Source: Botryococcus braunii
Lineage: Eukaryota; Chlorophyta; Trebouxiophyceae
DNA length: 64,000 nucleotides
Reading direction: 5' to 3'
NCBI GenBank assembly: GCA_002005505.1
Contig: KV908548.1
Span: forward strand, 28,501-92,500
The position numbers and the translations under genes were made by a program. Below, piece after piece: positions 1 through 64,000 of this stretch. The notes beneath the pieces are model-generated. The model was not told where the DNA came from. It did not search any database and saw only the letters and a program-made list of their open reading frames with translations. Position 1 is the first letter of the stretch, and every line of letters starts with the position of its first letter.

Positions 1-455
1 GTGTCTATGGACTTTATTAGCAACCTCCCACAGACCCCAAGTGGAAACGATGCTATTTGATTTGTCGTGGATAGGCTTAACAAGTGTGCTCATTTTGCTG
101 CTACAACAATGAATGCTGATGCTTATACTCTAGCACAATTGTTAAGGACATGGGTGTGGATGTATCGTGGATCCCGGGTGTGGTGGCATTGTAGATCACA
201 AGCCACTCACTGGCGAACGCGGCCGCACTCTGTACGATCCGAACGAGCCAAATGAGGATAGCTGGAAATAACTTGCACAGGTCACGCGTTGTTGCCACAA
301 GAAAGTGGAAGAATACAGAGAGAGTCACGGGCTCCCGCCATTGCCTCCCAAGGGCACGACTTCTAGGGTCCACCCTTAGGGTCCCGTCGACCGGTTGGCC
401 CTCCTTGGAGGGGTCTCTCTGTATGGCCGGGGGCCGTGCTGACGCGGCACCTCAC
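1..455. other. Unassigned sequence at window start
   Basis: I see no supportable gene here; the short open frames lack recognisable motifs. The last ~25 bases (about 430-451) are the reverse complement of a sequence that recurs at 1382-1400, just after a polypurine run. This suggests they are part of an LTR-like repeat in opposite orientation on the two sides of the TRIM cluster. Confidence 0.4.
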
Positions 456-753
456 TGCCGGGGGATCGAACCCTCGACCGACTCGACCCAGAGTCGCGGT
501 TCTAACCGATCGGCTAAAAGTACCAAGGTAATTGTACGATTAATCGCCCGCTTATGTACCCGAGCCGGATCGGGGTGACCAGGCCCGATCCGCTCCGCAC
601 AACATCTCTCCCCACCTAAGAACCGAGCGTCCTCGCTCGTACTTCATTCTTAGGTCCACCTGCAGCAGCCCGCCTGGGTGCCCGGGAAAGAGATATACCG
701 CGCATACGTCCCGCGATTATCGCCACCGATCACCGAATCCCCCCTTACCCAGA
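456..753 (-). mobile_element. Truncated inverted TRIM copy (delta-prime): LTR, polypurine tract, part of the internal region
   Basis: Read on the minus strand, 604 to 456 is an LTR of about 149 bp closely related to the one at 754-908. The polypurine tract lies at 605-620 (plus-strand CTCTCCCCACC). Bases 621-748 are the reverse complement of the internal region of the neighbouring plus-strand TRIM (about 1065-1190). The copy stops at the first base of that TRIM. Its U5 end lacks the terminal CAACA and runs directly into the flanking repeat, so it is rearranged rather than a simple insertion. Confidence 0.65.
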
Positions 754-1360
754 TGTAGTGCGGAGCGGATCGGGATCTCTTGTCCCCGGTCCGGCTCGGA
801 TACATAAGCAGGCGATTATTCGTACAAGTACCTTGGTACTTTTAGCCGATCGGTTAGAGCCGCGACTCTGGGTCGAGTCGGTCGAGGGTTCGATCCCCCG
901 GCACAACATCTGGTATCGGCGATCTGGTTGATGGGCCATTTTTCATGGTAAAATCGCCTCGGGTATGAGCGCGAGGCTGAAATGGGCCCAAATCGATCGC
1001 AGGTGCTTGGTGCACGTGTTTGAGGCCCCACGGGAGTGGCCACGTGATCAGGCACAGTGCGAAGGGGGGATTCGGTGATCGGTGGCGATAATCGCGGGAT
1101 GTCAGCGCGGTATATCTCTTTCCCTGGCGGCCAAGCGGGCCGTTGAGTAACGCCTAAGAGTGGTGGAGTGCGAGCGAGGACGCTCGATTCTTAGGTGGGG
1201 GGAGATGTAGTGCGGAGCGGATCGGGATCTCTTGTCCCCGGTCCGGCTCGGATACATAAGCAGGCGATTATTCGTACAAGTACCTTGGTACTTTTAGCCG
1301 ATCGGTTAGAGCCGCGACTCTGGGTCGAGTCGGTCGAGGGTTCGATCCCCCGGCACAACA
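754..1360 (+). mobile_element. TRIM delta: miniature LTR retrotransposon, 607 bp
   Basis: Two 155-bp LTRs (754-908 and 1206-1360), starting TGTAGTGCGG and ending GGCACAACA, flank a 297-bp internal region without coding capacity. A primer-binding site TGGTATCGGCG follows the left LTR (911-921) and a purine tract GGTGGGGGGAGA precedes the right LTR. This is a complete non-autonomous element that depends on enzymes from another LTR retrotransposon. The same PBS start (TGGTATCGGC) occurs in the gypsy elements beta and gamma, so gypsy-type machinery is the likely helper. Flanking pentamers (CCAGA and TCTAT) do not match, so the insertion context is rearranged. Confidence 0.8.
841..905 (+). promoter_or_regulatory. 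tRNA-like segment with A and B boxes at the LTR 3' end (second copy 1293-1357; related minus-strand copy 458-535)
   Basis: The U5 end of the delta LTR contains TAGCCGATCGG (843-853), which fits the pol III A box, and GGTTCGATCCC (887-897), which fits the B box. They are spaced as in a tRNA gene, with a potential anticodon-like hairpin GACTC/GAGTC between them. I could not draw a full cloverleaf with a paired acceptor stem, so this is tRNA-like rather than a tRNA gene. The segment is repeated in the second LTR. Confidence 0.55.
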
Positions 1361-1875
1361 TCTATAAGGGGGGGAGTATGTAGTGAGGTGCCGCGTCAGC
1401 GCGACGCGTCTCACGTAGGATGTGCGCGTAGTTCATGTTTCTTCGTGCCCTTTGGGATACGAGTAGATCTCGTTGTCCTTGTGTGTAGGAAAATGACTGT
1501 AATATCCTAGTGGGTCTCCTCTCGTCATCCATATCGCTATGCTCGCGAGAGCATCTCGTAGAGGGACGACGTAGCCGGATCCGCGCATAGGTGGACTAGG
1601 AACTCGGGTGGCGATCATTGTCTTTGGGTTTTGCTGCTACGAGTGAGACATCTAGCATTCTCTTCATTGTTCATTATATATTGTTCTTTGGAGACTCGGA
1701 CGACCTGCGTGAGGAGGGCTGCGAACTTGTAACGGATTGGAACTTCGATTTCTACCTTCGGTGTCACCCTTGCCTGATACCCTTGCTTAGCTTGTTATAA
1801 ATCTTAGTTACACGTCTCACTTCGTTAAATGGGGCCCACGTTGTAAAGCAGGGTGGCAGACTCCAGTGCCTCCTT
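1361..1875. other. Possible second LTR start (epsilon) and unassigned sequence
   Basis: A purine tract (AAGGGGGGGAGTA, 1366-1378) is followed by TGTAGTGAGG at 1379, the layout of a polypurine tract meeting an LTR. I cannot find the other end of this LTR or a partner copy, so this is only a candidate. The rest shows no gene. Confidence 0.3.
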
Positions 1876-2920
1876 TTACAAGGAAGGGTCTGCTGCAGCG
1901 TGCACCAACAGGGTCCTTGTGCGCTCCTTCAGAGTCCGATTCATGCGCTCAGCAAGTCCATTTTGCTGAGGCGTGGATGGAGCTGAGGTCTCCATTTTAG
2001 TGCCCAGCACCTGGAGGAGGTGGTGGTGGGAGATGCCAGCCTGGGAAGAAGGGGAAGATAGTGGACACAGATCCAGGAGCATGTGAGGTTGACACGGGAG
2101 GGCCTCCACTGGATTGGCCAGCATCCCACCAGCTGGCTTGTTGCTGAGGAGCTCCAGTGCCCCACCACGCAGCTGGGCCCGCACTTGCAGCTTGCATTGT
2201 GCCATGTAGAGCTTGCAGCCTCTTCAGATCCAAGCACTCCCTCCAGAAATGCCCCGTCCTGTTGCAGAAGCGACACGCCAGTTCCTCCTTTGGCCTCCTG
2301 CCACGTCCAGACCCTCGCCCCCTGCCTCCAGCGTTGGGAGCAGAAGGGCCATAGGGGGCGTGACCATCAGCAGGTGCTCCAGCTCCCACTCATGGTGCTG
2401 CTCCAGCGCCCGGTGCAGCTCCAGCGCCTTGGGGAGGCCCAGGGATTCCACCCTGAGCTGGCACGGCTGCTGATGCTGCTGCCATAACTGCTGCAGCTGA
2501 TGCTGTGACTTGCACTGACTCTGCCAACGGGATATCCTAGTACTCCAAGTTCTCAATGGCAGTGAGGATCGTCTCCAGCATGCTGTAGGGGTATGACTTG
2601 GCGGAGGTAATTGCCCAAGCGTCGTTCTGCAAGACTGCAGGTGGCCCCTTATACATATACCTGCAGATCTGGCGGTCGCTCAGCTGATGGTTATTGGCCT
2701 CCAGGGAGGTGTCAATACTGATGACTCGGTGGCACCATTCTTGCACTGTCTCTCCCTTTACCATGCCTTGTTTGAGCCCCTTGATCCACTTCTCGTTGAT
2801 TTCCCTGTCCTTCCCTCCGGTGCAGCGGTCTGCCATCCACTGAATGAAGTCAAAAGCGCTCCCCCGCTGTTTGACTTCAGCACTTTCAAGTATTCCACCC
2901 TTTCGAGGTCTAGCATGTAA
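1876..2920 (-). pseudogene. Copia gag/integrase relic with internal deletion
   Basis: Read on the minus strand, about 2920-2540 gives a gag-like segment (GETVQEWCHRV, ending ENLEY) and about 2390-2000 gives the nucleocapsid with zinc knuckle CRFCNRTGHFWREC and a Pro/Gly/Trp-rich tail. The tail matches the family C element at 56.66 kb nearly word for word. At about 2005 the sequence jumps into the integrase core (TPQQNGLAERMNRTL). Protease, the GAG-pre-integrase domain and most of the integrase (about 1 kb in the 56-58 kb copy) are missing, and the frame changes. Frameshifts also split the gag. This is a dead fragment with no LTR recognised next to it. Confidence 0.8.
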
Positions 2921-3034
2921 CCTTAATATGCAAAATATGCAAAATATTCTTCAGCAATTCAATTGCCTGACCACCCGGACCTACTGACGGTCTCACGACA
3001 ACGACTACGGGTGATAATCTCAGGTCACTTCACG

Positions 3035-3061
3035 AAAAAAAAAAAAAAAAAAAAAAAAAAA
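3035..3061 (+). repeat. Poly-A tract (27 A)
   Basis: A run of 27 adenines sits just upstream of the tandem repeat. It could be a retroposon tail, but no LINE or SINE body was recognised beside it. Confidence 0.9.
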
Positions 3062-3124
3062 CTTCCCAAGAGATTGAAGACTCTGTAGGTAGGCCTTCTG
3101 AGTGAATATCCAGTTGTTCCTTTC

Positions 3125-3910
3125 GTCTGGGGTTTAGAAATGGGACGGTATGGGACGGGGATGGGGCTCGCGGCACTCCTGTCCCATCCGGCTGGGCGGG
3201 GATGGGCCTCGCCAATTACCCGTCCAATTTGGGCTTCTCTGTCCGGGTCCCTAATCGGCGTGTCCATTCCCCGTCCCATCCGTCCTCAGCCTGAAAGTGG
3301 CACATCAGATCCTTGGCCCAAAGTGTCCCATATTTTCCAGCCCATCCGGGTCCAAGATTGACCGAGTCCCATCCTTGTCCAACATGGACAGCCTCATCCT
3401 GGTCACAGAAAGGGCTTACCAATTTCCCGTCCATTACTTACTTACTGTTTATGGTCCAATTGTGACCATGCTACAAATCCGTCCATATAGGTCCAGCCGG
3501 GTACGCGACAGTGTTTGCCCATGCCCAAATTTTACCCAACCGGCGTCCACATCCGGGTTCCTCTTGTGTGAACCCCATCCCTGACACATCAAAAAGTGAA
3601 ATTATGGGACGGTGATGGGCCTCGCCAATCACCCGTCCAATTTGGGCTTCTCCGTCCGGGTCCCTAATGGGCGTGTCCATTCCCCGTCCCATCCGTCCTC
3701 AGCCTGAAAGTGGCACTTAAGATCCTTGGCCCATAGTGCCCCATATTATCCAGCCCATCCGGGTCCAAGATTGACTGAGTCCCATCCTTGTCCAACATGG
3801 GCAGCCTCATCCTGGTCACAGAAAGGGCTTACCAATTTCCCGTCCATTCCTTACTTACTGGTTACGGTCCAATTGTGACCATGCTGAGCGCTGGTCCAAA
3901 TGGTTCCCGC
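3125..3910 (+). repeat. Tandem repeat, period about 413 bp, G/C-rich GGGACGG motifs
   Basis: The block beginning GATGGGCCTCGCC at 3201 recurs at 3614 with few changes and includes the same downstream stretch to about 3895. The opening motif (AAATGGGACGG, then TATGGGACGGGGATGGGG) recurs at 28646-28673 at the head of a different, 90-bp tandem array. The two loci therefore share a repeat family. Open frames in it have no homology I recognise. Confidence 0.75.
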
Positions 3911-3921
3911 TCAATAGGGGT

Positions 3922-5264
<1,343 letters not shown>

Positions 5265-5269
5265 ACTTC

Positions 5270-5961
5270 TGTTGTATTGGATGAGTTATTTATGCCTTTC
5301 CCTCAGTGGAGTAATAGTGGCTATTCCGTCAGTGACAATAATAAATGACTAATATGGGCGAAACTACAAAGACTTAGCGGTTAGGAACAATTTGAATGAA
5401 GATAAAGATAACGCAAGTTACAGACACGTTTAGTGCAGGAAGGTAGTGGTGCTAGCACGGAGAGGCAAGGCACTTGTTTGGGACGTCACAAGCACTCCGG
5501 GTGTTTCCTTAAAGTTGCCCAATCAGTCCTTGATTGTTCATGTTCTAGACTCTACTCTTCGTCACACAGTAGAGCGAACTTTGACTCACACCCTCCGTGC
5601 CGCCACTGCACAGGTAACGTGATGGTGAATAGATAGGGAGATTTGAGGCTTTGTTGACCTTAATATTTCATGTTATGTGTATGTGCTTGGCTATCTTATC
5701 ATCGGACAATGAGATTGATCCTTTCTGAGTACGTACCAGTTAGGATAGTTTGAATTCCGTTGTTATGAGAGAGCAAGTGAGCAATTGTAATGGACTTGTT
5801 TGGGACGTCACAAGCACTCCGGGTGTTTCCTTAAAGTTGCCCAATCAGTCCTTGATTGTTCATGTTCTAGACTCTACTCTTCGTCACACAGTAGAGCGAA
5901 CTTTGACTCACACCCTCCGTGCCGCCACTGCACAGGAATACGCCAAGCCCATAACCTAACA
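5270..5961 (+). repeat. 5' LTR of element 1, with internally duplicated module
   Basis: A 142-bp module is present twice within the LTR, at 5472-5613 and 5794-5935, and the copies read identical. Copy 1 ends CACAG followed by GTAACG, a good splice donor. Copy 2 ends CACAG followed by GAATACG. Bases 5614-5935 therefore form a 322-bp interval with GT-AG ends whose removal would leave one module. No clear TATA box lies 30 bp upstream of copy 1, unlike the other families in this window. Confidence 0.9.
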
Positions 5962-5976
5962 GGTTATGGGCCCACC
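5962..5976 (+). other. Primer-binding site for half initiator tRNA-Met
   Basis: GGTTATGGGCCCACC directly abuts the LTR. It is the reverse complement of GGTGGGCCCATAACC, the anticodon stem-loop of plant initiator tRNA-Met as I recall it (roughly nucleotides 26-40, CAU anticodon included). It does not match a tRNA 3' end. Drosophila copia and yeast Ty5 are known to use this kind of cleaved tRNA primer. The same 15 bases follow the LTRs at 40631 and 49073, and on the minus strand at 27545. Confidence 0.85.
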
Positions 5977-6029
5977 ACTCTCCCGTTGAGTGTGTGTGGC
6001 TGGCTCAAGAATCGGAGACGAGAAGCTGT

Positions 6030-6527
6030 ATGGCCAAGCGCCGCAGAGCGAAGCAGACTGCTCGCAAGACTACCAACGTCGACGTTCCTGCTCGGCTAAG
6101 AACCGGTCCACCTTCGTACAACGATAGAATCAGAAACGGAGGACAGCAAGGAGATCGGACTCCTGACGAACGGGCTGCCATTGTAAAAGACTACGTGTTT
6201 CATCTGTACGTTGGACGACCTCTCCCCCTGCCAGCGTGGTTTGGTTCAAGATTTCCCACGTATCCAGCGTATAAGTTCACTCCTTGGGAACAATCATTCG
6301 TTAATTTGGAACCAGGTTTCATCACCAAAGAGAAATTTCGGAGGTATTGTAGTGTAACGAAGTGGCTCAACAGAGAGCAAGAATTTGCTGAGCACACTGC
6401 ATATTTGGCGGTTGAGTCTGCACTGGCAACTATTCCAGTGAAGGCCTTTCAGGATGTGCTGATTCCTAACATTCGTGACGAGTCTGAGTGGGAAACTGAT
6501 TCAGACCTTGAAGGCATTGTGGAGTAA
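6030..6527 (+). CDS. ORF0 of element 1: conserved basic/acidic protein of unknown function
   Basis: A 165-residue product read from the ATG at 6030, between the primer site and gag. It starts with a basic stretch (MAKRRRAKQTARK). A conserved core follows, including TPDERAAIVKDYV, PAWFGSRFPTYPAYK, then SFVN and PGFITKEKF. It ends with an acidic tail (ESEWETDSDLEG). Homologues sit in the same place in elements 2, 3 and D, with the core P-x-W-F-x2-R-F-P-x-Y-P-A-Y-K. I do not recognise the family. It has no zinc knuckle, protease or nuclease motif. The N-terminal basic patch could bind nucleic acid, but that is a guess. The stop codon lies 51 bases before the gag ATG, in a different frame. Confidence 0.75.
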   Translation: MAKRRRAKQTARKTTNVDVPARLRTGPPSYNDRIRNGGQQGDRTPDERAAIVKDYVFHLYVGRPLPLPAWFGSRFPTYPAYKFTPWEQSFVNLEPGFITKEKFRRYCSVTKWLNREQEFAEHTAYLAVESALATIPVKAFQDVLIPNIRDESEWETDSDLEGIVE

Positions 6528-6578
6528 GTGGTTTAAGTGTACCTCTGACGCTAGAAACTGACATTCAGTGTGCACACT

Positions 6579-9500
6579 ATGACTTCTAAGAAGAAGAGTC
6601 AGTCATCTAGTGGAACCTCTGCTTCTGTGAGTGAGACCACTACCTCAACACCTGTGAGAGAGCCTTGCACTCCCAGCACATCCAGGGGAGAAGGTGATGA
6701 GTTGCCAAAGGTGATTCCTACACTTGTGAAGGTACATATCAAGCTAAAAGAAAAGGGACACAACATTATGATTTGGAAGAATGCGTACCTTGCAGCAAAT
6801 GAGGCCAAGGGATCACTGCCTGCAGTACTTGAGGACATGCCTGGGACCACGCATGATGCTGCAGCACTGCTGTTGCTGTATGAATCTGTACCCGAAGAGT
6901 GGCACGGGGAATTATCTGATTTATCCTGTGCATATGTTGCATATGAATATATCTGTAGGAAGTTCATTGGGGGTTATAATCTCCAAGCCAACATGGACTG
7001 GCTGTTGGAGATGAGTCAGGGGATGAAGCACGACGAGACCATTTCCCAATATGTGAGTCGCATGCTGAATCTGAAGGCATGTCTTCAGAGGAATAATCAT
7101 CCTCTTCTGGATAGCTTTGTGGCTACCCAAATTGTGCAGGGTCTACCTGAAGCAGCCAAGGAGACAGGCAGCCTGTCAACAGCAGCAGGGACCCCACTCA
7201 ACAAGCTGGCAGACCTGCTGAGGACCACAGCCGTTGCTCTGGGGTTTGATGAGACTGCCCCACGTCAGCCACGAGTTTTGGCTGTTCCTCAGGGCAGCAA
7301 CAGAGTCAGCACCCCTGGAGCATTCAGTGGAGCCAGTCCTTCGCCCTCAACCGGACAGTCTGATTCCAAGGGAGTTTGCAACTACTGCAATAAAAAGGGC
7401 CATTATTGGAGGGACTGCAGAAAGAGGCGCAGGGACGAGGAGACACAGAGGAACGTGGTGGCAGCTGTCCAACAGCTGCAAGGCATGTGGCCTCAGGGCC
7501 AGCCATCTATGGGTGGACCCCATCCCCCAGTAGCCCAACTGGCCCATCGTGGTGCAGATGCCTTCCCTGCTTGGTTTCAGCCTCCTGCTCCACCTCCACC
7601 TCCTCCTGAAGGTATGCTGTACACAATATCTCACAATGTCCTGGACAGTACTATCAGTAAACCCCTGCAGCACTCCTGGCTGGTTGACAGTGGGGCCTCG
7701 GTCCACCTAGTAAATGACGTGGCATTGCTGCATAACCCTATCATCCATGCCAAACCAATTCCCCTGCACTTGGCCACCTCTGATGCCACTGGGTGTATTA
7801 TTGCATCTGGGTCAGTCTGCATTTTGAGCCCGCAACGCATTCCCCTCTGGATCCATCATGTGCAGTGTGTCCCTTCCGCTACCACCAACATCCTGTCAGT
7901 ATCTGCTGCCCTTAGGGATGGTGCAATATTCCAAACAGACAATGTGGGTGCCTTTTCGTATGTCAGTGGACCAAACCACTGGAGAGCTCAGGTCACTGCA
8001 GAGATGGGACTGTACTACATTCATAGTGTAGTTGCAGTGAGAGGAACCAGCACCTCAAAGCATGCAGCCAGTGCAACCAAACAGCCAAAATCCAGTATCT
8101 TATCACACAGCTGTGCCAAACGTTACTTGTGGCATAGCAGAATGGGACACCCTGGAGAAACGTGGATGCAGCGTCTTGCTAAGGAGAACCTGGTGACTGG
8201 GATTGACACCTCTCTCTCTCCCTGCACTGATTGCCCGGTACACTGTGAAGCGTGTATTGAAGGAAAGACTGCCAGACCCTCCTACGGAATCAGTACCAGA
8301 CCTGCCTTGGAACCTCTGGATCGAGTACACATAGACACTGTGGGTCCTATTACACCTGCAGCCATTACTGGTGAACGTTTCTGGGTTACTGTACTGGATG
8401 AAGCCTCACAGTGGAAAGCAGTTATTCCAGTAAAGTCCAAAGACACCATCAGTGCAGCTGTCAGGGACTTACTTGTTTACTGGCAGACACAACGAAAAAC
8501 CACTGTGAAGTGTGTCAGATGTGACAGAGGAACTGAATTTCTTAATGCCCGGTTCAAGGAGTTCTGTGCCTCCCAGGGGACTAAGCTGGAGACCTCTGCC
8601 CCATACACCCCACAGCAGAATGGAGCAGCTGAACGAGCCAACCGAACCCTGAAGGAAAGAACCCGGACTATCCTGAGCTTTGCTGCTGCCAGTCCCACCC
8701 TCTGGAAAGAAGCCCTGGAGACAGCATGCACCCTGCTTAACATGGGCCCAAGCACAGGCAGGGACCTTACCCCCTTTGAATTATTCTGGGGATATAAGCC
8801 TGATGTCTCACTCCTGCGCACATGGGGTTGCCTTGCATATGTGCATATCCCAGATGTCCAGAGGCCAGTCTTTGCACCAAAAACTGTGCCAGGAATGCTC
8901 ACAGGTTATTCAGCCTCCTCCAAAGCCTATCGGATATACATGGGTGGGGGTATATGGCGAGAGAGCAGAGATGTCATCTTTGTGGAGCATCTCAGAGGGG
9001 CCTCTCGTGTTGGTCTCAGTGTGACTCCTGCTCAGTCTGAGGAATTTCTGTCCCCTGTTCCCTCTGAACCCAGCACTACCAAACAGCACCCAGAGCCAGT
9101 TAAGGTATCTTGTGGAGACGACAGTGAGGCAGAGATCCAGGACTCATCAGTCGAGACAGTGCATTCACACATTTCCCAGGAAGACACAGACTCAGAATGT
9201 CCAGGACCCTCTGGGAATGCTGAGCCCGAGCCTGACCCCCAGAGATCCACTGCTCCCGCGGAGATCCGAAGGACCATCGAAGCAGCTCTGGACCTGGCCC
9301 GCGGCATTCATTCGGACTCGGGACTACAGCAACAAATGATGCGAGCTCAAGAGTCTCTCAGACCAACAAGCCTGGAGAACTCCAATTTGGCTGCTGATGG
9401 GCTAACAAGAGCCCAGAGGCATGAGCAACGAACACTTGCAAGAGAACTCCTGCTGTCACAGGAGGTGGGTGAGAGCAGAGACAGAGTGGGGCTAACAGAA

Positions 9501-11978
9501 AGTGACACACAGTCACAGGGACCAGGGGAAGTGCAGATAGATGGGTGCTTGTCTGAGAGCCCTGATTTTCATGTTAGTGATGAGAGGGGGGCAGCCACAG
9601 TCATGACTGCAAATGGTCCCAGGGAGCTGAGTTGCACGGGTGGGTCCTGTCCAGTGAATGAGCGTCATGTCAGTGGTGAGACCTGTGTGGAAACATCTGG
9701 CTCTCCCCATCAGTGGCATGAACTGGTAGGGGAAGGTGGTGACAGCCACAGTCCTGAGAGGAGACATTCCACTCTCTCGGAATCAGCCAGAAATGTCTGT
9801 GCGAGCAGTACTGGGTCAGCATCCCAGTACTTGTGTGAGAGCCGAGATGAGGAGGTGAATCAGGTGCACGGACAATGTGTGGTACCACCAAATTACAAGT
9901 GCAGCCTGAGAGGTACCTGTGTCTGGGAGAAGGATGTCAGGGATGAGAGGTCACAGACTCTTGTGACACAACGTGAAAGTCAGAGACATACAAGTCAAGA
10001 AAGGGAGGGGAAGCAAAGGGGCGACCAGAGCCTACCTCCCTCTGCCTGTGAGAGCCCTCAAGAGCCTGAGCTTGAGAGGATGTGTCAGAGTGTGGATGTG
10101 GAGGTGAACCGGAAGCTCAGACAATGTGAGAAACCTCCAGACTATGGATGCTTCCCGGGAGGTACCTGTGTTTGGGAGGAAGATGTGAAAGTGCGAGGCA
10201 ACAAGTTGAGCAGTGCGAGGTGCGAATCCAAGAGAGAGAGAAGCATGAGAGAAAGCCCTGATACCACTGAGAGAAAAGCTAGCTGTAGTGCGGCGAGTGT
10301 CAGTGGAAGAGTAGTGGGTTCTGAGGGTGCAACCAACGATTCTCCCAAGGGCAAGGGAGAGGAGGGGAAGCACACTGGGGTTAGATTTGGTAAAATCCAT
10401 GTTCCCTCTAATTTAAGAGAAGCTCAGATGTCTCCTCAGTGGGAATACTGGAAGGCTGCGATGCAAGAAGAGCAGAATTCATTAGACACCCATGAGGTTA
10501 TGGAATATGTTCCCAGACCTCATGGGCATAAGGTAATACCAGTTCACTGGATTTTCTCAGTGAAAATGGATGCACATGGCAATGTGTTGAGATTCAAGGC
10601 AAGATTGGTTGCTCAGGGTTGTCGACAAATTCCTGGAGTAGATGTCATGGAGGTCTTTGCACCTACCAGCAGCTATGGAGCTAGGAGAACCTTGTTAGCT
10701 GTGGCTGCTAGGGAAGGTTATGAGATTCACCAGGTAGATGTTAAGACAGCTTTTCTCAATGGTGAGCTGGAGGAAGAAGTGTATGTAACGCAACCTCCTG
10801 GATTTGAGAATGGTGATCGCAATACCGTGTGTCGACTCAAAAAGGCACTGTATGGCCTAAAGCAGGCCCCACGTGCCTGGCACAAAACCCTGAATGACAA
10901 ACTTGAAGTCATGGGGTATGAGGTGTGCAAGAGTGATGCTGGAGTTTATGTGAGATGCACTGAAGATGGGGGTAAATCCTATGTGCTAATTTATGTAGAT
11001 GATCTCTTGATTGTATCCAAGAGCATGTCAGAGGTGGAGAGAGTGAAAGAGCTTCTCAAGAAAGAATTCACTATCCACGATTTAGGGGAAGTGAAGGATT
11101 TCTTAGGTTGTCAAGTCATGAGAGATAGTGAGAAGGGGTTAATCTCCCTGAGTTGCATTCCTAAGATAGATGCACTTGTGGAGAAGTTTGGTCTTGATCT
11201 TGAGTCAGTTGGGCCCGATACCCCAATGACAAAAGATTTTGTAATGTCTCAGATGCCTGCACCAAAGGATGGGAGTGATAGTATTGGTGCTGGGAGTGTT
11301 CTGCCCCCTGGTCATCGATACTGTGAGTTAGTAGGGTCACTACTCTACATAGCTAACACCACTCGTCCTGATATATCCCAGGCTGTAGGAGTTCTGTCGA
11401 GGTACAGGATGTCACCCACAACAGCACACTGGAATGAGGCAATCCGTGTGTTGAAATATCTTAAGGGAACCCGAGACCTGGTTCTGATCCTTGGTGGAAA
11501 AGAAACAGAGTTGGAGGGATATGTTGATGCTGATTACGGTGGGGATCAAGACCACCGTTTCTCCACCACCGGCTTCGTTCTCACTGTGTTTGGAGGAGCA
11601 GTTGTGTGGGGAAGTAAAAAGCAATCTGCTGTGGCTACTTCCACAGTAGAAGCAGAATTCATGACAGCAAGTGCTGTTGTGAAGGAAGCTAATTGGCTGA
11701 GGGGATTCCTAGAGGAAATTGGTGTGTTACCCTGGATAGTGAAGATACATTGTGATAACCAAGGGTGCATCAACCATCTCAGGAATCCAGTGTATTCTAA
11801 ACATACCAAACACATTGCAATCAGCTGTCACTTTGCTCGTGAAGCTATTGCAAAGGGGCAGGTTGACTTCAAATACATTCAGTCTGCCAGAAATGTGGCT
11901 GACATCTTCACTAAACCTCTAGTAAAATTAGTGTTTCAGGGTCATAGAAACTCACTGGGTCTTGCCAAGTTCTGGTGA
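6579..11978 (+). CDS. Gag-Pol polyprotein of copia element 1 (about 1799 aa)
   Basis: This encodes all proteins for particle formation, maturation, reverse transcription and integration in one open frame. The ATG at 6579 is chosen because it aligns with the MAKKG and MKKKG starts of the related elements; upstream codons in frame lack ATG. Residues are counted from an in-frame GTG at 6570; subtract 3 for the ATG. Order: gag (about 50-230); CCHC knuckle CNYCNKKGHYWRDC (270-283); aspartic protease WLVDSGASVHLV with D373; integrase zinc site H522, H527, C559, C562; catalytic D589, D652, E688 (D-x35-E); a long Ser/Glu-rich spacer with Cys repeats; reverse transcriptase with YVDD at 1475-1478; RNase H with DADYGG and CDNQG (D1729); end at ADIFTKPL. 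Every catalytic motif I looked for is present. Confidence 0.96.
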   Translation: MTSKKKSQSSSGTSASVSETTTSTPVREPCTPSTSRGEGDELPKVIPTLVKVHIKLKEKGHNIMIWKNAYLAANEAKGSLPAVLEDMPGTTHDAAALLLLYESVPEEWHGELSDLSCAYVAYEYICRKFIGGYNLQANMDWLLEMSQGMKHDETISQYVSRMLNLKACLQRNNHPLLDSFVATQIVQGLPEAAKETGSLSTAAGTPLNKLADLLRTTAVALGFDETAPRQPRVLAVPQGSNRVSTPGAFSGASPSPSTGQSDSKGVCNYCNKKGHYWRDCRKRRRDEETQRNVVAAVQQLQGMWPQGQPSMGGPHPPVAQLAHRGADAFPAWFQPPAPPPPPPEGMLYTISHNVLDSTISKPLQHSWLVDSGASVHLVNDVALLHNPIIHAKPIPLHLATSDATGCIIASGSVCILSPQRIPLWIHHVQCVPSATTNILSVSAALRDGAIFQTDNVGAFSYVSGPNHWRAQVTAEMGLYYIHSVVAVRGTSTSKHAASATKQPKSSILSHSCAKRYLWHSRMGHPGETWMQRLAKENLVTGIDTSLSPCTDCPVHCEACIEGKTARPSYGISTRPALEPLDRVHIDTVGPITPAAITGERFWVTVLDEASQWKAVIPVKSKDTISAAVRDLLVYWQTQRKTTVKCVRCDRGTEFLNARFKEFCASQGTKLETSAPYTPQQNGAAERANRTLKERTRTILSFAAASPTLWKEALETACTLLNMGPSTGRDLTPFELFWGYKPDVSLLRTWGCLAYVHIPDVQRPVFAPKTVPGMLTGYSASSKAYRIYMGGGIWRESRDVIFVEHLRGASRVGLSVTPAQSEEFLSPVPSEPSTTKQHPEPVKVSCGDDSEAEIQDSSVETVHSHISQEDTDSECPGPSGNAEPEPDPQRSTAPAEIRRTIEAALDLARGIHSDSGLQQQMMRAQESLRPTSLENSNLAADGLTRAQRHEQRTLARELLLSQEVGESRDRVGLTESDTQSQGPGEVQIDGCLSESPDFHVSDERGAATVMTANGPRELSCTGGSCPVNERHVSGETCVETSGSPHQWHELVGEGGDSHSPERRHSTLSESARNVCASSTGSASQYLCESRDEEVNQVHGQCVVPPNYKCSLRGTCVWEKDVRDERSQTLVTQRESQRHTSQEREGKQRGDQSLPPSACESPQEPELERMCQSVDVEVNRKLRQCEKPPDYGCFPGGTCVWEEDVKVRGNKLSSARCESKRERSMRESPDTTERKASCSAASVSGRVVGSEGATNDSPKGKGEEGKHTGVRFGKIHVPSNLREAQMSPQWEYWKAAMQEEQNSLDTHEVMEYVPRPHGHKVIPVHWIFSVKMDAHGNVLRFKARLVAQGCRQIPGVDVMEVFAPTSSYGARRTLLAVAAREGYEIHQVDVKTAFLNGELEEEVYVTQPPGFENGDRNTVCRLKKALYGLKQAPRAWHKTLNDKLEVMGYEVCKSDAGVYVRCTEDGGKSYVLIYVDDLLIVSKSMSEVERVKELLKKEFTIHDLGEVKDFLGCQVMRDSEKGLISLSCIPKIDALVEKFGLDLESVGPDTPMTKDFVMSQMPAPKDGSDSIGAGSVLPPGHRYCELVGSLLYIANTTRPDISQAVGVLSRYRMSPTTAHWNEAIRVLKYLKGTRDLVLILGGKETELEGYVDADYGGDQDHRFSTTGFVLTVFGGAVVWGSKKQSAVATSTVEAEFMTASAVVKEANWLRGFLEEIGVLPWIVKIHCDNQGCINHLRNPVYSKHTKHIAISCHFAREAIAKGQVDFKYIQSARNVADIFTKPLVKLVFQGHRNSLGLAKFW
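9600..10215 (+). other. Cys-rich repeats in the integrase-RT spacer
   Basis: Within the polyprotein, two units near 9858-9938 and 10107-10187 follow the plan Q-C-x4-P-(N/D)-Y-x-C, then GTCVWE and DV. A shorter relative (TGGSCP) lies near 9640. Elements 2 and 3 keep GTCVWEDDVRV at the equivalent place but have lost one of the cysteines. Such units are not part of standard copia integrase or RT; they may be a folded linker or extra domain. Confidence 0.55.
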
Positions 11979-11979
11979 G

Positions 11980-11996
11980 GAAAAGGCAAGGGGAAG
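11980..11996 (+). other. Polypurine tract of element 1
   Basis: The purine-rich stretch AGGAAAAGGCAAGGGGAAG, ending one base before the 3' LTR, is the expected plus-strand primer. Elements 2 and 3 have nearly the same sequence at the same place. Confidence 0.85.
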
Positions 11997-12688
11997 TGTT
12001 GTATTGGATGAGTTATTTATGCCTTTCCCTCAGTGGAGTAATAGTGGCTATTCCGTCAGTGACAATAATAAATGACTAATATGGGCGAAACTACAAAGAC
12101 TTAGCGATTAGGAACAATTTGAATGAAGATAAAGATAACGCAAGTTACAGACACGTTTAGTGCAGGAAGGTAGTGGTGCTAGCACGGAGAGGCAAGGCAC
12201 TTGTTTGGGACGTCACAAGCACTCCGGGTGTTTCCTTAAAGTTGCCCAATCAGTCCTTGATTGTTCATGTTCTAGACTCTACTCTTCGTCACACAGTAGA
12301 GCGAACTTTGACTCACACCCTCCGTGCCGCCACTGCACAGGTAACGTGATGGTGAATAGATAGGGAGATTTGAGGCTTTGTTGACCTTAATATTTCATGT
12401 TATGTGTATGTGCTTGGCTATCTTATCATCGGACAATGAGATTGATCCTTTCTGAGTACGTACCAGTTAGGATAGTTTGAATTCCGTTGTTATGAGAGAG
12501 CAAGTGAGCAATTGTAATAGACTTGTTTGGGACGTCACAAGCACTCCGGGTGTTTCCTTAAAGTTGCCCAAACAGTCCTTGATTGTTCATGTTCTAGACT
12601 CTACTCTTCGTCACACAGTAGAGCGAACTTTGACTCACACCCTCCGTGCCGCCACTGCACAGGAATACGCCAAGCCCATAACCTAACA
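11997..12688 (+). repeat. 3' LTR of element 1
   Basis: 692 bp, the same length as the 5' LTR. The doubled module is at 12199-12340 and 12521-12662. Differences from the 5' LTR: G/A in CTTAGCG(G/A)TTAG, G/A in TGTAAT(G/A)GACTTG, and T/A in module copy 2. Confidence 0.95.
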
Positions 12689-12693
12689 ACTTC

Positions 12694-12930
12694 GGATGAA
12701 GGTATCTTTACATACTGCGCTTGAAGGCCAGCACCTCGATGAAATCTATAAGGCATGGCAACGCTACCAGCCACGCAAATCTGCCAACAATGCACACGTT
12801 ATAAAGTTTGTGACAAGGAAATTCTAGCGCTGATTGACCAGGTTATTTGAAACTCCAAAACAATAAGCGATTGTCATTCATTAGAATTTCATCTCACGCC
12901 GTAAAGGTGGAATGTGCCATTCGATGCAAA
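12694..12930. other. Unassigned spacer
   Basis: Right flank of element 1; no feature supported. Confidence 0.4.
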
Positions 12931-15900
12931 TCATGGTGTTACCTGAGATTTTTCCAATATATCGTCTTCTAAGCTGGAATCCAGTTCTCTGATAATCAGT
13001 TTTATACAATCAAGTAGTTGTTCACCAGCTTCATCAAGTTTGAGATGTGGTTGCGCTGTCAAAAGTTCAGAAAAGCCGACAGCAGTGCATGGGTACTGTT
13101 GGCCAATGGCATGCAACAGAACTGTTTGGTTTTCTTCAGCCTTATCAGCCTGCATTGTTCAACAGTCGCTGGTATAAAGAACTAATCAACCTTAACCTTT
13201 GACATTCATGTCTCCAAAACATAGTACTCAGGTACAATAACACTTCTTAGTACATCATAGTCACGTAGATGTCCGGATGCTTCTCCATTATCGTAGCAAG
13301 CACCAGGTAGGGTAGACGCATGAGTGAGTGTCTATAGCAAAAGGCATACTCCTTGAACAACCACATCCAAGCGAATATTGCGACATCAGAATAGGTATTG
13401 CTCTCACCGTCGTGACTCGGGTCCGAGACCGTAGTGATGTGTCACAACTTTGGATATATATCGCAGCAGTCATCTGATTTCGTTTCAATGTTACCTGCAC
13501 TTTCTTCCATGAATGATTTGAAACACGTATGTAACATATGAACTTAAATTTCCAGAACACTTTGATGCAGACATACATTAATGGTCATTACAGATACACA
13601 TGAACATTACACCTGCCTGCGATACTGCCGTCGCATGATTGTTCTGAAATGCACTAAATTGTTTTTGTTCTTTGTGCATTGCTTCTCCAGTGGAGGTATC
13701 GGAATAAAGATGACGTCTTCAAATCCAAACTTGCCTATGCGTTTGCATTTTGGTAAATTCAACACGGTTTCTTCATTCATTCGTAATACTGCTTCATGTC
13801 AATGAAAAGAGGTTCACCAATAATTGCTTCAAGTAGGTTGAGAACCGTCATGTCCCCTGCAGCTCGAGAGCTCTGGAGTGCTAATAATGAGATGGGAACA
13901 TATATCATCGTGTAGTACACCTCTTTGCCCTCAAATTTGGGGGCCAACAGTCCTGCTGATGGCCGCCTACATGTTGGAAACTTTGGCGCTAAGCAGACCT
14001 CCTCGTTCACCCTTTGCAATTCAGCCTTCGATAACATTATTCGGAGCAAGTCTAAGAGCATTTTAAGAATGCCCAGGCTGCACTGGTGTAACCTGTCTGG
14101 GTATGAAAACATGACAGCGTAGTCCACACCCCCGCCCCATCCACTAAGAGCATTCTGCAAGTGAATGACCACTATTTTTGTTTTAGCAGATTACCAAAGG
14201 TGCCTATCTCCGTGTATGTAATAATGGAGATGTTGAACAGTGCAGTTGTGGAAAACAGAAATCTCTGCTGATGCAAGTGTGACATCCATGATTCTTATGG
14301 GCCCATACCTGACGGTCACTCGTTAACCCATACTTTCTGAGCAGTGATCTTGCATCATCTTTCCGGCCTTGAGTTTCATAGCTGCTGCACTTTCTTTTAA
14401 TCTGCCAATAACCTCATGAAGTGAATATAATCCTTGTCGCATGAACTTCCATATCAGGGTATATTTTGCCCTATACATAATGTTCGTGATGACATCATGA
14501 TGCATGGTACAATAGGGAACTTGAAACATTCCGCTTTTGGAAACATACAACGTACTTTTTTTGTAACATACCAGACGCAATATTACATGGTTCTACCAGC
14601 GTTGAAATATAGGATCACCTTTTCCATTTTTGATTCGGTTCATGGTGGAAAACGAAATGCTACGTCAGCAAATTCTTCGGGAGTTGCCGTTGTGAAGAAG
14701 AGACAGGAGCAGTTTGACTTGAAGTTCTCAATCATACCCTTCAATTCAACTCCCTCCTTTAAGTCGCGCACCCAATGTGTTGGTGTGGGTATCATAAGAA
14801 CCAGTTCGTCGTTGACTGTCCCTTCCATTCCCCTAGCATTCAACCACATGACATCGAAAGACGAGTTGCCCTCATTGTTCACCTCCAGAGATTGTAAGGT
14901 TTTACCCATAGTCTTCAGTGATAGAGTTTGGTGTATAGAATCGTTAGGCATCGTAAATTAGCAACATGTTGCACCGTGCGATTGTCAATGTTTTTACTTG
15001 TAAGAGATGCAATTGATAACATGGTAGGTGAAAGTGTACACGTGTACTTCAAACAAACAATTTGACGATAGTGGATCCAGCAGCATGGTCCTACCGTTTC
15101 ATCAACGCTTTAAACGGACTAAGAATAATGTCGACATTATTCTTAGACGTCTATGGCTTTATTTCTCAATGACAACTTCAGTTCCCTCGCCCTGAAAACA
15201 TCGCAATTTTCTGTCAATATTGACATTAATGATCGGCAACATTACATTCTCTCTACTTAAATGGATGTTTTTTAGAAACATTGAACTCCGCTAGTCACAG
15301 TTCCATCACTCGAAATGAGTAGACATTTATAAAACTTATACAACAGACTTCCACATTAGATTGCGGGTTTGACACGAGAGAAATGCTTCACGAACGTTAA
15401 ATGATGTGAGACTTGCAACAACCAATAGCAATGAATGGACGTAGTAAGCAATGAATGGTTCACAAATAGTGACATGCATGTCTACTGTTAATGTCAGATG
15501 AAATTTAACACTCGTTCATAATCAAATTCCTTCAACAGTAAATGTAAACCACATTAGACCCTCAGTATGCCACCGGATAAGGCTATGTTACTCGTATACC
15601 TCTTCAACTCATTCGCTGCCATGTTTTCTGGCAGACCAAGTTGCTGCCATGTGAGCACGGGGATCATTCCCACGCATTCATAATTGTCATGTTGCCTAAA
15701 ATGTGATGGAGGCAGACAAGTGAGGAACACATAGACGGGGTGGAACTGCTTATTGTTTCCCCTTAGTTGAGAGCCATCACTATGGAACCCGTACGACACA
15801 ACAACGCTCTCTCTCAAAGAACTCATCTGCTGCACGTTGGCCTGCGCTCATCGCCAATATAAGTTCACAAAACGCAGTAAAATCAATGCAATATGTTGAT

Positions 15901-16948
15901 CTTAAGAAATAACTGTGATGTGAGAAGTAATTGGTATCTATAGCTTCATGTCAACGACAATAATATGTACTTGTTACAACTCAAGGATCAGTCCTCACCT
16001 GTAGATGCTGCAACAGAGTTCCGCTTGAGAATGTTGTGTATTCTCTGATTATGTTTCCGAAGTTGTCCTTGACATAATTGGGACGACTCCTGAGTTCTAG
16101 ATTAGCCTGCAAGGATATGCTCGTTTGTTTCGGTGTGCATATGTCACAATGCCATGGTTCAACTTGTATGATGAATGACTAATCGGCGTTCACAAATTTC
16201 AATGCGATGATACAATCTCATATGCTTAACCTCTGCAGTACCGCATGTAGAACCAGTCACCAACCTGGTTGGCATGTATGAGTTTGTTAAAAATCAAATC
16301 TCCTCGGTCTACGCAGTCAACGTAGATCGGTTGTCCGTGGCTGACGCCCACAACATGCTTGGACCAATTCTGCGATACAAATGAAATTCATTATACAAAA
16401 TATGGACAACTGGCAATGACAACAAATCAAATAATAGAAGACGAAACAATAACAAAAAAATACTGCTGAGTTCCAAGAGGGAAGCTTACTGTGTGACTGT
16501 CCAAGAAATCCTTCATTTCATTAAGATTTTTCCAGGGAATCAACTGTGCTTGTGAAAGTTCTTTAACCAGTACCTCGCCGTCGTCGCGGTTCTGTTTTGT
16601 TATGATCGGCAAGAGCTTCTTGGCTGACTTAATTAAATGCACTCTGGGGTCGTACCTCCCTTCCTCCATAACAACTGTATCATATGTAGTGCGTGCACTA
16701 CAGACCGTACGGGATATGGCAGGCAGCATGTTTGAAGCAACATCATGACTAAAGCCCAAACGTTGTTGCCTAGACGTGTTTCTTTCCTTGTCATCAACAC
16801 CTTCGTCGAGCTCTTCAGCTCGACGACGTTTCAATGGCTTAAAGACTAGACCCGAATGGCTTTTTTTCTGTATCCAGTGGCGGTGAAGGGCCTTAATCGT
16901 TTTAAATTTTGAGGCACAACCACCGCAGACGAAGTCCTGATCACGCAT
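12931..16948 (-). CDS. Multi-exon transposase-like gene with N-terminal zinc finger (exon limits partly provisional)
   Basis: The first exon runs from an ATG at 16948 to 16490 (donor ACA|GTAAGC). It encodes a C-x2-C-x12-H-x6-H finger (CGGCASKF...HWIQKKSH) and a basic KPLKRRR patch. Further exons that keep phase: about 16265-16369 (acceptor CAG at 16370-16372), 15999-16106 (donor CAG|GTGAGG) and 15600-15829 (donor GAG|GTATAC). Downstream coding blocks lie at about 14640-14940, 14323-14580, 13777-14172 and 12931-13155. The fourth exon (SYGFHSDGSQL, HPVYVFLTCLP) and the 13.8-14.1 kb block (DRLHQCSLGILKMLL) resemble the transposase core of Plavaka/CACTA-clade transposons, from memory of that family. 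It may be a transposon gene or a domesticated one. It begins about 100-500 bp from the divergent gene on the plus strand. Confidence 0.5.
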
Positions 16949-17339
16949 CTTCACACTATCGCTCTAGACTGTACTATACGATAGGAAACAAAACATGATG
17001 GTGCGGTTCTATTTAACCGTCTATGGACTTCCCCAACAAACATTCAAACCAGCGGTCGTGTAGTCTTTGAAGGATCTGAGTCCTTCACACGCACAAGGTC
17101 GAAGAAGTGCCTGTCTTTGCACGACCTTACATCCTACGTACGTACGTTCGTAGTACGTTCAGGTGGATCGAAAGCGACTGGCATCGCTTACATCGCAATC
17201 ATTGTATCATATTGCTTGCCCATTCTGCCTATGCAATTCGAATCTTTGAGACTTTTACTTGAGTTTTCAGATGACACAACAACGTTTCGGCAAAGAAAGG
17301 CCGACTCTGAGGACCTGGCAGAAAAGCGTCGTGCTTTGA

Positions 17340-17528
17340 ACTCCGTTGGATCCGGATTGCGGAAAGAGCTTTTCGAAAACACTAACCTATCAGGACCTGT
17401 ATCTACACCAGTTCGTCAGGCTCAAGGGGCATCGGGAGCAAGTCCATAACGAAATGACACATACACCTGTTGGGCAGTCGGATTCACTGGAGGGCAGTAG
17501 CAGTTTGGGAAACTCCAATTCCGACAAG
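17340..17528 (+). CDS. Host gene 2, first recognised exon (5' end unresolved)
   Basis: The open stretch ends in phase 0 at a donor GACAAG|GTATAT (17528/17529). It contains an ATG at 17452, and upstream a finger-like run (CGKSFSKTLTYQD, then HREQVHN). An overlapping open frame (17230-17449) is shifted by one base and may be an upstream exon. I cannot fix the start. The product is unrecognised. Confidence 0.4.
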
Positions 17529-18071
17529 GTATATAATCAAAGCTACTTATTTTTTTCAAAAACAAACCATGAAAGCTTTCCGACACGAGACGTTTCAATG
17601 CATTGTTTTAAGTTGAATGATGATAAGTTTGCTGGTCTGCTAATTCCGAGTTTGGTTGTGCTGGTGTTTTACAGTTGGATACATAATATAATTGTTTTGT
17701 TTAAGTCTTGAAGGGTTAAGATCTTATAAGATCTAAGAAGGTCTAGACTAAAACTTGGATCGTCTATGGTTCTTTCAACGCTTACTTTGTGTCTGATGAT
17801 ATCCTGGCATGATGTTTATAATTGAAGGACAATTGCTTTCAGCTGCAGGACACTTGCTTTCGTATGTAGGTTCTCTGTGTTTGCTGTATATACAAAGAAG
17901 CTACACACGAAAGCAAGTGTCATGCAGCTGAAAGCAAATGTCCATATACGTTTGTCCAATAATTTGCTTTAGCAATGTGCATTTTCCTTGTGTTTGACTG
18001 ACTTACAGTTATGTCCCTCGATGCTTAAGCAGTTGTGAGCAGTAGCTAAAACAAGACGTGCTAATTGGCAG

Positions 18072-18144
18072 TCAGAGGATGCTGGAGCAGCAAAGAACCC
18101 TTGCTTTGTCTCCATAGAGGAACTCGAGCAACAAATCTCGGAAG
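18072..18144 (+). CDS. Host gene 2, exon
   Basis: Acceptor GGCAG ends at 18071. The exon is 73 bases, 24 codons plus one base, coding SEDAGAAKNPCF then SIEELEQQISE. The donor is GAAG|GTATCC. The leftover G is completed by AT at the start of the next exon. The phase match with both neighbours is the main evidence. Confidence 0.55.
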
Positions 18145-18364
18145 GTATCCCACAATCACATAAACAAGAAGGGAGTTAACATATGTGCAGCGACAATTTG
18201 TGTATGATGAATATCATCTGTTGCGATGAGGTTAAAGTCGGTTTTGAAACCTTTTAAAATTTTACAGCAAATTTGCTGTACGATTTCAGTGGTGTCTTTG
18301 GTGGCCCTTGCCTCCTTTAATTGACCTGATTCCTGAAAGTGCCGGGTCTTACGATTACCTACAG

Positions 18365-18546
18365 ATGTCGAGGCGGATCCAAACAGCATGGTGGACATAT
18401 TCAAAAGAATAATGAGGAACATGCACACCAACAACCGCCTGGCGCTGAATGTGCGGGACGTTCTTTTAGAACTCACTCGTAAGCTCGATAGTTGTAAGGA
18501 CAGAGCAGCATCGACAACACCATCGAGCACGCAGAAGGCCTTAGTG
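18365..18546 (+). CDS. Host gene 2, exon
   Basis: Acceptor CTACAG ends at 18364; donor GTG|GTAAGT at 18546/18547. The 182 bases (2 + 60 codons) encode a helical-looking segment (MVDIFKRIMRNMHTNN, then VRDVLLELTRKLDS). It ends in phase 0, as the next exon needs. Confidence 0.65.
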
Positions 18547-18795
18547 GTAAGTGTTACGGGGGAAATTTCATCGACGTCTGTCCGCATTGTTATAGACTGG
18601 CATGTCAGCAGGTTTGAAGGATACTTGATGGAAATCTCCTAATTCAGTAGAGGGCATCTGCACGCTCTGGGGAATATGTTTGATCTAAGCTGGAGTTGAC
18701 AGCAAGGGTTCCCTTAATTAAACTGCCTTACATATTTAGCGTAATTAAGCTTACTATGTAGAACTTATCTGATTCCTGCCCGATTGATGATGTAG

Positions 18796-18942
18796 CCACA
18801 ACACGTCATGGCGAGAGTGATCCACAAGGCCGCACCACAGACTGGATTCTATTATGATCAAGAAGCGTATAAAAACATCATCTTAGAAGCCAAGGCCTCA
18901 GCAAATGTGGAAGAGATTGTATCTTATGAAGACGAGGTTCAG
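18796..18942 (+). CDS. Host gene 2, exon; last exon left on the plus strand
   Basis: Acceptor GATGTAG ends at 18795; donor GTTCAG|GTGACT. The 49 codons include FYYDQEAYKNIILEAKAS and end EDEVQ. The intron that follows runs into the gypsy LTR at 19143. Its other end, and the next exon, are now at 38118 on the opposite strand because of the inversion described in the findings. Confidence 0.7.
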
Positions 18943-19939
18943 GTGACTCATATATAAAGATTATAACCATGCGCATGGTTTGTCAAATGTACATATATAT
19001 GTTATAATTGATCAGTGTCCTACAATAGTTATTTCCACCAAGCAACTATAGTATAAAGTGTGAATGTGCCCAAAGTTCTGTAGACGGTGTGTTCCAACCA
19101 TGTTGTCCAATTGTGGACTCACCGAAAAGTAACGTTCCATATTGTAGTACTCAGCAATGCAAGGGAAGAGAAAGGGAATAATAGTTGAGACACGGAGCTC
19201 GTTACAAGTAAGATTACTCTCTGAGTCAGTAATCCATGCCCAATGCCATAGCATGGCGCCCTACTTCCCTCCATAGGCTCGGGCGAGTACCCCCCCCGAT
19301 AGGAGGTACATAGGAGCCAGCTAGGAATATCCCGCCAAGAGCCGGTGGAGCACTTGTAACGGGTAACGAGTAGAATCCCCACATGTCACAGGCGGAAGCT
19401 ATGACTACAGCAATACGAGGAGACCGTTACATCTCCCCCCCCCCCCTTAAGTCGCGTCCCCTTTTCGGTAACTGCCTGAAATGGGCACTAACGGGATACA
19501 AATAACAGTACGACTGAAGCTGTACATGTCCCATACCATGACAACCTAGCCAGGGACTTGTGAATGCGACATGTCTACACGTGCACGGCACGTTCACGTG
19601 CACGGTGCTGTAATTAGTTAGCCACCGAGGGAAATCAGTAAGGGAACGACCCTTACTGCCATGACACTGGGTTAAGTTACTGGGGTGTACTACTCCTACA
19701 CAACCAGGGCTTCAGCCCACTTCAGTCCGGAATTTCCCATTTGGGTGATCTCCTGAAGTGCTGCGAGCCAAATAAAGATGGTGCGCTTCCATCTTGGTTC
19801 ACCTTGGGAACCATGTTATGCCCCACATTTGGGCATGCGAGCGTGGATTTGATCAGGATCCACGCTGAGTCTGGGTTGTCCGTGCTGCAGGAACGACGGC
19901 GTCCCGTGATGTCCCTGGTCACGTGCCAACCCAAGGTCA

Positions 19940-19941
<2 letters not shown>

Positions 19942-19973
<32 letters not shown>
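19942..19973 (+). repeat. Poly-T tract (32 T)
   Basis: A run of 32 T within the 3' untranslated part of gypsy gamma. Flanks are not recognisably from another element. Confidence 0.9.
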
Positions 19974-19974
<1 letters not shown>

Positions 19975-20052
19975 GACTCGGCAACGTTTGCCAAATCCTT
20001 GAGACACACAGAGAGGGTCCCCAGTAAGGATTCCCGGATGCCCTTGGATGCC

Positions 20053-20956
20053 CTAGCCCTCCCAGCTATCAAGCCCGTGAGAGAGTTTGTAGGGTGACAA
20101 AAGGCTATCACAAGTACCTACCAAGTTGCTCTCTGGCTCCCAAGAGTTATGCTCTGCGCCATATCCTTCCCATTTGATGAGGTGTTTGAAAGTAGGTTTC
20201 CCTTTCCTACTCCCGGTTTTCATGTGGGCCAAGATGGCCTCAACCTCATAATTAACTTCCCCATCAATGATAAGTGGCAAGGGAGGAGGGGGGTTCCGTC
20301 CCGGAACGTACTTCCGCAAGGAAGGTACATGTATAACATTGTGCCATTTCACATGGGATGGAAAGGAGAGCTTGTAGGCAACAGGGCTGATGACTTTGAC
20401 AATTGAGAAAGGGCCAATCCACTTGGGTAGCAATTTTCTGCACAGTGTGGATTTGAGGCCAGCGTTTCGGGTCGAAAACAACACTTTATCACCCACAGCA
20501 AAAGAAATGTCCCGTCTGCCCTTATTGTAATGTTTTTGCTGTGCCTCTTGTGCTAAAGCAATATGCTTCTTTGCATTCTCCCAAGCGACAACTCTGTCTT
20601 GGGCGGCTTTCAACAATATGTTTGCATCATGCAAATGAGAGGCTAGCAGGGCAGAAGTGCCAGGAGCACTAGGGGGACTTGGCAGATCGTTTGCTAATGA
20701 CCCGGGGACTCGGGGATGCCTGCCAAAATTGACAAAGAAGGGTGTCGATTTGATGCTGTGTTGGTATGCGTTATTGATTGCAAGTTGCGCTGCAGGGATA
20801 AAGGTGTCCCAGTCAGAACCCCTTGGGGACACTTTGTGAACCCCTTGGGTTCACAAAGTGTCTTAGCATGTCTTCCACTACCCTATTCATGCGTTCGGTT
20901 TGTCATCCGTCTGAGGATGGTAAGGTGAGGACATGCACTGTTTGATCCCAATGGAT
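20053..20956 (-). pseudogene. Gypsy gamma integrase C-terminus with intact chromodomain
   Basis: The minus-strand frame starts in the integrase catalytic core right after the copia insertion (GIKQCMSSPYHPQTD). After one frame change near 20.85 kb it continues through the integrase C-terminal region to a chromodomain (NYEVEAILAHM, HLIKWEGYGAEHNSWEPE). The chromodomain looks full length. The preceding residues, ending T-W-C-K-S, are encoded at 39.90 kb on the other strand. Confidence 0.85.
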
Positions 20957-20958
20957 TT

Positions 20959-21682
20959 TGTACAATTCTGAACTCGGCGTTTCCTGTATGTCCCGGCACG
21001 AAGGGTGTTTAGCTCGGTTGGATCTCTTGCTGTGTGTCGAGAAGCAAGCAGAGTCCGACTGTGAATCGACACTTGAGGCAACTGATCAGAGATAAGCACC
21101 CGGAGTGCTCTTTCAGTCCCAAACAAGTCATTACATTGCTTCTTGCTTTCTCTCACTACTCAGGAATTCAAACTACCTATTCTACATATCGCCAGATAGT
21201 TCGCATTACCGTTGTTCGATGAGTCAAGCATTAGCAATATTCTAATACTCTTATCTAGACCTCTTCCTAATCAACCGTTCCTGATTGTCGTCTCATATTA
21301 CTGCACTTTACCTGTATGTCCCGGCACGAAGGGTGTTTAGCTCGGTTGGATCTCTTGCTGTGTGTCGAGAAGCAAGCAGAGTCCGACTGTGAATAGACAC
21401 TTCAGGCAACTGATCAGAGATAAGCACCCGGAGTGCTCTTTCAGTCCCAAACAAGTGTCTAGCCCTTCATGCCGGCTGCATATATCCTTCTTGCAAGACC
21501 GCGTAGAATTACCTCACGCTATTTAATCTAAGTGGAATTAGTCTAGATCAATTATGGCAGAACTCTAGAGTTCTGCCATTCATTACTCAACCTACTAATT
21601 GTTCTCTGTGATCCTTCAGGAAAAACAGGCCACTATTACTCTTCTGAGGGAAAGTCACTCATGTTCTTTTACTATTATAACA
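20959..21682 (-). repeat. A-type 3' LTR of element 2
   Basis: 724 bp, the same length as the A-type LTR at 39907-40630. It contains the doubled ~145-bp module. The minus-strand start is TGTTATAATAG and the end is AATTGTACA. Confidence 0.93.
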
Positions 21683-23160
21683 CTTCCCCTTGACTTTTCC
21701 TAACAAAAACTTGGCCAGTCCCAGAGCCTCACGATGCCCCTGAAATACTTGCCTTGTTAAAGGCTTTGTGAATATATCCGCCACATTCCTCGCAGAGGGA
21801 ACGTATTTCACATCAACTTGACCTAGTGCAATAGCCTCCCGCGCAAAGTGGAAGCTGATAGCAATATGCTTAGTGTGCTTAGAGAACACTGGATTTCTGA
21901 GATGATTGATGCATCCCTGATTATCACAGTGAATCTTGACAATCCATGGGGATATCCCAATTTCCTCAAGAAACCCCTTCATCCAATTGGCCTCTTTGAC
22001 AGCTGCACTTGCCGCCATGAACTCAGCTTCTACAGTGGATGTGGCAACTGCAGACTGCTTCTTGCTCCCCCAAACTACAGCTCCACCAAACACTCGGATG
22101 ACATACCCTGTAGTGGAAAACCGATGATCTTGGTCCCCACCATAATCTGCATCAACAAAACCCTCTAGCTCTGTGTCCTTCCCTCCAAGGACCAAAACGA
22201 GATCTCTGGTTGCCTTAAGATATTTCAACACTCTCATGGCTTCATTCCAGTGAGCAGTAGTAGGGGTATTCCTGTACCTGGAAAGCACTCCCACAGCCTG
22301 TGAAATATCAGGCCTAGTGGTATTTGCAATGTACAACAGTGACCCAACCAGTTCACAGTACCTGTGTCCTGGTGGCAGAGGGCTCCCAGCACCAATGCTG
22401 TCACTGTTGTCCTTGGACATAGGCCTCTGTGTGGCTACAAAATCTTTAGTCATAGGGGTGTCAAGTCCCACAGACTCCAGATCCAGCCCAAATTTCTCAA
22501 CCAGTGCATCAATCTTAGGGATGCAGCTCAAAGAAATTAGCCCTTTATCCCTATCTCTCATCACTTGGCAGCCCAAAAAATCTTTTACCTCTCCCAAATC
22601 ATGAATGGTGAACTCTTGCTTGAGCAAACCCTTCACTCTCTCAATCTCTCCCATGCCGTTGGAAACTATCAGCAGATCATCAACATAAATCAACACAAAT
22701 GACTTTCCTCCATCTACTGAACACTTCACATATACACCAGCATCACTCTTGCACACTTCATAGCCCATGGTGTGCAGCTTCTCATTAAGGGTCTTATGCC
22801 ATGCCCTTGGTGCTTGCTTCAGGCCATACAATGCCTTCTTCAAGCGACACACTGTGTTACCATCCCCATTTTCAAACCCAGGAGGTTGTGTGACATAAAC
22901 CTCCTCCTCTAATTCTCCATTTAGGAAAGCAGTCTTGACATCCACCTGGTGAATTTCAAGACCTTCTTGTGCAGCAACTGACAGTAAAGCTCTCCTAGAT
23001 CCATAACTGCTAGTTGGTGCAAAGACCTCCATGACATCTACTCCAGGAATTTGCCTGCATCCTTGAGCCACCAGCCTAGCCTTGAACCTCAGCACATTGC
23101 CATGGGCATCCATTTTCACTGAAAAAATCCAATGAACTGGAATTACTTTATGGCCACGAG
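21659..23160 (-). pseudogene. Element 2 reverse transcriptase and RNase H
   Basis: An open frame covers the RT from HWIFSVKMDAHG through YVDDLLIV, and RNase H (VDADYGGDQDHRF, HCDNQGC, ADIFTKPL). It is cut off from the upstream frame by a TGA at about 23162 where element 3 has Arg. The normal stop after AKF has become TTA, so the frame runs through the purine tract and 24 bases into the LTR, adding about 15 residues. Catalytic motifs are retained. Confidence 0.9.
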
Positions 23161-23161
23161 G

Positions 23162-26100
23162 TCAAGGGATATACTCCATGACCTCGTGGGCATCTAAAGA
23201 ATTCTGCTCCTCTTGCATAGCAGCCTTCCAATATTCCCACTGTGGGGACTTCTGTGCCTCCTTCAAACTGGAAGGCACACTAATTTTCCCAAACCGCACC
23301 CCTGTGTGCTTCCCCTGATCTGGCTTACTCTCACTCTCTCTTTCACCCACTACTCTTTCGCTGAATGTCGCCGCACTGCACACGGGTGCAGTTTCTGATT
23401 TTCCTCGCTGCTCTCTCTCTCTCTCTGAGACTCACAGTTTGCCCTTTCGAGCTTACTGCTTCGCACCCTCACATCATCCTCCCAGACACAGGTACCTCTC
23501 GGAAAGCTCTTGTAATCAGGCAAATTAGCACACTGTCCAAGCTTCCGATTCACCTCCTCATTCACACTCTTACATGACTGACGCTGTTCAGTCTCATCAG
23601 AGCTCTCACAGGCAATTGAACCACTCTGCACAGCTTGGGCACTTGGTCTGTCTTAGTGTTGTGCCCATGTCTCTCTCTCTCTCTGTCTGCTCCCCACCAA
23701 ACATGAGCGCTGGGGCGCAGGCCTAGCAGCACGCTCACAAGCATCGCCCAAACTGGTGTGGCTGGCACCACATTGTCCTTGGGCATCACAGATAGAACTC
23801 ACGTCTCTAACATTTCCCTCAGGCACTGAACAGGTCCCACCCATGCATCTCAGCTCACTCGGACCATCTTCAGTCTGTTTAGAGACTGTCCCCCTCTCAT
23901 CACTCACAATTGAAACAAGTCTCTCTAGCACCTGACCCAAATCCTGCACTTCCCCTGGTCCCTGTGACTTAATGTCACCTTCAGTCAGCCCCTCTCTCTC
24001 ACAACTCTCTCCCTTATCCTGTGCCAGCAAGATTTCTCGAGCAGCAGCTCGTTGCTCATAGCGTTGAGCCCGAGACAGTCCATCCAGAGGTGGAATTGCA
24101 GTCGCAGGAGGAGTATTCCGGAGTGACTGCTGTGCTCGCTCCAGGGTCCGTTGATGCTGCCCACTATCAGAGCTTCCTCGCGCAAGTTGCTGAAGTGTTT
24201 CCAGTACTCCGGACTGGTCCAGATCCAGCCGAAGTGGTTCCTCACTTGGTCCAGGAGCATTTTCTGGAGTGCCCTTCTCTTGGGAAGGCTTTCCCTGACT
24301 TGCAGGCTCGGTTGCAGCCTGATCAGGGGGTCCTGGGAGGGTGCTGTCAGGTCTGCCGCTGGGGCAGGGAGCGCTGATAGCCTGATTCCGAGTGCTGCAC
24401 TGAGGTGAAGGAGCTGCCGGGTAGCTGAGGTGCTGTTGGGCTGGCAAACCTTCAGGATATGAGAACTGATGTGGCTGGTCAGGGTGAATGGACATTCCCA
24501 CCCGAGAGGCTCCTCGGATGTGTTCCACAAATTGGACATCTCTGCTCTCTCTCCAGACTCCCCCTCCCAGATAAATACGATATGCCTTGGACACCGGGGA
24601 ATAACCAGTGAACATGCTAGGCACAGCCTTTGGTGCAAATGCCCCCCTCTGTTGATCAGGCACATGCACAAATGCCAGGCATCCCCAAGTACGAAGAAGT
24701 GATACGTCTGGTTTGTATCCCATGAATAATTCACAGGGAGTGAGAGGCCTGCCTGTACTGGGTCCCATGTTCAGGAGGATGCAGGCTGTCTCTAGGGCCT
24801 CTTTCCACATGACTGGACTGGCACCTGCAAAGTTGAGGAGGGTTCTGGTTCGCTCCTTCAAGGTCCTGTTGGCTCGCTCTGCAATCCCGTTCTGCTGAGG
24901 AGTATAGGGTGCAGACATCTCCAGCTTAGTGCCCTGAGACACACAGAACTCCTTGAATCTGGAATTAATAAATTCTGTGCCTCTGTCACACCGAATGCAC
25001 TTGACAGTGGTCCCTCTTTCTGTCTGCCAAAATAGAATCAGGTCCCGGATAACTGAGGCAATGACATCCTTTGACTTTACTGGTAGGACAGCTTTCCATC
25101 CAGATGCCTCATCAGTTACAGTCACCCAAAAACGTTCCCCAGAGATTGCTGCTGGTGAAATGGGGCCCACAGTGTCAATATGAATTCTGTCAAGGGGGTT
25201 CACTGCGGGTCTAGAGCTTTCGCCAAAGGAAGGACGAGCATGCTTCCCCTCAATGCAAGCTTCACAATATTTGGGGCAATTCTCACAGGGGGAAAGGTGA
25301 GTGTCCAGGCCAGTGACCAGTTGCTCAGTGGACAGGCGGTGCATCCATGGTTCTCCTGGGTGTCCCATTCGACTGTGCCACAAAAAACGTTTGGCACAGT
25401 CATGCTTCTGGCTTCTGGCCTGTCTCTTCTTCAAAGCAGCTGTTACTGGACAAGGAGACTTATTTGCAGTCACTGGCAGACAGTTGTGGATATAGTACAG
25501 GCCATTCTCTGAGTGCACAGACATTTTCCACCCATTTGGACCAGACACAGCTGTAAATGCTCCCACTCTGTCTGTGACGAAGCATGCTCCATCACGAAGC
25601 GCAGCAGATACTGACAGGATATTAGTTGTGGCCGAGGGAACACACTGAACATGGTGAAGCCACAGTGGAATGTGCTGAGGGGAAATGAGACACACTGATC
25701 CAGTTGCAATAATTCCTCCTGTGGCATCTGATGTGGCTAGATGGAGAGGGATAGGGTTGGCATGTATGGTAGGGGCATACAGCAGGTCCAGACTGTTAAC
25801 CAAATGGACTGAGGCTCCACTATCCACTAGCCAGGACTGTTTGGACTGTTTGTTGTGAGCAGCATCCAGCACATTATAGGACACCACGTATGGCGTACCT
25901 TCAGAGGGAGGTGAGGGAGGACCAGGAGGTGGGTGCAGCAGTGGGAAAGCTCCAGCTCCAGGGAAAGCATGCTGTACCGAGGGGGGAGGCTGAGGGACTC
26001 CAGGGAATTGTCCTGGAGGCCACATGCCAGCCAGCTGCTGTACTGCTGCCACCACGTTCCTCTGGGTCTCTGCATCTCTCTGTCTCTTGCGGCAGTCTCT

Positions 26101-26937
26101 CCAAAAGTGCCCCTTTTTGTGGCAATAGTTGCAAGTCCCCCGTACCTCCGATTTTACTTCTGAATCAGCTGGCGGCTTAGGCTGTGGCACTGCACAGGCA
26201 GCTGGAACTGGAACTGCAGCAGGTGCAGGTGGTTGGGCCAGCATGACCACAACAAGCTGGTCTCCATCATCGTTGTAACCAGAAGCTTCAGCTGTAGTGG
26301 TGATGAGGTCTGCCACCTGATCTTGTGGGTGGGCAACTGCAGTGGGAAGAAGTCCGGGAGGATTGGCCGCAGCTGGCAATCCCTGCACTATCTGAGTGGC
26401 CACATGACCATCCAGAAGGTCATGTCCATTGCGCTTCAGGCAGCCCTTGAGATTGATCATTCTGGAGACATATTGGGATATTGTTTCACCACGCTTCATG
26501 CCTTTGGCCATCTCCTTCAGCCAGTCTGCATTGGCTTGAGTGTTATACCCCCCCACAAACTTTCTGCAGATGAAAACATATGCATCATATGCTGATGGCT
26601 TGGCTGACAATTCCCCCAACCATTCTTCCGGAACTGATTCATAGATTAACAGCATAGCTACAGCATTGTGGATGGATCCAGGCATAGCTGATTGGATGGC
26701 AGGCAGGGAGCCTTTAGCACTATTTGCAGCAGTGAATGCATGATCCCACACCACGAAGTTCTGACCCTGTCTCAGTAGCTTGATGTGTACCATTACTTGG
26801 GTGGCTATGACCTTGGGAAGGATATCTCCCTCACCCCTTGACGTGCTGGGCGTGCACGGACTTCGCGTGGGAGATGAAGTAGACTCTTCCTCTGCTGACC
26901 GCGGTTCTTCACTGGTGCTGGCGCCCTTCTTAGCCAT
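23162..26937 (-). pseudogene. Element 2 gag-protease-integrase with premature stops
   Basis: From an ATG at 26937 an open frame of 1094 codons runs through gag, zinc knuckle CNYCHKKGHFWRDC, protease WLVDSGASVHLV and integrase (HSRMGHPGEPW, DTVGPISPAAI, CDRGTEF, PQQNGIAERANR). It stops at 23653 where a C-to-T change turns the CAA of element 3 into TAA. The same frame continues to about 23350. From there the conserved pre-RT segment (KHTGVRFGKISVPSSL) is in a different frame. The element cannot make a complete Pol. Confidence 0.92.
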
Positions 26938-26955
26938 GCTGCTGAACTCTGGTTA

Positions 26956-27480
26956 TCAGTCGTGTGGTTCGGAGATCTTTGAGTCTCCGTCTTCGTCCTC
27001 GCTTTCTGGTTCTGTGCACCACTCCTCAGGGCTGTACCCCTTTATGCTTCCCAATAAGGAGATAAGGAAGTCTTCGTCAAACGAAGCAAGAGCCGTCTCC
27101 ACTGCGGTGTAGGCCGCCTTTTCTGCCCAGAATTCCTCCTTGTTTGGGTCTCCTATCTGCTGCAGGTGCCTTTCGAATAGTGCCCGCGTGACGAAGCCTG
27201 GGTCACCGTTGATAAAGGAACACTCCCAGGCTGTAACTTTGTAGGCAGGGTAGACTGGGAATCTTTGTTTGAACCACTGTGGCGGGTCGAGTCTGCCCTG
27301 TCCGTATGCGCGGCTGACAAAATCCTTTACAATAAATGCTCGTTCTTCAGGTGTTCTCGGTCCAGTCTCTCCACCTGCTCTCCTCAGACTGTCATAAGTA
27401 GGTGGTGGTGGAGGTGGTTGTTGTCTCAAATGTCTTGTAGAGCCTGTCGCCATACGGCCGCTCTGTCTTGTTCGTCCCAT
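26956..27480 (-). CDS. ORF0 of element 2 (174 aa)
   Basis: Open from the ATG at 27480 (MGRTRQSGRMATG) to a stop 18 bases before the gag ATG. Features shared with the other ORF0 copies: a basic, proline-rich N-terminus (QPPPPPPTYD), RTPEERAFIVKDFV, PPQWFKQRFPVYPAYK, SFINGDPGFVTRALFERH, and an acidic end (ESEDEDGDSK). The frame is intact although gag-pol in the same element is broken. Function unknown. Confidence 0.78.
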   Translation of the reverse strand: MGRTRQSGRMATGSTRHLRQQPPPPPPTYDSLRRAGGETGPRTPEERAFIVKDFVSRAYGQGRLDPPQWFKQRFPVYPAYKVTAWECSFINGDPGFVTRALFERHLQQIGDPNKEEFWAEKAAYTAVETALASFDEDFLISLLGSIKGYSPEEWCTEPESEDEDGDSKISEPHD

Positions 27481-27530
27481 CGTAGCTCCTTGTGCTCGGA
27501 TTCCACATCTCAAGAGCTCAGCATAGAGTT

Positions 27531-27545
27531 GGTGGGCCCATAACC
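27531..27545 (-). other. Half-tRNA primer-binding site of element 2
   Basis: GGTGGGCCCATAACC on the plus strand. On the minus strand this is the same 15-base site as in element 1, directly next to the LTR. Confidence 0.85.
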
Positions 27546-28276
27546 TGTACAATTCTGAACTCGGCGTTTCCTGTATGTCCCGGCACGAAGGGTGTTTAGT
27601 CCGGCGACACTCTTGTTGTATGTCGGTTAACAAGCACTGGCGACTGTGAGTGAGATGACTTGACTGGCAACAGTTGAACGACAAACACCCGAAGTGCTTT
27701 TGATGTCCCAATCAAGTCTTACAATGCTTATTGCTCTCTCTCATCACTCAGCAATTCAAACTACTCTATCTACGAAGTTACTGATAGTCTGCATTACCGA
27801 TGTCCGATGAGCTAAAACAGTAGCACCTTTCTAATACACATTCTCTAGACCCTTTCCTAATCCATTGTTCTTGTGCACGTACTGTCATGACAACAGTTTA
27901 CCTGTATGACCCGGCACGAGGGTGTTTAGTCTGGCGACACTCTTGTTGTATGTCGGTTAACAAGCAGTGGCGACTGTGAGTGAGATGACTTGACTGGCAA
28001 CAGTTGAACGACAAACACCCGAAGTACTTTTGATGTCCCAATCAAGTGCCTCATCCCTTCGAGCCAGGAGCATATAGCCTTTCGAGCAAACCGTGTCTGA
28101 TTACTTCATCCTCCCTCATCAGCGTAAAATTGGTCTAGATTGGTTCTGGCAGAACTCCTAGGTTCTGCCACCTATAACTCATTCTAATGAGTGTTCTCAC
28201 TGGTAATTGGAGCTGATCTGGCCACCATTACTCTTCTGAGGGAAAGGCACCAAAATGTTCTTTCACTATTATAACA
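27546..28276 (-). repeat. Hybrid 5' LTR of element 2 (B-type body, A-type U5 tail)
   Basis: 731 bp. From 27600 rightward it matches the B-type LTR at 46505-47234. From 27546 to 27578 it carries the A-type bases (AA at 27558-27559, T at 27578), and AA at 27588-27589 is also A-type. The switch point is one side of the inversion crossover. Confidence 0.88.
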
Positions 28277-28625
28277 GGAAGGTACTTGCTTTCAGCCGTC
28301 AGGAGCTTATCCGTGTGTAGATGCTCATTGACAGATCAACATGTAACGGAACTGGTTTGGAAAGAGCTTGGGCACATAATGATGCCAGTCTTGTTCATGC
28401 AGTTGCATGTGTCTAAAGAGAAGACCGTCGCCAAGGACTGTAGCTGGAGAGGCACGAACTTACGACCTGTCTGCTTGCTTACAGGATACGCCACTGCCCA
28501 TAACCTTTTACAGGGTTGTGGGCCCACGCCCTTCCAGCTGAGCCAAGGGCAGACAGGAGTGCATGGCATCATCGGATGCATCTGTACTGGGTTTTCCACG
28601 GACTCGCCTGACGGCACGAACAAGT
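28277..28625 (+). mobile_element. 3' part of a family C copia LTR, primer site and internal stub
   Basis: 28277-28512 is the U5-side half of a copia LTR. Its 133-bp module (28352-28484) ends CTTACAG followed by GATACGCC. The LTR ends TTTTACA and is followed by GGGTTGTGGGCCCAC, the half-tRNA site with one change. The internal region stops at about 28625. The U3-side half of the same LTR is at 47240-47704 in opposite orientation, because copia element B inserted into it before the inversion. Confidence 0.8.
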
Positions 28626-28639
28626 AAAAAACGTCTGGG

Positions 28640-29745
28640 GTTAAGAAATGGGACAGTATGGGACGGGGATGGGGCCCCGTCCCATATGGTCCATTGGACC
28701 TCGACAGGGATGCGGCTCGTCCCATCCCCGTCAAGTATTGGCCGCCAAATTGGGACAAAGATGGGTGAGCCCCATCCCGGTCGAGGTCCTATGGACCGTA
28801 TGTGACGGGTACCTGTGTGTCAATATTTGACCACCCCAGATGGAACCTGAACTGATAAGCCCCATCCCTGTCGAGGTCCCATGGGCCGGGTTGGTCGGGT
28901 GCGTTTGTGTCAATTATGGGCCGCCTTGGATGGGACCTGAACTGATGAGCCCCATTCGGGCCGTATTGGACGGGTTCCTGTGTGTCAATTTTGGACCGCC
29001 TTGCATAGGACCAGAACTAAGAAGCCCCATCCGGGTCGAGGTCCCATGGGCCGTATGGGTCGGCTACATGTGTGTCAATATTGGATAGCCCCATATCCGA
29101 CTTGAAATGATGAGCCCCATCCCGGTCAAGGTCCCATGGGCCGGGTTGGTCGGGTGCGTTTGTGTCAATTATGGGCCGCCTTGGATGGGACCTGAACTGA
29201 TGAGCCCCATTCGGGTCGAGGTTCCATGGGCCGTACTGGACAGGTACGTGTGTGTCAATTTTAAACTGCCTTGCATGGGACCTGAACCAAGAAGCCCCAT
29301 CCGGGTCGAGGTCCCATGGGCCGTATTGGCCGGGTACATGTGTGTCAATATTGGACCGCCCCAGATGGTACCTGAATTGAGGAGCCCCATCCCGGTCGAG
29401 GTCCCATGGGCCGTACTGGTCGGGTACCTGTGTGTCAGTTTTGGACCACCTCGGTTGGGACCCAAATTGACGAGCCTCATCCCGGTTGAGGTTCTATGGG
29501 CCGGATTGGTCGGGTACATTTGTGGTAGTTATGGGCCGCCTTGGATGGGATGTGAATTGACGAGCCCCATCTCTGTCGAGGTTCTATGGGCCGGATCGGA
29601 CGGCTACATTTCCTGTCAGTTTTGGACAGGCTTGGATGGGACAGGGCTTGGATGGGACAGGCTTAGATGGAACAGCAATTGACGAGCCCCATTCTGGTCG
29701 ACTTTTCACGGGCCCGAGACGAACGGGAATGTTGATTCTTAACCC
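28640..29745 (+). repeat. 90-bp minisatellite, about 11 units
   Basis: Units centred on GAGCCCCATC, GGTCGAGG and CCATGGGCC recur at about 28858, 28948, 29020, 29112, 29202, 29292, 29381, 29472 and 29562, mostly 90-91 bp apart. Because 90 is a multiple of 3, one plus-strand frame stays open for 191 codons as a 30-residue repeat (SPI-x-VEVPWA, GPP-x-MGPEL). I regard that as a by-product, not a gene. The head of the array shares a motif with the repeat at 3.13 kb. Confidence 0.85.
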
Positions 29746-30885
29746 ATGAATTCTACGGTCCTTTTTATGTCGTGTTTGTTGCTACATAGTCCAGATATAT
29801 GTTGACTGCTTATACAGTCATAAAACAAGAGCGAGCAAGGAGTGTTTGAAAGGGCAGCCGCACAATGAATCACATTTGCATCGTCATAGATTACATGTTG
29901 CAACAAGTGTGTTGCAATGAAAATGTTGTCGTGCTTGTTAACGACGCATTGTGAAGGTTTGGTGTTCCCTCCCGTTTGTCCCATTAAACTGAACAGTCGG
30001 CTTCCGTGATATCCAATACAAAAAATAGTTGAAAATAATCTCTGGTGTCCATGCGACATAACGCTTTCTACATTGAGATGCAATGCTATTACCATGCAAC
30101 AACTACTAGTACTTACACTATATAGTATATATATAATGCCAAATATGTTCTTGGCATATACACCAGAGCAAAACTCGAACGAAAACCAATGACCACGACT
30201 GAGCACAAATTGCTAGACTCCTAGCAGTTCTATACTTGATGAACAATGGCGTATACGCCTTTTCCCGTGAGCTGCCCTACGGAGAATTCTTTCGAAAGGT
30301 CTTGTTGCCCTTGGTAAGATGGATGTGAGCCGTAGCTCAATTGCCACATTCTGATTGGTGGTCGAGCAAGGGATTGAAGAGTGAATTCATACCTATGACA
30401 GTGCCCCGTTGTACAGAATCTACCTAAGAAGATAATGAAGGCGTTACCACAAAACCCAAGCTCAGATAAACAGCGATCCGGATCGGTTCGATGAGAATCG
30501 CTTTTCAACTGTCGTGGCGCCGGCGTGGTGAAAAACCTGGAAAGGATGGGGTGGTGAAAAAAACCTGCTAGAGGTAGGCTATCTTGTTTATTGTATGCAA
30601 GGTGTCAATAGTTCATTCTGCTGATCCAGAGCAGGATCCTCGAAGAATAATAATAATTGTCTTAGAGGACATCCTGATTTTTTTCATGGCGTCCAAGTTA
30701 AAAGCTTGGGTCCATAGATGGTCCCTTGCATTATTGTCTGACTTCTGAAATGGAGTCCCTACGAACCATAACAATGACTTAAAAAGCGTGCTCTGTGAAG
30801 TTGAAGCCGGGCATGCAACTGAGATTGAATGCACAATGGCAATGGGAAGCAGGTCACCTTAAGGAAGCTTCCATTGTCGATGTTA
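29746..30885. other. Unassigned sequence downstream of host gene 2 (in inverted orientation)
   Basis: Before the inversion this lay just 3' of host gene 2, which is transcribed on the current minus strand here. No convincing coding exon was found. An open minus frame at 29739-30206 has no recognisable motifs. Confidence 0.4.
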
Positions 30886-30915
30886 TCAAACGTTTAGGTC
30901 TCTCGGCACTACGGG
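30886..30915 (-). CDS. Host gene 2, 3' end of the last coding exon
   Basis: Joined across the composite insertion, the frame from 37390 continues here and ends at TGA (30886-30888), about ten codons after the insertion point. Bases 30911-30915 (ACGGG) are the left copy of the target duplication. Confidence 0.5.
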   Translation of the reverse strand, partial: PVVPRDLNV

Positions 30916-31499
30916 TGTAACGACTATCGGGCGATCTCCGATAGTCGGAGCCCTACTTAACCGCTGAGCAATGCCGATAAACACCGATCGCACCTTTTAG
31001 GCACGTGGCACACCCGGCCTAGTTGGTAGGATTCCTCCGAGGGACCTCGCAGTCCCGGGTACGAATCCCGGTCATTACATTTGGTATCTGCGAGCAGGAA
31101 ACCCATTTTCCTCTCGCATTGCGATCACGCGGTGCGACGCGCCTGCCCACAAGGGGGATGGGATTCCAGGCCGTAACATCCGGACGCAATCTTCCAACGG
31201 ACCCTCTGTAACGGACAGTCCTTATCCATGGGCTCACTCACCAACCACCACCCACGTGTAGGGCACGTGGACCATCCACCAATTCTCCGTTCCCAGGCAC
31301 AATCGAGGACGATTGTGGTCTAAGAGGGGGAGAAATGTAACGACTATCGGGCGATGCCCGATAGTCGGAGCCCTACTTAACCGCTGAGCAATGCCGATAA
31401 ACACCGATCGTACCTTTTAGGCACGTGGCACACCCGGCCTAGTTGGTAGGATTCCTCCGAGGGACCTCGCAGTCCCGGGTACGAATCCCGGTCGTTACA
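30916..31499 (+). mobile_element. TRIM alpha, 584 bp, part of a composite insertion
   Basis: Two 164-bp LTRs (30916-31079 and 31336-31499; start TGTAACGACTATCG, end TTACA) flank 256 bp of non-coding sequence. A primer site TGGTATC-GCGA follows the left LTR and a purine tract AAGAGGGGGAGAAA precedes the right LTR. Unusually, the right LTR is followed by another primer site (TGGTATCGGCGACC) rather than by the target duplication. The left flank ACGGG has its partner at 37390-37394, beyond gypsy beta. Confidence 0.85.
31011..31079 (+). promoter_or_regulatory. tRNA-like segment in the alpha LTR (second copy 31431-31499)
   Basis: GGCCTAGTTGG (31016-31026) resembles a tRNA D-arm/A box. GGTACGAATCC (31058-31068) differs from a B box at one base. 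The latter sits in a perfect T-arm: stem CCGGG/CCCGG (31055-31059 and 31067-31071) with a 7-base loop TACGAAT. The segment forms the U5 end of the LTR, directly before the primer site. Confidence 0.6.
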
Positions 31500-32086
31500 T
31501 TTGGTATCGGCGACCCAAAACAAATGTAATGATCTAGGAAATTCACGAAGACAAAGGCTAGATGCAAGGTCTAAGACAAAGGCTCGTGTGAGAATGACCT
31601 CACACAGGTGCTTACCGAGTCGTATGCACCCTCGTGGTCGAGGACCACGTGAGACCCGTATCCGACGGGTGGACGTATCCGGAAGTACGTTACATTTCTC
31701 CCCCTCTTAGCTAGCCGAGCTCCTGGGAGGCTAACAAAGGGTGAGTGTGGAAGGCTCACTGTAACACATCCACAAGATGGTGAGCTGATGAGCGACGACC
31801 CGAAGACACCAAGCCCGAGGACTTGGGTTCGAACTTGCCTTGGGTGTACTGAGTAATAAGCCCGCAGTGAACGGGGTAACGCCGGCCACAGGCCAAACGC
31901 CACTGATTCGAAGAGCTAAGTCACTACAGCAGTAAGACACAGCTTATGCTGGGACTCGAGGGAGTGGGCGTAGGAAGGCTAGCACTTGACCTGCAAGTCG
32001 GAAGGATACTCGGTGCACTCGAGTATGCGGCTAAATAACCACGACCCTCCCGCAGGCGCGGGGGCTCAAGGCCGCTGATGAACCTC

Positions 32087-33463
32087 CTATGTCGGTGCGT
32101 TGCGACCGACTGTGTCCCAGTACCTCTTGAGCACTTCAGGAGCATTGGTCAAATTCCCTTGTGGTTCCCAAGTATTGTGTTCCGGAGAGTGACCTTCCAC
32201 TGGACGAGGTACTCGTACTTGGCGGGCTACGATGGAGTCCATCTCGTATTCCTCTTCTCCAAGGAGAAGTTCCGCTGGGGGCGGTGGTTGAACTGATCCA
32301 TCCCTACGGTAGGGTTCCAACTTGGATACATGAAAGACATCATGTATTCTCCAGCGTGCAGGCAGAACTAGCTCATAAGCTTGTTTGCCAATGCGCTTGT
32401 GGACTTGGAATGGACCTACCCAGCGAGGGAGGAGTTTTGGAGTGCCTTGCTTAAAACGTAGGTGCTTGGAGGACAGAAGGACCCAATCCCCTGGTGAGAA
32501 CTGGAGATCCCTACGTTTTGTGTTGGCTGCCTGTGCCCGTCGGTTGGTGGCTACCCGGTGTACCATCCGAGCTTCATTGATCAAACGCTGCATGCGCTGA
32601 ACGAAGCCGGCTGCGCTCGGAACCCGTAGGTTGGGTAGGAGCGTGGCTGGGAGGTATGGATGATGCCCGTAGTTGAGCATGAATGGAGTAGTTCCTGTGC
32701 TCTGATGGTCTGCGTTGTTGATAGCAAACTCGGCGCAGGACAACTTGGTGTCCCAGTCAGTTTGGCTGGACGACACGTACATGCGTAGCATGTCTTCCAG
32801 TACCCGGTTGGTCCTTTCTGTCTGACCGTCCGTTTGAGGGTGGTAGGCAGTGGACATGGCCTGTTTGGTACCGAGTATCTCGCACAAAGCCTTGGTGAAG
32901 TGGCTGGTGAAGAGTGGATCTCTGTCAGACACTATCACTTGGGGGACCCCATGCAACTTCCATACGTTGTCAACGTACAGGCGTGCCGTTTGCTCCGCTG
33001 TCGCTTGCGACGTGGTTGGCACCACATGGACCATCTTGGAGAGTTTGTCCACGATGACGAAGATGGCATCGTGGCCGCGCTCTGTGGACGGTCGTTGCGT
33101 GATGAAGTCCATCGTGACTGTATGCCAAGGAGCCAAGGGTAACCCCAGAGGTTGCAGGAGACCAGCTGGTTTGAGGTTCCTGGCTTTGTTCTTTTGGCAC
33201 AGATGGCATGTGGTGACATACCTCTCCACTTCCTGAGTCATAGAAGGCCACCAGTAATGGCGGGTTATGAGCTTCAGGGTCTTCCGAACACCTTGGTGTC
33301 CAGCGTATGGGCTGTCATGCATTTCCTTAAGGAGAAGGGTTCGCAACCCAAATGCATCGGGTACGGCAACTTTGCCGTCGTGTAGGAAGAGACCCTCGTG
33401 TGGGAGGAGACCCTTCAAGTTGTCAGCATCCTGGAACCATGGGTCCACAGAATAACCTTGCAC
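32087..33463 (-). pseudogene. Gypsy beta integrase with damaged chromodomain
   Basis: 458 open codons. Zinc site H-x-H (HDSPYAGH) and CHLC; catalytic D in TMDFITQ, D in VSDRDPLF, E in GQTERTNR; then the GPF/Y-like region (LLPRWVGPFQVH) and the start and end of a chromodomain (EEYEMDSIVAR, EHNTWEPQGNL). The middle of the chromodomain is out of frame: KYEYLVQWK is encoded in another frame at about 32186-32212 and the main frame reads VRVPRPVEG instead. Two compensating indels restore the frame. Confidence 0.9.
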
Positions 33464-34358
33464 GAACTTGTCTTTCCATGACAGGCTCGTGGGCTCTCCC
33501 CCCCCCCCCCCCTGAAGTCACACCGGAACGGAGGACGGCAGATAGGGATGGACTCGGTAGACAGGGAGAGTCAGGGGGTGCTAAGACCCCAGATGCCACA
33601 ATGGCATTGACAAAGCCACACGGTGGAGTGTAATCACTGCCGAGGGCAGGGTGACGACTGAGGGCATCAGCTACCACATTGGACTTGCCAGCAACGTGAT
33701 CCCAACGGAAGTGGAACCTGGAAAGGAACTCAGCCCAACGTGTTTGACGTCGGCTAAGGGTAGGAAGCGAGTCCAGGTAGGTGATGGCTTTGTGGTCTGT
33801 GACGTCCCGGAACTCAGGAGCACCTTCAAGGTAGCAGCGCCATACAGTGAGGGCGTGCACCACAGCCAGGAGCTCTTGTTCCCCAGTGGCATAGTTGATT
33901 TCCGCAGGTGTGAGACCTCGGCTTTCGAAGGCCACTGGACGACCATTTTGATAGAGCACGGCCCCGAGCCCATGAAGGGAGGCATCAGTGTGCACTTCAA
34001 ATGGTTGAGAGAAATCAGGGAAAGCTAGGCAGGGAGTAGTGGTCAAGGCTTGCTTGATGGCTTGGAAAGCAGCAGCGCAAGCAGGAGACCAGACCCAAGC
34101 CACACCTTTACGAGAAAGGCGGTGGAGAGGGGAAGCCAGCATCGCAAAGTTACGAATGAACTTGCGGAAGTAGGTGGCTAAGCCCAGGAAGGACCGTAGG
34201 TGACTGAGATTCCTAGGAGTAGGAAAATCAGCTACGGCAGCTGTCTTACGGGGATCCACTTTGATTCCATCCGCAGACACCACATGACCCAAGTACGTGA
34301 CTTCGGGCTGGGCGAAGGAGCATTTCTTGAGATTGGCATAGAGCTGATGCTCTCGCAA
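33423..34358 (-). pseudogene. Gypsy beta RNase H region
   Basis: Continues the RT ([15 protein letters not shown]) into RNase H (VHTDASLHGLGAVLYQ, DHKAITYL, NVVADALSRHP). It is in a different frame from the RT upstream. The frame is lost again at a run of 15 C at 33498-33512 (GGGGG on the coding strand), probably a slippage indel. Confidence 0.9.
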
Positions 34359-35296
34359 AAGGTCCAGAACCTTTTGCAGGTGTTCACGATGCTCCTCAGA
34401 GTTTTACTATAGATGAGGATATCATCCAAGTAAACCAGGACAAACTTGTGGAGGTATGGGCGGAAGATTGTATTCATAACAGTTTGGAAAGTGGCTGGTG
34501 CATTGGTGAGACCGAAGGGTAAGACTTTCCATTGATACAAGCCCATAGGAGTCCTGAAAGCAGTTTTCGGAACATCCTCCTCAGTGATCCGGATCTGGTG
34601 GTACCCAGAGGTGAGATCCAGACTGGTGAAGACAGTGGAGCCTTGGAGTTGGTCAAGAGTATCATCTATGCGTGGCATAGGGTACTTGTTCTTGACAGTG
34701 AGTTTGTTAAGTGCGCGATAGTCGATGACCATGCGCAAGCTCCCGTCTTTCTTTTGGACAAAGAGGATAGGTGCTCCATATGGTGACGTGGAAGGCTCTA
34801 TGGATCCATTTTCCAAAAGCAGTTTGGTTTGTCTCTCTGTTTCAAGGAACTCAGCGCGAGAGAGACGGTAGAGTGGTCGAGAAGGAGGTTTGCCATGTGG
34901 GTAAATCAGAGGGATTGTGTGAGAGATTCCAGGACGGTCTGGGGGTAACCCAGGTACCTCGTCCGGAAAGACATCAGCATACCCCTTGAGTATATCATCG
35001 ACCAGAGATGGTCCAGACATGGCAGACTCGTCGACTTTGGTTACAGTGGAAAGGAAAGACTTACATCCTGAACGGACTAAGCGTTTAGCCTTCACTGCAG
35101 AGATGACCAACACCTTAGTCTCCTGACACCAGCTGCCAGGGCAAGGCTTGTCCAAAGGTGCACACCGTAAAACAAATGGCTTTGCTTTGTTCGTGTAACC
35201 TCTGATGGTCAGCTCATCGAAGTCCAACTGAGCACGACAACGACGTAACCACGGGTTGCCCAAGATGAGAGTCCAATCCATAGCTAAGTCTAACAC
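34232..35296 (-). pseudogene. Gypsy beta reverse transcriptase
   Basis: Open for 354 codons with the RT landmarks [41 protein letters not shown] and catalytic YLDDILIYS. It shifts out of frame at about 34.36-34.40 kb. An in-frame TAG at 35327 separates it from the protease. Confidence 0.92.
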
Positions 35297-35326
35297 AACA
35301 CAAGGAACCCTTGTGGAACGTTGACC

Positions 35327-35596
35327 CTAGACGGTAACGGACACTGTGACTTGGCCCATATGGTTGACGCGCGTCCCATTGGCTAATTGTAGCTGTGGGT
35401 GCACATTTCCCCGTGGGGACACTTCCAATGCATGCTTCTTCACGAAGGCGGAGCTGATGACGTTACACGCCGCTCCGGAGTCGAAGAGGATGTGGCCATG
35501 CTGGTCCAACACCTGCCCAGCAAAGACCATGGTGAGGTCTTGTACAGCAGGGTCTGGATGAAAAGCATGGGCAGCTAGAAGTGGTGGTGCAGGCAA
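35327..35596 (-). pseudogene. Gypsy beta aspartic protease
   Basis: Contains HILFDSGAACNVISSAF, the retropepsin active-site motif. It is in frame with gag and RT but bounded by in-frame stops TGA (35687) and TAG (35327). Confidence 0.88.
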
Positions 35597-35686
35597 TTCA
35601 TCTGAGTGAGAATTGGGCGTAGGAGGAACCGGACTTATTCCAGCTACATCTGCAGGAGCTGCAGGAGAGACTGAAGGCCCAGACCT

Positions 35687-37165
35687 TCAGCGTTTAGCAG
35701 GTGGCAAGACAACGTTAGGATGCGGGCAAGACGCGGTGTCGTGCTCGTGGACGCCGCAATTGATGCAGCGCCCGTCAGAGTTGCGCCTGTGGAAGAGGGC
35801 TTCAGCGAGGCCCTTCTTGGCCCACTTGGCCACCTCCTCAGCGAGTGCCTTGGGAGGCAGGTTGAGGGCAGGCTTCTTGGCAGGCTTGGTGGCCAAGGGT
35901 GGCGCGCGGCGCTTGTCCGCACGTGAACCACCTTCCTTGCGGTGGTCAGTGTGAGAGCCCCCTGCAAGGACAGTCAGAAGATCCTCAGCTTCCTTTGCAG
36001 CCTTGACTACCACGTCAAGGTGCTCGAACTCATCCTTGGCCATGGCATCCCTCATGACCAACTGGTAGACAGCTGGCTTGAGACAATTGCGAAAAACTGA
36101 GCAAGCCTCTGGCCCCGAGATGGGGTGTTGAACTGCCTCTACCATGATTGCCCTGAAAGCTGCATGATAGGAAGCAACAGAATGAATGTGTCGTAAGCGT
36201 GCGAGACGAACTCGAACAGTGTGTTCGACCTTACCCTCCACAAACTGAGCAAGCATTTCAGTTTAGAAGGTGGAAAAGTCCCTAGGATCACCTCCCCGCT
36301 GAGTGAGAGACTTTTTCATTAAGGCCCATTGCTCGGCTGCACGTCCCGACAAGCAAAGTGAAGCATTTGCGACTAAGTCACCTGGTGCAATGTGCATGAG
36401 AGAGGCATAGCCGTCAAATTGCTCAAACCAGGTGGTGACCTTGGTACCTTCCTTGGACCCATCGAATTTGGGTGGTGGAACACGAATAGGCTTGGAAGGG
36501 AAGGAACTCCGATTGATTTGGTCGTAATCGAGAGGGAATTCCGGATTGAGAGGAGGCTCGGTAGTCGGGGTAAGCGGAGGCGTACCCTTGAGCAACAAGT
36601 CGCGGAGCTCCGCGAGGGAGTCCTTCATGGATCGGACGTCGCCATCGACTACCGTAAGCCGGGCATTGGTTTCTTCACGATGGGCTTCAAGCGCCACCGT
36701 GAGGTCCCCTGCGTAGGAGGGAATTGGCCCCTCCAAGTCACGCAACAGAAACTTGTAATCCCAATAAGACTTCGTTGCGGACTGGAGGTCCCTTATGGCA
36801 GTTTGATAGGCGGCAAACGCTGTGTTTGCGCCAATGGCCGTGGGTGCGACCGTGTAGGAGCTCGCGTGAGCAGCCAGCCAGGAGGCGTGGCGCTGACGGA
36901 GAGAGGCAGTGGCATCTGAGAGTTTTTCCTGAACATCAGATATGACAACAGAAAGATCATCATAGGTTTCGTATTCCTGCACGCACAACCAAAAAGCCGC
37001 AGACGAACTCGTTCCCGCAACCACAGGCACACGGAATTCCTTACGAAGAAAATCAGGTACAGTCGCGAGAGTTGATGTAGGCAGATTTTCCGATTTCGTG
37101 AAAGATGGCTCGTTCGTCAAGATAAATTCGATTGTAGACTCGCGAGGCAAAACGAGCTCGGCCAT
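35687..37165 (-). pseudogene. Gypsy beta gag, one in-frame stop
   Basis: ATG at 37165 (MAELVLPRESTIEF). The frame is open to a TAA at 36263 and continues in frame to 35687. It encodes a retrotransposon gag core (PPPKFDGSKEGTKVTTWFEQ, then GRAAEQWALMKK) and a CCHC-type knuckle (CINCGVHEHDTASC). Without the TAA the gag would be about 490 residues. Confidence 0.9.
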
Positions 37166-37389
37166 AGTGCAGCACGGACAAAGTACAGAGAATAGATTTT
37201 CGCCGATACCAAAAACAAATGTAATGATCTAGGAAATTCACGAAGACAAAGGCTAGATGCAAGGTCTAAGACAAAGGCTCGTTTGAGAATGACCTCACAC
37301 ATGTGCTTACCAAGTCGTATGCACCCTCGTGGTCGAGGACCACGTGAGACCCATATCCGACGGGTGGACGTATCCGGAAGTACGTTACA

Positions 37390-37514
37390 ACGGGTGCCCT
37401 TGACAACATCCCATCATCTGCCCAGGCCTGTATTTTTTCCTTCATCATTCTCTTAGCCTGGTCTATACCGTGCTCGCTTGTGGGCAGTGTTTTCCCTGAA
37501 AAGATTGTCTCCAA
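37390..37514 (-). CDS. Host gene 2, last coding exon, interrupted by the composite insertion
   Basis: Acceptor TTTACAG ends at 37515. The exon starts LETIFSGKTLPTSEHG and reads to AWADDGMLSRAPV at the insertion. The right target-duplication copy ACGGG is 37390-37394. Codons resume at 30910. Phase 0 with the preceding exon. Confidence 0.65.
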
Positions 37515-37752
37515 CTGTAAAGACAACACGTGTTAGTACAATCTTGATGCACACTGTCTTTATATCTTGCAAGATTTAAGAAGACAATTGTTCGGTGTAT
37601 GTTGAAACTCGAGTGAGCTCATGACCCTCCTTCTGTAACAGTGTAATATCAATCACGTGTCTCTTGTATCAATAATGTATATGATTTAGCTTGCATCATT
37701 GACCATTTGTTGCATTTGACCTTAAGCAATTCTTCAGATGGAATGTCCTTAC

Positions 37753-38118
37753 CAGAAGTTCAAAATATGACACCTGAGAGGCATACAAGGACTTGACATT
37801 CCTTGCTTCTTTTTTTATCTCATGTTTTGGTACATCTCCTGCAACCCTGTTCGAAGGGTCCTGAAGAAATTGGTTGTAGGCTGTTACGAGCGCCAACCTG
37901 TAGCGATTCCCGGATCCAAAAACCTGGTCAGGTCGCCCGTTACTCATGTGGTGACGATAGCCGTGATCCCTCAGCAGCTGGGTAGCCTTTGCCTTTGCAT
38001 CCCTGGTGTTTAGGAGGTATCCTTGCGGGCTTATGAGATCAGGCCAACCCGTGTGCAGGCCCTTTTTAATACCTCTGTTAATGTTGTTAGTGCGCAGTGC
38101 GCCCAGGATCTTCATCAC
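37753..38118 (-). CDS. Host gene 2, exon moved to the minus strand by inversion
   Basis: 122 codons in phase 0 from VMKILGALRTNN to SYFELL, donor CTG|GTAAGG at 37753/37752. The acceptor is weak (ATGAAG|GTG) because a gypsy element inserted 14 bases upstream, but the phase fits the exon ending at 18942 (EDEVQ). Content includes HTGWPDLISPQGYLL and RYRLALVTAYNQFLQDP. The family is not recognised. Confidence 0.7.
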
Positions 38119-38434
38119 CTTCATGCAATATCATATGTGTAACGGTCTCCTCGTATTGCTGTAGTCATAGCTTCCGCTTGTGACATGTGGGGATTCTACT
38201 CGTTACCCGTTACAAGTGCTCCACCGGCTCTTGGCGGGATATTCCTAGCTGGCTCCTATGTACCTCCTATCGGGGGGTACTCGCCCGAGCCTATGGAGGG
38301 AAGTAGGGCGCCATGGTATGGCATTGGGCATGGATTACTGACTCAGAGAGTAATCTTACTTGTAACGAGCTCCGTGTCTCAACTATTATTCCCTTTCTCT
38401 TCCCTTGCATTGCTGAGTACTACAAGTGGTATCG

Positions 38435-38672
38435 GCCGAACAATGAAAATCACAAGGGACCAATCTACACATCCTCTGCCGAACAATGAAAATCACAAGG
38501 GACCAATCTACACATCCTCGTGAGACGGTCTACCACCACCAAAAGGGCATTATGACCATCATTCGTGGGTGGTAGGCAAGTGATAAAATCAAATGAGAGT
38601 GAATTCCAGGGCTTATCTGGGATTGGAAGAGGCCGGAGTAGGCCTTTTGGGCCGGCTGTGGCGGGTTTGTAC
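38435..38672. repeat. 43-bp tandem duplication and inverted copy of an integrase segment
   Basis: A 43-bp block at 38435-38477 is repeated at 38478-38520. From 38478 to about 38672 the sequence is the near-exact reverse complement of about 39600-39793 (integrase, NSLSFDFITCLPPTNDG). The element therefore carries a fold-back in place of its gag and RT. Confidence 0.8.
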
Positions 38673-39906
38673 AGGAATTGTGTGCCACCATATATGCGCT
38701 GAAAGCTTGGAGACATTACCTTGAAGGTTGTGACGGTCTTACTATTATCACAGATCATCATCCAAATACTTTCTTTCAAGGCACTCCTGTTCTGAGCAGG
38801 AGGCAAGCAAGGTGGTATGAAACTCTGCAAAGGTTCCACTTCAGCTGGAAGTACGAGCCTGGACACACAAATGTGGCTGATCCCTTGTCAAGATGCTCTA
38901 ACCTTTTGAATACTGTTGCGGAGCACAGGCAACACATTCTCGCGGCGTTTACTCGCGCACAGGCCCGAGCTGCGGATCTCGATCACGCAACGCTTTCGGG
39001 ACAACAGAGTGGTCCGGTTACTTCCGCGCCATTTCAGAACACCATCTTATTTCAAGATAAGTCTATTTCTCATTCGAAACCGAACTTACCTGTAACGGTA
39101 CCCGGTTGTGCGAGTCAGCTGCAGTCTAACGACCTGCAAGTTCAGTCCCACCCCACAACGGTAGAATGTGAAGTTTTTTCAAGTGATTTAGGCTTCAGTA
39201 TACCAAATGAGTTAAACCAACACCTTTCGGGGAAATTCCGTTCCCACAGCATACATTTTCCAAGTGAGCTGCAACTTCCAGGCCCACCCCTGCTTGACAA
39301 ACTTAAAAGGGCTTATCAGAAAGACCCTAAGTTCTCGATGACCTCTACAACTGATAAATTGAAGTTTCATGATGGATTTTGGTGGAAGACGGTGAAGCAA
39401 GGGCACCAACGCATCGTGGTACCCTGTGACGCTGAAGTGAAGTGTGGGCTCATCGCAGAATTTCATGACACACCTTCATATGGGCACATGGGAAGTAAGA
39501 GGACTTTGGAAGTTCTACAGCGCCATTTTACATGGCCAGGCATGGTTGGGGACGTCAAACGTTTCATTTCCAGCTGTGACAGCTGCCAACGCAACAAACC
39601 CGACACAGCCGGCCCAAAAGGCCTACTCCGGCCTCTTCCAATCCCAGATAAGCCCTGGAATTCACTCTCATTTGATTTTATCACTTGCCTACCACCCACG
39701 AATGATGGTCATAATGCCCTTTTGGTAGTGGTAGACCGTCTCACCAAGATGTGTAGATTGGTCCCTTGTGATTTTCATTGTTCGGCAGAGGATGTAGCGC
39801 GCCTCCTCTCTACTGCTGTGTTCAGCATCTTTGGGGTACCCGAAACACTGATTTCTGATAGGGACCCTCGTTTCACATCCCAGTGGTTTCAAACCTGGTG
39901 TAAATC
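38672..39906 (+). pseudogene. Gypsy gamma RNase H and integrase, truncated by copia A
   Basis: Starts within RNase H (TIYALKAWRHYLEG, DPLSRC), then the integrase zinc site (HDTPSYGH, CDSCQRNK) and catalytic core (SFDFITCLPP, LISDRDPRF). It ends after FQTWCKS at the copia LTR. The next residues are encoded at 20956 on the minus strand. Confidence 0.9.
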
Positions 39907-40630
39907 TGTTATAATAGTAAAAGAACATGAGTGACTTTCCCTCAGAAGAGTAATAGTGGCCTGTTTTTCCTGAAGGATCACAGAGAACAATTAGTAGGTT
40001 GAGTAATGAATGGCAGAACTCTAGAGTTCTGCCATAATTGATCTAGACTAATTCCACTTAGATTAAACAGCGTGAGGTAATTCTACGCGGTCTTGCAAGA
40101 AGGATATATGCAGCCGGCATGAAGGGCTAGACACTTGTTTGGGACTGAAAGAGCACTCCGGGTGCTTATCTCTGATCAGTTGCCTCAAGTGTCTATTCAC
40201 AGTCGGACTCTGCTTGCTTCTCGACACACAGCAAGAGATCCAACCGAGCTAAACACCCTTCGTGCCGGGACATACAGGTAAAGTGCAGTAATATGAGACG
40301 ACACTCAGGAACGGTTGATTAGGAAGAGGTCTAGATAAGAGTATTAGAATATTGCTAATGCTTGACTCATCGAACAACGGTAATGCGAACTATCTGGCGA
40401 TATGTAGAATAGGTAGTTTGAATTCCTGAGTAGTGAGAGAAAGCAAGAAGCAATGTAATGACTTGTTTGGGACTGAAAGAGCACTCCGGGTGCTTATCTC
40501 TGATCAGTTGCCTCAAGTGTTTATTCACAGTCGGACTCTGCTTGCTTCTCGACACACAGCAAGAGATCCAACCGAGCTAAACACCCTTCGTGCCGGGTCA
40601 TACAGGAAACGCCGAGCTCAGAATTGTACA
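39907..40630 (+). repeat. Hybrid 5' LTR of element 3
   Basis: Module copies at 40133-40277 (followed by GTAAAG) and 40461-40605 (followed by GAAACG), 145 bp each. The TATA-like GGATATATG at 40102-40110 is about 28 bp upstream of copy 1. From 40598 to the end the bases are B type (T at 40598); before 40576 they are A type. Confidence 0.9.
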
Positions 40631-40695
40631 GGTTATGGGCCCACCAACTCTATGCTGAGCTCTTGAGATGTGGAATCCGAGCACAAGGAGCTACG

Positions 40696-41224
40696 ATGGG
40701 ACGAACAAGACAGAGCGGCCGTATGGCGACAGGCTATACGAGACATTTGAGACCACTAACCACCACCACCGCCACCTACTTATGACAGTCTGAGGAGAGC
40801 AGGTGGAGAGACTGGACCGAGAACACCTGAAGAACGAGCATTTATTGTAAAGGATTTTGTCAGCCGCGCATACGGACAGGGCAGACTCGACCCGCCACAG
40901 TGGTTCAAACAAAGATTCCCAGTCTACCCTGCCTACAAAGTTAGAGCCTGGGCGTGTTCTTTTATCAACGGTGACCCAGGCTTCGTCACGCGGGCACTAT
41001 TCGAAAGGCACCTGCAGCAGATCGGAGACCCAAACAAGGAGGAATTCTGGGCAGAAAAGGCGGTCTACACCGCAGTGGAGACGGCTCTTGCTTCGTTTGA
41101 CGAAGACTTCCTTATCTCCTTATTGGGAAGCATAAAGGGGTACAGCCCTGAGGAGTGGTGCACAGAACCAGAAAGCGAGGACGAAGACGGAGACTCAAAG
41201 ATCTCCAAACCACACGACGGATAA
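40696..41224 (+). pseudogene. ORF0 of element 3, frameshifted
   Basis: Starts MGRTRQSGRMATG like element 2 and then loses the frame in the Pro-rich stretch (about 40.76 kb). The rest of the conserved protein (TPEERAFIVKDFV, PPQWFKQRFPVYPAYK, ESEDEDGDSK) continues in another frame to TAA at 41222-41224, 15 bases before the gag ATG. Confidence 0.8.
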
Positions 41225-41239
41225 CCAGAGGTCAGCAGC

Positions 41240-44200
41240 ATGGCTAAGAAGGGCGCCAGCACCAGTGAAGAACCGCAGTCAGCAGAGGAAGAGTCTACTT
41301 CATCTCCCACACGAAGTCCGTGCACGCCCAGCACGTCAAGGGGTGAGGGAGATATCCTTCCCAAGGTCATAGCCACCCAAGTAAAGGTACACATCAAGCT
41401 ACTGAGACAAGGTCAGAACTTCGTGGTGTGGGATCATGCATTCACTGCTGCAAATAGTGCTAAAGGCTCACTGCCTGCCATTAAATCAGCTATGCCTGGG
41501 ACCATCCACAATGCTGCAGCTATGCTGTTATTCAATGAATCAGTTCCGGAAGAATGGTTGGGGGAATTGTCAGCCAAGCCATCAGCATATGATGCATATG
41601 TTTTCATCTGCAGAAAGTTTGTGGGGGGGTATAACACTCAAGCCAATGCAGACTGGCTAAAGGAGATGGCCAAAGGCATGAAGCGCGGTGAAACAATATC
41701 CCAATATGTCTCCAGAATGATCAATCTCAAGGGCTGCCTGAAGCGCAATAAACATGACCTTCTGGATGGTCATGTGGCCACTCAGATAGTGCAGGGATTG
41801 CCAGCTGCGGCCAATCCTCCCGGACTGCTTCCCACTGCAGTTGCCCACCCACTGGATCAGCTGGCAGACCTCATCACCACTACAGCTGAAGCTTCTGGTT
41901 ACAACGATGATGGAGGCCAGCCTGCTGTGGTTATGCTGGCTCAACCACCTGCTCCTGCTGCAGTTCCAGTTCCAGCTACCAGTGCAGTGCCACAGCCTAA
42001 GCCGTCAGCTGACTCAGAAGTAAAACCAGAGGTACGGGGGACGTGCAACTATTGCCACAAAAAGGGGCACTTCTGGAGAGACTGCCGCAAGAGACAGAGA
42101 GATGCAGAGACCCAGAGGAACGTGGTGGCAGCAGTACAGCAGCTGGCTGGCATGTGGCCTCCAGGAGAATTCCCTGGAGTTCCTCAGCCTCCTCCTCGGT
42201 ACAGCATGCTTTCCCTGGAGCTGGAGCTTTCCCACTGCTGCACCCACCACCTGGTCCTCCCTCACCTCCCTCTGAAGGTATGCCATACGTGGTGTCCTAT
42301 AATGTGCTGGATGCTGCTCACAACAAACAGTCCAAACATTCCTGGCTAGTGGATAGTGGAGCCTCAGTCCATTTGGTTAACAGTCTGGATCTGCTGCATG
42401 CCCCTACCATACATGCCAACCCTGTCCCTCTCCATCTAGCCACATCAGATGCCACAGGAGGAATTATTGCAACTGGATCAGTGTGTCTTATTTCCCCTCA
42501 GCACATTCCACTGTGGCTTCACCAGGTTCAGTGTGTTCCTTTTGCCACAACTAATATCCTGTCAGTATCTGCTGCGCTTCGTGATGGAGCATGCTTTGTC
42601 ACAGACAGAGTGGGAGCATTTACAGCTGTATCTGGTCCAAATGGGTGGAAAATGTCTGTGCACTAAGAGAATGGCCTGTACTATATCCACAACTGTCTGC
42701 CAGTGACTGCAAATAAGTCTCCCTGTCCAATAACAGCTGCTTTGAAGAAGAGACAGGCCAGAAGCCAGAAGCATGACTGTGCCAAACGTTTCTTGTGGCA
42801 CAGTCGAATGGGACACCCAGGAGAACCATGGATGCACCGCCTGTCCACTGAGCAACTGGTCACTGGCCTGGACACTCACCTTTCCCCTTGTGAAAATTGC
42901 CCCAAATATTGTGAAGCTTGCATTGAGGGGAAGCATGCTCGTCCTCCCTTTGGTGAAAGCTCTAGACCCGCAGTGAAACCCCTTGACAGAATCCATATTG
43001 ACACTGTGGGCCCCATTTCACCAGCAGCAATCTCTGGGGAACGCTTTTGGGTGACTGTAGCTGATGAGGCATCTGGATGGAAAGCTGTCCTACCAGTAAA
43101 GTCAAAGGATGTCATTGCCTCAGTTGTCCGGGACCTGATTTTATTTTGGCAGACAGAAAGAGGGACCACTGTCAAGTGCATTCGGTGTGACAGAGGCACA
43201 GAATTTATTAATTCCAGATTCAAGGAGTTCTGTGCGTCTCAGGGCACTAAGCTGGAGATGTCTGCACCCTATACTCCTCAGCAGAACGGGATGGCAGAGC
43301 GAGCCAACAGGACCTTGAAGGAGCGAACCAGAACCCTCCTCAACTTTGCAGGTGCCAGTCCAGTCATGTGGAAAGAGGCCCTAGAAACAGCCTGCATCCT
43401 CCTGAACATGGGACCCAATACAGGCAGGCCTCTCACTCCCTGTGAATTATTCATGGGATACAAACCAGACGTATCACTTCTTCGTACTTGGGGATGCCTG
43501 GCGTTTGTGCATGTGCCTGATCAGCAGAGGGGGTATTTGCACCAAAGGCTGTGCCTGGCATGTTCACTGGTTATTCCCCAGTGTCCAAGGCATATCGTAT
43601 TTATCTGGGAGGGGGAGTCTGGAGAGAGAGCAGAGATGTCCAATTTGTGGAACACATCCGAGGAGCCTCTCGGGTGGGGATGTCCATTCTCCCTGACCAG
43701 CCACTGCAGTTCTCATATCCTGAAGGTTTGCCAGCCCAACAGCACCTCAGCAACCCGGCAGCTCCTCCACCACAGTGCAGCACTCGGAATCAGGCTGTCA
43801 GCGCTCCCTGCCCCAGCAACAGACCTGACAGCACCCCCTGATCAGGCTGCAACCGAGCCTGCACGGCAGGGGAAGCCTTCCCAAGACGAGGGCACTCCAG
43901 AAAATGTTCCTGGACCAAGTGAGGAACCACTTCGGCTGGATCTGGACCAGTCCGGGGTACTGGAAACACTTCAGCAACTTGCGCGAGGAAGCTCTGACAG
44001 TGGGCAGCATCAACGGACCTTGGAGCGAGCACAGCAGTCACTCCGGAATACTCCTCCCGCAACTGCAATTCCTCCTCTGGATGGACTGTCTCGGGCTCAA
44101 CGCTATGAGCAACGAGCTGCTGCTCGAGAAATCCTGCTGGCACAGGATAGGGGAGAGAGTTGTGAGAGAGAGGGGCGGACTGAAGGTGACATTAAGTCAC

Positions 44201-44823
44201 CGGGACCAGGGGAAGTGCAGGATTTGGGTAAGGTGCAAGAGAGACCTGTTTCAATTGTGAGTGAAGAGAGGGGGACAGTCTCTGAACAGACTGAAGATGG
44301 TCCAAGTGAGCTGAGATGCATGGGTGGGACCTGTTCAGTACCTGAGGGAAATGTTAGAGATGTGAGTTCTATCTGTGATGCCCAAGGACAATGTGGTGCC
44401 AGCCACACAAGAGTGGGCTATGTTTGTGAGCGTGCTGCTGGGCCTGCGCCCCGGCGCTCATGTTTGGTGGGGAGCAGACAGAGAGAGAGAGAGACATGGG
44501 CACAACACCAAGACAGACCAAGTGCCCAAGCTGAGCAGAGTGGTTCAATTGCCTGTGAGAGCTCTGACGAGACTGGAAAACGTCAGTCATGTAAGAGTGT
44601 GAATGAGGAGGTGAATCGGAAGCTTGGACAGTGTGCGAATTTGCCCAATTACAAGAGCTTTTCGAGAGGTACCTGTGTCTGGGAGGATGATGTGAGGGTG
44701 CGAAGCAGTAAGCTTGAAAGGGCAAACTGTGAGTCTCAGAGAGAGAGAGAGAGCAGCGAGGAAAATCAGAATCCTCGCAAACTGCACCAATGTGCAGTAC
44801 GGCGACAGTCAGTGGAAGAGTAG
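41240..44823 (+). pseudogene. Element 3 gag-protease-integrase, several frameshifts
   Basis: gag from ATG 41240 with CNYCHKKGHFWRDC. A frame change near 42.19 kb precedes protease and integrase (WLVDSGASVHLV; HSRMGHPGEPW; DTVGPISPAAI; CDRGTEF; PQQNGMAERANR). In-frame TAA at 42664 where element 2 has TCA/Ser. One-base loss at a G run (about 43.53 kb), restored near 43.84 kb. The downstream spacer keeps GTCVWEDDVRV. Confidence 0.9.
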
Positions 44824-46486
44824 TGGGTGAGAAAGAGAATGAGAGTAGCACTGCTGAGAGCCAGGGAGAAAAGGGGAAGCATACTGGAGTGCGTTTCAGC
44901 AAGATTAGTGTGCCCTCAAGCTTGAGAGAGGCACAGCAGTCTCCCCAGTTGGAATACTGGAAGGCTGCCATGCAGGAAGAGCAAAATTCTTTGGATGCCC
45001 ACGAGGTGATGGAGTATGTCCCCAGGCCTCGTGGTCATAAACTTATTCCAGTTCACTGGATTTTCTCAGTGAAAATGGATGCTCATGGTAATGTGCTGAG
45101 GTTCAAGGCAAGGTTGGTTGCCCAGGGATGTAGGCAAATCCTGGTGTAGATGTCATGGAGGTATTTGCACCAACCAGCAGTTATGGGTCTAGGAGAGCAT
45201 TGCTTTCAGTGGCTGCACAAGAGGGTCTTGAGATCCACCAAGTGGATGTCAAGACAGCATTCTTGAATGGTGAATTGGAAGAGGAGGTGTATGTCACACA
45301 ACCTCCTGGATTTGAGAATGGGGATGGCAACACTGTGTGTCGCTTGAAGAAGGCCTTATATGGGCTGAAGCAAGCACCCAGGGCATGGCATAAGACCCTG
45401 AATGAGAAGCTGCATACCATGGGATATGAGGTATGTAAGAGTGATGCTGGTGTCTATGTTAAGTTCTCAGTAGATGGAGGAAAGTCTTTTGTGTTAATAT
45501 ATGTTGATGATCTGTTGATATTGTCCAAGGGCATGGGAGAGATTGAGAGAGTGAAGGGATTGCTCAAGCAGGAATTCACCATTCATGATTTGGGAGAGGT
45601 GAAGGATTTCTTGAACTGCCAAGTGATGAGAGATAGGGATAAAGGCCTCATTTCATTGAGTTGTATCCCTAAAATTGATGCACTGGTCGAGAAATTTGGG
45701 CTGGATCTGGAGTCTTTGGGGCCTGACACTCCAATGACTAAAGATTTTGTTGCCACCCAGAGGCCTATGTCTAAAGACAACAGTGACAGTATTGGTGCTG
45801 GGAGCATTTTGCCTCCAGGACACAGATACTGTGAGCTGGTTGGATCTCTGCTGTATATTGCCAATACCACCAGGCCTGATATAGCTCAAGCTGTGGGGGT
45901 ACTCTCTCGTTATAGAATTAATCCTACCACAGCACACTGGAATGAAGCCATCAGAGTGCTGAAATATCTTAAGGGAACGAGAGAGCTGGCTCTGATTCTT
46001 GGAGGGAAGGACACAGAGTTAGAGGGTTTTGTAGATGCTGATTATGGTGGTGATCAAGATTATCGCTTCTCCACTACCGGTTACGTCATCCGTGTGTTTG
46101 GGGGGGCTGTAGTTTGGGGAAGCAAGAAGCAGTCTGCAGTGGCCACTTCCACTGTAGAAGCTGAATTCATGGCGGCAAGTGCAGCTATCAAGGAGGCTAA
46201 TTGGGTGAAGGGGTTCCTTGAAGAAATTGGCATTTCTCCGTGGACAGTCAAGATTCACTGTGATAATCAGGGATGTATCAATCATCTCAGAAATCCAGTG
46301 TTCTCAAAACACACTAAGCATATTGCAATCAGCTTCCACTTTGCTCGTGAAGCTATTGCATTGGGACAGGTGGATGTGAAGTACGTTCCCTCAGCCAGGA
46401 ATGAAGCAGACATCTTCACCAAGCCTTTAACAAGGCAGGTATTTCAGGGACATCGTGAGGCTCTGGGTTTGGCCAAGTTTTTGTGA
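44790..46486 (+). pseudogene. Element 3 reverse transcriptase and RNase H, one frameshift
   Basis: From CSTATVSGRVVG through the pre-RT segment (KHTGVRFSKISVPSSL) to RNase H and ADIFTKPL. A one-base deletion near 45.14 kb splits the frame after QGCRQI. YVDDLLIL and HCDNQGC are intact. The normal stop after AKFL is kept. Confidence 0.9.
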
Positions 46487-46504
46487 GGAAAAGGTAAGGG
46501 GAAG

Positions 46505-47234
46505 TGTTATAATAGTGAAAGAACATTTTGGTGCCTTTCCCTCAGAAGAGTAATGGTGGCCAGATCAGCTCCAATTACCAGTGAGAACACTCATTAAAAT
46601 GAGTAATAGGTGGCAGAACCTAGGAGTTCTGCCAGAACCAATCTAGACCAATTTTACGCTGATGAGGGAGGATGAGGTAATCAGACACGGTTTGCTCGAA
46701 AGGCTATATGCTCCTGGCTCGAAGGGATGAGGCACTTGATTGGGACATCAAAAGCACTTCGGGTGTTTGTCGTTCAACTGTTGCCAGTCAAGTCATCTCA
46801 CTCACAGTCGCCACTGCTTGTTAACCGACATACAACAAAAGTGTCGCCGGACTAAACACCCTCGTGCCGGGTCATACAGGTAAACTGTTGTCATGACATT
46901 ACGTGCACAAGAACAATGGATTAGGAAAGGGTCTAGAGAATGTGTATTAGAAAGGTGCTACTGTTTTAGCTCATCGGACATCGGTAATGCAGACTATCAG
47001 TAACTTCGTAGATAGAGTAGTTTGAATTGCTGAGTGATGAGAGAGAGCAATAAGCATTGTAAGACTTGATTGGGACATCAAAAGCACTTCGGGTGTTTGT
47101 CGTTCAACTGTTGCCAGTCAAGTCATCTCACTCACAGTCGCCACTGCTTGTTAACCGACATACAACAAGGGTGTCGCCGGACTAAACACCCTCGTGCCGG
47201 GTCATACAGGAAACGCCGAGCTCAGAATTGTACA
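46505..47234 (+). repeat. B-type 3' LTR of element 3
   Basis: Module copies 46734-46879 (followed by GTAAAC) and 47064-47209 (followed by GAAACG), 146 bp each. TATA-like GGCTATATG lies about 28 bp upstream of copy 1. Confidence 0.92.
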
Positions 47235-47239
47235 CTTCC

Positions 47240-47704
47240 TATACTCAATCAAGACTCCGTCCCTTAGCTGTTTGGGAGACTTGATTGTACACTAAGATGG
47301 TTCACTTACAAACAAGCAATCAAACATGAACACATTACCAATACACACCCTGCGTCACCGCACCTGTAAGCAAGCAGACAGGTCGTAAGTTCGTGCCTCT
47401 CCAGCTACAGTCCTTGACGACTGTCTGCTCTTTAGACACATGCAACTGCATGAACAAGACTGGCATCCTTATGTGCCCAGTATCTTTCCAAACCAGTTGC
47501 TCGACTATGCGGTGATCGCAGCTTTAATAGTCCTTTCACACTAACGCGTAATCTAGATCAGATTGTACCTCATGTTCGAAATAGACCTCATCCGAACGTG
47601 TCTTGAGGTACCTTATGTGGATAGTGGACCCGTATCCTAATAATGTACATTTGAAGATCACCTAAAGCACAAGGCATTCTATAATGTATGTTCACAACTC
47701 AACA
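47240..47704 (-). mobile_element. 5' part of the family C LTR split by copia B
   Basis: The minus-strand LTR starts TGTTGAGTTGTG at 47704. The U3 matches the family C LTR at 56281 closely. Module copy 1 (47496 to 47364) ends CTTACAG followed by GTGCGG. The remainder, with module copy 2 and the primer site, lies at 28277-28527. Confidence 0.8.
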
Positions 47705-47889
47705 GTTACCCACCAGGAGGATACAAGAGTCCTTCTACCTAACACAGTGGTCTGCGTAGACCCTGTGCAGGCTTAGGTGCTCTTGTATCTTCAAAAGAGT
47801 GTTATAAAGAAACGTAGATAGCCGCGAGGCTTCTTCACATGTACAGATCCCGTGCGTCGGGAGACGATAATACCATAAGCGACTTAATC

Positions 47890-48260
47890 GCCGATACCAT
47901 TTTCGAGTAATGGCATCATCAAAATAAACTTTGCAGAAATTAAAGTTAAATGTTACTCCCTGTGAATCACACTCTTTAGAGTTGGTGAAGTGTGCTCAAA
48001 CAAAAGCTTGCAGAAGTGGACGAAACACGACCAAGCAAACGGCACAGGAGTCTGATAAGGGAACTCAGAACGGTTACAATAACAACTAACTAATGATGTT
48101 GCAATCACCTGTGAATCACACTCTTTAGAGTTGGTGACCTGTGCTCAAACAAAAGCTTGCAGAAGTGGACGAAACACGACCAAGCAAACGGCACAAGAGT
48201 CTGATAAGGGAACTCAAAACTCTCTGGCATGTAAGAGCACTCCTTATTTATACTTACTAA
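47890..48260 (-). repeat. LTR family E with doubled module (TGGTATCGGCG-type primer site)
   Basis: On the minus strand: TATAAATA (48252-48245), module copy 1 (48220-48109, 112 bp, followed by GTGATTGC), 37 bp, module copy 2 (48071-47960, 112 bp, followed by GGAGTAAC). Primer site TGGTATCGGCGATTAAG follows at about 47900. Outer LTR ends are not resolved, and no coding region follows. Confidence 0.65.
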
Positions 48261-48347
48261 GGAGACTGCATGTTTATTAGCTTCTTGACAGGTTTGCAAC
48301 TCCAGATCTTGAAAGCGTACGGGCACGATCAAGTTTGCATGCCATCA

Positions 48348-49072
48348 TGTTATATTTTGGAAGAGAGACATGTGCCTTTCGCTCAGGAGAATAATAGTGG
48401 CCAGACCAGCTTAGATCAACATGCGGGAACAATCCTTAGAATGAGTAATAGGTGGCAGAACCTAGAAGTTCTGCCAGGACCAATCTAGACCGATTCCACT
48501 TAGATTAGAGAGAATGAGGTAATCTGACACGGTTTGCTAGAAAGGATATATGTCGCCGGTTCGAAGGAACGAGGTACTTGATTGGGACTATAAAGGCACT
48601 TCGGGTGTTTGTCTCTTAACAGTTGCCAGTCAAGTCATCACACACAGTCGCCACTGCTTGTTTATCGACACACAACAAGAGTGCCGCCAGACTAAACACC
48701 CTCGTGCCGGGTCATACAGGTAAACTGATGTTGCAACACTGAATGCACATGAACAATGGATTAGGAAGACGTCTAGATGACGTTTATTAAGATAGTGCTA
48801 ATGTTTTAACTCATCGGACACGGGTAATACAGACTATCGATAGTTATGTAGATGGAGTAGTTTGAATTACTGAGTGATGAGAGAGAACAATAAGCTTTGT
48901 AAGACTTGATTGGGACTACAAAAGCACTTCGGGTGTTTGTCTCTTAACAGTTGCCAGTCAAGTCATCTCACACAGTCGCCACTGCTTGTTTCTCGACACA
49001 CAACAAGAGTGCCGGCGGACTAAACACCCTCGTGCCGGGTCATACAGGAAACGCCAAGCACAGAAGTTTACA
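48348..49072 (+). repeat. 5' LTR of element D
   Basis: Module copies 48576-48719 (followed by GTAAAC) and 48904-49047 (followed by GAAACG), 144 bp each. TATA-like GGATATATG at 48545-48553 lies about 28 bp before copy 1. The U3 differs clearly from both A and B types. Confidence 0.9.
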
Positions 49073-49138
49073 GGTTATGGGCCCACCAACTTTTATGCTG
49101 GGCATGTAATATGTATGACTCGATTGGCATAATCTACG

Positions 49139-49660
49139 ATGGCGCGAACGAGGCAAAGTGGACGAATGCGCGCTGGCGCTACTGGACCTGTTAGACAACC
49201 ACCACCTCCCCCTCCAACATATAACGAGCGAAGAAAGGCTGGAGGAGAGAGAGGACCACGGACAATTGAAGAGCGAGCATTCCTAGTGAAGGACTTCGTC
49301 AACGCAGCCTACGGACGAGGAGCTCGCCCCCTCAGTGGTTTCGGGATCGTTTTCCAATATACCCAGCTTACAAATTCACGAGTGTGGGAAGCTTCATTCA
49401 TCAACGGGGAGCCTGGATACCTGACCAAAGCAATCTTTGAGAGGTGCTTACAGCAATTAGGAGGACCGCCCCAAGAAGCATACTGGATGGAGAAAGCTGC
49501 ATACGCGGCTATTGAGTTTGCATTGGTCAGCTTGGGAGACAGCTTTATTAAGTTACTGATAGCACACAGCGAGGGCTACCACGTGGACGAGTGGCTTACG
49601 GACACAGACGGCGAGGACGAAGACGGAGACTCGAGGATCTCAGAACGCAGCGACAGCTGA
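49139..49660 (+). CDS. ORF0 of element D, centre out of frame
   Basis: MARTRQSGRMRAG, Pro-rich segment, RTIEERAFLVKDFV, then SFINGEPGYLTKAIFERC and an acidic tail (TDGEDEDGDSRI). Between them the main frame reads non-conserved residues, while the conserved PPQWFRDRFPIYPAYK is encoded in another frame (about 49332-49380). Two compensating indels therefore flank the core. 173 codons in total; the stop is 16 bases before gag. Confidence 0.72.
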   Translation: MARTRQSGRMRAGATGPVRQPPPPPPTYNERRKAGGERGPRTIEERAFLVKDFVNAAYGRGARPLSGFGIVFQYTQLTNSRVWEASFINGEPGYLTKAIFERCLQQLGGPPQEAYWMEKAAYAAIEFALVSLGDSFIKLLIAHSEGYHVDEWLTDTDGEDEDGDSRISERSDS

Positions 49661-49676
49661 TCAGTCACCTAGCAGC

Positions 49677-50309
49677 ATGAAGAAGAAGGGTTCGAGTGCA
49701 AGTGAAGCATCAAAGTCAGCCAGCGAACAGTCTACATCAACACCTACCAGAGAACCCTCTACACCTTGCACATCCAGAGGAGAAGGAGACAGCCTGCCCA
49801 AGGTCATTGCCACCGAGGTCAAGGTTCACGTGAAACTACAGGCTAAAGGTCAGAACTTCAAAGTGTGGAATAATGCTTTCATTGCAGCAAATGACTCAAA
49901 AGGCGCATTGCCTGCTGTTCAAGAAGCCATGCCTGGTACTACCCACGATGCTGCTGCCTTGCTCCTGCTGTATGAATCAGTCCCGGAAGACTGGCTGGGA
50001 GAAGTGTCTAGCAAACCTTCTGCGTATGATGCATATGTCCATATTTGCAAGAAATTCACGGGTGGAGGCAATGTTCAGGCCAATGCAGACTGGCTAAAGG
50101 AGATGTCTAGAGGCATGAGACAGGGGGAAACAATATCTCAGTATGTAAACAGGATGATCAATCTCAAGAATTGCACCAAAAAAATGGTCATGATCTGCTG
50201 GACGGACATGTGGCAACTCAGATTGTGCAAGGACTGCCCGCTGCTGCAAACACGCCAGGACTGCTGCTGTGGTATCTGCAACCAGAAGCATACCTTCTTA
50301 CTACCGTAG
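49677..50309 (+). pseudogene. Element D gag, N-terminal part
   Basis: Starts MKKKGSSASEASKSA, matching the Ser/Thr-rich start of the other copia gags, followed by the gag core (LPKVIATEVKVHVKL, ESVPEDWLGEVSSKPSAYDAY, GETISQYVNRMINLKNC). The frame shifts at a run of A (about 50178) and the homology ends near 50270. No zinc knuckle or pol follows. Confidence 0.85.
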
Positions 50310-50310
50310 G

Positions 50311-51225
50311 TAACGAATGTCATTCGACTATTCACTACACCAATGTAATAGGCATGCGGAACCTTGTTAACGCAGTTAAGCACGCATGCCAAACAAGAAG
50401 AGTATGCGCAGGTGAGACATAGCAAGCTCGCTTGATCAGCAAGCTTGCTTGGAGATAAAGACTCCAATGAATGTCTGACCCACTGCCCCGACCACGAAGC
50501 CATAAACCCGACTTCGGTGACCAATCTAATATACGCGTTAACGTCCACTTTTGGGTTAAGGTTCAATTCTAGGCCTATCATCCAAGTCAATTGATTGAAC
50601 TCAGTCTCTAACCAGTGGGATCCAGTCTCCTTCACAATAGCAATGTGATCAAAGGAAGATTAATTGCCACCGACAGAGACCAAGTTTATCACGAGATTGC
50701 TTGATAAGATTTCTTAAGTACCAACCAAAACACATGAAAGCAATCTCCATCTACTAGCCGCAAGTATCTATGAGCCACACACAGCTACTCACTACAGTTA
50801 ACTTACGACAACAAAGGAGATAAAGCTACGGATCTATCAGCATGAACCTGTACAAATAACAAGTACCATGTGATCTGTAGTTCGACCAGAGTCATAGGAA
50901 TGAACAGCTTGCACCTCAGCAACTGGTCCCCTTAGACCTAATCTCATCATACGTCTAGGAAACATTGTCAATGCCTATTGCATTTGACAAGGCAATACAC
51001 AAGTCATTACATCCAAGTATGACTTCAACACAATAACAGTCAATTGCTCACTGTATGCACGTGCATATGCATATGCATACTTAGTACGATTGTAAAAACA
51101 GTATACCGAGAACATAATAACCTATGGAGTATCATTCAGTTTATGATTAACAACTATATCACATAGTGTCCCATAGCACTTTATTGACATCTTCTTTGGA
51201 ATAATGATGGTTGTGTAATTACACA
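50311..51225. other. Unassigned AT-rich sequence
   Basis: No gene found. It may contain non-coding parts of retroelements. The segment next to 51226 has a poly-A-signal-like AATAAAG on the minus strand and may be part of an LTR that continues at 54697. Confidence 0.35.
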
Positions 51226-51635
51226 CACTACGGGAAATCCGTGTGCTGAATCGAGTCGAAACGCGCCGGATCGAGACGATTCGAGTCGGAAAAAAATTCC
51301 GCACGACTCCCGAGCAGGGTTTTTTTTTTAGTTTTTGCCTTGCGGCCCAGTGGCCGATGAAGGGGGTCTTGCACGTTTGACCTGCGGCAAATCATGGCCG
51401 GCCACCTCCCATTGCTTACAAAGTGTGCGGCCACTCAGGCCGACGGACCGCCATGCCACACACTTAAGCTACGGCCACAACTCTTGTATGTTCCCTGACT
51501 TCAAATTGGACTGTCCAAGCGGTCTGCTGCTCAAAATCCGTGTTGGAGATCCTTGCCCTATTGACCAACTGATAATACTCTCAAAACTGTTAAATGAAGA
51601 GCTATCCATCAACATGGATGTCCATGGATACGCAC

Positions 51636-52992
51636 CTACACGTCGTACATGTATCGCTCAGTACTCATCCAAGCTTTGTGCATCTTGTCATACGGAAACG
51701 TCTGAGGTGTGTAATGGCTGCGTTGAATGCGGCAAAGATTTTGCAGGAGTTCTTGCTCCATTCTATTTCGAAGTGCACTCTTTAGCAGGTTCATTAGGCT
51801 GAAAGTTCTCTCGTTCTCCACGCTGGTTGACGGCAAGCTCATCATGATTCTTGCCAGCAGCGCAAAGTTTGGCATGTGAATATGGGCAGCGCTAACAAAT
51901 GTCCTCTCCCAGAAAGCTTCGGTTGTTTGTTCAACTGAGAAAGCGCAGCGAGCCGCCGACTTCATCCTGCACAAAAACTTATTTAGCATAAGTAGGTTGT
52001 TCCAGCCAAGTGGCTTCTTAATGAAATTATATGCAATGTGAATGAGGCAAAGCTCTCATACGTTTACGCATAGCCGGCTTTCCAATCCACACATGCATGT
52101 ATGTAAACACGATCTCCTTAGAGGAAAATAATACAGAAAAATGTTATTGCCAACATGATGAGCGATTTGTACATGCTCATGCAATAGAAGATTGGAAAGG
52201 CAAAAACCACTGGCGATACCTGCCAGTGAAGAAGGCAAATTCTTGGTCCAATCCTGAAGAAGAAACCAAAGGTGCAACCTCCTCTCCACTTGCTAGGTAC
52301 GCTGGCCTTCCGTAATGCATCTTCAGAACTTCGACCTTTTCCTTCACTTGAGTCATGAGTTCATTTTGATCGTCGTCCTTGTGATCAATCCAAAAGGGTA
52401 GTTGCAATACCCTAAAGGCATCCGTTACATTATCGTGCTTTATAAGAACACGCATCTTGTCCAACGCTAGGTTGGCCGCAAGAGTCACTTGTGCTTTGAC
52501 TTCTTCTACTACTCCTGCAATGCAACATGCTAACAACTTTAGAGGTGCCATTGGAATGCTTGTATCCCATTTGCTTTTAAAGCCATTACAAAGGTGTCAT
52601 ATTTATGACACCGGTGGTATTAGAAGACTGGCATTGGCAAACATAACGCAGCATACAAGTACACTGGACTCACCCAAGAAGCCTTGTTCATCCACAGGCT
52701 CCTCAGTCACTGAAGTAAGCTTAGCACGTCCTCGCATGGAAGTTAACGTTATATGCAGCAAAAGTTCATGATCAATGTGTACGCCCGCAGCATACTTCAA
52801 TGTGCCGTCATTGTTCCAAAACAAAGGAGATTTTCCATTAGTTTGTTGACTCTCTAACATGTTTTCCTGGACATTTGTGAATGATATCCACAAGGTGCTC
52901 GCAAATTCGCCGCCGTTGGTGATGTACTCTCTCTGGATCATATGTATTGCAAGATTCGCAACAAATGAATCATGTGACATGATGTAATCCAC
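51636..52992 (-). pseudogene. hAT transposase fragments
   Basis: The block at 51989-51636 contains the hAT C-terminal dimerisation motif (PNFALLARIMMSLPSTSVEN, ERTFSLMNLLKSALRNRM). Blocks at 52177-52551 and 52603-52992 encode upstream regions without clear catalytic motifs. Donor and acceptor sites are not resolved. The N-terminal BED-type finger was not found. Confidence 0.65.
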
Positions 52993-54176
52993 ATCGGATT
53001 CAGACTTGTGGTGTCCATGGGTACCAAAGTGGAGGAGTCGCGCAACGAATGAGTGAGCAGTCGAACTCCGACTCGAATTGAAGACCTCGACTCGAGGACC
53101 CTGATCGTCGATCTAGCCGAAGGCAATTTTGGTTCGAATGGCCGGACAAGAGCGAAAACCCCTAAGGCCGTGCGGCCATCTGGCCGACGCAGGGCGCGAA
53201 CATGAAAACCACTTGCGGCCATCGAAGGCCGATGAAAACCCTCGATCAAAAACGTTTGCGGTCAAAATTGCCGGCCGGGTACGTCCAACTGCCGTGCTTT
53301 GCGGCCAATTCCGCCAAAATTTGCCACCCTGCGGCCAAGTTGGCTGCCAACGGCCAAAAAATAAAACCCTGCTCCCGAGCGCCTAATGTTCGTCGACTCT
53401 TTCTTACGAAAAGCACTACGATAGAATCAGGAAGACGGCCGATAAGGGCCGCGCTTCGGCAGCCGCGTGCAGTACAGAAACCCTAAGGCTCAGCACTTGA
53501 TCGAAATCCCGCTTTGGGAACGACGCTTTCCCAGGAGAAGCCCCTGTTTACGGAGGGCTACACCTGAGGAAAAACCATTTTCCGGGATTCACGTTATACC
53601 TGAGTGGTTTTGGCATAGCCTCTGTGCTGTTCAGCTATCTTACGCTACGAAGTTTGTCCGCGACTTCGTACCGGTGGAGTTTATCGGACCTACTGGCCGC
53701 AATAGGAGGCGACACTTCGCAACACAGTGGAAAACGTTGCAAAATACAAGAACAAGCCGTTCTTGGACGGCATCGTGCCGCGGGAAATAAGGTAACTGGC
53801 AGGTAAGCGTGTTTTCCGTGCGTCAGAGATTCGGTGATTCCGTCTCTTTCGACAAAGCACTGCGCTTGTACGCTGGGATCGAGAGAGATATTTCTTAAAT
53901 AGATCATATCCTACAGTTTTGTGAGATGCAGGCATCAGTTTTGTATGATATCCGTCTTCCTCTTGGCAGGTGTACTGGTCCAATGTTTAGGAGTAAGCTT
54001 TTCCTCACCCACCACATGTTTTCAATCCTATCGACTCCTATACATACAAAATTGCTGTGGACATAGTTTTGGGGGAGTTCTTGGTCGCTGTGACTCTAAA
54101 TCAAGATGATCATTTTGTCATAAACCATATTCAGCAAACTAAGATTCGAACGTAATTTATAAATCATGCAAATGAC

Positions 54177-54474
<298 letters not shown>

Positions 54475-54696
54475 TGGTTGACCTGTGGCAAGTTTTGTTG
54501 TCATTGTGTACCATGGGGGGGAGGGGGGTCCCTAGTCGTCTGTGTCTAGAATAGTGCCAGAAAGCCAGTGGAGGGTTGATGCTGTAATAATTCAACCCTC
54601 CAGCGTTGAATACCGCCGACTCGGCGCCGAATCGGGAGCGTCGACAAATTTTTACGAGTCGATTCGATTCGATTCGACGCCAAATTTCCCGTAGTG

Positions 54697-55100
54697 ACAA
54701 CATGATTAACGTATCTTAAGATTAAGAGTTGCAGTAAGTGTGCCAACACAAAATGAACCAGTTCACTCATGAAGTCGCAATGATGATCCATATCATTCAT
54801 AGATTACCTGTAGGTGAACCATGGTTCATATTCAACAATCTTCCCCTTTGACACACTTGCTCAACTTTCAAACTATGCGCGTTGTGCCTCGCAACTATCA
54901 AGTACATATAATGAAAATTAACCCCTTACTCGATTTAAGTATGTCCATAAATCTCATAATGAAATTTACGTGCACGATCCATACATGTGTTTGGGCAATC
55001 ACTGCCCTGATATCCACATGCCAAATCACTCAGGCTTAGGACAATTACTACCCAGATTAAACTCCATACAAGTACAAACTCAGCTGAGCTGATAAGCATA
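54697..55100. other. Possible copia 3' LTR start (minus strand) and unassigned sequence
   Basis: On the minus strand, a purine tract (AAAGGGGAAGA, about 54840-54850) is followed by TGTTGAATATG, the usual layout of a copia 3' end. The hAT element would then sit within this LTR. No pol homology is visible to the right. Confidence 0.3.
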
Positions 55101-55123
55101 TACAAGCGTAAACAAGCGCAGAT

Positions 55124-55760
55124 ATGCGCAGACGAGCACACGAGACAAGCGTAGAGAAGACGCCCAAAGACACGCGCCGAGAAGACGCGCAGAGAAGACG
55201 GGCGGAGAAGACGCGCAGAGACAAGCCCAGAGACACGCGCCGAGAGGACGCGCCCGGAGAGGACGGGCAGAGAAGACGCGCAGAGACAAGCCCAGAGACA
55301 CGCGCCGTGACGACGCGCCCAGAGGGGACGGGCAGAGAAGACGCGCAGAGAGAAGCCCAGACACATGCGCCGAGAAGACGCGCCCAGAGAGGACGGGCAT
55401 AGAAGACGCGTAGACACAAGCCCAGACACACGCGCCGTGAAGACGCGCCCAGAGAGGACGGGCAGAGAAGACGCGCAGAGACAAGCCCAGAGATACGCGC
55501 CGTGAAGACGCGCCCAGAGAGGACGGGCAGAGAACACGCGCAGAGAGAAGCCCAGACACACGCGCCGAGAAGACGCGCCCAGAGAGGGCGGGCATAGAAG
55601 ACGCGTAGACACAAGCCCAGACACACGCGCCGTGAAGACGCGCCCAGAGAGGACGGGCAGAGAAGATGCGATGGAACATCCCCAGAGACATGCGCCGAGA
55701 AGACGCGCAGAGAAGACGGGCAGAGAAGACGCTCAGAGACATAAGCATAGAAATGCGCCT
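55124..55760 (+). repeat. 65-bp minisatellite, about ten units
   Basis: Units with GACGCGC, GGACGGGCAGAGAA and ACAAGCCCAGA repeat about every 65 bp. Since 65 is not a multiple of 3, each minus-strand frame cycles through all three readings, and all three stay open for over 200 codons (VSGLVSARLLCPSSLGASSR pattern). No start context or promoter supports a gene. Confidence 0.88.
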
Positions 55761-56023
55761 CAGCTGAGTAGATAAACATAGGCATGCACCAATAAGACTA
55801 CACCCCAGCTTGAGGTGACAAATTGGTGCCGGATCACTATGATCCAATATATTAATATTCTCAAGATAATGCAACACCACTATGGTGCTCAAAGGGGATT
55901 AATCAATGATAACCATAGGCCAAGTTTTAGTGCTCACGCACCTCAAGGAAATAACTTCCCCTGCTTCATTGCTTCCCCTCAAACAAGTAACACCTTAGGA
56001 CTATTCACGCTTTGTCTAGTGCT

Positions 56024-56115
56024 ACCACTAGCTCTTCCGCTGAGTAATCTATATATACCACTAACTCTTCCGCTGAGTAATCTATATATACCACTAAGTC
56101 CTCCACTGAGTAGTA
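56024..56115 (+). repeat. 33-bp tandem repeat, three units
   Basis: Units beginning ACCACTA and containing CTGAGTAATCTATATAT start at 56024, 56057 and 56090; the third is diverged. Confidence 0.85.
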
Positions 56116-56280
56116 GTACAAACAAAGGACTTAAGGGATCTCCGCTTGTTATCAGCAAACCGGATACCCAAGATTACACGATCACCGTGCACAAGACGCA
56201 CGACACCGTGCACAAGAGGGATGGGATACTCTCCATTTGCTTACACACAACGAAATGACATTCTAAGAGCATTAGCATAA

Positions 56281-56648
56281 TGTTGAGTTGTGAACATACA
56301 TTATAGAATGCCTTGTGCTTTAGGTGATCTTCAAATGTACATTATTAGGATACGGGTCCACTATCCACATAAGGTACCTCAAGACACGTTCGAATGAGGT
56401 CTATTTCGAACATAAGGTACAATCTGATCTAGATTACGCGTTAGTGTGAAAGGACTATTAAAGCTGCGATCACCGCATAGTCGAGCATCTGGTTTGGAAA
56501 GATACTGGGCACATAAGGATGCCAGTCTTGTTCATGCAGTTGCATGTGTCTGAAGAGCAGACAATCGTCAAGGACTGTAGCTGGAGAGGCACGAACTTAC
56601 GACCTGTCTGCTTGCTTACAGGATACGCCACTGCCCATAACCTTTACA
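56281..56648 (+). repeat. Single-module family C LTR, 368 bp
   Basis: U3 starting TGTTGAGTTGTG, TATTAAA (56456-56462), one module (56489-56621) ending CTTACAG, directly followed by the U5 sequence GATACGCC. In the split C LTR (47704 to 47364, then 28352-28512) the same U3 and U5 are separated by two modules. The second module and the spacer have been removed exactly. Confidence 0.82.
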
Positions 56649-56655
56649 GGTTATG

Positions 56656-58725
56656 CAATGCAAGCTGCAAGTGCGGGCCCAGCTGCGTGGTGGGGCACTG
56701 GAGCTCCTCAGCAACAAGCCAGCTGGTGGGATGCTGGCCAATCCAGAGGAGGCCCTCCCGTGTCAACCTCACATGCTCCTGGATCTGTGTCCACTATCTT
56801 CCCCTTCTTCCCAGGCTGGCATCTCCCACCACCACCTCCTCCAGGTGCTGGTGAGCCTATGTTCGTTTCGTTGAATGTGCTTACCCCTACGTCTCATGGG
56901 GCTTGCAGTATCTCGTGGCTGATAGATAGTGGTGCATCGGTGCACCTTGTAAATGAGCTGTCTTTACTACACAACCCAGTCATGCATGCCCAACCCCTCC
57001 CTCTTCATTTGGCCACTTCTGACGCCAAAGGAGGGATAGTTGCAACTGGGTCTGTGTGTCTGGTCAATGCCAGACAAGAGGTGTTTTGGCTGCATAATGT
57101 GCAGTGTGTGCCCACTGCACACACTAATCTGATTTCTGTCACAGGAGCCATTCAGGATGGAGCATCATTCCTCACTGACAGTGCAGGTGGGTACACGACC
57201 ATGAACGGCCCAGCAGGCTGGTCTGGTCAGATAACCAGAGAGCGAGGGCTGTTTTTTTTAGAATGGGTGTGTCCAGTCAAGAGCCAGCATGATGCGCAGC
57301 CACAGTCCAGTCCTCATGTTGCCTCGTATCATGCCAGGAAAGGGCACGTGTGTACAGATCGACTACTGTGGCATGCAAGGTTGGGTCATCCTGGGGTTAA
57401 GAGTATGACAAGGTTGGACAAACGAAGATCTGGTCACTGGGATCAATGTGTCTCTTGCTCCATGCTCAGAGTGTTCTCCCCAGTGTGAGTCATGTATACA
57501 AGGGAAACATTCTCGCCCCCCCTTTCCAGCTTCCTCTAGGCCTGCAGAGGGTGTGTTAGATAGAGTGCATGTGGACACTGTGGGCCCCATTTCACCAGCT
57601 GCAATCACGGGAGAGCGTTTTTGGGTTACTGTGGTTGATGAAAAATCCCATCTGATAGCCTCATTGGCAGTGAAGTCGAAAGAAGCCATTCCCAAGGCCC
57701 TCATTGAGCTCTTGAAGTACTGGCAGACATTTCATGAGAAAGTGGTGAAGTGTGTGAGATCTGATAGAGGGACAGAATTTCTGAATCAGCAGTTCAAAGA
57801 ATTTTGTGCTCAGCAGGGCACTAAAATGGAGACCTCAGCTCCATCCACGCCTCAGCAAAATGGACTTGCTGAGCTCATGAATCGGACACTGAAGGAGCGC
57901 ACAAGGAACCTGTTGGTGCACGCTGCAGCAAACCCTTCCTTTTGGAAGGAGGCACTGGAGTCTGCCACCCTGCTTTACAACGTGGGCCCCACCACATGCA
58001 GGCCTCTGACCCCTACTGAGATGTTCTATGGGGCAAAGCCTGATGTTGCTTCCTTGCGCACATGGGGCTGTGTGGCACATGTTCACATTCCCCCAGGTCA
58101 GCGGTCTGTCTTTGGACCAAAGACCATTCCAGGCATGTTCACTGGGTATTGCCCACAGTCTAAGGCCTATAGAGTGTACGTAGGCAATGGTGTATGGAAA
58201 GAGAGCAGGGACGTTACATTCCTTGAGCATTTGAGAGGAGGGGAGAGAGTGGGTATGTCTAAGGTGCAACCTGGATCCTCTCAATGGCTCTCAGGAGCGT
58301 CCTCGCAGGGCAGGGGAGGCAATTCCAATATCCCCAGCTCACCAACAGCCATTCCCGTGAATTTTTGGGAAGCAGAGGATGACCCAGTGGTGGAGTGCAA
58401 GCCCACTGGATCTCCTGCTACCACTGCCAGCTCTCCAGAGGATCACAGCAGGCTGAGGAGCTCAGTCGGACCTGTGGCTGGAGCCCCCAGCAGCCAGGAT
58501 GGTTCCCCTGCCACTTCAGAGACCTCACAGCAGTCATGGTCAGTGCTGGGCCATTTTCAAAATTTAGCTCGGGGGGTTGCTGAAGCCCACTCGCAATGGA
58601 CAAACTGCAGAAGATGCAGGAGGGGGTCCGGTTCCAGGGGAAGTCTCAACATAGACTTCCCCCAGGAACCACCCTCACAAGGGATCAGCGTTATGAACAG
58701 CGCCAGGCTAGGAGGGACTCAGTAG
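56656..58725 (+). pseudogene. Family C gag tail, protease and integrase, one frameshift
   Basis: Gag tail (QAASAGPAAWWGTG), protease SWLIDSGASVHLVNELS, GAG-pre-integrase (RLLWHARLGHPGVKSM), frame change near 57.42 kb, then the integrase core: DTVGPISPAAITGERFW, SDRGTEFLN, TPQQNGLAELMNRTL. All three acidic residues are present. The spacer downstream is broken by stops. Confidence 0.88.
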
Positions 58726-59207
58726 GGGTCCCCATGCATGACCCTGGCTCAGGCCAGGTACTTGTGAGTGAGCCACCCTTGGTAGGTCTCCCTGATTTGC
58801 AGAGGCAGGTTGAGACAGGGGAGGCTATCCTTGAAGAAGATGTTAGCGAGGAGAGGAGTGGGCTAGAAGTGCCAGCAGCAGGGGAAGCACGTAGCCAAGT
58901 TGAGCTGGGAACCAATCATGCTTATGGGGTGCAGCCTGACACAATAGGCGCAGCTCAGGAAAGTCAGAGTAGTGTACCTAGGTGTGAGTCCAGGAGAGAG
59001 AGAGAGAGCTGCTGCTTCCACCTGCATTGAGAAAGGTGAGAGATTGTAATGGTGGAGCGCATGAGTCTGGCAGTTCAAGAGAGAGAGATGGGGAGGGCCC
59101 TGGCAGTTCTGGCTGTACTGCAGGATCTCATCATAAGGTACAAAATGTACCTTATTCTGGGAACCAGGATCAGAGGGATATAAAAGACAACAGTCCCAGG
59201 AGTGCTG

Positions 59208-60626
59208 TGTAATATTCTTGCAAAGGATGGCCGTGCACCGACGAAAGTGCTAGTATGGTCCGAACACCATACCATATACTGTGCGAGCCTACGAGGCTAC
59301 ACCCAGTACCAATGTACCGCCCGGCATGTGCGGGGACGAGCCCCGGCACCGTCTGCCTACCGGCGCGCTACATTCTCCCCCTCCTAGGTGACCAAGCTCC
59401 TGCGAGGTCCTAAGAGGAGATGTCTAGAGAGTTGCTTTTATGCCTTATGTGAGAAGACACCCTAGAGAATCACTTCAACACCTCGTGGAACTTGTAGCGC
59501 AACCATCAGCCAAAGGCCGTCATCATATGGTCACTCCCCTATGGGGTACACAGCTCTCACCTCCCAACGTAAGCCTCATCTCTCTTTCTCTTCTCACTAT
59601 CCAGCGTAAGCTTCCTCTCTCCCTCTCTCCTCCCCCCAAAGACACGTTGCCCACCACGAGGCCCACGTGGTGAACGGGTCTATGGACCAACGCCAGGCAA
59701 GGAGCAGAGGCAACTGGGCCAGGCAGACAAAAGAAGTGTCTAATGTGCCGCAACACAAAAGAACAAATCATGCAAAGCTCAATCCACATTTATGGCATTT
59801 TCCAACGGCCCCATAAATGCAGTACTAAGCAAACCGAGCACTAAAAGAGACTGTGAAAATAGAAAGCATTTTCAGCTCCATGCTACTCGGCGCCAATCAA
59901 CAAAGCAAGACCTCGTCATATCCGTGTAAGATCGGCATCTGGAAAAGTTGACACTTTACCACAGAAATCCCAACGATATGCTCGAAACACCAAAGTTTCA
60001 TTAAGGCAATGCAAGTTGAAAAACAATTGCAAAGGATTAGCAACCCAAAGCAAACCAAACGAGGGGAAGCGCACACTCACCATCGTGAAGTGCCACCTTC
60101 CTCCCCCACCGTCCCCACGGAAACGGCGGAGCCAAACGCCATTAGAAAGATTACAGAAAAATCCGAACTTTCTTGCTTGGATCCACACACCAAGCTTGGC
60201 GTCGACCTTCGTAGGCCAGAACCATCCCCGTCATCCGAACTTATATGGGTGCGAAGAACGGATTCTCCCAACCAAAGTCCGTGAAGGTGATACCAAAGTG
60301 TTGTTGATCCGTCGATCTAGTGGGAAACAACCCAAATACGACGACAGGCAGGAACGAAGACACACTTAAGTATCGACACCATCCGCAAGACACACTTAAG
60401 CGTCAATCGGGATCAACAACCAACATCGCAAGTCCACCGACTTGAATATGGGCCACCAAAATGTAATATTCTTGCAAAGGATGGCCGTGCACCGACGAAA
60501 GTGCTAGTATGGTCCGAACACCATACCATATACTGTGCGAGCCTACGAGGCTACACCCAGTACCAATGTACCGCCCGGCATGTGCGGGGACGAGCCCCGG
60601 CACCGTCTGCCTACCGGCGCGCTACA
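59208..60626 (-). mobile_element. TRIM/LARD-like element, 1419 bp, nested in the copia relic
   Basis: 165-bp LTRs (59208-59372 and 60462-60626) that look identical, and a perfect target duplication TGCTG (59203-59207 and 60627-60631). Minus orientation: purine tract complementary to TTCTCCCCCTCCTAG next to the left LTR, and primer site TGGTGGCCCATATTC next to the right LTR. The 1089-bp interior has no long coding frame. Very recent insertion. Confidence 0.92.
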
Positions 60627-60830
60627 TGCTGACAGTACTGCAGAGTCTCAGCATAAGGTACAAAATGTACCTTATGTCAAGCTGGGAAAGGTTCACGTGC
60701 CATCTAACCTGAGGGAAGCCCAATGCTCCCCTCAGTGGGATTTTTGGCAACAAGCAATGAGGGAAGAGATGGATTCCCTTGATACCCATGAGGTTCTAGA
60801 GTATGTGGACAGACCACATGGACAAACACC

Positions 60831-61133
60831 ACGTGACATGAACGGCTGTCTACAGGGGGGCGGCCACTACTGCTTCCAAAGAAGCTGGAACCGCTGCCGG
60901 GAAGCGGAAAGACAAGCCAGTTGCGACAAGGGTGCCACCTGCAGCTGCGAAAGGCCCGAAAAAATCCCGAAAGGTGTGCAGAACTTCTATGCCCCCCCTC
61001 CCCCCTCTGTATCTGGGTATGGGTGTGCGTGCATGGGTGCGCATACGGTGTGGTGGTACCGATGCGCAACTCCGTGACATCTTGTGGCGGAACACTCCAC
61101 AGTACCGCATGCAGGGGGCTCAGCAAATAGCGA

Positions 61134-61136
<3 letters not shown>
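60831..61136. other. Unassigned sequence
   Basis: Unrelated to copia; the open frames have no recognisable motifs. Confidence 0.4.

Positions 61137-61224
<88 letters not shown>
61137..61224 (+). repeat. (CA)n microsatellite, about 88 bp
   Basis: An uninterrupted CA dinucleotide run. Confidence 0.97.
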
Positions 61225-61228
<4 letters not shown>

Positions 61229-64000
61229 TGTCATTGTTATCATCAACTTTTATGCACACAAACTGTACAGTACTGTTCCAGCACAAGACACATGCAAGGA
61301 GTTGCCCATCGGTACCCGTGCCGCATTTGCGCACGCATACAACTGCAGTTGTATGCGTCAAATTATGAATGGTGTTAGTTGGACTTTGTCTAAATAAGCC
61401 TGGGGTTGGAGGAAATCTATGTTTGGTTCTTCCAGTCATGTACTTTGGTTCCTGTTAATGATGAAAAAAAAAACTGATGACATTAGCTCTTTGGTAGGAG
61501 CTTAGTGTTTGATTTGTGAAATGCAGATTGCATGAAGAGGGTCCTGATTAATGAGTGGCTGATTCCTTCAATGCTACCTGACATATATTTTCTTTGACAT
61601 TAAATAATCTTTCTGTTGTGCAAAGATATGTAGGGGAGGGTCACTGATGTTCAGTGGCTGTGTACTCCCATGAGTGAGACAAACATCTGTCAAGGGTAAA
61701 GGGCAGTTGAGGAAATGCAGCCCATAGAGAAGGGCTGGGAATTCTCTCTAATGTACTTCTTATTAGTATGCAATATCAGTCCAAGTTACTTCAGTTTCTG
61801 TTGAAATTGGAATGAGCTGTGGTTGGTTCAGTGTTTGTCGACATCGTTGCGTCTCTCGCGCCTTTTGCTGATCTACCCTTAAATCCCCATGTTCAGTGAT
61901 CCTTTAGCATTTCATCGCATTGGTTATAATTTTAAAATAGGTCTGGAGTATTCTGTGTGTCCTGAGTGGTCTTCCCTGGTTCTGGGAAGCTCAGGGAGGC
62001 TCTGCAGCCTCACTGACAGAAAAAAACGTGTCAGGTCTGTTTTTCACACGGTAATGAGAGACTTCGCGTCGATGTCTGGTTCTACGGTTCGATTCGAGTG
62101 AGATCGAGTGGTAGACATGCGCTTCTTAGGATTGAGACTCCGTTTCGACTGATGAATTTTTGTCGAACGAGGTACTGTTCGAAATTCCGAACGATCCATG
62201 ACTCGAATCTTCAAGCGGTTTACACTCGACTCTTATGTTATCCATGGTTATAAGCTGGTATTTTGTTTAGGATCACTTGAGTCTTGATCTTTATGCATTT
62301 AGGCATTGTTTTTTGTGCTGTATTTTCCCAAGGTTTGAGGGGAAGCAAATTAACGCACTTCGCTGTGTAGAGTGCGTGAGTAGTCCGGACCTATATGTGT
62401 CCTATATGGATCCTATATGTGTATGTTATCGTTGATGAGTCATCTACTGGTTACATGAGCTCATGAACAGTGGAGCCTTTTAGTTTAGAGTGCATTGCAG
62501 TTTGGTGCATGCACTACGGACTAGTATTGCTGGCGAAAAGGGCCAGCTTCAGCACCGGCCTTTGGCGGCACGTGAAGGTGGCGTGAGTCGCAATTGGGCA
62601 TTAATGGTGGTGGTGACCGAGTAATGGAAGACAAATTGGTGAACACGAGTTGGAATTACAAACGTCTTAAGTGCGACCAAATACGACAAATACCATTGCA
62701 AACGACTTCACCACACTGTAATACATTCTCCATTACCTGCACAATATGCTTGCAAGTAAGGCACGTTCATGACATGAATAGTGTTTCGCACGCTGCGACT
62801 TATGAGCAAAGATAGTACCTGTTGAAGCCACCATAAGAGGGGCAGGTGAAATGCCAGTTGCAAACACCAATATAAAATGAAAAAAATACTTTATATGTCT
62901 CATGTATTTGCATATCAAGAGTGGTGCGAAGGCATTACCGCACGGGCAACGATGTACGTAGGATGGATCATAGAAGAAGTAAATACATACCCTCTCGACA
63001 GCGCGTCTCAGAATCCCGAGTATGCTGCTCGACCCTCTGCTGATTTCTAGCAGCCAAACTGCTGGGTGTTATATTCACTACAGTACTATGGGGTTCCGTG
63101 GGTATCGCGAGTAGAAGGAACACCGACATTAACAACACCATTGCCCGCTTATCGAAGACCTGACAATTACCGTTGAATTACCATACATGCGGTTCCCCAA
63201 TTTCAGGGCACTTAAGTCAAGGGTCCCACGACGAAAGCATAGGCATATCGAGTTCTATTGACGTACATGTCTCGGAATAACAATAGTTGCAAGATTAATT
63301 AATGATACGAAACAGAGAGAGAAAGGTTATGAAGGCCTCCCGTGGGGTTTAGAATGGGGCCAAGCTTGTTGTTGTTGCAGTTGTTTGGAGGTTGCACCGC
63401 GAAGTGAGCATCCCTTTCAAGCTGCAGTACCCCCTTCGGGTACGAATCACCCATGACAATAAATCTTGTCAGGCGCAAATCTGGGCTGCAGAAATCGGCA
63501 TTTTAACACATTTAATCAGGGGACTTGATGGCCATGGGCAGTACACGTGTGAGGCGTACTGCAAGTTGCCGTAGTACAAAGAAAATCTAGTGGGCCCTGC
63601 GCGACAAAGATGGTACAGTACCGCCCTGAAGTTGCAGGTGGGACTTGCCGTTTGAAGCCCGGGGAGGTAAGGGCTCTGATTGCAAGAGCTTTAGAGGGCG
63701 TTCCCAGGGCTTTCTTTTTGCAAGAGGCATACCAGTGGGTGGCCGTGGTGGCAAGGAGAAGGGGTGCGAAGTTTGGAGAGCATCGGGGAAGGGACGGAAT
63801 TTTGCATGCCCAAGGTCCGAAAGGAAACCGTGAGCCCGACACCTTGGTAGCATTTTGCTGCAATGTTTTCAAGCAATCCGTGATTATTTTGGGGTATTTC
63901 TGAATGTTTTGGCTGGGCTGAAAGCCTGGCCCGTGTGAATGCGGAAGGGCAGAGGGGAGGGGACGCACCCTCAAGGGGTGCTGTTGGGCCCTACGCCGAG
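61225..64000. other. Mostly unassigned sequence; weak coding candidates
   Basis: No retroelement homology was recognised. An open plus frame at 63610-63903 (MVQYRPEVAGGTCRLKPGE, VRALIARALEGVPRAFF) has a reasonable composition and could be an exon, but no splice context or homology supports it. Another at 61889-62101 is weaker. Confidence 0.35.

Follow-up and report, generated by a model that had tools for sequence, protein, structure and literature searches.

Exchanged LTRs and target duplications at two inverted copia elements of Botryococcus braunii suggest a 13-kb inversion

The window analysed here, a stretch of 64,000 nucleotides from contig KV908548.1 of Botryococcus braunii, contains two copia elements in opposite orientation, E2 (20959-28276) and E3 (39907-47234). 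Judging from their LTRs and flanks, it is very probable that they descend from two copia insertions, A and B, which recombined with one another such that about 13.0 kb of DNA was inverted and the outer parts of the two 5' LTRs were exchanged, the present order of the segments being that of the assembly. Non-allelic homologous recombination between inverted copies is the simplest reading of this arrangement.

LTR types and flanks of the two copia elements

Both elements have the Ty1/copia order of domains, with gag_pre-integrs and rve upstream of RVT_2, and their LTRs are of the TG..CA type (TGTTATAA..TTGTACA). The sequence GGTTATGGGCCC adjoins the 5' LTR on its inner side and AAGGGGAAG precedes the 3' LTR, and on our reading these are the putative primer site and purine tract, respectively, of Ty1/copia elements. 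No tRNA or Rfam match at gathering score is found in the window. E2, on the minus strand, consists of a 3' LTR of A type (20959-21682) that would have bounded the original A insertion on its outer left side, an internal region (21683-27545; gag-pre-integrase, integrase and RVT_2) attributed to the original A element, and a 5' LTR (27546-28276) that is of B type in its outer part (27600-28276) and of A type in its U5 tail (27546-27589). E3, on the plus strand, begins with a 5' LTR (39907-40630) that is of A type in its outer part (39907-40587) and of B type in the tail from 40598 onward, followed by an internal region (40631-46504) attributed to the original B element and a 3' LTR of B type (46505-47234), which would have bounded the original B insertion on its outer right side. 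In order along the window the LTRs measure 724, 731, 724 and 730 bp.

In alignments, the two LTRs of one element are poorly alike (527/718 positions in E2 and 528/717 in E3, the A and B types being 73% identical), while the exchanged partners agree at 717/724 positions (99.0%) for the E2 3' LTR and E3 5' LTR and at 719/730 (98.5%) for the E2 5' LTR and E3 3' LTR. The whole elements, aligned in reverse orientation, are 89% identical; by stretch, identity is about 96% between the U5 tail and column 4700, 86% in columns 4801-6600, and 70% for the 684 outer columns of the 5' LTR.

The 5-bp sequences at the outer ends of E2 and E3 pair only across the elements. The target duplication of the A insertion would be GATTT (20954-20958), with its second copy, now inverted, at 39902-39906 (AAATC), and that of the B insertion would be GGAAG (28277-28281, now inverted) with CTTCC at 47235-47239. 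By our arithmetic, two such cross-element matches of 5-mers are expected by chance about once in 10^6. The preliminary description had recognised two LTR types in each element, together with flanks that disagree within an element and agree across elements; its LTR positions and lengths are all correct, and the flanks (GATTT/AAATC and GGAAG/CTTCC) are found as it gave them. It had also held that the insertions exchanged halves, of which the exchange stands but the extent does not, as what was swapped in the two 5' LTRs is just their outer ~680 bp. The segment that would have been inverted extends from 27590 to 40597, about 13.0 kb.

Un-inverted order at other loci and in a gypsy element

If the elements exchanged flanks, the original flank pairs should be those obtained by undoing the inversion. 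For the A site, a query of 895 bases was made by joining the left flank of E2 to that of E3 in reverse complement, with one copy of the target duplication, and the best 40 of 148 candidates in the genome holding the window were scored. The un-inverted joint is crossed by 22 of the 41 matches listed; of these, 16 have an identity of 94-97% and 6 one of 71-72%. The remaining 19 comprise 4 pieces of the window itself, 13 short matches, and 2 that are the second portions of copies with an interruption. Among the matches listed, only the window's own are 100% identical to the A flanks. The B site is a host repeat, one part of which would have been carried inside the inversion (28277-28631, minus strand) while the other lies outside it (47235-47704, plus strand). 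With a query made of the reverse complement of the E2 right flank and the E3 right flank, the first 95 bases of which lie outside the repeat, all 41 matches listed (best 40 of 1835 candidates scored) cross the un-inverted joint, at 98%. When the joints were read at base level, no base was lost or gained in 8/8 copies of the A site and 8/8 of the B site. For the present-day joints, 0/80 and 0/79 of the matches listed cross by more than one base, which is a weak control in that the best 40 candidates were scored, the listed copies are those of the B-site repeat, and no gypsy copy beyond the window's own is listed.

The A insertion appears to have been received by a truncated gypsy element. One LTR of this element is at 19143-19431 (minus strand), with the target duplication CATAT at 19138-19142, and it is followed by the part left of the A insertion (19432-20958, minus strand), which carries the SH3/chromo end of the integrase (20053-20832). 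The part with RNase H and the start of the integrase (38672-39906, plus strand) would have been split from position 20958 by the inversion, and its reading frame (38678-39934) now runs into the E3 LTR. The other LTR of the same element, now inverted, is at 38138-38424 (plus strand), with the second copy of CATAT at 38133-38137 (ATATG on the plus strand). The two gypsy LTRs are 98.6% identical over 290 columns and are inverted to each other today; an intact LTR-element insertion does not show inverted LTRs. In the un-inverted order they are direct repeats, each bounded on the outside by CATAT. The reading frame of the integrase core also continues over the joint without a shift, the stops that this copy has farther on being left in place. 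The gypsy element is independent of the hypothesis, having played no part in forming it.

Because the un-inverted flank pairs are continuous elsewhere and the gypsy element regains its regularity, we consider the un-inverted order ancestral, and the 13-kb inversion put forward in the preliminary description is thus supported by the exchanged flanks, the un-inverted empty sites and the restored gypsy element together. What the empty sites and the gypsy restoration show is which flanks belonged together, and by themselves they would equally fit a flip made in assembly.

Position of the exchange in the U5 tail

Family markers were sought in 57 further LTR stretches of the same genome, which reduce to 42 distinct rows (11 of A type and 31 of B type), plus the four focal LTRs. 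A column was taken as diagnostic if it was at least 90% uniform within each family and differed between the families, and 163 columns qualified. Over these the E2 5' LTR is B at 160, neither type at 1, and A at the last 2, whereas in the E3 5' LTR 159 columns are of A type, 2 fit neither family and 2 are of B type; of these B columns, one is also B in the E2 3' LTR and the other is the last column. The LTR types therefore do switch in the U5 tail of both 5' LTRs when the four LTRs are aligned and their diagnostic sites compared. The switch is placed to 10 bases in each element, between the A marker 27589 and the B marker 27600 in E2 and between the A marker 40587 and the B marker 40598 in E3.

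The marker at 27589/40587 is a one-base indel, a T that is present in 10/10 A rows and absent from 31/31 B rows, and it is of A type in both products. At 27578/40598, 9/10 A rows have A and 30/31 B rows have T. Although position 27600 tells the two focal types apart, it is variable within the B family; 27601, which is uniform, is the closest B marker to pass the 90% rule. In addition, base 27559 is T in both LTRs of E2 and in 0/10 A rows and 0/30 B rows, all but one of these 40 having C. Since, among the rows compared, this T is confined to the two E2 LTRs, the E2 5' LTR most probably owes its tail to the insertion that also gave the E2 3' LTR. Within an element the two 33-base tails do not differ at all, whereas 2 sites distinguish each tail from that of its exchanged partner. 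These near-fixed markers at 27589 and 27578, with the private base at 27559, bear out the switch in the U5 tail and narrow it from the roughly 23 bp first described; the indel, too, is confirmed as A type on both sides. The placement uses just two family markers and one E2-private base.

A B-type head joined to an A-type tail has one exact-pattern match in the 176-Mb assembly, at E2, and a B head that lacks the extra T and has A at 27578 has 0 exact-pattern matches in the same 176 Mb. The pattern for A-head LTRs with T at 27578 matched 21 places, of which 7 have the GAGC head and the T, one being E3's own. The six others comprise one A-family LTR (on C548), which shares the T at the 27578 column, two copies on C48 and three on C299. 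One copy from C48 and one from C299 were read, and both have more in common with a third LTR family than with A, matching the LTR at 48348 at 84-85% and A at 78-80%.

At the switch the present sequences have a common run of 21 bp, but that of the parents, on our reading of the alignment and going by the family markers, was just 11 bp. Longer identical runs, of 118 and 172 bp, start 20 and 174 columns, respectively, farther in from the switch. For a crossover site 11 bp would be little, unless the junction reached it by migration.

Confirmation of the crossover from internal markers was attempted with 14 other loci, several covering only part of the region, and failed, as the first ~4 kb does not separate the families. 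From the leader to about 4 kb, other elements with A or B LTRs are about equally like E2 and E3, with no clean family signal, and the A family signal of the E2 internal region is confined to the 3' part of pol, where some B-LTR elements share it (on C316 (L044), C640 and C207). One reason why the internal markers are uninformative is that combinations of LTR and pol type have been shuffled between families; these markers neither confirm nor refute the U5 position, which consequently depends on the tail markers.

Recombination, its alternatives and known systems

In the sequence of events that we propose, two complete Ty1/copia elements, A and B, whose LTRs had diverged, would have landed in opposite orientation at sites some 13 kb from each other, A in a gypsy integrase gene and B in a high-copy repeat. 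Presumably by homologous recombination, the outer parts of their 5' LTRs would then have been swapped and the ~13.0 kb between them flipped, with the exchange resolving in the U5 tail, at the outer edge of the shared homology, to which border of heterology the junction may have migrated. The indel inside the exchange interval could have been converted to A in both products by mismatch repair; its state at 27589/40587 is as expected for repair of a short heteroduplex, notwithstanding that it is one marker and that an independent one-base change would look alike. The inversion must be younger than both insertions. The divergence of the LTR pairs (98.6% identity over 290 columns for gypsy, 5 differences in 669 for the A pair and 9 in 676 for the B pair) agrees, on few differences, with the apparent nesting of A in the gypsy element.

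The exchange is located where high identity first gives way to the diverged LTR body. Immediately inside the switch, the sequence ranks with the best-matching parts of the alignment at certain window sizes but not at every one, the share of windows scoring higher being 0.7% at 600 columns, 7% at 500, 10% at 300, 28% at 200 and 2% at 100. A tentative and rather doubtful extension of the model is that recombination began in the high-identity leader/gag tract, migrated outward to the 30%-diverged LTR body, and was resolved there with a heteroduplex of 10-21 bp.

Assembler flips occur where repeats share long identical runs. E2 and E3 are 96% alike over ~4 kb and lie in inverted orientation, and an assembler that jumped between them on a chromosome that is in truth un-inverted would fit the paralogous empty sites and the gypsy LTRs equally well. 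We regard such an error as unlikely. The switch lies at an 11-bp parental run, whereas a misjoin at an overlap should have used the 118- and 172-bp runs, both of them within 200 columns; moreover, the marker at 27589/40587 is non-reciprocal and the window is without Ns. Slightly less likely still is a real inversion in which the crossover took place farther in, within the internal region that is 96% identical and where markers do not resolve the family, and in which the U5 tails were changed separately by LTR gene conversion, short tracts of which are described for human LTRs in the available text of PMC4921805. Two separate mirror-image conversions would be needed, one per product and with the same end point, while a single crossover in U5 covers every tail state but the indel.

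That the chimeric LTRs arose by template switching in reverse transcription, rather than by DNA recombination at the locus, is in keeping with the mosaic nature of the families, an example being the B-LTR element with E2-like pol on C316. Reverse transcription leaves both LTRs of a new copy alike. Decisively, it cannot swap host flanks between loci, and the empty sites show swapped flanks, which makes this explanation scarcely credible. LTR retrotransposons do not move by excision of their ends. Inversion through aberrant transposition of a hybrid element is likewise highly improbable here; it has been proposed for cut-and-paste transposons, and as laid out in the accessible part of PMC2775673 the model predicts identical copies at the breakpoints and not chimeras.

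If the assembly is right, recombination between A and B has left both inversion products in one genome along with copies of both empty sites, so that no relative is required, and a third element, gypsy, turns regular once the flip is undone. On each side the breakpoint can be placed to within about 10 bases, and it lies at a border of homology. A general warning that inter-element recombination spoils LTR dating is given in the portion of PMC2672092 at hand, and for E2 and E3 as annotated such dating would be badly wrong, their own LTRs being 73% alike and the true partners 98-99%. Were migration from leader to border a general behaviour, recombination in families whose LTRs diverge while their leaders stay shared would favour the U5 tail, and U5-tail switches would form a predictable class of breakpoints that could be detected from one genome.

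Mismatched 5' and 3' LTRs and flanks reportedly betrayed inter-element (ectopic) recombination of HERVs in the work of Hughes and Coffin of 2001 and 2005. In those cases usually one product is reportedly found, whereas at E2 and E3 both are present and complementary. Recombination between LTR proviruses is also seen in the HERV-H NAHR of humans, where variants narrowed the crossovers to 8-162 bp; the events described in the available text are deletions and reciprocal duplications, while the inverted copies E2 and E3 would have given an inversion with both products in cis (PMC4195946). In yeast, recombination between inverted repeats can flip the intervening DNA, as it may have done here, although in the accessible part of that study the repeats are engineered in an assay and the pathway is the subject (PMC8748988). 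No closer parallel is found in the available portions of PMC9674265, PMC10085805 and PMC3625200, all from the open-access literature, and no claim of priority is supported.

Comparable criteria come from the transposon Galileo and inversion 2z3 of Drosophila buzzatii, which it generated and for which the available text of PMC2775673 names opposite orientation of the copies, exchanged target duplications and chimerism. At E2 and E3 we find all three, namely homologous copies in opposite orientation, exchanged target duplications and reciprocal chimerism. In both systems two opposite copies are chimeric and the crossover is bounded by diagnostic sites, at 141 bp in Galileo (PMC2775673, same portion). 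Galileo, however, is a DNA transposon of the P superfamily, and its natural inversion was checked against non-inverted chromosomes, as that text reports (PMC2775673), whereas E2 and E3 are LTR retrotransposons, the segment concerned is 13 kb long, and its un-inverted order is deduced from other copies within a single genome. As a process, such ectopic recombination is well known, and E2 and E3 provide a very clean case of it.

LTR structure and reshuffling among copia families

Each of the four LTRs of E2 and E3, the oppositely oriented copia elements, contains a block of about 150 bp present twice, as seen both in off-register self-matches and in the LTR alignment, so that the sequence of the U5 tail (the inner end of the 5' LTR) has a second, diverged copy upstream within the same LTR. 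Outside E2 and E3, the A-family 5' LTR of locus L036 (G000:C548:56637-57362) has an A-type head, TT and a T tail, matching the E3 5' LTR. This tail state would reflect either a further exchange or a simple substitution.

The 3' pol of elements with B-type LTRs is of two kinds, E2-like (L044, L045 and L051) or E3-like (L048 and L050), so LTR and pol have been reshuffled between copia families.

Other repeats in the window

A further copia-like element (5270-12688), 70-76% similar to E2 and E3, has end repeats that are 99.6% identical and a 1802-codon open frame. Minisatellite-like tandem arrays are situated at 28766-29642 (unit about 90 bp, judging from repeat offsets), 54180-54477 and 55131-55760. 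The truncated gypsy element is also rearranged: 38469-38670 is an inverted copy (202 bp, 98%) of 39594-39795 and fills the space from the gypsy LTR to 38672, at the point where the gypsy 5' part is absent.

Putative primer site of E2 and E3

The likely primer site, GGTTATGGGCCCACC (40631-40645; reverse complement at 27531-27545), is probably similar to the anticodon arm of initiator tRNA-Met. This putative resemblance suggests that E2 and E3 may use half-tRNA priming, like Drosophila copia.
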